This document shows, one piece after another, positions 1 through 38,954 of a stretch of 38,954 nucleotides of DNA. The notes beneath the pieces were generated by a model, which worked only from the letters and a program-made list of their open reading frames with translations, was not told the DNA's origin and made no database searches. Position 1 is the first letter of the stretch; each line of letters begins with the position of its first letter. The stretch is from NCBI GenBank assembly GCA_003218395.1, contig QHNJ01000136.1:1-38954 (forward strand). The letters run 5' to 3'. The DNA comes from Verrucomicrobiota bacterium. Lineage in GTDB: Bacteria > Verrucomicrobiota > Verrucomicrobiia > Chthoniobacterales > UBA10450. The position numbers were made by a program, and so were the translations under genes.

Positions 1-705
1 TTCATCGGCGATGACCGCGCCGCGCGGCAGAAACATCGGCAGACCCGGCCCGACATCGTCGTCGAACACGAAAAGCCCGAGTTCGCGGCCAAGCTTACGA
101 TGATCGCGCTTCTTTGCTTCCTCGAGCATCGCGAAGTAATCATCGAGTTCCTTCTTGGTTTTGAATGCGGTTCCGTAAATGCGCTGGAGTTGCGGATTCT
201 TCTCATCGCCCTTGTAGTAAGCGCTCGCCACGTTCGTGAGTTTGAACGCGCCGATGTTCCCCGTGCGCATCACATGTGGCCCAGCGCAGAGATCGATGAA
301 CTCGCCGTTGCTGTAGAGCGAAATTCTTTCGTCGGCGGGACTGTTTTCGATGATGTCGAGCTTGTATTTGCTCGGCTCGGCTCGTTCTCCCAATGCGGCG
401 AGCCGGCCTTTCTTGCCGAGGGCGAGCGCTTCATCCCTCGAAACTTCGATTTTTTCGAAGGGATGGTTCGCTTTGATTTCGTTTTTCATCTCGGCCTCGA
501 TCTTTTCGAAATCGTCAGGCGAGATCCGGTGCGGAAGATCGACATCGTAATAAAAACCATTCTCTACAGGCGGCCCGGCGGCGAACTGCGCTTCCGGCCA
601 GATCTTCAGAATTGCCGTCGCAAGTACGTGGGACGCCGAGTGACGAAGACGTTCGAGGTCGGTCATCGTAGCGCGCTGCTCTGGCGTTTTGCGTTCCTCA
701 ACCAT
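1..705 (-). CDS. thrS: Threonyl-tRNA synthetase, N-terminal part (3' end outside window)
   Basis: Cytoplasmic enzyme charging tRNA-Thr. Only the first 235 codons are inside the window. The visible part is the second additional (editing) domain: HSASH at residues 22-26 and CAGPH at 140-144 supply the zinc/editing residues that clear mischarged Ser-tRNA. It then runs into the start of the class II catalytic core (about residues 205-235). The ATG at 705 is preceded by an in-frame TAA a few codons upstream, so the protein cannot extend further; Met14 (666) is an alternative start. The N-terminal TGS domain found in E. coli-type ThrRS is therefore absent, as in some other bacterial lineages. The gene is read leftwards, and its upstream region holds a CACGAAG-type repeat. 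Identity is secure; the shortened N-terminus is read directly. Confidence 0.93.
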   Translation of the reverse strand, partial: MVEERKTPEQRATMTDLERLRHSASHVLATAILKIWPEAQFAAGPPVENGFYYDVDLPHRISPDDFEKIEAEMKNEIKANHPFEKIEVSRDEALALGKKGRLAALGERAEPSKYKLDIIENSPADERISLYSNGEFIDLCAGPHVMRTGNIGAFKLTNVASAYYKGDEKNPQLQRIYGTAFKTKKELDDYFAMLEEAKKRDHRKLGRELGLFVFDDDVGPGLPMFLPRGAVIADE

Positions 706-722
706 TAGTAAAAACCGCTGAA

Positions 723-764
723 ATTAAACACGAAGGGCACTAAGGACACGAAGAATTTGCTGTA
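723..764. repeat. CACGAAG-type interspersed repeat, copy 1
   Basis: A short run with two CACGAAG cores followed by GAATTTGCTGTA. A second copy with the same GAAT(T/C)TGCTGTA tail lies at 2526-2558. Both copies sit upstream of pcm-related sequence. The function is unknown. Confidence 0.6.
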
Positions 765-857
765 GTCGCTTCGGCTGGCGAATAGGGCCGAGGCAACGCT
801 CCAGCGTCTCGGCTACAAAAACGTGCACGTAAAGTGTACGACGGTTACAAAGGGTGG
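764..857 (+). pseudogene. Remnant of a protein-L-isoaspartate methyltransferase gene (internal fragment)
   Basis: Bases 775-857 align with 3051-3134 inside the intact pcm gene at roughly 80% identity by eye, with one single-base gap. The readable peptide contains AEATLQRLGY and NVHVK, matching residues about 136-155 of the intact protein, and then DGYKGW after the frameshift. Most codon differences in the aligned part are synonymous, so the fragment comes from a homologue that diverged while under selection. It has no start, no SAM-binding motif and no C-terminus, so it cannot be functional. A CACGAAG repeat abuts it on the left, as one also precedes the intact pcm. Confidence 0.75.
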
Positions 858-1041
858 AACGCATCATTCCGTTCAACGAGGTGGATCGGCTGCTTCGTCG
901 GGGGATGCTAATTTTGGCGCTGAAGCGTGTGGCCTAATTTCAATTACTGTCATCGCTACGTCACTCCTTCAAGCCACGTCCCATAAATCGCCGGCCAAGT
1001 CACAGAAAAGAAGCTTGACACCATGACGCCAGATTAGGTAA

Positions 1042-1191
1042 AAGCGCGTCGATTACGTCACCCGACGTTTCAACGCATCTTCGGCCGAGCTGAAGAAGCT
1101 CGTGGGGCTGGACCTACGCTGGGACCGCCGCTTACGCAATTACCAGATCCAACTGGAGCCCCTGGTTCCGCGCGGAACTGGATTGCAGTTC
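1042..1191 (+). pseudogene. Possible decayed C-terminal gene fragment (sulfotransferase-like?)
   Basis: An open stretch directly after an in-frame TAA has no plausible start until an ATG at 1192. It encodes a charged segment containing DYVTRRFNASSAELKKLVG and then LDLRWD. This faintly resembles the C-terminal helix of bacterial sulfotransferases, where a helix is followed by a 'GLDL..W' turn. The rest of 858-1041 and the stretch up to the Kelch gene contain nothing I can recognise. It could also be chance coding-like sequence, so the family label is only a guess. Confidence 0.22.
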
Positions 1192-1237
1192 ATGCCATCA
1201 ACAATCCAACCTCAACAAAAACTTAGAAACAAAAAAT

Positions 1238-2319
1238 ATGACAACTCAATCCATAACAAACTCGATTAACCGCTCGCCTTGGCGGCGCGCGTTCCTTTTC
1301 ATCTCACTAGTGCTCGTCTGCGCCGCAGCCTACGGTCCGGCACCTGCAGCCTGCGCACAAGGGATCACGTGGACGCCGGCAAATCCCATGAATAAGGCAC
1401 GCGGATTCTTCGCAGCCGGCGAGCTGCTGAACGGCAATGTCTTGGTGGCCGGCGGATTTGACGGGAGTATGGCCAATTTCATCTTCCCGGACGCTGAAAT
1501 TTACAACTTGCATACAGGGGCGTGGACACCGATAGCGCCGATGAACACGGCACGTGCGGCGCCCGGTGCAGTCCGACTAGAGGACGGTCGGATAATGGTA
1601 ATTGGCGGAGCTGATGAGAACTTCAACTTCCTTGATAGCGCCGAAATCTACGACCCGAGCACCGGTACCTGGTCATTTACGGGCTTGATGAATGAGCCGC
1701 GCTTCGAGGACTTCACAGCAGTACTGCTGCCCGGGCGCAAGGTCCTCATTGCAGGCGGCTTTGGACCCCCGTTCGACGCACTGAGCTCCGCCGAGATCTA
1801 CGATGAGGCGACCAACACCTGGACTCCGACGGGAAGCATGAACGTCGCCCGTGGCGAGTTTGCGTCGGTCGTGCTCCACGATGGCCGCGTTTTGGCTGTG
1901 GGAGGCGTTGCGACGGAGTTCTGCAGGACGGCAGGGTGTTGGCCGCCGGCGGGGGTATGGGAGATGAAGAGCTGCCCCGGTATGCCTCGGCAGAGATCTT
2001 CGATCCCCACACGGGGCAGTGGACTCCGACCGGCGCGATGACAGCGCCTCGCAGCGAAACTGAGTATGCCGTGGTTCGTCTGCCCGACGGTCGGGTGCTG
2101 GTGCCAGGGGGGCACACAGCCTTCCAAACGCCGGTGTCAAGTGCCGATCTCTACAACCCGAGAACCGGGACCTGGTCTGCGGCCGGCTCCATGAGTGTCG
2201 TTCGCGCCGGTCACTCCTCCATCGTGCTGCGTGGTAATCGCGGCGTGCTGGTGATGGGAGGGTTGGGCCCGGATGATCAAACAACTACAGCCAGTGTCGA
2301 TATTTTCCGAACCCGCTGA
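1238..2319 (+). pseudogene. Secreted Kelch-repeat protein, interrupted by an internal frameshift
   Basis: The gene starts with a signal peptide (hydrophobic core around residues 17-32, cleavage after CAQ near residue 41). Kelch-type repeats of about 50 residues follow, each with a G-RVL-x-GG strand, a SAEIYDP-type strand and a TWTPTGSM-type strand. Frame 1 is good up to about 1908 (DGRVLAVGG), then becomes nonsense. The Kelch pattern resumes in another frame from about 1915 (LQDGRVLAAGGG) and runs to the stop at 2319. Two consecutive GG strands abut, so most of one repeat appears to be missing and the frame is lost. A galactose-oxidase-like beta-propeller is the expected fold. As written it would give a truncated 267-residue product. 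An assembly error is possible. Confidence 0.8.
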
Positions 2320-2355
2320 CGCCGGTAGCTAAACAGCCAGCCGCAATTCGCAATC

Positions 2356-2390
2356 AGCCGTCATGCCTCACAGCCTGGCGGCTTTTTGTT
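2356..2390 (+). terminator. Intrinsic terminator after the Kelch gene
   Basis: An 8-bp stem (AGCCGTCA at 2356-2363 with TGGCGGCT at 2376-2383, one wobble pair) is followed directly by a T-run at 2383-2387. It lies about 37 bases after the Kelch stop. This is the clearest factor-independent terminator in the window. Confidence 0.7.
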
Positions 2391-2525
2391 TGCGCGGGCA
2401 AGGGTCGACAACTTTACGTAAGGGCGGCCGCAGCTCGCACTTTTGCCCCCTTCGTGTGCACTCTATTGAGAGGGGAAATTACTCGGACCGAGCCGGACAA
2501 GCACGTTCCCTCGGAATAAGCAAAG

Positions 2526-2558
2526 ATTAACCACGAAGAACACGAAGAATCTGCTGTA
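2526..2558. repeat. CACGAAG-type interspersed repeat, copy 2
   Basis: Two CACGAAG/ACGAAGAA units followed by GAATCTGCTGTA, closely matching 723-764. It lies about 90 bases upstream of the intact pcm. Confidence 0.6.
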
Positions 2559-2572
2559 TCGTACAGATAATC

Positions 2573-2611
2573 CGCTGCGGCATCCGGTCGGCGCAGCGCG
2601 CCGACCCTACC
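2573..2611. repeat. Palindromic dispersed repeat (type B), copy 1
   Basis: It contains a 9-bp perfect stem (2586-2594 with 2598-2606) around an AGC loop. Its reverse complement recurs at 15599-15637, with 2583-2611 identical to 15599-15627 and only two mismatches over 39 bases. It lies in the leader region of pcm. Confidence 0.8.
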
Positions 2612-2645
2612 TTTCGCTTTAGGCGCGTGCGCGTTATCATTTGCT

Positions 2646-3362
2646 ATGCGACGGGTTGCACAATTTCTGGTCCTTGCCGCGATTGCTGCGGCCGGTTGCG
2701 GACAAAAACCCACAGCAGCATCCGATTTTGCAGCGCAGCGCCAGCGCATGGTAACGGAGCAGTTGAAGGCGCGCGGGATCAGCGACGAGCGTGTCCTTAA
2801 CGCGATGAACAAAGTGCCACGGGAAGAATTTGTTCCCCCGGACTCGCGAGCTGGGAGTTATGAAGATGGGCCGTTGCCCATCGGTTACGGTCAAACGATC
2901 TCGCAACCGTACATCGTGGCGTTTATGACGGAACAATTGCGGTTGAAACCGAGCGACCGCGTTTTGGAAATCGGGACCGGCTCTGGCTATCAGGCGGCGA
3001 TTTTGGCCGAGCTCATGTCGCAAGTTTATTCGATCGAGATCGTCGAGCCGCTGGCGAAAAACGCCGAGGCGACGTTGCAACGCCTCGGCTACGAAAATGT
3101 GCACGTGAAGATCGGCGACGGTTACAAGGGCTGGCCGGAAGCCGCACCATTCGATGCCATTATTGTGACCTGCGCGCCGGACAGAGTTCCGCAGCCGCTG
3201 GTCGATCAACTCAAAGACGGCGGGCGCATGGTTATTCCCGTCGGCGACCGAATTGCTCAGGAGCTCTACCTGCTCGAAAAGAAAAACGGCCAACTGAAAC
3301 AAAGCGCCACGTTACCGGTGCGTTTTGTGCCAATGGCGAGGGAAGCGAGCGAGCACAAATAG
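2646..3362 (+). CDS. pcm: Protein-L-isoaspartate O-methyltransferase, exported lipoprotein form
   Basis: The enzyme methylates L-isoaspartyl residues in aged proteins using S-adenosylmethionine, starting their repair. The SAM-binding motif I VLEIGTGSGYQ spans residues 107-117. The substrate-side motif GYGQTISQPYI (80-90) and the C-terminal VRF strand are also typical. The 238-residue length fits a catalytic domain plus a leader. Unlike the cytoplasmic E. coli enzyme, it begins with a basic N-terminus, a hydrophobic stretch and an AAGC lipobox-like site (Cys18), suggesting an envelope-located lipoprotein. A diverged fragment of a homologue lies at 764-857, across the Kelch gene. It is convergent with the secreted protein at 3455-4030, with a palindrome between them. 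Confidence 0.93.
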   Translation: MRRVAQFLVLAAIAAAGCGQKPTAASDFAAQRQRMVTEQLKARGISDERVLNAMNKVPREEFVPPDSRAGSYEDGPLPIGYGQTISQPYIVAFMTEQLRLKPSDRVLEIGTGSGYQAAILAELMSQVYSIEIVEPLAKNAEATLQRLGYENVHVKIGDGYKGWPEAAPFDAIIVTCAPDRVPQPLVDQLKDGGRMVIPVGDRIAQELYLLEKKNGQLKQSATLPVRFVPMAREASEHK

Positions 3363-3417
3363 AGCATCGGCGAGCCGACTGTAGTGGCGGGCGTGCCGTC
3401 CGCATTCTAAACAACCT

Positions 3418-3440
3418 GCGGCTGACACAGCCGCCTCTAC
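3418..3440. repeat. Palindromic repeat (type C) between convergent genes, copy 1
   Basis: A 7-bp perfect stem (GCGGCTG 3418-3424 with CAGCCGC 3428-3434), loop ACA, then CTCTAC. The same stem and CTCTA tail recur at 23048-23071. It sits in the 3'-3' gap between pcm and the 3455-4030 gene and could act as a two-way transcription end point, but it has no T-run. Confidence 0.65.
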
Positions 3441-3454
3441 AGGCTCAATCCACC

Positions 3455-4030
3455 TCACTTGAGCGCGGCGAGTTTTTCCAGATCGACGCGCTTAACCCAT
3501 CCCTGTAATTCCTTGGGATCCTGGTTTTGCAATTCGATCTGAAGGAAATAACGATTGGCGATCATTACCCAAAGAGTGGCGTGTTTAGTGTCCTTTTCGA
3601 ACGCCTCGAAACCGGGATTGCCATTGATTGTGACGGACTTGCTATAGCCTTCGCTGGTTTCGCTGCTGTTATTCCACGCAGCGGTCGTCGCGCTGACGTA
3701 ATCCGGGTTCGCGACTGAATCGAGTATGCTGATCGCCGCGGTAGGAACATTGTCACCTTCGCCTTTTCGGTAATCACGATGCACGTTTGTGAGTCTGAAT
3801 CCGCCGACGTCCTCCGTCGAGCCCTCCGGCTTATCAGCAGTCCAGCCCTGGGGCGCGTCTGGCAAAATGGGGAGCAATTTCTGATAATCGACGGCGTCCG
3901 GCACAAGAACCGGCTCGTTCTGGGCGTACACCGCGCTAATCCCAAAACTGATGAGCACTGTCAGCGCAAGGAATCTAGGACATGCAGCAGAGCAACATTG
4001 CTGCCGACAAACGAGAGCCGTTGGTTTCAT
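3455..4030 (-). CDS. Secreted protein of unknown function
   Basis: A 191-residue protein with a Cys-rich basic start, a hydrophobic core (about residues 20-34) and an AVYAQ signal-peptidase-like site near residue 36. I do not recognise the family. The mature part has a QGWTADKPEG motif near its start (about 61-70) and alternates short strand-like segments (FRLTNVHRDY, AAISILDS, YSKSVTINGNPGFEAFE, ATLWVMIANRYFLQIEL). This suggests a small mixed or beta-rich domain that binds something in the periplasm. It has no catalytic motif that I can see. It is convergent with pcm and its start faces the start of the glycosyltransferase gene at 4156, so the two genes share a short divergent promoter region. 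Confidence 0.75.
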   Translation of the reverse strand: MKPTALVCRQQCCSAACPRFLALTVLISFGISAVYAQNEPVLVPDAVDYQKLLPILPDAPQGWTADKPEGSTEDVGGFRLTNVHRDYRKGEGDNVPTAAISILDSVANPDYVSATTAAWNNSSETSEGYSKSVTINGNPGFEAFEKDTKHATLWVMIANRYFLQIELQNQDPKELQGWVKRVDLEKLAALK

Positions 4031-4155
4031 GCGAGCCCAGTTACGCGCGATTCAGGTTTACCGTACTCGATTGACTTTGCCGAGCCCGTTTGTCAAGACG
4101 CGGTTGCATGAGCGTATTGGTAGGGCGCAACCAAGCCTGGGCTAAGCGAAGTCGA

Positions 4156-5625
4156 ATGGGGGCGCGCCGAACGAGCAAATTTGTGATCGCGTTGTCGATC
4201 CTTGCCGTTGCGGTGCGGCTCTTTTCGATTAATCAGCCATATATCGACCGCTGGAGCTGGCGACAAAGCGATGTCGCGGCGATTGCGCGCAACTTTAACG
4301 AAAACGGCTTTCATTTTGCCTATCCGCAGATTGATTGGGCAGGCGGCGCGCCTGGATACGTCGGAACGGAATTTCCAATTTTGCCGTTTCTCGCAGCCAT
4401 TTGTTACAAGATTGCCGGCGTTCACGAGTGGATTGGGCGAAGCCAGGCCCTAATCTTCTTCACTGTTTCGCTGCCGTTTTTCTTTTTACTCGTGCGCGAA
4501 ATCTTCGGCGGCACGGCGGCGATTTGGGCAACATTCTTGTACAGTTTCGCGCCGCTGAATGTCTTCGCCGGACGCTCGTTCATGCCGGACGTCCCCTCGC
4601 TCAGTCTGGCGCTAATTGGCCTCTATTTTTTCGTGCGGTGGATCGACGATGAGACGCCGATGCTTTTCTTAGGGGCAGTTATTGCTATTTCATTAGCGCT
4701 TCTTATGAAATTGCCGAGTGCCGTCGTCGGGGCGCCGCTTTTGTTCCTCGCCTGGCAAAAGTGGGGCCGGAATTTTCTGAGACAGCAAGCGCTCTGGGTT
4801 TTCGCCGTGGTTACAATTTTACCTTCTGTCGCGTGGTACTGGCATGCGACTCAAATCGCCGAGAGATTTTATCCGCATCATTTCTTTGGCGAGGGCGGAA
4901 TCCGGATCGAGAGTTTCGCGTGGTACTGGAACATCATGGGGCTGACCGCAACATCGAGCCTCACGCCGATTCTCTCGATCATGGCGATCATCGGAGTGAT
5001 CCTCGCGCCCCGCGGGAGATATGCAGGACTTTTTCATTGGTGGCTTGGCGCGATGATCCTGTTCATCGTCGTAGTCGGCTATGGCAACCGCCACCCATGG
5101 TATCAGCTTCCGCTTGTACCGGTCGCTGCCGCTTTTGCGGGCGCCGCTTGCGCATTTATCGGATCGAAAATCTCTTCTTCGCGCGTTGCGATGATGACAT
5201 GGTCGATCCTGCTTGCGAGTTCGTTTGCAATTCTTGCTTACTTCTATGTGCGACCACTTTATCGATCCTCGGCCGCCCAGCTTCGCGATGCCGGTCTGGA
5301 ATTTAGGAAAAGCACAGCACCGGATTCGTTGATTATCGCAGCGGACAACGGCGACCCGACGATATTTTACTACGCAGAGCGGAAAGGTTGGCATTTTCTC
5401 GAGCAAGACGCGATTTACGATGGCAATCCGAACGATAGCCGGGAGGCAATCGTTGATCTTGAACGACTTCGTGGCCGCGGTGCTACCCACGTCGTTTTCA
5501 CAGCCAGTACATTTTGGTGGCTGGAGTACTATCCTGAATTCGCGCAGCGTCTCGCCGAAAACGCAACTCTGATGGAGACGACTTCAGAATTCAGAATTTA
5601 CAAACTGACCGCTGTAACAAAATGA
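4156..5625 (+). CDS. PMT/ArnT-like membrane glycosyltransferase
   Basis: A polytopic membrane enzyme of the dolichyl-phosphate-mannose/ArnT (GT-C) type, expected to move a sugar from a polyprenyl-phosphate carrier onto a protein or lipid on the outer face of the inner membrane. The first periplasmic loop has WSWRQSDVAAIARNF, matching the family's 'D/R-Q-x-D' signature with an acidic catalytic residue. The second loop has GRSFMPDVPSLSL, the usual P-D motif. About ten hydrophobic helices follow, then a soluble C-terminal domain (from about residue 390). Reading can extend upstream to a TTG at 4090 or an ATG at 4108. I prefer the ATG at 4156 because the extra 22 codons lie in repeat-like intergenic sequence. 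It is first in an operon with the permease (10-base gap) and the aminotransferase. Confidence 0.85.
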   Translation: MGARRTSKFVIALSILAVAVRLFSINQPYIDRWSWRQSDVAAIARNFNENGFHFAYPQIDWAGGAPGYVGTEFPILPFLAAICYKIAGVHEWIGRSQALIFFTVSLPFFFLLVREIFGGTAAIWATFLYSFAPLNVFAGRSFMPDVPSLSLALIGLYFFVRWIDDETPMLFLGAVIAISLALLMKLPSAVVGAPLLFLAWQKWGRNFLRQQALWVFAVVTILPSVAWYWHATQIAERFYPHHFFGEGGIRIESFAWYWNIMGLTATSSLTPILSIMAIIGVILAPRGRYAGLFHWWLGAMILFIVVVGYGNRHPWYQLPLVPVAAAFAGAACAFIGSKISSSRVAMMTWSILLASSFAILAYFYVRPLYRSSAAQLRDAGLEFRKSTAPDSLIIAADNGDPTIFYYAERKGWHFLEQDAIYDGNPNDSREAIVDLERLRGRGATHVVFTASTFWWLEYYPEFAQRLAENATLMETTSEFRIYKLTAVTK

Positions 5626-5635
5626 GACCTTAACA

Positions 5636-6955
5636 TTGGACGCTCCGAAGCCTCGCCGTCAGCTTGGATTATTCGACGCCACCATGATCGTAATGGGCGG
5701 CATCGTAGGCGCGGGAATCTTCGCGAATCCATCCGAGGTGGCACATCGTGTTCACACGCCATTCTTGATCCTCGGCGTTTGGACGCTGGGCGGGTTCATC
5801 GCAATGTGCGGCGCATTTATCTGGGCCGAGCTCGCCACTCGTCTCCCGGGAACAGGCGGCCAGTATCTTTACTTGCGCGAGGCGTATCATGCTTCAGTTA
5901 CGTTTGTGTATGGATGGGGACTGCTGCTGGTCACGCAAACCGGCGGCATGGCCGCGGTGGCGGTTATTTTCTCATCTTACTTTCGTGCGCTCACGGGAGC
6001 ACTTTGGAGCGACAGCACGATCGCGGCCGTGGTGCTGCTGGTGTTGACTGGAATTAACTGTCTGGGAGCACGTGCCGGCAGCAACGTGCAAAACGTTCTT
6101 ATGTCGTTGAAGATTGCGGTGATTGCGGCACTCGTGATGCTTGGAGTCGCGCTTGGCGGAGGGTCTCTCAAATCCGGGCCATTGCTTGCACAACCGGTTT
6201 CATTCGGGCTTCTGAAAAGCATCGGCGCTGCCATGGTTCCCATTGCCTTCGCCTACGGTGGATGGCAGACCGCCACTTTTGTTGCGGGTGAAATGCGCGA
6301 TGCGCGGCGCGATTTATCACGCGGGCTCCTGATGGGAGTGGCCGCTGTTGTCGCTCTGTATCTCGCAGTCAATCTTGCATGCCTGCGTGTGCTCGGTCCA
6401 GCCGGCCTCGATGCAACAACGACTCCGGCTTCTGATGTAATGCGGATCGCGCTGGGCAAGCGCGGGGCGCAATGGATTGCCGCCGGGATCGCAATTTCGA
6501 CACTCGGCTTCCTCAGCCAAAGCATGCTGACCGCTCCGCGTGTGTACTACGCGATGGCCCGTGACGGACTTTTCTTTCGAAGCGTCGGCAGCCTCTCGCG
6601 ACGGTCAAGAGCGCCCGTCATTGCGATCGTCCTTCAAGGGATAGCAGCGACGATCATCGCCTGCTCTGGAACATATGGCGAGATTTTGAACTTCGAAGTG
6701 ACCGTTGATTTCATTTTTTTCGGAATGACCGCGTCATCGCTCTTCATTTTGCGCTGGCGGCAGATCGGAGCGGACGCCGCAATTTACCGCGCGCCGGGAC
6801 ACCCATTTACCACGATCCTGTTTGTATTGTCCTGTGCGGGAATTGTCGGAAGCGCCATCGTTGCGTCACCCGCTAATAGCGCAATCGCATTGTGCATCCT
6901 TCTGGCGGGCCTCCCGGTTTACCATTATTGGAGCAGATTCAGAGGAACCTATTGA
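5636..6955 (+). CDS. APC-superfamily amino acid permease
   Basis: A 439-residue, roughly 12-helix inner-membrane transporter. Helix 1 carries the LGLFDATMIVMGGIVGAGIF signature, whose unwound G-x-G segment binds the amino acid backbone in LeuT-fold APC carriers. Helix 6 (SIGAAMVPIAFAYGGWQ) has the matching substrate-site glycines. The best start is a TTG at 5636, because the next Met lies inside helix 1 and would destroy the signature. It begins 10 bases after the glycosyltransferase stop, and its TGA overlaps the ATG of the aminotransferase by one base (TGATG), implying translational coupling. The substrate cannot be read from sequence; the linkage to an aminotransferase suggests amino acid use. 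Confidence 0.9.
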   Translation: MDAPKPRRQLGLFDATMIVMGGIVGAGIFANPSEVAHRVHTPFLILGVWTLGGFIAMCGAFIWAELATRLPGTGGQYLYLREAYHASVTFVYGWGLLLVTQTGGMAAVAVIFSSYFRALTGALWSDSTIAAVVLLVLTGINCLGARAGSNVQNVLMSLKIAVIAALVMLGVALGGGSLKSGPLLAQPVSFGLLKSIGAAMVPIAFAYGGWQTATFVAGEMRDARRDLSRGLLMGVAAVVALYLAVNLACLRVLGPAGLDATTTPASDVMRIALGKRGAQWIAAGIAISTLGFLSQSMLTAPRVYYAMARDGLFFRSVGSLSRRSRAPVIAIVLQGIAATIIACSGTYGEILNFEVTVDFIFFGMTASSLFILRWRQIGADAAIYRAPGHPFTTILFVLSCAGIVGSAIVASPANSAIALCILLAGLPVYHYWSRFRGTY

Positions 6956-8034
6956 TGAGACACAAGCATTCTGACTACATGCATTGGTCCAAGACGCAGA
7001 GCCGCGCGCGGTTCAATCTCGCAACCAGTGGCGTGGCCGCATTTCCTCTTCGCGAACTGCCGGTGGACCTGATGAAACTCGAAATTAATGGCGACAACAA
7101 TTACGGCTACGCGCCTCTGCAGGCCGCCATCGCTGAGCACCATGGCGTCGATCCCGAATGCGTAGTGGAATCCGCCGGCACTTCTATGGCGAATCATCTC
7201 GCCATGGCTGCGATCATTGAACCAGGCGATGAAGTTTTAATCGAGCAACCGGCGTACGGTCCGATTCTCGATGTCGCCCATTATCTGGAAGCGAAAGCGA
7301 AACGCTTCCTGCGCACCGAAGAAAATGGCTGGGCAGTTGATCCAGGGGAGATTCGCCGTTGCGTCACGGAGAAGACGAGGCTCATCGTGATCACGAATCT
7401 GCACAATCCAACGAGCATGCTTACCCTCGATTCGGTTCTTCGCGAAGTTGGCGATATCGCGCGCAGTATCGGAGCGCTCGTGCTGGTAGATGAGGTTTAT
7501 CTGGACGCGGTTTACGAGGACACGCCCCGAACATCATTTCATCTCGGCCCTGAGTTTGTGGTGACCAGAAGTTTAACAAAAGTTTATGGCATCAGCGGCC
7601 TACGCTGCGGATGGATTCTGGCGCGTCCTGATCTCGCGTGGAAGATGCAGCGTCTGAATGATCTTTATAGCGCGACGTCGGTTTATCCGGGCGAACTTCT
7701 GGGCGTCGCAGCATTCCAACATTTAGATCTGCTTCGTGAAAGAGCGCGCCGAATCGTGGAAGCGGATCGCAAATTGCTTCGCGATTTTCTGGCGCAGCAG
7801 CCCGCCCTTTCAACTGTGCCAACGGATTGGGGCGCAACCTCATTGGTGCGATTGCAGAATGGAAAGGTTGATATTTTCCTGGAGCAGTTGCGATCCGATT
7901 TCGATACTTCGGCAGTCCCAGGCCGTTTCTTCGAGATGCCCGATCACTTTCGCATCGGCATGGGTGTGAATACGGAAATGTTCGCCGAAGGTTTGAACCG
8001 TATTGGTCGCGCACTCGGAAGAGAAACAGCTTAA
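6955..8034 (+). CDS. Class I/II PLP-dependent aminotransferase
   Basis: A 359-residue fold-type I aminotransferase. It has the SAGTSMAN cofactor phosphate-binding turn (73-80), the NLHNP motif (148-152), the LVDEVY aspartate that contacts the pyridine nitrogen (D179), the SLTKVYG Schiff-base lysine (K209), and a late FRIGMG segment with the carboxylate-binding arginine. Reading can be extended to 6892, but the ATG at 6955 is preceded by AGAGGA at good spacing and overlaps the permease stop, so I use it. The substrate is unknown: the protein resembles aspartate/aromatic-type enzymes and MalY-like relatives. A diverged copy of its last 25 codons lies at 9714-9790, beyond the secreted-protein gene. 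Confidence 0.92.
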   Translation: MRHKHSDYMHWSKTQSRARFNLATSGVAAFPLRELPVDLMKLEINGDNNYGYAPLQAAIAEHHGVDPECVVESAGTSMANHLAMAAIIEPGDEVLIEQPAYGPILDVAHYLEAKAKRFLRTEENGWAVDPGEIRRCVTEKTRLIVITNLHNPTSMLTLDSVLREVGDIARSIGALVLVDEVYLDAVYEDTPRTSFHLGPEFVVTRSLTKVYGISGLRCGWILARPDLAWKMQRLNDLYSATSVYPGELLGVAAFQHLDLLRERARRIVEADRKLLRDFLAQQPALSTVPTDWGATSLVRLQNGKVDIFLEQLRSDFDTSAVPGRFFEMPDHFRIGMGVNTEMFAEGLNRIGRALGRETA

Positions 8035-8145
8035 GTCATGATGCCGGTACTTGGAAAGGATCGAACTCCGGACATTCAACACCTAAAGTCCTGCCGAGTC
8101 GGAGTCCTGACGTCCTTCGGTTACAGCTGATAGTTCAACGTAAGG

Positions 8146-8354
8146 CTATGGGCGCGGCGGCCGGGTGGGCCGCGGCCTCGGTATTGGCTTCAGCCTGGCA
8201 GTGGGGCGTGGGCCTGGCTGTAGGCGTAGGATTGGCTGTTGGTGTAGCACCGAGATGTGGGCGTGGGCGTGGGCGTTGGGTCGGAGTCGCCGTCGGTGTC
8301 GCCGTAGGAGTTGTCGTTGCAGCGAGGGTCGGCGTTGATAGAGAAGTGGCCTGG
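8146..8354 (-). pseudogene. Decayed Thr-Pro-rich tail sequence
   Basis: Low-complexity DNA built on GGCGTN-like hexamers on the plus strand. On the minus strand it encodes Thr-Pro runs (TTTPTATPTATPT, then ATPTANPTPTARP) in one frame. The ending PIPRPRPTRPPRP plus TAG at 8148-8146 is in another frame, and the upstream gene ends in a third. This looks like the Thr-Pro/Arg-Pro C-terminal tail common in secreted proteins of this group, broken by several indels. No intact gene can be drawn. The stretch 8035-8145 has nothing recognisable. Confidence 0.5.
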
Positions 8355-9386
8355 TTATTCCCCAACGGCGGGGAACCTCACTCTCGCATCATTGGAGCAG
8401 GTCGAGGTGCCAGCTTCACACACCCGATACGTGTAGCGAGCCCGGCCGGTGTCGCCGGTGGAATCGATATAGTCTCCATCGTTCGCCGTTGTCACGATCA
8501 GCATGCCATTGCGGTAGACGTCGATGTTGCCCGAGGTTGCCCCGCTCCAGGTGAGACGCACCGTATTTATTCCCCCCACCTTGCGCCCCGCCGCGCTGAG
8601 CGTGATCGGTTCAGGTGTAGGTGTCGGTGGAGGCGTCGGTGTGGGCGTTCCTGAGAAGTGGCACCAAACAATGTTGGTTGTGTCAACGCGCCAGCCTTCG
8701 CTCGAGCCAGTGTTATCGCTCGCCATCCGCCAACGCAGCACCGCATTCGAAAGCTCTGGCGGCAGGTTCACTACCGTCGTAATAAAGCCTTCCGAGTTCC
8801 CGCTCCACGCTGGACGACCGGCGATCGGACTGCCTCGGTCGGTCGCAATCGTACGGTTGTAACCACCACCCTCAAAGGGATCCACCTCTGATGCTTCAAG
8901 GTTGACGTTGTGCCGGAATGTCAACCGCACGTACCAGGATTCCGTGGCGGAAACGCCTGGCGCATCGAGGTACTTGTCGCTGATAACAGGCGGATCATTG
9001 ACCCACGCTGCATTAGGTGCCGTATCATAGGGCGGACGCGGCAATCCAGAATCCGAAGTTTGCCATAAAACGCCATCGGGATCGATCCGATTGAACGCCG
9101 TCCAAAAAGGGGGCAGATCCGGTGGGGTCACGTCATCGAACCTCTCATCCAAGATCGTGATCAAGGTACCGTTGCACGGCGGAGGTGTAGGGACCGCCGC
9201 GGCAGAAATATCCATTTGGCCCCAGCTATCGTCTTCAGGAGAAGTCGACTCACCTGCGCGTTGGGCAATTGCGCTCGAGGAGCCGCTCTCTCCTAATACG
9301 GCTATGCCGGCTGCAACAAAGAAGAGTGAGCAAAGAGCATTCCGCAATCGCGACCGCGTGAATGCGCTTTTTGGATTTGTCATCAT
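8355..9386 (-). CDS. Secreted protein with MAM-like domain, Thr-Pro linker and FN3-like domain
   Basis: A 343-residue protein. The signal peptide's hydrophobic core is at about residues 18-31. A beta-sandwich domain (about 72-245) starts with the ERFDDVTPPDLPPFW motif seen in many secreted MAM/jelly-roll proteins. A TPTPTPPPTPTPEP linker spans about 247-260. A C-terminal FN3-like module (265-343) carries VRLTWSGA and YRNGMLI strands and ends in a Cys pair. The N-terminal domain looks too short: between NLEASEVDP (162-170) and GGGYNRTI (173-180) I would expect a further 25-30 residues containing the GGVLEI strand. It has a likely role at the cell surface or in the medium; no enzyme motif is visible. 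It runs opposite to its left and right neighbours. Confidence 0.8.
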   Translation of the reverse strand: MMTNPKSAFTRSRLRNALCSLFFVAAGIAVLGESGSSSAIAQRAGESTSPEDDSWGQMDISAAAVPTPPPCNGTLITILDERFDDVTPPDLPPFWTAFNRIDPDGVLWQTSDSGLPRPPYDTAPNAAWVNDPPVISDKYLDAPGVSATESWYVRLTFRHNVNLEASEVDPFEGGGYNRTIATDRGSPIAGRPAWSGNSEGFITTVVNLPPELSNAVLRWRMASDNTGSSEGWRVDTTNIVWCHFSGTPTPTPPPTPTPEPITLSAAGRKVGGINTVRLTWSGATSGNIDVYRNGMLIVTTANDGDYIDSTGDTGRARYTYRVCEAGTSTCSNDARVRFPAVGE

Positions 9387-9545
9387 AGAGTTCCTGTCCC
9401 GCCGTTTTTACCAGAAGTACTTAAAACCGTGAACATTTTCCGGCAGCTTTCACGATGGAGGCCCATGCTCTGTCTCTCATAACTCCGACTTGCGAGCCGA
9501 GCACGGATCTTAGTTGGGTGGCGCAAGGAATGTCGAGACTTTTTG

Positions 9546-9563
9546 GTTTCTCTTTTGAGAAAC
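9546..9563. repeat. Perfect hairpin in intergenic region
   Basis: GTTTCTC and GAGAAAC pair perfectly around a TTTT loop. The stretch from 9387 to 9597 holds no gene that I can support apart from this hairpin. Confidence 0.5.
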
Positions 9564-9597
9564 TACGGACGACGCTGACCTGCGAAGCCGCAACCCA

Positions 9598-9711
9598 AGT
9601 GGCGCGGACTTCCGAGTCTGCCGTGGCGCGGGTTTCCAAACCTGCATGGCGTGCCACTTCGCGCGGCTTGCCGATTTAGAAATCGGCGACACAGCAGGTT
9701 TGGAAACCTGC
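9598..9711. repeat. Array of short palindromic units
   Basis: At least four small self-complementary units in a row: GGACTTCCGAGTC, GGTTTCCAAACC, GCCGATTTAGAAATCGGC (8+8 bp arms) and GCAGGTTTGGAAACCTGC (8+8 bp arms). The first two are each preceded by a GTGGCGCGG-like spacer. The second and fourth share the same arm sequence. It resembles a REP-type element made of related hairpins and lies just before the aminotransferase remnant. Confidence 0.75.
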
Positions 9712-9713
9712 TC

Positions 9714-9790
9714 TGAATACGGAAATGTTCGCCCAAGGCCTAAGTCGCATCGGCCGTGCGCTTGCAGACGCGACCAGCGACAAGCGGTAA
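9714..9790 (+). pseudogene. C-terminal remnant of an aminotransferase gene
   Basis: From 9716 it reads 25 in-frame codons (NTEMFAQGLSRIGRALAD..., then TAA at 9788-9790). These match the end of the intact aminotransferase (NTEMFAEGLNRIGRALG) with 20 identical bases at the left end. Of ten changed codons in the aligned part, eight are synonymous, so this is the tail of a homologue that diverged under selection. Everything upstream of it is gone, replaced by the palindrome array. The stretch to 9906 shows nothing else. Confidence 0.8.
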
Positions 9791-9906
9791 GCCTGCGATA
9801 GTTGCTTACGTCTGCGCCTGATCAACAATCGCTCCCGCTAGAACGGAGGTCCCCGCCGGCGAGGATCGTCTCACCGGCGGGAATCGAACAGAGGAGCGAA
9901 GCGGAG

Positions 9907-10350
9907 TTATTTCAGCGTGATTTCGCGCATGAGTTTGCTACCCATGATTTCGCGAATTTCCAGACGTTTCGTCTGCGTGGCGCGCTGTTGATCCGGTGTC
10001 CCCTCGATTTTTCTGGCGATCGGATCGAACTTTTCGCGCGCGTTATCGAGCGCGGCCATGTTTTTCGATTCCACCATGAGCAGGATGTCGAAATCTTGCG
10101 GCGTGGCGGGGGGACCGAGCAGGATTTTGTAATCCATGATCAGGTCCTGCTTTTTCGCTTCGTCCATTGCGCCTTTGAAGGTCTTGGCGAGGCCTTTGAG
10201 GTATTCATCGCCCATGCCGGCCTTGGCTTTGACCATCGTTATTGTCCAAACGGGCCCTTCGGTGTAGGGCGCGTCACTTTGTGCCCGGCAGAGGCCGCTG
10301 AAGGCAACGGATAGCGCGATGCTGGCAATGAGAATAAGGGATTTGTTCAT
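9907..10350 (-). CDS. Small secreted protein of unknown function
   Basis: A 147-residue protein with a clear signal peptide (MNKSLILIASIALSVAFSG, cleavage after CRAQ near residue 24). The mature part has GPVWTITMVKAKAGMGDEYLKGL (about 32-54), then YKILLGPP and FDILLMVESKNMAALD. This strand-helix-strand order resembles a dimeric alpha/beta-barrel (ABM/EthD-like) domain, but I see no cofactor or catalytic residues. A family name cannot be given from sequence alone. It stands alone, divergent from the GNAT gene at 10625; the 274-base gap between them shows nothing that I recognise. Confidence 0.78.
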   Translation of the reverse strand: MNKSLILIASIALSVAFSGLCRAQSDAPYTEGPVWTITMVKAKAGMGDEYLKGLAKTFKGAMDEAKKQDLIMDYKILLGPPATPQDFDILLMVESKNMAALDNAREKFDPIARKIEGTPDQQRATQTKRLEIREIMGSKLMREITLK

Positions 10351-10624
10351 ATTGATTTGTGTTTATGTTTCTATTGTTTGCTGCTTTTGATCGCCCATAA
10401 TTGGACCAAAGTAGCTAGCGACAATGATGATAACTCGACTCGGGTCAATAGAATTCGTGCGGCAAATTTGCAGTGCGCATCTAGAATTATGGATTGCGCT
10501 CGCGATGACGAAGCCAAACGTCGAGAAAGTCTTAGCAACGATTGAGGACCTGTAATCGAATGCAAGTCCGCAACTGGAAATATCTCTGATCCCGACTGCG
10601 GTCCAAAATCGACAACAGCACGGA

Positions 10625-11125
10625 ATGAAGATGCAGCGTGATTTCGAGATTCGTGCGGCGGTTGTGGAAGATGTGCCGGTCATTCTGGAATTGATTCGCG
10701 AGTTGGCAACTTACGAACGCGCTCCAAACGAGGTCACCGCGACGGAAGAACAACTTGTCGAAGTTTTATTCGGCGAAAAACCCGTTGCAGAAGTATTGCT
10801 CGCCTTTGAAGGAAAGTCGCCGGTTGGCTTCGCCGTTTTCTTTCTCAATTTTTCGACATGGCTCGGGCGTCCGGGGCTTTATCTCGAAGATTTGTTCGTG
10901 AAGCCGGAGAATCGCGGCAAAGGCTACGGGCGCGCATTGCTAATCGAGCTTGCGAAGATCGCGCGGGAGCGGGACTGCGGCCGGATGGAATGGGCTGTGC
11001 TCGATTGGAATGAACCGGCGATCAAGTTTTATCGCGCGCTCGGGGCAAAGCCGATGGAAGAATGGACCGTGTTCCGATTGACGCGCGATCGGATCACCAG
11101 ACTCGCGGAGACGGAGCAAGAGTAG
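10625..11125 (+). CDS. GNAT-family N-acetyltransferase
   Basis: A 166-residue acetyltransferase using acetyl-CoA. The core motif A, LYLEDLFVKPENRGKGYGRALL (about 85-106), contains the R-G-K-G-Y-G pyrophosphate-binding loop. Motif B (RMEWAVLDWNEPAIKFYRALGAKP) follows. The LYLEDLFV start of motif A is typical of the spermidine/spermine (SSAT-like) branch, so a small amine is a likely substrate, though this is not proven. It lies 12 bases upstream of the GH15 gene on the same strand, so the two are probably co-transcribed. Confidence 0.88.
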   Translation: MKMQRDFEIRAAVVEDVPVILELIRELATYERAPNEVTATEEQLVEVLFGEKPVAEVLLAFEGKSPVGFAVFFLNFSTWLGRPGLYLEDLFVKPENRGKGYGRALLIELAKIARERDCGRMEWAVLDWNEPAIKFYRALGAKPMEEWTVFRLTRDRITRLAETEQE

Positions 11126-11137
11126 AGGAAGAATTAG

Positions 11138-12844
11138 GTGGCGCAGGAAAAAACAAAGATCGAGGACTATGCGTTTCTCAGCGATACCCAAACCGGCGCG
11201 CTGGTGAGCCGGGACGGATGCATCGATTGGCTTTGCTTTCCGCGGTTCGATTCGCCAGCGTGCTTTGCCTCGCTGCTGGGTGATACGAAAAACGGACACT
11301 GGCGGTTCTTCCCCGAGGAAAAGATTGAAGAGACGCGTCGCCGGTACCGTGGAGACTCGCTTATCCTCGAAACGGAAATTGAAACAACGAACGGTGCCGT
11401 GCGTTTGATCGATTTCATGCCGCCGCGCGGCGAGAACCCGGACATCATCCGGATTATCGAAGGGTTGCGCGGCAAAGTTCCAATGCAGTTGGAGTTGATC
11501 ATCCGCTTCGATTACGGACAGATCGTTCCGTGGGTGCGGAAAGGCCATGGCGGGCTCGAAGCGATCGCAGGCCCCGATGGTTTGATCCTGCGAACGCCGA
11601 TTGAAACCCGTGGCAGAGATTTGACCACGGTTGCACTGCGCGACACCGAAAAATATTGGAGAGCGTGGTCGGAGCAATTTCGAGGACAAGGCGAATGGCG
11701 CGACGCAGTGATGCGCTCGCTGATCGTGCTCAAAGGCTTAACCTATGCGCCTACTGGTGGCCTGGTCGCCGCGGCTACGACGTCGTTGCCTGAACAAATC
11801 GGAGGCCCGCGCAACTGGGACTATCGCTACTGCTGGTTGCGCGACGCCACTTTCGCTTTGCTCTCGCTGTTGCGCTCCGGTTATCGCGAGGAAGCCAAAT
11901 CCTGGCGGGAATGGCTTTTGCGGGCCGTCGCTGGAAGCCCGGCGCAGATGCAGATCATGTACGGTGTTCGTGGCGAACGCCGGCTCGACGAACTCGAAAT
12001 TCCATGGCTCTCCGGGTACGAAGGGTCCGCGCCCGTGCGCATTGGCAATGCCGCTTCCAATCAATTTCAGCTGGATGTTTATGGCGAGGTGCTGGCAGCC
12101 ATGTGGCAGGCGGATCGCTTGGGAATCAAATTGGAAGAACCCGACTGGGCCCTGATGGTCCAGCTAATGAAATTCCTGGAATCAAACTGGCAGAAACCAG
12201 ACGAAGGAATCTGGGAAGTGCGTGGTGGACGAAAAAATTTCACGCACTCGAAAGTGATGGCGTGGCTGGCATTCGATCGCGCAGTAAAACTTGTTGAAGA
12301 CTGCGGATGCGCAGCCGGCGAACATTATGGTCGTTGGCAAAAAATTCGAAACCAGATTCACGCGGAAGTCTGCGAGCGTGGATACAACGCGCGGAGGAAA
12401 GCTTTCACCCAGGTTTACGGCTCCGATGCCTTGGACGCGAGCCTTCTTACCATACCGCTCGTCGGCTTTTTGCCCGCGACTGACGAACGTGTCCGCAACA
12501 CGATCGAGGCCATCGAACGCGAGTTGATGCAGGATGGTCTCGTCCTGCGTTACCGGCCGGAGCAATGCGGCGTGGACGGATTACCGGGTCGGGAAGGGGT
12601 TTTTATTCCTTGCTCTTTCTGGCTGGCCAATTGCTGGCATCTCCTTGACCGAAAGAAAGAGGCGCGTGAATTGTTTGAGCGCTTGCTCGACCTGCGAAAC
12701 GACCTGGGCCTTCTCTCCGAGGAATACGATACGCGCGAGAAACGGCAGCTTGGAAATTTTCCGCAGGCGTTTTCGCACGTTGCGCTCATTCGTGCCGCGC
12801 GAATCCTGCGCGACGAAGACGTGCTGCTCCGTTCAGAAGATTAA
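11138..12844 (+). CDS. Glycoside hydrolase family 15 (glucoamylase/trehalase-like), with probable internal deletion
   Basis: A 568-residue cytoplasmic (no signal peptide) GH15 enzyme hydrolysing alpha-glucosidic bonds, probably trehalose or maltodextrins. It starts with a GTG preceded by GAGGAA. The N-terminal beta-sandwich begins IEDYAFLSDTQTGALVSRDG (8-27). The (alpha/alpha)6 barrel has NWDYRYCWLRDATF (226-239), the general acid in GIWEVRG (E360) and the general base region LLSEEYD (E528/E529). Near residue 166 the text jumps from the strand DLTTVA straight to LRDTEKYWR. Family members that I recall have about 30 more residues here (a strand with FVLTWFPSH). The gap is in frame. Its stop shares the TTAA tetramer with the convergent CNNM-CBS gene. 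Confidence 0.88.
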   Translation: MAQEKTKIEDYAFLSDTQTGALVSRDGCIDWLCFPRFDSPACFASLLGDTKNGHWRFFPEEKIEETRRRYRGDSLILETEIETTNGAVRLIDFMPPRGENPDIIRIIEGLRGKVPMQLELIIRFDYGQIVPWVRKGHGGLEAIAGPDGLILRTPIETRGRDLTTVALRDTEKYWRAWSEQFRGQGEWRDAVMRSLIVLKGLTYAPTGGLVAAATTSLPEQIGGPRNWDYRYCWLRDATFALLSLLRSGYREEAKSWREWLLRAVAGSPAQMQIMYGVRGERRLDELEIPWLSGYEGSAPVRIGNAASNQFQLDVYGEVLAAMWQADRLGIKLEEPDWALMVQLMKFLESNWQKPDEGIWEVRGGRKNFTHSKVMAWLAFDRAVKLVEDCGCAAGEHYGRWQKIRNQIHAEVCERGYNARRKAFTQVYGSDALDASLLTIPLVGFLPATDERVRNTIEAIERELMQDGLVLRYRPEQCGVDGLPGREGVFIPCSFWLANCWHLLDRKKEARELFERLLDLRNDLGLLSEEYDTREKRQLGNFPQAFSHVALIRAARILRDEDVLLRSED

Positions 12845-13715
12845 ACTCGCACCTGGCTGGAAGAAACGAGCCGACGGATTAAATCCTCAATCGTGACAAT
12901 TCCATGAAATTTTTTGTTTCTATCCAGAACTGCAGACAGCCCGAGTCGAGCGGCACGTAATTGTTGCACAATCCGATAAGCCGGCTCCTCCTCACTGGTC
13001 GTTACCATGCGCCGGATATAGCTGCTCAACGGCTTGTCTCCGTTTTGCTCGAGCAGAATATCGAGGACGTTGACCAATCCAGCCGGCTGCCCCTCCGGCG
13101 AAACGACAGGCAGGCGATCAAGGCCAGACGAACTGCTAAGCTCCAGCGCCTCTTGAATTGACGCGCCCGGTCGCAACGCAACGACTCTTGGCAAAGGCAG
13201 CATCACATCGCGCACTTTGACGCCGCGAAAGTCAACGACGTTGTGAATCATCGCACGCTCGGTGGCGGTGAGAGAGCCCTCGCGTTCGCTTTGTGCTGTG
13301 ATTTGCTTCAGCTCTTCGCGCGCGGCAAAAAGCCAGGACCGCTTCGACGCGCGCCGCGGCAGCAGCAGTTTAACTACACGTGCGCCAATTTCGAGCACCG
13401 GTAACGAGAGGATCGAGACGAATTACAGAACGCAATTACCAGTGCGATAAAGAACCCTGCATACCCAAACGAATGGACCAACTGCCGCGTCAGCAAGAGA
13501 AGGCCGAGTATGTCGGCGGCATTTGTGATAAGCAAAACGGTTACCATCAGGCGTTCGGGGTGTTTTAATAACCGATTGAGCCGAACCGCTGCTGGCACTC
13601 GGCGTTTTACATTTTGCCGCAAGCGCACTGGATCGATCGAAAGCAGACCGCTTTCGATTCCGTTGAAGAAGAACGAAACAATCCAGCAACAGAAAATGAT
13701 GAAGGCGATCATCAT
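12841..13715 (-). pseudogene. CNNM-CBS (CorC/HlyC-like) membrane protein, frameshifted by a deletion
   Basis: Two overlapping frames together make one protein. Codons from 13715 give an N-terminal DUF21/CNNM membrane domain (FFFNGIESGLLSID, then helices) that goes out of frame after VIAFC and stops at 13374. A second frame resumes at SILSLPVLEIGARVV and continues through a CBS pair to 12841. Compared with the intact paralogue next door, which has VVLLC followed by about 22 residues including the conserved D-x-V-P-K motif, only 11 bases remain at the junction (about 13411-13424). About 55 bases are therefore missing and the frame is broken. The start overlaps the paralogue's stop by 4 bases (ATGA), so the two formed an operon. 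No CorC/HlyC C-terminal domain is present. Confidence 0.82.
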
Positions 13716-15004
13716 GCCGCAGCACTGGTATGATCCGGTGTTTCCTGAATCCCACCGGTTGTTTTCTCCAAGAGAACTTCCTCGATTCTTTTCCGTCCCG
13801 CGCGGCGCACCGTAATTGCGAGTCGCGGAATCTCGAGCTTCGTGCCAGAAGGTGGCAAATAACCTAACCGCGTGAATACGAATCCTCCGATCGTGTCTAT
13901 CCCTTCAGCATCGATTCGAAAACCGAGGTATTCACTTAAATCGTCGAGGCGCGCGTTTCCGCTCACCAGAAATTTCCCGTTCTCGAGCGGCTCGATGTAA
14001 AGATCGACATCACCGCGGGGGAGCGCGTCGCTGAGAATCTCTTCCACGATGTCCTCCATGGTGATGATCCCTTCAGTTCCGCCAAATTCGTCAACTACCA
14101 CAGCCATTCCCTGGGGGTGAGTCAGAAACAACTTGAGCAGGTCCAATGCACGCATTGTCTCGGAGACAAAGGAGGGAGCGATTAATTTTTCCGTGTAATG
14201 TTCCGATGGATCGAGCAAGAACAGTTTCACATCGACGATCCCGAGAATTTGGTCGGGCGTGTCGGCATAAACCGGAACGCGCCGATGGCGTTTCTCTTTT
14301 AAACGCGCGATCGCTTCTTCATTCGTCAGATCATCTGGCAGGGTGAAGCTATCAACGCGCGGCGTCATGCAATCCTTGGCCGTTTTGTCGCCGAGTTTGA
14401 TGATTTCCTCGATGATCTCGGCTTCTTCTTCATGCAATGCGCCTTCCTCCTCGCCCATTTCAAGCAGGGTCCGCAGTTCTTCATCGCTCAGGCGTGGCCG
14501 CGTGCGCAGATGCTCAGGGGTCAGAAGGTCGATAATAAAAGTGCTGATGCGCTCGAGTCGGTGACCGACCCGCTCAAGCAGCGGTATCGAGATCTGCAAC
14601 GTCAGTGCTCCAACTGAAGAAAGCCGATACGGTGCGGAAAGCGCCAGGAGCTTCGGAACCAAATCGCAGAGCAGGACGACAATTGCGAAGATGACAATTC
14701 CTGCGACCCATTGCGGAATGCGTGGCGAGGCAAATGGACCTTCCCATAAGAAGACCAGACACAAAATTACCAGTGGCACTTTCACCAGCCCATCTCCCAA
14801 AAGCAGGACGTTCAGAACATGACGCGGATTTTCCCGGAAGAGCTGTATGAATCTGGTGAGCCCGGCCCGATGCTCTTCCAGGCGGCGAAGTTGATGCGCC
14901 TTGAGCGAGAAAAGCGCCGTCTCCAGCCCCGAAAAAAGCGCGGAACAGAAGATCAAAATTGAGATAACGACCAGGAGAATGCCCAAAGCCGCGCCTGTCA
15001 TCAT
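13712..15004 (-). CDS. CorC/HlyC-family transporter-like protein (CNNM + CBS pair + CorC_HlyC)
   Basis: A 430-residue inner-membrane protein of the CNNM/CorC group, linked to magnesium or cobalt efflux. The N-terminal DUF21/CNNM domain (about 1-180) has the FSGLETALFSL signature in helix 1 and DLVPKLLAL in a later helix. Two CBS domains (about 210-330) follow, with TPRVDSFTL and GIVDVKLFLLD, and the DEFGGTEGIITMEDIVEEI motif (about 311-329) typical of the second CBS. The C-terminal CorC_HlyC domain (about 345-425) carries GNARLDDLSEYLGF and GGFVFTRLGYLPPSG. It is complete and serves as the in-window reference for its broken neighbour. Confidence 0.92.
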   Translation of the reverse strand: MMTGAALGILLVVISILIFCSALFSGLETALFSLKAHQLRRLEEHRAGLTRFIQLFRENPRHVLNVLLLGDGLVKVPLVILCLVFLWEGPFASPRIPQWVAGIVIFAIVVLLCDLVPKLLALSAPYRLSSVGALTLQISIPLLERVGHRLERISTFIIDLLTPEHLRTRPRLSDEELRTLLEMGEEEGALHEEEAEIIEEIIKLGDKTAKDCMTPRVDSFTLPDDLTNEEAIARLKEKRHRRVPVYADTPDQILGIVDVKLFLLDPSEHYTEKLIAPSFVSETMRALDLLKLFLTHPQGMAVVVDEFGGTEGIITMEDIVEEILSDALPRGDVDLYIEPLENGKFLVSGNARLDDLSEYLGFRIDAEGIDTIGGFVFTRLGYLPPSGTKLEIPRLAITVRRAGRKRIEEVLLEKTTGGIQETPDHTSAAA

Positions 15005-15129
15005 CTATGGTAGCACAGCCATGCTGGCCGTGTTAATTCACCGGCCTGAGCCAGGCGGCATGTTTCCCTGAAGAAGCAAGTACGTGCTCGTTTGCTCATC
15101 ATCTGAGCCACAAGCAAATTAGACTCTTC

Positions 15130-15603
15130 ATGAACAAAGGCGAGAGGATTTCGCGATTCGTCGCAGAGTTGGCCAACGGGGATGTCGATCTAACCCAGAC
15201 CGATGTCGCAAAGCATTCATTTTATCGGGCATTTTTTTTGTGCTGGAACGAGCAACGTTATTACCAAGCGCACGATGTTCTTGAGCAGCTTTGGCTGAAG
15301 GACACCGAGTCGCGCGACGCGGATTTCTTCAAAGGGTTAATCCAGGCGGCCGGCGCTTTCGTTCATCTTCAAAAGCGATTCGAATACCCATCGCACGCGA
15401 AACACGGGAGACGCTTATCGCCGGCCGTGCGTTTGTTTCAGCTTGCGGAAAAGAACTTGTCGATCTTCGCCCCTCGACATCATGGATTGGATGTCGCCGC
15501 GTTCTGTCAGCTCTTGCGCGCATACGCCGATAGAATCGTGGCCGCTGAGTATAAAGCGAATCCTTGGTCGCCAGAGACCGCGCCAAAACTTGAATTAGGG
15601 TAG
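15130..15603 (+). CDS. DUF309-family protein
   Basis: A 157-residue all-helical protein. The DUF309 hallmark is clear: YYQAHDVLEQLWL (about 48-60) followed by DADFFKGLIQAAGAFVHLQKR (about 67-87), the 'H-x-x-L-E-x-x-W' and 'K-G-L-I-Q' motifs. The family forms a small helical bundle of unknown biochemical role. Its final Gly codon and TAG stop are formed by the first bases of the type-B palindromic repeat at 15599-15637, so the repeat appears to have set the current C-terminus. It is convergent with the TSUP transporter. Confidence 0.85.
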   Translation: MNKGERISRFVAELANGDVDLTQTDVAKHSFYRAFFLCWNEQRYYQAHDVLEQLWLKDTESRDADFFKGLIQAAGAFVHLQKRFEYPSHAKHGRRLSPAVRLFQLAEKNLSIFAPRHHGLDVAAFCQLLRAYADRIVAAEYKANPWSPETAPKLELG

Positions 15604-15652
15604 GGTCGGCGCGCTGCGCCGACCGGACACCGCAGCGCGGCGTCCCTACCTC
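15599..15652. repeat. Palindromic dispersed repeat (type B), copy 2, between convergent genes
   Basis: A 9-bp stem (15604-15612 with 15616-15624) around GCT; the reverse complement of 2573-2611. A second, related GC-rich half (CCGCAGCGCGGCGTCCCTACC) follows at about 15630-15650. It fills the gap between the DUF309 and TSUP genes and overlaps both coding ends. Confidence 0.8.
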
Positions 15653-16383
15653 GTAAAAATCAATTTTATTCCGGCAATCGTTAGGACAACCGCCAGCAGA
15701 AGAGAGATCGTGCGAACCGGAAAATGGCGGCTGCCGAGATGGGAACCAAAAATGCCACCGATTATCGCAGCGCCGCCCAGAACGACGCCGAGCGACGGAA
15801 TGGAATGAACTGCGGTAAAATAGCCGGCAAGCCCCGAGATCGAGTTCACCAGAATGAACAGCGCCGAAACAGCTGCCGCTTGTCGAATATGCGCCCAGCG
15901 ACAGAATAGCAGAAGAGGCGTGAGAAATATGCCGCCACCAGTTCCAGTCAGGCCGGAAAGAAATCCAAGACCTGTTCCAACGCCGATCGCAGCCGGTTGC
16001 GATGGGACGAGAAGTTTTTCGGGATCGTTGCGCCGGAAGATCAAGCGCGCCGCAGAGAAAAGCAGCACCAGCCCGATCAGAATCCTCAAGACGGAAGTCG
16101 ACGGTTGCAGGTGGCCGCCAAAATACGCGGCCGGAATCGATAGCAGCGCGAACGGCCAGAATAATTTCCATGCGAAATGTCCTGCGCGCCAAAATTGGAA
16201 CGCGCCAATGGACGCAACCAGAATGTTGAGCACCAGCGCAGTCGGACGAATAATCGTCGGCGCGAGCCCGAACAGCGTCATAGTCGCGATGTAACCCGAT
16301 GCACCGGCATGGCCCACTGATGAATAGAGGAACGCGATCAACCCGACGGCGAGGAAAAGCAAAACGAGAGGCACGTAGTCCAT
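15646..16383 (-). CDS. TSUP (TauE/SafE) family transporter
   Basis: A 245-residue inner-membrane protein with about eight helices in two repeated halves. Each half has the family's glycine-rich helix: [12 protein letters not shown] near the start (about 22-33) and [20 protein letters not shown] in the middle (about 129-148). The family exports or imports sulfite, sulfonates or similar small anions; the substrate cannot be told here. The first repeat has the G-H-A-G-A-S-G variant seen in many soil bacteria. The start is an ATG at 16383, just inside the inverted repeat region. It is divergent from the DUF255 gene. Confidence 0.9.
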
Positions 16384-16387
16384 CTTT

Positions 16388-16492
16388 TGTCATGTCGAGC
16401 GGAGTCGAGACATCTCTCACTCGTATGAGAATGCCGTCGGTAAATCCCCGCTAAGAACAGCAAGAGATTCCTCGACTTCGCTCGACATGACA
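16388..16492. repeat. Inverted-repeat element with 30-base arms
   Basis: Two arms of about 30 bases (16388-16417 and the reverse complement of 16463-16492) share TGTCATGTCGAGCG and GTCGAG cores and enclose about 45 bases. No coding capacity. It resembles a small MITE-like or REP-pair element lying between the divergent TSUP and DUF255 genes. Confidence 0.75.
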
Positions 16493-16633
16493 AGAAGGGT
16501 GATGCCTCGCACTTGGATGAAGGGTGCGGAGCGAGGCTTCAGTAGCGGCGGACAACTGGCAATGCTTGATGATTCTTCACAAATGGGAAACCTGCCCCAC
16601 GAATTGGCAGGCACAGCTTCGGGCGCGGTCATA

Positions 16634-18847
16634 ATGACAAGCCGCTTCCGCTTTGGATTTCTCGCGCTAACGTGGTTAGTGACGTCAACTCATAATCTCG
16701 CTGGCCCGACGCCAGCGCCTCCCGAGCACACGAACCGGCTAGCGCACGAGAAGTCGCCTTATCTTCTTCAGCACGCGCACAACCCAGTCGATTGGTATCC
16801 GTGGGGCGAGGAAGCTTTTGCCAAGGCGCGCCGCGAAAACAAACCGATTTTTCTCTCGGTCGGTTATTCCACGTGCCACTGGTGCCACGTCATGGCCCAC
16901 GAATCCTTTGAAAGCGAAGAAGTGGCCGCCATTATGAATCGCGAATTTGTGAACATCAAAGTCGACCGTGAAGAGCGTCCCGATGTCGACCGCGTTTACA
17001 TGACCTTTGTGCAGGCGACGACCGGCGGTGGCGGTTGGCCAATGAGCGTTTGGTTGACGCCGGACTTAAAACCGTTCGTTGGCGGAACGTACTTTCCACC
17101 GGAGGACCGATATGGTCAGCCTGGCTTCAAGAAAGTGCTCGAACGGATTGCGGCTGCCTGGAAGCAAGGTCACGACAAGATCGCCGAGCAAGGTGGAAGG
17201 ATCGTCGCGGCGCTGCGTGAATCCCAAGCGGGAGCAGCAGGTGAAAGCAAAATCGATGCAAAGATTTTAGACGCAGCGTATGAGCAGATTGCCAGCAGTT
17301 ACGATCCGAAGGAGGGCGGGTTCGGCAATGCCCCGAAATTTCCGCGACCGGTCACGCTCAATTTCCTAACCAGATTTTACGAGCGCTGTCCTTCGTCCGA
17401 GTCTGGTAAGCGTGCGCTGGAGATGGATCTATTCACGTTGCGCAAGATGGCGGCCGGCGGCATGCACGATCATCCCGGCGGCGGTTTTCATCGCTACTCG
17501 GTCGATCGTTACTGGCACGTGCCGCATTTCGAAAAAATGCTTTACGATCAGGCCCAACTCGCCGTCGCCTATCTCGACGCGTTTCAAATCACGCAAGATC
17601 GACAATATGAATCAGTCGCGCGCGACATTCTCGAATACGTCGCCCGCGATATGACGTCGAAGGACGGCGGATTTTTTTCCGCCGAAGATGCCGATAGCCT
17701 TTTCGAGCACGGCAAACCCGAGCACGGAGAAGGCGCCTTTTATATTTGGAGGAAAAAAGAGATCGACGCCGTCCTCGGTGATGCCGCTGACATTTTCGAT
17801 TTCCATTACGGCGTGCAATCACACGGGAATGCACCTGAAGGCAGCGACCCACAGGACGAGTTCCGCGGCAAAAATATTTTGATTGAACGCCACGCGATTG
17901 CTGAGACCGCGCAACATTTTAAGAAAAGTGAAGACGAAGTTCGTCAATCGCTCAGGCGCTCCTGTGACAAGTTATTTTCGAGCCGGGCCAAACGGCCGCG
18001 ACCACATCTCGATGACAAGATTATCGCTGCCTGGAACGGCCTGATGATTTCAGCGTATGCGCATGCTGCACAGGTCCTCAACGAATCGCATTATCCGGAA
18101 ATCGCTACGCGGGCCGCGAATTTTATCCGAAAACAACTTTGGGATGATTCACGTAGAATACTGTTTCGCAGTTATCGCGAGGGGCGCGGCGATATCGAGG
18201 GGTTTGCTGACGATTATGCATTCGTGATCCAGGGCCTTCTTGATCTTTACGAAGCCTCATTCGATGTCGAATGGCTGAAGTTCGCGACACAGTTGCAGGA
18301 GACGCAGGATGGCTTGTTCATTGACGGAAAAAACGGCGGCTACTTCAGCACCAGCGGGAAGGACAAAAGCGTGTTCATTCGGATGAAGGACGACAACGAC
18401 AGCGCGGAGCCGGCGTCCAGCTCGATCGCGGCGCTGAATCTTTTGCGGCTGGCGCAGTTCCGCGATGACAAACAATTGGAAGATCGAGCGAAGAAAACAA
18501 TCGATGCATTTGCGCCGACCCTTTCCCATTTTGCGAGCGCCATGCCGCAAATGTTGGTTGCGCTCGATTTTAGCGTGAGCAAGCCGCGACAGATCGTGAT
18601 CGCCGGGAAGAAGGACGCACCCGACACGAAAGCACTGTTAACGGAGGTACGTCGCCATTTCCTGCCGAATACAATTCTGCTTCTGGCAGATGGCGCGGAA
18701 GGTCAAAAATACCTTGGCGAAAAAATCGAGGCGATCCGCGCGATGTCGATGGTCGATGGCAAACCAGCGGCTTACGTGTGCGAAAATTTCACCTGCAAAG
18801 CGCCCGTGACTGATTCCAAGCAACTTGCCGAGTTGCTTAAGTTCTAG
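16634..18847 (+). CDS. DUF255 thioredoxin-fold protein (YyaL/SPATA20-like), probably exported
   Basis: A 737-residue protein. After a hydrophobic leader (about residues 7-20) the N-terminal thioredoxin-like DUF255 domain starts with [21 protein letters not shown]. It carries the STCHWCHVM active-site-like pair (C81, C84), followed by [18 protein letters not shown]. An (alpha/alpha)6 six-hairpin domain makes up the rest, with [25 protein letters not shown] and FFSAEDADS motifs shared with the family. The biochemical role is not established; it is likely redox or sugar-related. The frame is open back to 16487, but that part overlaps the inverted repeat, so the ATG at 16634, which begins the leader, is preferred. 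Confidence 0.87.
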
Positions 18848-18875
18848 ACACGTTCGCCATGGGGAGCGCTGTTCC

Positions 18876-19442
18876 CTATTTGCTGCCCGGTTTGACGGCC
18901 GGGATTTTCGCGAGATCGGGCGGGAGATTGTCCGCGGGAAAGGTCTCAACATTCATTTCAACCAGGCTGACAAACAGACAGCCAAAATCCGGTTTCGATT
19001 GGCCGCTGCGGTCAACAATCACGCCTACCGCAGAAATGGTCGCGTCGTGCGCTCGAACGATGTCGATCGTTTCCTGGACGCGTCCGCCACGGGTCACCAC
19101 ATCTTCGACGACGATGAATCTTTCATTCGGCGAAATTTGAAATCCCCGCCGAAGGACAAGTTTGCCCTCCTCTTTCTCGACGAAAATGTGGCGTTTACCT
19201 AACGAACGGCCCACTTCCTGACCGACAATGATCCCGCCGAGGGCAGGGGAGATGACCGTATCACAGTCAAATTTGCGCAGTTTGTCGGCGAGCCATCCAC
19301 AAACTTTTGCGGCAATTTCGGTGTGCTGAAGGAGCAGTGCGCATTGGAAATATTGCCGGCTGTGCAGACCGGAGCGCAAAATGAAATGGCCATCGAGTAA
19401 TGCGCCGGTTTTGCGAAAAAGTGCAAGAAGATCGTCTTTCAT
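18876..19442 (-). CDS. pyrE: Orotate phosphoribosyltransferase
   Basis: A 188-residue enzyme joining orotate to PRPP to make OMP in pyrimidine synthesis. The PRPP-binding loop reads [18 protein letters not shown]. The N-terminal [21 protein letters not shown] and the flexible-loop segment before GKLVLRRGF are typical of the family. The Met at 19442 is the natural start; extending to 19481 would add residues encoded by an intergenic repeat. The gene's stop lies 28 bases from that of the convergent DUF255 gene. A broken ridA lies just upstream on the same strand. Confidence 0.92.
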
Positions 19443-19444
19443 TG

Positions 19445-19505
19445 GACGAGAACTGGCAGGCGGGACGCCCGCCAGCCCCACAGGCAGGATGCCCGTGCTA
19501 CTCGA
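19445..19505. repeat. GC-rich palindromic repeat between ridA and pyrE
   Basis: GGCGGGACGCCCGCC forms a 6-bp stem, and CAGGCAGGATGCCCGTGC follows as a second degenerate unit. It resembles the other short intergenic repeats of the window. No gene is seen in it. Confidence 0.55.
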
Positions 19506-19849
19506 TTAGCCGGAGGTGTCATATGCCGTTTGCCCGGCCTCCTCCGCGACGGCAACAACTTCGATTTCCACGTTGGCTCCCTTAGGCAGCGCGGAGACTT
19601 GGACGGTGGAACGGGCTGGGGGATCTTGCTTGAAATGCGAGCCGTAGATTTCATTGACCGCTTGAAAACGGCTGCGATGTTGTCGAGTACGCGCCGGGTC
19701 TGGGCCGTGATGTCTCCAGTAACAATCTGGCCCGATTTTGGATCGAGCGGAATTTGACCGCTGCAAAACAGAAACCGTCCGCTGCGCACGGCTTGCGAAT
19801 AGGGGCCAATCGCCGCTGGCGCCTCGCTGGTAGAAATAATCTTCTTCAT
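19506..19849 (-). pseudogene. ridA: RidA-family protein, frameshifted by an internal deletion
   Basis: RidA hydrolyses reactive enamine/imine intermediates. The first half is normal: [32 protein letters not shown] and [12 protein letters not shown]. It then leaves frame. In the next frame the second half follows at once: [32 protein letters not shown] and the end. The segment that normally lies between (about 24 residues, containing the 'VVKTTVFL.DM.DF' strand and loop) is absent. The junction is at about 19660-19668. The conserved PPARSTV arginine is present but out of frame with the start. As written the product would be non-functional unless the break is an assembly artefact. Confidence 0.85.
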
Positions 19850-20005
19850 GGCTGCGATTGTAGCCGCAAACGTCTCTCGCACAACGAACAGGGGTAGGGC
19901 GCGACAGCCGGGCGCGCCGTTGGATCGAAAACAGATCGGACGGCTCAGCGGCCCATCCGTGCCAGTAATTGATACTGGTGGAATCTCGCCGATATTAGCC
20001 ATGAA

Positions 20006-23005
20006 ATGGTTGGTTGGATTTTAAAGAAAATTTTAGGCTCGAAAAATCAGCGCGAACTCAAGCGCCTGATGCCGATTGTGCGGCGGATCAACGAGGCCGA
20101 TGAGCAGTTCAAAAGCTTGTCGGATGAGGATTTGCGCGCAAAAACGGTCGCTTGGAAAGAGGAACTCGCGAAGATTCCGGAGCTCGAAGATCAGTGGAAA
20201 AAGCTGGATGAGATTTTGCCGGAAGCTTTCGCGATCGTGAAAAACGCGGCGCGCCGGCTGAAAGATCGACAACATAGCTTCACGGTGTGCGATCAGCCGA
20301 TGACGTGGGACATGGTGCACTTCGATGTGCAGTTACTCGGCGGTGTCGTCTTGCATCGCGGGCGGATCGCAGAAATGGCCACCGGCGAAGGTAAAACTCT
20401 AGTTGCGACTTTGCCGCTTTACTTGAACGCGCTCAGCGGCCGGGGCGCGCATCTGGTGACGGTTAATGATTACCTGGCGCGACGCGACGCAGAATGGATG
20501 GGTCAACTCTACGATTTTCTCGGGCTTACCGTTGGCTGCATTCAACACGATCAGGAGCCGGATGTGCGTCGCGAACAATACGCGATGGACGTCACCTACG
20601 GAACAAACAGCGAGTTCGGTTTCGATTATCTGCGTGACAACGGCATGGCCACGACGCGCGAGCAGCAAGTCCAGCGCGGCTATCATTACTCGATTGTAGA
20701 TGAAGTCGATTCCATTTTGATCGATGAAGCGCGTACTCCGCTGATCATCAGCGGGCCGGCCACCATTTCCACCCATCAGTACGACAAATGGAAACCACTC
20801 ATCGAGCAGTTGGTGCGCAAGCAGAATATGCTTTGCAACCGCCTGGCGAGCGAAGCGATGGAAAAATTCGAACAGGGCGATGTCGAGATCGGCGGGCGTC
20901 TCATGTTCAAAGTGAAGCTCGGTCAGCCGCGCAATAAACAGCTCTTGCGCATGATGGAGGATCCGGACAAGCGGCGTGCCATTGATAAAGCTGAGCTTTC
21001 CTTTTACCAGGACACGCGTAAGGAGGAATTGTTCGCGATGAAGGAGGAACTTTTCTTCACCATCGACGAAAAATCGAACGAAGCCGATCTCTCCGAGCAA
21101 GGCCGCATCTTTCTGAATCCGGATGATCCGAACGCATTTGTGCTGCCGGATTTGATTAACGAATTCACCGAGATCGATCTCGATCCGAGTCTGTCGCAGG
21201 AAGAGAAGGACAAGAAAAAAGCGGAGCGCCAGCAACATTGCGACACGCAGGCCGAGCGGATTCACAACATCTCGCAGTTGCTGCGTGCCTACTGCTTGTT
21301 CGAGAAAGACGTGCAGTACGTGATCGAAGACAACAAGGTCGTGATCGTCGATGAATTCACGGGGCGCAAAATGCCGGGACGGCGCTGGAGCGATGGATTA
21401 CATCAGGCGGTCGAGGCGAAGGAAGGCGTCCAGATCGATCGCGAAACGCAAACACTGGCGACCATTACCATCCAGAATTATTTCCGCCTCTATCAAAAAT
21501 TGGCCGGCATGACCGGTACAGCCGAAACCGAAGCGGCCGAGTTCCACGACATTTACAAACTCGACGTCAATATGATTCCGACGAATCGGCCAGTCGCGCG
21601 CACGGACTACAACGATCGGATCTACAAAACCCGGCGCGAAAAATACAACGCGGTTATCAACGAAATTAGAGAGGCCCACAACAAGCAGCAGCCGGTGCTG
21701 GTCGGTACGGTGAGCGTGGAAGCCTCTGAGTTGCTCAGCCGAATGTTGAAGCGAGAGAAAATTCCACACAACGTTTTGAACGCGAAATTTCACATGCAAG
21801 AAGCTGAGATCGTGGCGCGGGCCGGCCAACCAGGCACGGTCACGATTTCGACGAACATGGCTGGCCGCGGCACCGATATTAAACTCGGCGCGGGCGTTCC
21901 GGACCGGGGCGGGTTGATGGTGATCGGGACCGAGCGCCACGAAGCGCGCCGGATCGATCGACAATTGCGTGGGCGCTGCGCACGCCAGGGCGACCCAGGC
22001 GCATCGCGATTCTACGTCAGTTTCGAAGACGATCTGATGCGCAACTTCGGCGCGGCGGATCGAATGACAAAAATCATGGAACGGTTCGGACTCGAGGAAG
22101 GGCAGGAGCTCGAGCACCGGTGGCTAAACAAGTCCGTCGAGACGGCTCAGAAACGCGTGGAGCAGCGGAACTACCTGATCCGCAAGCGAACACTCGATTT
22201 CGACGATGTGATGAACATGCAGCGCGAGGTTGTTTACACTTATCGCAACGATACGATCGATTCCGAAGAGCCGCGCAAACTTATCTACGAAGTGATCGAC
22301 GAGGCCGTGCCGGCGAAGGTGAAGGAGTATCTCGATGTCGATGAGCCGCACTACAATGCACTCATCCATTGGGTGAACACGACATTCCCGCTCGGTCTAA
22401 CGAAAGAGAAAGCGCAATTCGAAACGCGCACAGTCGATGAAAACGCGCAGTTTCTGATCGAGAAAATCAAGAATGCCTACGAGCGCAAATCGAGTCATGA
22501 GGAACCGACCGCGGTCAAAAGTCTTGAGCGCTATATTATTCTCAACGCGATCGATCGGCTCTGGCAGGAGCATCTCTACGCGATGGATGCGCTGCGCGAG
22601 GGCGTTTATCTCCGCGGCTATGCGCAGAAGGATCCGCTCATCGAGTATAAGACCGAAGCGTACGACATGTTCGTCGAACTAATGGCGAACATTAAGAACG
22701 AAGTGCTAAACAATCTGTTTCGCAGTACCTCGAACTTGCAGGCGTTCGAGAACTTTCTGGCGACGCTGCCGCAATTCTTACTGCGCGAACACGCGCCGAG
22801 CGCGCCAACGGCGAATGCTCCTGCGCGTGGTCGCCAGCTTCAGCCAGTGGGAGCGATGGCCGCCGTTGGTGGAGACGGTGATGGCGCCGGCGAAGTGACA
22901 ATCGATCTCCCGATTCGGCGTTCGATGCCAAAAGTCGGCCGCAACGAACCGTGCCCGTGCGGCAGTGGAAAGAAATACAAAAACTGCTGCGGCAGAGTCG
23001 CGTAG
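20006..23005 (+). CDS. secA: Preprotein translocase ATPase SecA
   Basis: A 999-residue motor that drives unfolded proteins through SecYEG. Walker A ATGEGKT is at 125-131 and the DEAD-type Walker B/III region [20 protein letters not shown] at 231-250. The preprotein-crosslinking domain, the second nucleotide-binding domain (with [10 protein letters not shown] and the [11 protein letters not shown] arginine fingers), the helical scaffold/wing and the C-terminal zinc motif (C983, C985, C994, C995) are all present. At 999 residues it is longer than the E. coli protein (901), with an insert around residues 290-420 that includes a charged, acidic segment. Start ATG at 20006; a seven-codon ORF begins five bases earlier. 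Confidence 0.97.
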
Positions 23006-23047
23006 CGTCGTGTAACAACGCGCGTCGTCACGCGCAGGGTCGAGATA

Positions 23048-23071
23048 GCGGCTGGGGACAGCCGCCTCTAC
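23048..23071. repeat. Palindromic repeat (type C) between convergent genes, copy 2
   Basis: GCGGCTG (23048-23054) pairs with CAGCCGC (23059-23065) around GGGA, followed by CTCTA as in copy 1 at 3418. It sits between the ends of secA and the VOC gene. Confidence 0.65.
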
Positions 23072-23108
23072 ACCTCTTAGCGCGGTTCGCGTCTTGAGAA
23101 AACGGTTC

Positions 23109-23492
23109 TTACGTCAAATCGTAGGTTGTGATCTCGAGCTCGTGGCCATCGGGATCATGGAAATAAATCGAGTGCGAAATTTCGTGGTCCTGGAATTCGA
23201 ATTTGATATCGCGCTTCTCTAATTCGCGCTGCGCGGCGAGAAAATTTTCGCGATCCGCGCGAAAAGCAAGATGAAGCATTTGGATGTCGCGGTGAGTTGG
23301 CGGAGTCGATTGTGCATTCGGGCTCGCGGGGAACAACGCAATCCCGGTATTTCCTTTGCCGACGAAGGTCGGCACGCCATTCCACATATCCTCGTGAAGT
23401 CGCTCGAACCCGAGAACTTCGATGTACCATTTTGTTGATCGGTCAATGTCGCGGACGCCGACAGCTACGTGATCAATACCTTCGAGTTCCAT
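23109..23492 (-). CDS. VOC-superfamily (glyoxalase/dioxygenase-like) protein
   Basis: A 127-residue single-module VOC protein. It opens with GIDHVAVGVRDIDRSTKWYIEVLGF (5-29), whose His is a standard metal ligand. The second half has MLHLAFRAD (His again) and ends in SIYFHDPDGHELEITTY, whose Glu is the usual third ligand. Such proteins bind a divalent metal and act as lyases, dioxygenases or fosfomycin-type resistance enzymes; the substrate is unknown. The Met at 23492 is the domain start. It is 5 bases downstream of the SDR gene and probably translated from the same message. Confidence 0.88.
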   Translation of the reverse strand: MELEGIDHVAVGVRDIDRSTKWYIEVLGFERLHEDMWNGVPTFVGKGNTGIALFPASPNAQSTPPTHRDIQMLHLAFRADRENFLAAQRELEKRDIKFEFQDHEISHSIYFHDPDGHELEITTYDLT

Positions 23493-23497
23493 CACAT

Positions 23498-24301
23498 CTA
23501 CCCGATTTGTATTTCTGGCGGAACCTCTGGATTCATCAAGGATGCTCCGCCGTCGGCATAAATCACCTGTCCGGTAATCCAGCGGGCCTTCTCCGAACAG
23601 AAAAGTACAACCACGTCGCCGACATCTGCCGGCGTTCCCAAGCGTCTCGCTGGTGTCCAACCGCGGGTGTGCCAGTCGCGGATGAGTTGCTGAACCTGCT
23701 CGGGCAAAGTGTTCAAGACGCTGTCCTCCGTCCATCCCGGGCTGATCGCGTTCACCGTGATGCCGCGGTTGGCAACGGCTACGGCGAAGTACCTGACCAG
23801 TGATTCCAGCGCCGCTTTCGCTGATCCCATGCCGACCCACGGCTGGAGCCCGCCGGTACGACTTCCTTCCGCGTAGGTGATGGCGAAGATTCTTCCTCCA
23901 TCGCTCATTAGCGGGAGCGCTTCCCGAACACCGACTAGGAATGCTTTTGCCTGCGAATCAAACGCTGTGTCCCACTGCTCCAGGGTAATATCCAGAGGCG
24001 GCTGAAAAAACCGCGACGCCTCCGGTCTAGCGTTGCTGACCAAGATGTCGAGCTTCCCAAACTCAGTCTTCACCTTTCGAAACATCTCAGTGATCTGGTC
24101 CGGGCGCGTCACGTCTGCCTGCACAACGAAACCGTCCGACCCGCGTTTTCGGACCTGCTCGAGCGTTTCATTCGCGGCACGCTCGTTTTGGAAGTAGTGG
24201 ACTGCGATTTTAACGCCACTCTCTGCCAGTGCCAGAGCAATTCCTCTCCCGATTCCGCGCGAACTGCCAGTGATCAGCGCATGTTTTCCTTCCAGTGCCA
24301 T
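23498..24301 (-). CDS. Short-chain dehydrogenase/reductase with atypical active site
   Basis: A 267-residue Rossmann-fold SDR. The cofactor motif TGSSRGIG is at 11-18, and the NAR variant of the NAG motif follows the LDILVS strand. The C-terminal ITGQVIYADGGASL is standard. The catalytic region reads QPWVGMGSAKAALESL: the Lys is present, but the Tyr four residues before it is Met, and the position seven before it (used by FabI/FabL-type enoyl reductases) is Trp. The layout is otherwise closest to FabL-like enoyl-ACP reductases. It may be a distinct SDR subfamily rather than a damaged gene, since the surrounding residues are well kept. It forms an operon with the VOC protein. Confidence 0.88.
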   Translation of the reverse strand: MALEGKHALITGSSRGIGRGIALALAESGVKIAVHYFQNERAANETLEQVRKRGSDGFVVQADVTRPDQITEMFRKVKTEFGKLDILVSNARPEASRFFQPPLDITLEQWDTAFDSQAKAFLVGVREALPLMSDGGRIFAITYAEGSRTGGLQPWVGMGSAKAALESLVRYFAVAVANRGITVNAISPGWTEDSVLNTLPEQVQQLIRDWHTRGWTPARRLGTPADVGDVVVLFCSEKARWITGQVIYADGGASLMNPEVPPEIQIG

Positions 24302-24356
24302 ATGAACTTCCTCGGGTTAGACAATTTGAGAGACCAAAGTCAGCCGCAGCCTTTGT

Positions 24357-25178
24357 TCAAGTGATAACCCGAAACGTCAGTTGAGACGGATCGTTGTTTT
24401 CCACTGCATCCGTCTCGCTGATTCGCTCGAGTGCGCGCCCAAGTCGTTCACAGGCGTACGCCTCCGAACGTGTGACATTTGCCAACACCACCCCACAACC
24501 CCAAGCTCCGGTCGTCCCAGGGTAAACGAGGCAAGCCGGCATGAGCGTGTCTCCACACCATACGTTGATGCCCGGGGCGAGCCGCGAGATCTCGTCGTGC
24601 GCCCAACCACGCCGCTCGACACAGTCATATCCGTACCAGTAGAAGAGCCGATACCCAGCCCGCGCGAGCCATGCTGCAAGCTCGACGGGCGTCTTATTTT
24701 GGTCCGTGACGCGCTCGTAGGGATCGAAAGGGTCGATATGGACGAGCACATCCTTTGGGTCGACCCGCGCAAGCTGCGCCGCGCGGTAGATAGCCGACAC
24801 TCCGTCTGTCTCAATAACTCGTGCCTCGAATCCAGCGGTGGCAGCTCTCAGAGTCGCAGCGCTTTCGGGGTCGAGGTCACAAAAGAGGTAGCTTGCGGTA
24901 TTGCCGAGAGTCTGCATAGCGAGCGCGGGAGACCCGGGATAGACGCCCGGCGATGACCGAAGCGCTTGCAGGTACGCACAGCCACGGAGGTCCGGATCGC
25001 GAGGGGCACACGAAAGGAATCGAAGGGCTCCATGAAGCCTCGACGGGCTCTCGGTCAGCGCGTACGAAGCCGAGCCAGCATGCGTCTCCCAATAGTCACG
25101 TGGCGGAGTGATGCGGAGAATCTCCGCGAGTGGCAAGTGCTTCCACACATCGCCGAGCTCAGCGAAGTGGTTGTTCAT
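24357..25178 (-). CDS. RlmJ-like methyltransferase-type protein
   Basis: A protein of about 273 residues from the Met at 25178, which has GGCGGA just upstream; the frame is open to 25232. The N-terminal NHFAELGDVWKHLPL and YWETHAGSASYALTE match the start of RlmJ (23S rRNA A2030 N6-methyltransferase) proteins, 'H.G..ADV.KH' and 'DTHAG.G.Y'. A DPES... loop for SAM recognition follows. VHIDPFDPYE stands where RlmJ has its catalytic DPPYE. The DPFDPYE variant means the target may not be A2030. Codon choice looks more GC-rich than its neighbours', hinting at transfer, but I cannot measure this. RlmJ-like ancestry is fairly sure; substrate unknown. Confidence 0.62.
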   Translation of the reverse strand: MNNHFAELGDVWKHLPLAEILRITPPRDYWETHAGSASYALTESPSRLHGALRFLSCAPRDPDLRGCAYLQALRSSPGVYPGSPALAMQTLGNTASYLFCDLDPESAATLRAATAGFEARVIETDGVSAIYRAAQLARVDPKDVLVHIDPFDPYERVTDQNKTPVELAAWLARAGYRLFYWYGYDCVERRGWAHDEISRLAPGINVWCGDTLMPACLVYPGTTGAWGCGVVLANVTRSEAYACERLGRALERISETDAVENNDPSQLTFRVIT

Positions 25179-25253
25179 GATTCCGCCCGAAGCTTGTCTG
25201 GGTAACGAGAATTCGGCCTGAAAAATCTGCAATCAATTGCAGATAAAATCTGT

Positions 25254-26096
25254 CTAATTCGCTTGCCTCCAAGCTGCGGCATGGGCGCGAACTGGGGAGC
25301 TGAAGCCTTTGAGGGCAACTTCACCCACCTCTTCAAACGAGAGTCCTTTGCCGATGCATAGCTCCGCGATTGCGTTCGAGACGAGAATTTGTTCCGGTTG
25401 CGCGTGAGCGCAGAGACGGGCTGCCAGTTGAACTGTCGATCCAAAGAGATCGTTATTTTGCTCGACGGGTTCACCGGCTGCGGCGCCGACTCGGACCTTG
25501 AGCGGTCGCCCGGGGTTCGCTTTCGCCTGTTTTTCCAACTCGCGTTGAATCTGAATTGCGCATCGAACCGCGCCCGCTGGCGATACAAACGATGCCATGA
25601 TTCCGTCCCCGGTGTGTTTGACTTCGCGACCGCCCGACGCGGACAACGCATCTCGCACAATCGTGTCGTGTACGCCGAGCAACGCCAAGGCCGCTTCGTC
25701 ACCGAGCGATTGAGTCAATGTAGTTGAATTGACGACGTCGGTGAACAAGACCGTTCGAATACCAGGATCGCGCGCATCCGCTCCGCCGCCGGGAAAAATG
25801 GCCGCTCCCGATGGATTCGTCTCGACACCGCCTAAAAAGCCCTCTGCGAGCTCAGGCTGTATCTCGATAATTTTATCAGGCATTAGCCCGTGGGCTTCAC
25901 GGTGGACTTGCTCTGCCGCCTCGGCACTCGGCGCGTGGGCGAGGCAAAAGACTTTCCTTCCGCTCTCGTTGACCCAGTATTTGGTGTACTCGACGCCGTA
26001 TTTCCGCTGCGTTTCCATATCTTTCGCGTGAGCCTTGGCGACATCTTCAGCGGTTGTTCCCTCCGGAAGATTGTGAATGTCAATGTATAACGGCAT
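25254..26096 (-). CDS. DUF4242 domain fused to class III nucleotide cyclase
   Basis: A 280-residue soluble protein. Residues 1-85 form a DUF4242-type (nickel-binding SCO4226-like) module: MPLYIDIHNLPEGTTAEDVA, then YTKYWVNESGRKVFCLAHAPS. Residues about 112-278 form a class III adenylyl/guanylyl cyclase domain. Metal-binding Asp is in RTVLFTDVVNST (D120) and HTGDG (D164), and LFGSTVQLAARLCAHA (217-232) follows. The transition-state Asn of VN-x-AAR is Gln here, so activity may be altered. The start at 26096 begins the DUF4242 domain; the frame runs on to 26177 but overlaps the OsmC gene. It lies 11 bases after the OsmC gene and is probably co-expressed with it, so a link to oxidative or metal stress signalling is plausible. 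Confidence 0.82.
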   Translation of the reverse strand: MPLYIDIHNLPEGTTAEDVAKAHAKDMETQRKYGVEYTKYWVNESGRKVFCLAHAPSAEAAEQVHREAHGLMPDKIIEIQPELAEGFLGGVETNPSGAAIFPGGGADARDPGIRTVLFTDVVNSTTLTQSLGDEAALALLGVHDTIVRDALSASGGREVKHTGDGIMASFVSPAGAVRCAIQIQRELEKQAKANPGRPLKVRVGAAAGEPVEQNNDLFGSTVQLAARLCAHAQPEQILVSNAIAELCIGKGLSFEEVGEVALKGFSSPVRAHAAAWRQAN

Positions 26097-26107
26097 GGGC
26101 GCTGATT

Positions 26108-26620
26108 TTAGCGAGATATTACGCGATGCAAAACGCTGATGGTGGCAGGCTGACTCAACGTTTGGTAAACGACGCAATATCGTTCGGTAAGACGAATCAA
26201 TGTGGCGAGCTGTTCTTCGCTGGCGTCAGTATCCAGATCGAAGTTCAGTCGAATCTGCTTGAAACCGACAGGCACATCTTTGGAAACGCCGAGGGTACCA
26301 CGAAAATCAAGATCGCCCTCCGCTCGTATCGTAGCGTTGCGTAATGGAATGCCCAGAGCGGTGGCGACTGCGCTCAATGTCACGCCTGCGCAGCCTACCA
26401 GCGCTTCGAGCAACATGTCGGCCGAACAGGCGCTCTGCCCATCGCCGCCGGTGGCCGGGTGAAGCCCGGCCTCGACGTGCGCTTTTCCGGTTTCTATTTT
26501 GCAGGTGATATTTTCGCCGATTCGTCCCTCGGCGCGTAGAGTGACCAACGCCGTTTCAGGACGCTCTCGATACTGCGCTTTGAGTGGCGCCTGCAGTGAC
26601 CTCAATTGGTCAGCATTCAT
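26108..26620 (-). CDS. OsmC-family peroxiredoxin-like protein
   Basis: A 170-residue OsmC/Ohr-type protein that reduces organic hydroperoxides with a pair of cysteines. The first conserved Cys sits in ADMLLEALVGCAGVTL (C77) and the second in TERYCVVYQTL (C149). The domain order (beta-rich N-terminus, long central helix, C-terminal strands) fits. The protein is closer to general OsmC than to Ohr. First gene of a two-gene unit with the cyclase fusion. Confidence 0.9.
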   Translation of the reverse strand: MNADQLRSLQAPLKAQYRERPETALVTLRAEGRIGENITCKIETGKAHVEAGLHPATGGDGQSACSADMLLEALVGCAGVTLSAVATALGIPLRNATIRAEGDLDFRGTLGVSKDVPVGFKQIRLNFDLDTDASEEQLATLIRLTERYCVVYQTLSQPATISVLHRVISR

Positions 26621-26766
26621 CGATCGCAGTTCGCGTGATTATTGATATTCGCATAATACCGTGATAGCGCGTCAAAAGCGACGCGGGGACGCGTGCGCAC
26701 TCCGAAAGCTTGCGCGAAACAGAACGCGCGTCTGCCTAGATTTCGCACGGAAGTGCTTTTTGGAGT

Positions 26767-26786
26767 GCGATGCGTCTTCGCATCGC
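26767..26786. repeat. Perfect 8-bp hairpin downstream of the FAD oxidase gene
   Basis: GCGATGCG and CGCATCGC pair perfectly around TCTT. It lies in the 251-base gap between the OsmC start and the FAD oxidase stop, which shows no gene. On the minus strand it is about 85 bases past the stop and has no T-run, so terminator function is uncertain. Confidence 0.55.
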
Positions 26787-26871
26787 TTTCATTCTCTCAA
26801 CGTCGATATGTTATGCGCAGTTGGATAGTCGTTCCTCGGAAAGTGAATCAAGCGCAGTAGATTGTTTCGGG

Positions 26872-28257
26872 CTATTTCTTGCTCGGCTTAATGTTTTGAT
26901 TCACGCGAAAGAAATTATCGGGGTCGTATTTATTTTTGATAGCAACCAGTCGCTCGTAGTTATCACCATAGGTCGCTTTCACGCGATCTTCTCCTTCGTC
27001 TCCCATCAGGAAGTTTACGTATGCTCCGCCAGCCGAGTAGGGATGTAGCGCATCGTAATAGCTCTTCGTCCACGAAATGGTCTTTTCATTGTTTGCCGGA
27101 TCAGGATCAACGCCGACCATTACTTGGGCCCAGATGGCATCGCGATAATTCCAGGCAGTATCATTTTTGCCGACGCGTGATGCGGCTCCGTTAATCGGAT
27201 ACATATGCATGGTGGAATGCATTGTTGGAAGCGCCTGACCAAAACGAATGTGCTCGCCAATCGCTTCATCGCTCAACTCATTCACGAAATCGGCACGCCA
27301 GTACCACTGCAATCCAGGGGGGTAAAGCGCGTCGAACATGGTTTGCAGGGCCGGTTGCGGAAGCGGACCGACAAAGTCGAGAGCAGGTTTCTTAAAAGCG
27401 CGGAGGGGTTTAAATGTTTCTTCGGCTTTCGTCTGTGGTCCAGTATATGCCCAAACCACGCCGCACATCTTTTTCATGTGCAGATGTTCAGGGAAAGGCG
27501 GTGCGGGTGGCACGGTGAGAAAAGCGAAGAAGCCATTCAAATCGTCGGGCGCCGCGGGAATTAGTCCGCGATACCACTTCATCACGTCTGCGGTTTCGCT
27601 CAACTCATAGAGCATTGGACCGCCGTAGATCACATCGATCGAATGCAGCTTGAACGTAAAAGACGTTATGACGCCGAAATTTCCACCACCGCCGCGAATG
27701 GCCCAGAACAAGTCGGGGTTCTCGTTAGCATTTGCTTTGACAAACTTCCCGTCCGCCAATACGACGTCGGCCGAGAGCAGATTGTCGATGGTTAGGCCGC
27801 ATTTGCGGGTGAGATGTCCGACCCCGCCGCCGAGCGTCAATCCGCCAACTCCAGTGGTAGAAATAACCCCGCTCGGTGTAGCAAGTCCAAATACGTGCGT
27901 GGCATGGTCCACGTCGCCCCACGTGCAGCCGCCACCGGCAGTGACGGTGCGCGCCCCGGGATCAACCCGCGTATATTTCATGGGCGCGAGGTCGATGACA
28001 AAGCCATCATCACAAATTCCCAAGCCTCCCGCGTTGTGTCCGCCGCTGCGGATCGCCAGAAGCAGCTCATTGTCTCTTGCAAAATTCACCGAACGAATTA
28101 CGTCCGCCACATCTGCGCAGCGCCCGATCAGGCGCGGTTTTTTATGGATCATTCCATTGTAAACCTTGCGGGCTTCGTCGTAATCGTTGTCGCCCGGCTC
28201 GATTACTCTGCCTCTCAGGCTGGTTTTTAGTTCTGCGATAGAATTCTCGTTGAGCAT
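26872..28257 (-). CDS. FAD-binding oxidoreductase, berberine-bridge-enzyme type
   Basis: A 461-residue flavoprotein with a PCMH-type FAD domain and a C-terminal BBE segment. LLLAIRSGGHNAGGLG contains the histidine (H74) to which FAD is covalently attached in this family. The Cys used for a second bond in bicovalent members is not seen in the STTGVGGLTLGGGVG stretch, so a single bond is likely. GGGGNFGVIT is the usual late FAD-binding turn, and the end YVNFLMGDEGEDRVKATYGDNYERL... with DPDNFF is the BBE motif. Such enzymes oxidise sugars or alcohols. The frame extends to 28314, but the Met at 28257 fits the normal length. Divergent from the 5'-nucleotidase gene. Confidence 0.9.
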   Translation of the reverse strand: MLNENSIAELKTSLRGRVIEPGDNDYDEARKVYNGMIHKKPRLIGRCADVADVIRSVNFARDNELLLAIRSGGHNAGGLGICDDGFVIDLAPMKYTRVDPGARTVTAGGGCTWGDVDHATHVFGLATPSGVISTTGVGGLTLGGGVGHLTRKCGLTIDNLLSADVVLADGKFVKANANENPDLFWAIRGGGGNFGVITSFTFKLHSIDVIYGGPMLYELSETADVMKWYRGLIPAAPDDLNGFFAFLTVPPAPPFPEHLHMKKMCGVVWAYTGPQTKAEETFKPLRAFKKPALDFVGPLPQPALQTMFDALYPPGLQWYWRADFVNELSDEAIGEHIRFGQALPTMHSTMHMYPINGAASRVGKNDTAWNYRDAIWAQVMVGVDPDPANNEKTISWTKSYYDALHPYSAGGAYVNFLMGDEGEDRVKATYGDNYERLVAIKNKYDPDNFFRVNQNIKPSKK

Positions 28258-28422
28258 GGTGAATGGGATCAGCTTTGGTTGAGGTTCCGCTTTCGCTGAA
28301 GCTTCGGCGAACAACGCATCATCACTGCAAAGATCGTGCGGTCAAGACAGCGAGTCCGAGCATTTTGATTGAGATGACGGTCTGCCGACAGGTAGTATGC
28401 CGATGAGGCGGAAGTTAAGGCG

Positions 28423-30051
28423 ATGTTTCATCCGGACAGATACTGGACGCGGCGCGATTTCTTGAAGCTCGTTGGCCGGGCGGGACTGGTCAGCGCAGTC
28501 CCAACGCTGGCTAGCGCGGCTGCCGCGCTGGAGTCCGATACGGTTTGCATTTCGATCCTGCACACGACGGATCTCCATGGTCATATCTTGCCCACCTCCG
28601 ATTACGACGGAAATCCTGATCGCGGCGGAATGGCGCGTTGCGTTACGCAAATTCGGCGTTGGCAACAGGAAAATCCTAACTCGCTCTTGATCGACGTCGG
28701 GGACGTGTATCAAGGCACCGATGTCAGCTTGCGAAGCAAGGGCGAGCTTATGATCGACCTATTTAATCATGTCAATTATGACGCCTGGATCATCGGCAAT
28801 CATGAGTTCGACTGGGGGACCGAAACGTTTGTGCAAACGCTGCAAAGATCGACAATGCCTGTGCTCGCCGCCAACACAGTCCTGGAAGGAAGACCAGCCG
28901 GCGAATTTTCTGATGCGAAGCATCCATTCGCGAAGGTCCAGCCCTTCATCTTGAAGGATATCGCTGGAATCAAGCTTGCGATCATCGGCGTCACCACGCC
29001 GGGGATGACGTTTTGGCTGCGTCCGGAATTTACCCGCGGGATCGAATTTCAATATCCGATCGAGCCCGTTCGCCGCGCGATCGCGAGGGCAAAGAGCGAA
29101 GGCGCAAATGCCATTGTTCTGTCGGGTCACATGGGACTGAAGACGCGCAGCGGTGGCGATGATTTCGCGAATACGGTGATGGCATTGACGTCAGAATTTC
29201 CGGAGGGAGCGGTGTTTATCGCCGGTCATACGCATCAGGCAGTTCCGAGCCGCCTGACCAACAGTGTGCTTTTTACTCAGGCGGACCATTTCGGCATTCA
29301 TGTGGGGCGCGTCGATCTTCTCTTCGATCGCAGGTCAAAGAAACTGCTCCATCGGGAAGCGATCTGCGAGGTGATGGATAACCGTTTTCGTTTCGATCAC
29401 GTGATCGTTTCGCGAGCGAAATCGCTGCTCGCCGAATCGGACGCTGCCCTGGCACAGCCGATCGGCAAACTGGCCGAGACTCTGCGGGGTCGAAGCCGCC
29501 CAGGCATGCCAAGCGCTGTTGAGAGACTCATCGGAGAGGCGATCATGGAAGCGTTACGGGAACGAAGCGTCCCGGTTGCTGGCGTCATGCACGGTACGTT
29601 CGATGATAAGGCCGATTTGGTCGCCGGGCCCAAATCGGTAAACGACATTTGGAATTTGCTTCCCTACGAAAACTACATTGTAACGGCAGAGCTCACGCCT
29701 GAGGAAACAAAAACTGTCATGGAGGAAGTGTTCACCAGCCACGAGAAGCGCAACCTGCTTGGTTTCGAAGTGAAGACAGAAGGCCGCGGTTACGATTGTC
29801 GAATTGTATCGATGACTTTGGCTGATGGACGGCCACTTGATCGCAGCGAGAAGTACGTCATCGCATTTAACAGCTTTGATTCACGCAGCGGCGGCCATCA
29901 TTTCATGAAATTGCGCGCGTTGCTTGAAACGCCGTCCGCCAACAGCACTCTGCACCCCATACAAACACGCGACGCACTCATCGATTACTTTCAGCGCCAC
30001 AAAATTGTCTATCGAGTCGCGGGAACAATTCCGACGGCAATCGCGGCATAA
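28423..30051 (+). CDS. Tat-exported 5'-nucleotidase/metallophosphoesterase
   Basis: A 542-residue exported enzyme. The twin-arginine signal WTRRDFLKLVG (8-18) precedes a hydrophobic stretch ending near residue 35, so it is folded in the cytoplasm, probably with its metals. The calcineurin-like domain has HTTDLHGH (about 47-54), DVGDVYQG, GNHEFDWG and AGHTHQ, the full two-metal set. The C-terminal 5_nucleotid_C domain has DIWNLLPYENYIV and a late FNSFDSRSGGHHF. It probably releases phosphate or nucleosides in the periplasm (UshA/SoxB-like family; exact substrate unknown). First gene of a co-directional run through cutA. Confidence 0.92.
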   Translation: MFHPDRYWTRRDFLKLVGRAGLVSAVPTLASAAAALESDTVCISILHTTDLHGHILPTSDYDGNPDRGGMARCVTQIRRWQQENPNSLLIDVGDVYQGTDVSLRSKGELMIDLFNHVNYDAWIIGNHEFDWGTETFVQTLQRSTMPVLAANTVLEGRPAGEFSDAKHPFAKVQPFILKDIAGIKLAIIGVTTPGMTFWLRPEFTRGIEFQYPIEPVRRAIARAKSEGANAIVLSGHMGLKTRSGGDDFANTVMALTSEFPEGAVFIAGHTHQAVPSRLTNSVLFTQADHFGIHVGRVDLLFDRRSKKLLHREAICEVMDNRFRFDHVIVSRAKSLLAESDAALAQPIGKLAETLRGRSRPGMPSAVERLIGEAIMEALRERSVPVAGVMHGTFDDKADLVAGPKSVNDIWNLLPYENYIVTAELTPEETKTVMEEVFTSHEKRNLLGFEVKTEGRGYDCRIVSMTLADGRPLDRSEKYVIAFNSFDSRSGGHHFMKLRALLETPSANSTLHPIQTRDALIDYFQRHKIVYRVAGTIPTAIAA

Positions 30052-30105
30052 GGTTTCACCAGTTCTCCCTTGCAAAAGCGGCACATTTTGCTTGCCTATT
30101 TTGCC

Positions 30106-30849
30106 ATGCGACTTGGCATCTTTTGCGCGATTGGCTTGCTGATCACTGCCGCCTTCGCGTCATCGCAAACGGGAAAAATTGCGTCGCCTACGGCGACGCC
30201 GGCGTTGCCGGAGTTCCGGCCCGCTCTGCTTGGGACGGCTCCCGATTCACTGATAAACAGAATCGACACTGCCGACTTGATCAAAAAGGGTCAAAAGGAC
30301 GCCGCGGTCATGTTTTCCTGCCTCGTGGCACCGACCGGTGACATTGTCCGGAGCGGCGCTTATCGCGGCACGCGGGGATCGGAACTGCTGGAGCAAGAGC
30401 TACTAAAACGCCTCGCCAACGCGAAGTTCGTCCCTGCTATTCACAATCACCAACCGGTCATCGCTATTTTCTACGGCACGGTGACGTTCGCAGTTGTGAA
30501 TGGCAAACCGCGACTGCGCATTTTCTCCAATCAGCAACTGGATGAACTAAAAAAGGAAAACGATTTCATCGATCCACAACCATATGTTGGGCAGGACTCA
30601 AAATTTACCGGCATACGTTATCCTGACACAGGGACTACGGTGCAACTGACTGGAGTTGCTGAGTTGGCGCTCAATGTCGATACTGGTGGGAATCTGAAGA
30701 GCATGCAGGTTCTCTCCGAGGAGCCGCCGTATCTTGGCTTCGGGCAAGCAGCCATATCCGATTTCAGCGGCGCCAAATTTATTCCGGCATTCCGGGACGG
30801 CAAACCTGTTGAGAGCAAAGTCACGATTTCAGTTTACTACAAGCCATAG
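30106..30849 (+). CDS. Secreted protein with TonB-C-like modules
   Basis: A 247-residue protein with a signal peptide or anchor (MRLGIFCAIGLLITAAFASSQ). The first module (about 40-140) and the second (about 165-247) both have the strand pattern of TonB C-terminal or related periplasmic domains. The second is clearest: GVAELALNVDTGGNLKSMQVLSEEPP, then GAKFIPAFRDGKPVESKVTISVYY, the usual 'A...F.PA...G.PV...V.V.V.F' ending. It lacks the single N-terminal helix and Pro-rich spacer of a real TonB, so energy transduction is doubtful. A TTG at 30070 would add 12 residues. Lies in line with the nucleotidase and glycosylase genes. Confidence 0.72.
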   Translation: MRLGIFCAIGLLITAAFASSQTGKIASPTATPALPEFRPALLGTAPDSLINRIDTADLIKKGQKDAAVMFSCLVAPTGDIVRSGAYRGTRGSELLEQELLKRLANAKFVPAIHNHQPVIAIFYGTVTFAVVNGKPRLRIFSNQQLDELKKENDFIDPQPYVGQDSKFTGIRYPDTGTTVQLTGVAELALNVDTGGNLKSMQVLSEEPPYLGFGQAAISDFSGAKFIPAFRDGKPVESKVTISVYYKP

Positions 30850-30894
30850 GATCAGGTTGCTCTCAAAAACGAATGGGCCGGCTAGGGTGAGAGG

Positions 30895-31479
30895 GTGAAC
30901 AAGATTATCCACGTGTCTTTTTTTAAACGTGACCCCATCACGTGCGCGCGTGAGTTGATTGGTGCGGAATTGATTTGGGGCGATTGCTCAGGTGTGATCG
31001 TTGAGACAGAAGCCTACAATGCAATAAATGACGAGGCCTGCCACACCTTCATGCGTCCCAGCACGCGCGCCTTTATCGAGCGAAATAAGGCAGGCGCCGC
31101 TTATGTCTATTTCAATTACGGGATGCACTGGATGCTGAATGTGCTGGTGAAAGGAGACGCGGATGGTTTCGTTTTGATTCGTGCCTTGGAACCGAGAGCC
31201 GGAATCGAGCGGATGAAAGAACGTCGAAAACTCGATGGCGTGAAACGACTCTGCTCAGGACCGGGCAAGCTCACGCAGGCGCTCGGCATTACCGATCGCC
31301 AGCACGAAATGAATTTGTGTGCCGACCCGCGACACTGTTTTGCCTCCAATGCAGAAGCACGCCTGAGGCGGCTCGATGTTGTGGCAGATAAACGCATCGG
31401 TATCACGCGTTCCGCGGATTTGCCATGGCGTTTCACTCTTCGCGGAAGCCCCTTCGTTAGCGCCCCGGTGAGACGGTAG
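30895..31479 (+). CDS. 3-methyladenine DNA glycosylase (AAG/MPG family)
   Basis: A 194-residue base-excision repair enzyme removing alkylated purines. The VETEAY motif supplies the catalytic Glu (E39) and the intercalating-side Tyr (Y41). AAYVYFNYGMHWMLNVL and VLIRALEP are standard, and LCSGPGKLTQALGI is the family's late motif. Starts with GTG at 30895 after an AG-rich stretch. It is 45 bases after the TonB-C-like gene and 94 before mnmA, so it may share their transcript. Confidence 0.92.
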   Translation: MNKIIHVSFFKRDPITCARELIGAELIWGDCSGVIVETEAYNAINDEACHTFMRPSTRAFIERNKAGAAYVYFNYGMHWMLNVLVKGDADGFVLIRALEPRAGIERMKERRKLDGVKRLCSGPGKLTQALGITDRQHEMNLCADPRHCFASNAEARLRRLDVVADKRIGITRSADLPWRFTLRGSPFVSAPVRR

Positions 31480-31573
31480 CCGCTCTGTTATCCAAAGAGC
31501 TCCTTTCCGGGCAGCATAGGCTGGCCGGAAACGTTGACTCACGCATCTCTTCATCGAAGTTGGTCGTCTCGAA

Positions 31574-32674
31574 ATGAATCGAAAGAAACAACGTGTCTTG
31601 CTTGGTATGAGCGGTGGGGTGGACTCCAGCGTGGCGGGATATTTGCTGCGCGAGCAGGGCTACGAGGTCATCGGCGTGACCATGAAGGTTTGGCCGCAGG
31701 ACTGCATCTCGCGCGCGGAAGACAAATGTTGCGGTCCGCAAGCGGTGGCCGATGCACGCGGCGTTGCGCATTCCCTTGGTATTCCACATTACGTGGTGGA
31801 CGAAGCCGACCAGTTCGAGCGCCTCGTGATTGATTATTTCTCCAGCGAGTACCAGGCCGGTCGGACGCCGAATCCATGCGTGATATGCAATGAAAAGATC
31901 AAGTTCGGTAATCTCTGGAGCAAAGCGGCGGCCTTGGGCTGCGATTATATCGCTACCGGCCATTACGCGATCATCGAGCATCACTCCAATCGCGCCGTGC
32001 TGCGAAAGGGCGTCGATCCGCGCAAAGATCAGTCCTATTTTCTGTTCAGCTTGCGCCAGACACAATTGCGGCGCGCGCTCACGCCGCTCGGCAAAATGTC
32101 CAAGCCGCAAATTCGCGAAATTGCGCGCTCGCTAGGTCTGAAAGTCGCCGACAAGATCGACAGTCAGGAAATCTGCTTTGTGCCGGGCAATGATTACAAA
32201 GCATTTTTGCGATCGCACCTCGGAGAAAATGAGTTTCATCGCGGCGAGATTTACGATGCCGATGGGAACTTCGTTGCCGAACACAACGGCATTGAGCTTT
32301 TCACAATCGGCCAGCGCAAAGGACTTCCGGGCGGATCGCTGCGGCCGCGTTACGTTGTCGATGTCGATCCCGAAACAAATCGCGTGACTGTCGGCGACGC
32401 GCCCGATTTGGTTTGCGATGAATTCGAAATTGACCGGACAAATTGGATCGAGCGCGATCTGCCGAGCGAAGATGTCGATCTTACCGTGAAGATTCGCTAC
32501 AGCCATCCGGGCACACCTGCGACTGTGACGCCGCTGGAAAATAATCGGGCACGGATTCGATTGCGTGAGCCGCAGCGCGCGGTAACGCCCGGACAAGCCG
32601 CGGTGATTTACGATGGCGACGTTGTGATCGGCGGCGGTTGGATTTGCAGACGGGAGGCCTTGGTTCCTGCCTGA
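31574..32674 (+). CDS. mnmA: tRNA-specific 2-thiouridylase
   Basis: A 366-residue enzyme that puts sulfur on U34 of tRNA-Lys, -Glu and -Gln. The PP-loop GMSGGVDSS is at residues 11-19. The catalytic cysteines are in TPNPCVICN (C102) and SQEICFVPG (C202). ATGHYA, RKDQSYFLF and the C-terminal GQAAVIYDGDVVIGGGWI are all family hallmarks. Full length. Stop lies 2 bases before the cutA ATG, so the two are co-translated. Confidence 0.96.
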   Translation: MNRKKQRVLLGMSGGVDSSVAGYLLREQGYEVIGVTMKVWPQDCISRAEDKCCGPQAVADARGVAHSLGIPHYVVDEADQFERLVIDYFSSEYQAGRTPNPCVICNEKIKFGNLWSKAAALGCDYIATGHYAIIEHHSNRAVLRKGVDPRKDQSYFLFSLRQTQLRRALTPLGKMSKPQIREIARSLGLKVADKIDSQEICFVPGNDYKAFLRSHLGENEFHRGEIYDADGNFVAEHNGIELFTIGQRKGLPGGSLRPRYVVDVDPETNRVTVGDAPDLVCDEFEIDRTNWIERDLPSEDVDLTVKIRYSHPGTPATVTPLENNRARIRLREPQRAVTPGQAAVIYDGDVVIGGGWICRREALVPA

Positions 32675-32676
32675 CA

Positions 32677-32997
32677 ATGGCGGAGAAAATTGTTCTCATT
32701 CTAAGCACGTTTCCGGATCGCGAGACCGCGCACCGGATTTCGAATCAGCTCGTCACCGAAAAATTCGCGGCGTGCGCAAATATTTTGCCGGCGGTCGAAT
32801 CGATTTATCGCTGGAAAGACAAAATCGAAACCGGAAGCGAAATACTGGTCTTTTTCAAGCTCAGCGAAGATCGACAATCAGCGTTTCAAGAAAAACTGCG
32901 TTCGCTTCATCCCTACGAAGTTCCAGAAATGATTTTTGTTCCGGTCTCCAGCGGCTTGCCCAAATATTTGCGCTGGGTTGTCGAGAACTGTGGCTAG
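32677..32997 (+). CDS. cutA: CutA divalent-cation tolerance protein
   Basis: A 106-residue trimeric PII-like fold protein linked to copper and other divalent cation tolerance. CANILPAVESIYRWKDKIE and LHPYEVPEMIFVPV are the classic motifs. The ATG at 32677 is 2 bases past the mnmA stop; an upstream in-frame start would overlap mnmA needlessly. Its TAG overlaps the stop of the convergent permease through a shared CTAG. Confidence 0.94.
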   Translation: MAEKIVLILSTFPDRETAHRISNQLVTEKFAACANILPAVESIYRWKDKIETGSEILVFFKLSEDRQSAFQEKLRSLHPYEVPEMIFVPVSSGLPKYLRWVVENCG

Positions 32998-34415
32998 CCG
33001 CGCCGACCTTTCTTGCCAACGAGATAAATTGCGACGCCAGTGGCGTTAGCGATTCCGGTTACGGCGATGATCTTCACGGCGAAGCTTAACGGGCTTGGCA
33101 CGTCGATAATCGGATAGATGGTGAAAAAAATCGCGGACAGCGAGACAGCAGCGCCGCAGATCGCCGCAATGCGCAACCAGATCGGAGCGCCCGAACGAAT
33201 CGCACCCGCGCCAAAGATCGGTATTGCGAACATCGTGAAGTAAACGATGCCGTAGAAAACATTCGCGGCGTTATCGACGAGTTGAAACGCTTCCTGGATT
33301 CCGGCACCGATCTGGCTGGCGATCGCGATGAGAAGTGTGGTCGCGCCGACGAAGATGATGGAATTGACTGGCGTTTTGTATCGCGGATGCAAACGGGAAA
33401 ACCAATTCGGCAGCAGTCGATCCCATCCCGCAACCATCGGCAACCGTGAGCTGCCGGTTACGTGAACGCTGGTCGAAGAGATCGATCGCGCGGTCATTAA
33501 CAAAATTCCAATCGACGCGATGGCGCCTGCGATTGGAAAGGAACGTAGCCCGAGTCGCAGGGTTTGCGGCACCGGACCAATGAGATTGATCGGATTGTTG
33601 CCGATGAACGCGAGCACCGAGCTCGTACCGAGAATGAACATCAGCGCGATCACCGGCGAAGCGATGAGAACCGAGCGTCCGATGTCACGCGCGGGGGCGC
33701 GCGTTTCGCCGGCGAGAATTGCTACGTATTCAAATCCGCTGAGCGCGCCGACCGCGAGCTTGCTGAAGATATTGAAGCAGTAGAAGATCGACATCGCGGG
33801 CAGCGCGAGTTGAAGCGGCTGATAGGCTTTCAATTCGCCGCGCGCGAGGCCAAGCAGCGGCAACAAAATCAGCGCCGCATAAACGACGAGCATCGCAAAG
33901 GCACCGAGATTGTGGAGCCATTTACCTAAGGACAAACCGCGGACACAAGCCCAGCCGAGGCCGGCGACGAGCGCCGTGCTAATGAAGGAGACACACCACT
34001 TGCTGTCCGGCATCCACGCGGCGCCGGGGCCGATCGCGTAAGAGATGTTAGTGGTCGTGAACATTCCGCCGAGTGCGATGACCGTGATCGAAAGCAGCCA
34101 GAGATTCCAGGCGACAATAAATCCGGCGAACTCGTTGAAGCCGAGCTTGGCCCATTGATAAATGCCGCCTTCGAGTGGCATCCGATTGCTCAAATAAATC
34201 ACGACCGCGGCCTGCGGAATGTAGAAAAGCAAAATGGCGAGGAGCCAAAAGAAAAGGTGCGCTTGTCCGAGCTTCGCCGCGGCGCCGACCCAGCTCGAGC
34301 CGACGACAAAGAGAATTTGCGTCAAAACGAGATCGAAAAGGCCGAGCGGTTTCTTGAGGGATTCGCTGCGCGTTTCGACGTTTTGCTCAGCACGCTCAAA
34401 ATCGGTAGTCACCAC
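32994..34415 (-). CDS. APC-superfamily amino acid permease (second)
   Basis: A 473-residue transporter with about twelve helices. Helix 1 LGLFDLVLTQILFVVGSSWVGAA is a variant of the APC substrate-binding helix (the normal G-x-G is replaced by GSSWVG). Helix 6 region SKLAVGALSGFEYVAILAGE has the GFE motif typical of basic/neutral amino acid carriers, and RSISSTSVHVTGSSRLPMVAGWDRLLP is the conserved loop. GTG start at 34415. Last gene of the operon with the VanX-like dipeptidase, so the likely cargo is an amino acid such as D-Ala or its transamination partners; this is inference. Confidence 0.88.
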   Translation of the reverse strand: MVTTDFERAEQNVETRSESLKKPLGLFDLVLTQILFVVGSSWVGAAAKLGQAHLFFWLLAILLFYIPQAAVVIYLSNRMPLEGGIYQWAKLGFNEFAGFIVAWNLWLLSITVIALGGMFTTTNISYAIGPGAAWMPDSKWCVSFISTALVAGLGWACVRGLSLGKWLHNLGAFAMLVVYAALILLPLLGLARGELKAYQPLQLALPAMSIFYCFNIFSKLAVGALSGFEYVAILAGETRAPARDIGRSVLIASPVIALMFILGTSSVLAFIGNNPINLIGPVPQTLRLGLRSFPIAGAIASIGILLMTARSISSTSVHVTGSSRLPMVAGWDRLLPNWFSRLHPRYKTPVNSIIFVGATTLLIAIASQIGAGIQEAFQLVDNAANVFYGIVYFTMFAIPIFGAGAIRSGAPIWLRIAAICGAAVSLSAIFFTIYPIIDVPSPLSFAVKIIAVTGIANATGVAIYLVGKKGRRG

Positions 34416-34448
34416 AATTATTCCAACAAGATGTCGATTCTTGCGGGA

Positions 34449-34955
34449 CTAATGTTCCTCGTCTGGTTTTTTCGCAGGCGCTCGTTCGTTCCGAAATTCG
34501 CGGTGACGAATTTTGCCGCCGGCGTATGCGATGTAGCCGCCGATCCCCAGAGTCACCGCGCCGAAGAGAATCACCGCGATAACCAGCGGCGCAGACGATT
34601 TCGGCCATTTCATCGGTGCTGCGATTGCGATGGCACTCAAAGCTGCGAGCGCGTAGAAAATCCAGATCAGGTCTTCGGCGCGATCCTGGTGCGCATCGAG
34701 CCACGCTTTCCCGTCTTCGTCCGCCATCGAAAGGACCCGGTCGTAAGCTTGTTCTCCAAATTCGTAGGCCGGCCAGGCCGAGGCAGAGGTGATGAGCACC
34801 AGCGCTAACGTTGCGACTTGAGCGTGGCGGCTCTTCAAAGAAAGAGCGATGACCAGTCCAATCCAACCCATGAGCAATCCATAAATCGGCAATGGATTGA
34901 TCAATACGTGGATATATTCCGGTTGCCGCAAGTGTCGAAGCAACGTGTCGATCAT
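34449..34955 (-). CDS. Four-helix membrane protein of unknown function
   Basis: A 168-residue protein with four hydrophobic helices (about 18-43, 49-67, 98-117 and 124-150) and a charged C-terminus. Between helices 2 and 3 is a charged loop (YDRVLSMADEDGKAWLDAHQDR). No family recognised. The Met at 34955 overlaps the TGA of the VanX-like gene by 4 bases (ATGA), implying coupled translation; the frame is open upstream to 35030 but that part lies inside the dipeptidase gene. Confidence 0.75.
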   Translation of the reverse strand: MIDTLLRHLRQPEYIHVLINPLPIYGLLMGWIGLVIALSLKSRHAQVATLALVLITSASAWPAYEFGEQAYDRVLSMADEDGKAWLDAHQDRAEDLIWIFYALAALSAIAIAAPMKWPKSSAPLVIAVILFGAVTLGIGGYIAYAGGKIRHREFRNERAPAKKPDEEH

Positions 34956-35614
34956 AATTTGCCCTGCCAGTGGGTTCCGAAAACTTGTGCGGCACGCTTT
35001 GCCCTCTCGGGCGGCAGATATTTTTGCCAATCAGCGATCGTGAAATGCCACCACTCGGTGCGTAGTCCGTAAAAACCGGCATCTCGCATTGTTCTCTGCA
35101 GCAAGTGTAAATGCGAGCGAATGGCGGGATCGGCGCCTACGTAATGCCACATCGCAGCCGGGGTGAAATCATCAAAGTCTGTAGGCATGCTGACGGGACG
35201 ATTCCACGTATCGATTAGGGTGGCATCGACTGCGACACCCCAGCTGTGCAGTGAGCCGGCGCCGGTTTCAGGGTCGGCGACATAGTCATTGTTGTGGGAG
35301 GCCTGCCAAAGCTTCACCTGCACAGACGACGGACGATACGCGTCCCAGATTTTCAGTCGATATTGGTAGCGCCGCAGAAAGGCCTGGGCTACAGCCAAAC
35401 ACGACGCCACTTCCGGACGAGAGAGGGCGAGTGTCCCGGGCGGATATAATGGATGCCCTGTAAGATTATGCCGCCCAGCGTAGCGCAATTCGACGAGGAT
35501 AGTTGGGTCAACAGATTTAATATCGACCAGCGGGATCGCAGCTTGCGCAGCCGCGGACTTGATCGCCGCTGTCATCACAGCAAATGTAATCAAGCGAACA
35601 TTGAAGCACCTCAT
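34952..35614 (-). CDS. Exported D-Ala-D-Ala dipeptidase (VanX/DdpX type)
   Basis: A 220-residue zinc dipeptidase. After a signal peptide (hydrophobic to about residue 24, AAAQA site) it has IWDAYRP with the substrate-binding Arg (R94), SLHSWGVAVD with zinc ligands H123 and D130, and EWWHF with catalytic E187 and zinc ligand H190. All active-site residues are present. Such enzymes cut D-Ala-D-Ala in the periplasm (DdpX, for nutrient use) or the cytoplasm (VanX, for vancomycin resistance). The signal peptide and absence of vanH/vanA nearby favour salvage. Translationally coupled to the membrane protein downstream; 12 bases after the coiled-coil gene. Confidence 0.93.
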   Translation of the reverse strand: MRCFNVRLITFAVMTAAIKSAAAQAAIPLVDIKSVDPTILVELRYAGRHNLTGHPLYPPGTLALSRPEVASCLAVAQAFLRRYQYRLKIWDAYRPSSVQVKLWQASHNNDYVADPETGAGSLHSWGVAVDATLIDTWNRPVSMPTDFDDFTPAAMWHYVGADPAIRSHLHLLQRTMRDAGFYGLRTEWWHFTIADWQKYLPPERAKRAAQVFGTHWQGKL

Positions 35615-35626
35615 TTACCTAACCAA

Positions 35627-37501
35627 TCAAGGGGTTGTCATTTCCGCAGCGTCCGTTTTTGCGATGCGCTCGAGCAGAAGTCGAGCGCTATCCTCCGGGA
35701 CGGTGAAACGCAATTCCAGGTTCGAGGTGCCTTGTTTCTGGGTCTCCGGTGGTTGGGAGTAGAGCAGCAATTGAGAGTCCGACAAACGCAGCCACTGCTG
35801 TGGAGCGTCGTGTAAATTACGGGTGAGCTCGGCTGCACGTTCGGGCGAATCTAATTTCAAGAGCAATTTCGCTTTCACCGGGGTTTGCAACGAAAGTGCA
35901 AGACCAAGCAAATGTGAAACGTCGAGCAGTTCGCGCGCAAAGATTGGATGGAAAACGTGTGAGAGATCGGGCGGGTTGCGCGAGATAAGTCGCAGCGCAC
36001 TCTCGCGATCGAGCGTCTGGAAACGGTCGAAGAGTTGACCCGTGATTTTGAGGTCCGGCTTCATCCCGAGCCGAACGAAAACTAATTCGTCAACTTCATT
36101 GAGCGCTCCGACGGCCAGCGTCGCCGGTCCCACACGGGCGACGGCAAAGTCCGGGGGCCGTTCCCAAACTGGCAAACCGCTGATAGTACGCTTTTCGAAG
36201 GTCTTGTCGCCTGTGATGGCCCGAACCGCGCGGGAGACATCGCGGCGAGCCTCGACCAAGACAAACTCTCGCGTTCTCCCAGACTCATCCGTGGATGCAG
36301 CACGAGTGATGCGCACTACGTCGCGAGGCAAACTCAATCCCGGAGTTGATGCGGCAGCGCCGATCAACCCTGACCAGAGTTTTGGCCAGATTTTTGGTTG
36401 GTCTTTGCGCCAGCGCTTGGGAAGATCCGCGCGTTCGAATTGGTCGGTATTGATCGACAAAATGGTCTCCGTCTCTTGCGGTAACCATTCGCGTTTGCGC
36501 GGAGATTGGAACGTAAGAGGCAGGATGACCGCCAGTAGTGCGAGGGCCGAGATGACGCTGAAGTAGAATTTCCGCAGTTCTTGTTTATCGATCTGGCTGG
36601 AGAGCAACGCTAGTTCTGCTCTGTGTTGCAAAAGTCGATCCACCGCATCGCGGCGGCGCAGCGCTGCGGTCAACAGATGCGACGCATTCGGTGGAGCAAT
36701 GCGCTGGGAAACCAGATGACGTCCAATGTTCAAATAGGCGGGATTTTTTCGCTCCTCGACTGTCTGATGGTGTGCCCGCGCTTCTCGGACCGCTTCCTGT
36801 TGGCCACGGATGTCATTGTTCAGCTTTCGGTCGCGCGCTTCAAATTCACCCCGGACTCGCTCTATGTTTTTTTCCACGACCGAAAGTTCGGCTTCTGCCG
36901 CCGTTAACTTCTCCCTGGCCAGGCGCGCTGCATCTGTGCTGCCCAGGCGCGCCCGGACAAGTTCGGCGCGCTCTTCCGGGAGACGGGCGCGCCGCGCGCT
37001 GATGCTTGCTGATCGGGTTTCCAAGTCTGGAGGCGGCGGAGTTACCGCACGCAGATTAGACAGTTGTTTCAAGAGATCACGATCGGTCGCTTCGCTTTCC
37101 TGGATGCGTCGCTCCACGGTGGCTAATTCACGTTCGCAAACGTCGGCAGCACTCTTCGCCTGATTGCGCTGCTGGAGGAGCGGCTTTTTCTCCGCCTCCA
37201 GCTTCGCAATGGCGGCATTTTGGTCGCGCGTGTTTTGTTGCCGCTGTTGCTCGATCTTTTTGATCCCTTCTTCGATCTGCGCGATCCGGAGCGCGACTTC
37301 TTTTTGTTCCTGCTCCAGCTTCTTGAGTGCGACGATTTCGTTGCGAAGCTCAGGAAAATTGGCCGCTTGCGTGGTGCCTTCGCGTCCGAGATTTATTTCA
37401 CTTTTTTGGAGGAGGCGCCTCTCGTAACGCAGCGCCATCCGCGTTCGCTGGCGCTTAACTTTCAACGCGATCTCGCGAAAGCCTGTGCGGATAAAACTCA
37501 C
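35627..37501 (-). CDS. Large coiled-coil, single-TM protein of unknown function
   Basis: A 624-residue protein that I do not recognise. Residues about 50-250 are Glu/Lys/Arg/Gln-rich with heptad-like spacing, broken by a Pro run at 155-158, and predict two long coiled-coil blocks. One clear hydrophobic helix (312-331) follows, then a 290-residue C-terminal domain of alternating strands and helices (for example LPQETETILSINTDQF, GPATLAVGALNEVDELVFV, AKLLLKLDSPERAAELTRNL). This recalls DUF3352-like extracytoplasmic domains. The topology would place the coiled coil in the cytoplasm and the C-terminal domain in the periplasm, beside the dipeptidase encoded next. GTG start at 37501, or an ATG at 37438. 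Confidence 0.72.
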   Translation of the reverse strand: MSFIRTGFREIALKVKRQRTRMALRYERRLLQKSEINLGREGTTQAANFPELRNEIVALKKLEQEQKEVALRIAQIEEGIKKIEQQRQQNTRDQNAAIAKLEAEKKPLLQQRNQAKSAADVCERELATVERRIQESEATDRDLLKQLSNLRAVTPPPPDLETRSASISARRARLPEERAELVRARLGSTDAARLAREKLTAAEAELSVVEKNIERVRGEFEARDRKLNNDIRGQQEAVREARAHHQTVEERKNPAYLNIGRHLVSQRIAPPNASHLLTAALRRRDAVDRLLQHRAELALLSSQIDKQELRKFYFSVISALALLAVILPLTFQSPRKREWLPQETETILSINTDQFERADLPKRWRKDQPKIWPKLWSGLIGAAASTPGLSLPRDVVRITRAASTDESGRTREFVLVEARRDVSRAVRAITGDKTFEKRTISGLPVWERPPDFAVARVGPATLAVGALNEVDELVFVRLGMKPDLKITGQLFDRFQTLDRESALRLISRNPPDLSHVFHPIFARELLDVSHLLGLALSLQTPVKAKLLLKLDSPERAAELTRNLHDAPQQWLRLSDSQLLLYSQPPETQKQGTSNLELRFTVPEDSARLLLERIAKTDAAEMTTP

Positions 37502-37642
37502 GGCGTAATGCTATCTCATTTGCTGTGGCAACAAATCCAAAAAGTTCGAGCGGCCCCGAAAAGCATTCACGCTTGCATTATCAATTGGAATGCGACATTG
37601 CTCGTAGAGAAAAGTGATGCGCATAAAGCGCTGCTACAAAGA

Positions 37643-38954
37643 TCACTCTTCCGATTCGCTCAATCTCGCCAGGACGCTGAAATCTTCCAGCGTGGTTGTG
37701 TCGCCGGTGACCTTGGCGCCGCTTGCGATTTCCTTGAGAAGCCGTCGCATGATCTTCCCGCTGCGCGTCTTTGGCAGCGCTTCGGCGAAGCGAACTTCGT
37801 CCGGCTTCGCGATGCCGCCGATGTGCGCGCCGACATGATCGCGCAGTTCTTCTTTCAGGTCACGGGTGGCATCAACTCCTGTTTTCAGCGTTACAAAGGC
37901 GACGACTCCCTGACCCTTTAACTCATCCGGCCTGGGGACCACGGCTGCCTCAGCGACTCGCGGATGACTGACAAGCGCGCTCTCAATTTCTGACGTGCCA
38001 AGCCTGTGGCCGGCGACGTTGAGAACGTCATCGATTCGGCCAACGATCCAGAAGTAGCCGTCTTCATCGCGGCGTGCACCGTCGCCAGTGAGATAATTGC
38101 CCTTAAATTCGCGCCAGTATTGCTGTCGATAGCGCGCTTTGTCGGCGTAAATCGTTCGTAACATCGCCGGCCAGGGCCGGCGAATGATTAGTTTACCGCC
38201 AACATTCGTTCCGACTTCGTGTCCCTTTTCATCGACAATGACTGGATCGACACCGAAGAATGGGAGCGTTGCGCTGCCGGGTTTCGTCGGAATCGCACCG
38301 GGAAGAGGCGTAATCAGAATCGACCCGGTCTCGGTTTGCCACCACGTATCGACAATCGGACACCGACCGCCGCCGATCTTCTTGTGATACCACATCCATG
38401 CTTCCGGATTGATTGGTTCGCCCACTGTGCCGAGCAGGCGGAGTGATGAGAGATCATGTTTCGTCACCCAATCGTCCCCCCAGCGAATAAAAGCACGGAT
38501 CGCCGTCGGAGCCGTATACAGAATGTTGATGCGATATTCTTCGATGATTTTCCAGAAGCGATCGGGCTGCGGCCAGTTCGGCGCGCCCTCGTACATAACG
38601 GTCGTCGCACCATTCGCCAGTGGACCATAAACAATATAGCTGTGGCCGGTAACCCAGCCGACGTCAGCGGTGCACCAAAAAATATCTTCGTCGCGAATGT
38701 CGAAGACGTATTTCATGGTCGAATAAACGCCGACGAGATAACCGCCTGTCGTATGCAAAATTCCCTTCGGTTTCCCAGTGGAGCCGCTCGTGTAGAGAAG
38801 ATAGAGCGGATGCTCGCTGTCGAGCGACGCTGGCGGGCAGTTGGCACCGACGTACTCTAGTTCCCGATGCCACCACACATCGCGGCCTTCTTCCATGTGA
38901 ATTTCGTTTCCTGCGCGGCGAAAAACGATCACGCGTTTGATGGACGTGTGACCG
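37643..38954 (-). CDS. acs: Acetyl-CoA synthetase, C-terminal part (5' end outside window)
   Basis: An AMP-forming ligase activating acetate. The visible part (about 437 codons) has the P-loop-like [13 protein letters not shown], the WWQTETG motif, [39 protein letters not shown], and the C-terminal [14 protein letters not shown] whose Lys is the normal acetylation-regulated catalytic residue. Identity is beyond doubt; the first third lies past the right edge. The 141-base gap to the coiled-coil gene shows no gene. Confidence 0.96.

Follow-up and report, generated by a model that had tools for sequence, protein, structure and literature searches.

The five short internal gaps that we examined in a Verrucomicrobiota draft genome are very probably errors of short-read metagenome assembly, in which the scaffolder would have underestimated the distance between neighboring contigs, and not changes in the organism; this judgment draws on sequence comparisons. 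The window (the whole stretch of DNA that was analyzed, 38,954 nucleotides) is one contig, QHNJ01000136.1 (C131), of a metagenome-assembled genome, or MAG, that we call G000 (335 contigs that total 2.95 Mb, with a completeness of 87.8%). G000 is related to Candidatus Udaeobacter. A preliminary description of the window had reported short internal deletions in five genes, three of them frameshifted and two in frame. All five junctions are present, within about 20 bases of where that description put them, and its division by frame was right as well.

Alignments to relatives confirmed that each of the five genes is without one internal piece that the relatives have. The gene for a kelch-repeat protein (1238..2319, forward strand) is split across two frames, with open reading frames at 1238–2041 and 1936–2319 and the junction at 1911–1917. 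Compared to genome G013, 100 bp are missing (103 bp compared to a more distant copy in G014), which breaks the frame; the intact gene in G013 matches Kelch_6 and Kelch_1 from Pfam. The gene for a MAM-like/FN3 protein (8355..9386, reverse strand) has its junction at 8876–8877 and lacks 81 bp, in frame. This size is the same relative to G003 and to G013, which are the only two relatives that cover the junction. "MAM-like" is the preliminary description's name, and the intact protein from G003 has no match in Pfam at a threshold of 1e-5.

The GH15 gene (11138..12844, forward strand) lacks 96 bp at 11631–11636, also in frame, and 25 of the 27 genomes that span the junction support the gap. The copy in G007 matches Glyco_hydro_15 and TREH_N. 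In three other MAGs from the same genus (loci L105, L117, and L113), GH15 is also broken near reference residue 207, with 56–59 bp, 34–37 bp, and a run of 53 N, respectively; these breaks are inside or beside the segment that is missing from the window.

The CNNM-CBS gene (12844..13790, reverse strand) lacks 88 bp at 13428–13434, which breaks the frame, and 18 of 23 spanning genomes support this gap. The copy in G015 matches the Pfam families CNNM and CBS. Another contig, QHXH01000583.1 (L257), which is filed under the Acidobacteria MAG AA25, has a CNNM segment that is 89% identical to the window's, along with a match to GH15; this contig is probably misbinned.

Finally, ridA (19509..19849, reverse strand) lacks 69–70 bp at 19659–19667, with the frame broken, as supported by all six spanning genomes; the copy in G007 matches Ribonuc_L-PSP and TIGR00004. 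Short interspersed repeats are found at 19455–19501 and 19891–19923, with at least 10 and at least 8 further matches, respectively, in the same genome. We found no sharp coding gap between 20 and 32 kb of the window, as compared with G007 alone. The preliminary description had considered secA and pyrE to be complete; the genes taken as these align to residues 23–1029 of 1029 and 11–209 of 209 of the references from G007.

To see how common such gaps are, we aligned stretches of G000 with the loci of relatives that were found through DNA searches, and we used a script, identical for every genome, to identify sharp gaps of 20–500 bp that contain no N. The script also requires an open reading frame of at least 90 residues in the supporting genome, at least two supporting relatives, and support from 70% of the relatives that span the gap. 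For G000, 95.2 kb were testable out of 467.9 kb of sequence. These contigs are not a random sample: we met them in a search for repeats or in protein searches, or they are stretches that adjoin those.

The script found 10 sharp coding deletions in the 95.2 testable kb. The kelch gap is not among these 10, as just one of its two comparators belonged to the pool that the script used; with kelch, there are 11 events, each of 70–126 bp (70, 72, 81, 82, 84, 88, 88, 96, 100, 112, and 126 bp). The further gaps are on three of the four other contigs of G000 that were testable. Stretches with events were L263 (one in 13.3 kb), L266 (one in 14.2 kb), L280 (two in 12.3 kb), and L319 (two in 8.0 kb). The same script found no events in L264 (8.5 kb), L265 (6.6 kb), L268 (12.3 kb), or L269 (3.7 kb), and there were none in the stretches that we tested of contig C220 and part of contig C24. 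We considered whether the cluster is special to the window. The script found four events in 16.4 testable kb of the window and six in 78.8 kb elsewhere. This excess is mild, and it was because of its gaps that the window had been chosen.

Two of the sizes need comment. The gap in a phosphodiesterase gene (event e7, in L266) is 72 bp by the junction comparison and 73 bp by the script's median. About 240 bp downstream of it, at L266:3775–3781, this gene has a small change of frame, and our codon analysis divided the gene there instead of at the gap. For event e11 (L319:8040), the locus behind the 82 bp extends over just one flank of the gap; the size relative to G007 is about 83 bp.

The same script found no events in three control genomes: G007 (98.6 kb), G014 (69.0 kb), and G016 (100.3 kb). 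Because this amounts to zero events in 268 testable kb, the frequency of gaps in G000 is above what chance would give. G003 had two events in 57.6 kb (66 and 443 bp) and G008 had one in 14.0 kb (163 bp). The six remaining genomes had none in 53.7 kb altogether.

The gaps show little regard for the essentiality of the gene or for the reading frame: five of the 11 are in frame. We counted the slight excess over one third against an artifact. As for essentiality, rplJ, which encodes ribosomal protein L10 and is an essential gene, lacks 88 bp in G000 (junction at about 16956 of contig C24), and its frame is broken. The copy in G007 matches PF00466. The open reading frames around this gap read like rplA, rplL, and rpoB, and we take this gene to be rplJ ahead of rplL and rpoB. 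Similarly, the SMC protein is missing 28 residues just before its signature region.

How could an assembly lose so many short pieces? Runs of N suggest an answer. There are three of these in 428.9 kb of G000 beyond the window (149, 120, and 142 N) and none in the window. At L277:2150, a run of 120 N corresponds to 245 bp in G013, G014, and G015, which are the three genomes that matched both flanks among the eight searched. This run is 125 bp too short, an exact size that is the measure of a single N run. A run of 142 N lies within a PBP2 gene whose flanks stop near position 127 of TIGR03423 and restart near position 209. This leaves about 81 positions of the model, or ~243 bp, so by model positions the run is ~100 bp short. 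G003 has short runs of N as well (138 instead of 181, and 144 instead of about 166–168), and a run of 53 N in G018 has about the right length. One contig of G007 (L293, or G007:C11) is 244 bp long and consists solely of N.

We propose that the contig graph would have been broken over a short stretch during short-read metagenome assembly. The scaffolder would then have joined the flanking contigs by using read pairs, with an estimate of the gap that was about 100–125 bp too short. Where the true gap was less than about 126 bp, the estimate would come out as zero or negative, and the two contigs would be placed end to end with no N between them. If the shortfall is 125 bp, then smaller true gaps would close with no N at all, which fits the largest deletion, at 126 bp. 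That the joins stem from the scaffolding step is our inference. A constant offset would predict some runs of 1–119 N, and we found none in the 428.9 kb of G000, which counts against this proposal. A link to k-mer size (126 = 127 − 1) would be numerology without an assembly record, so we disregarded it. We also asked if hairpins or extreme GC content caused drop-out during sequencing. Compared to random windows, the 10 missing segments that we analyzed had mean ranks of 0.62 for structure and 0.60 for GC, so there is no excess of either.

The preliminary description had offered the collapse of strain variants by the assembler as one explanation. The assembly origin appears to be correct, and the joins look more like blunt joins at scaffolding gaps than like collapsed variants. 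Under the collapse explanation, the assembler would have chosen one path through a bubble of strains, or a minority strain that has the deletions. The available text of Chen et al. 2020 (PMC7111523) names coexisting strains as a main cause of fragmented assemblies, and the breaks that three other MAGs of the genus have close to this point of GH15 could indicate a variable spot. However, genuine strain variants would need a broken rplJ as well, and the GH15 and ridA queries each matched just one place in the bin. We consider this explanation to be very unlikely.

The other proposal was that the organism is really losing short segments through active deletion, as happens during genome reduction, so that the genes would be fresh pseudogenes or would encode shortened proteins. 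This is slightly less probable still. In its favor, the gaps are sharp and are far more common in G000 than in G007, G014, or G016. Also, CNNM-CBS has an in-frame stop codon at 13423–13425, three codons past the junction. This stop counts against an assembly artifact because a pseudogene might have one, but errors at the ends of contigs could also yield it. On the other hand, active deletion would have frameshifted rplJ and removed 28 residues from SMC beside its signature region, and the sizes are confined to 70–126 bp. Deletions in genome reduction have a wide range of sizes and spare essential genes, and decay follows. Like pseudogenes from genome reduction, the genes in G000 are broken and have recognizable halves, but in the genes that we tested, the decay is not seen, except for the one stop codon in CNNM-CBS.

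Specifically, there was no sign of relaxed selection beyond the break in the five frame-broken genes: pN/pS ranged from 0.16 to 0.35. The values before and beyond the break were 0.45 and 0.35 for kelch, 0.14 and 0.21 for CNNM-CBS, 0.16 and 0.24 for ridA, and 0.18 and 0.17 for rplJ. For a permease gene, the value beyond the break was 0.16; the value before the break was not used, as that part includes sequence 5' of the start codon. The substitutions thus show codons past the breaks that still appear to be conserved, which argues against active deletion.

The idea that the deletions are driven by microhomology, with direct repeats of 3–10 bases at the junctions, fared no better. We compared the ends of each gap with one to four relatives. 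With one relative each, the exact repeats were 0–2 bp in all 10 resolved events, with a mean of 0.6 bp, versus 0.72 bp for random junctions. With some other relatives, the repeats reach 3–4 bp for GH15 and CNNM-CBS. Overall, the repeats are at the level expected by chance.

Some open reading frames have private insertions of 57–120 bp instead: L312:2899, L352:1119, L113:11038, and L266:19513 (in G003, G014, G018, and G000). We inspected six of eight private insertions in these genomes for tandem duplication. The longest exact run was 13 bp, and none were clear duplications.

Another possibility is faulty merging or trimming of the reads ahead of assembly, due to false overlaps within read pairs, which would delete the middles of the inserts. 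This would likewise limit the size of the deletions. For false merging to occur, the reads must overlap by some ten bases, and the exact repeats at the junctions are just 0–4 bp; it also leaves the N run that is too short unexplained. We view false merging as highly improbable. The same is true of a lineage that carries hundreds of fresh blunt deletions of ~90 bp, made by machinery with a narrow step and affecting essential genes as well, while intact copies of the chromosome or coexisting strains supply the lost functions.

Returning to scaffolding errors, we examined whether gaps vary with the assembly method. Many of the relatives in the same genus are Verrucomicrobia MAGs from one study of grassland soil (isolates AVxx). 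According to the accessible portion of PMC6784897, this study used IDBA-UD, except that sample 14_0903_13_30cm was assembled with megahit and the IDBA-UD scaffolder. For the CNNM region, we used a test similar to the script but without the coding rule. It covered 68 loci: the window, 20 stretches, and 47 of 79 further loci, with 14 dropped as repeats of the stretches and 18 as too distant. Among 39 loci from the grassland study, there were seven events (24–163 bp) in 307.5 kb. There were none in 213.2 kb from 26 loci of other assemblies, and none in 16.5 kb from the two loci outside of either group. If the rates were equal, then the chance that all seven events would be in the IDBA-UD group is ~0.025. 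This contrast is suggestive only, and the shortest event (24 bp) may be natural. Also, the window, which was counted apart from these groups, had three events in 17.0 kb. This is far above the rate for the average IDBA-UD locus (seven in 307.5 kb), which we counted against an artifact.

Local assembly errors in MAGs are described in the accessible text of PMC7111523, whose authors suspect IDBA-UD assemblies to be especially prone to them; it ties its errors to IDBA-UD, and wrong Ns to CLC assemblies as well. As in G000, those errors at scaffolding gaps affect the insides of genes, with sequence that reads do not support and with incomplete or wrong protein-coding sequences. In contrast, the errors described there consist of such unsupported sequence and of Ns inserted where sequences truly overlap, while G000 has clean omissions of 70–126 bp that contain no N. 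The part of PMC11017572 on apparent pseudogenes that may be artifacts of sequencing or assembly similarly describes frameshifts that are possibly technical; in G000, the frameshifts are due to missing blocks that vary little in size. A limited literature search found no report on these gaps.

If the gaps are assembly errors, then the organism itself presumably carries the missing pieces. Extrapolating from six events in 78.8 kb, or from 10 in 95.2 kb, and bearing in mind that the sample is not random, the 2.95 Mb of G000 would have some 200–300 omissions. This makes gene models, counts of pseudogenes, and claims about the loss of genes or domains from the public genome unsafe. Blunt coding gaps of a narrow size, relative to relatives, could be a simple screen for other MAGs.
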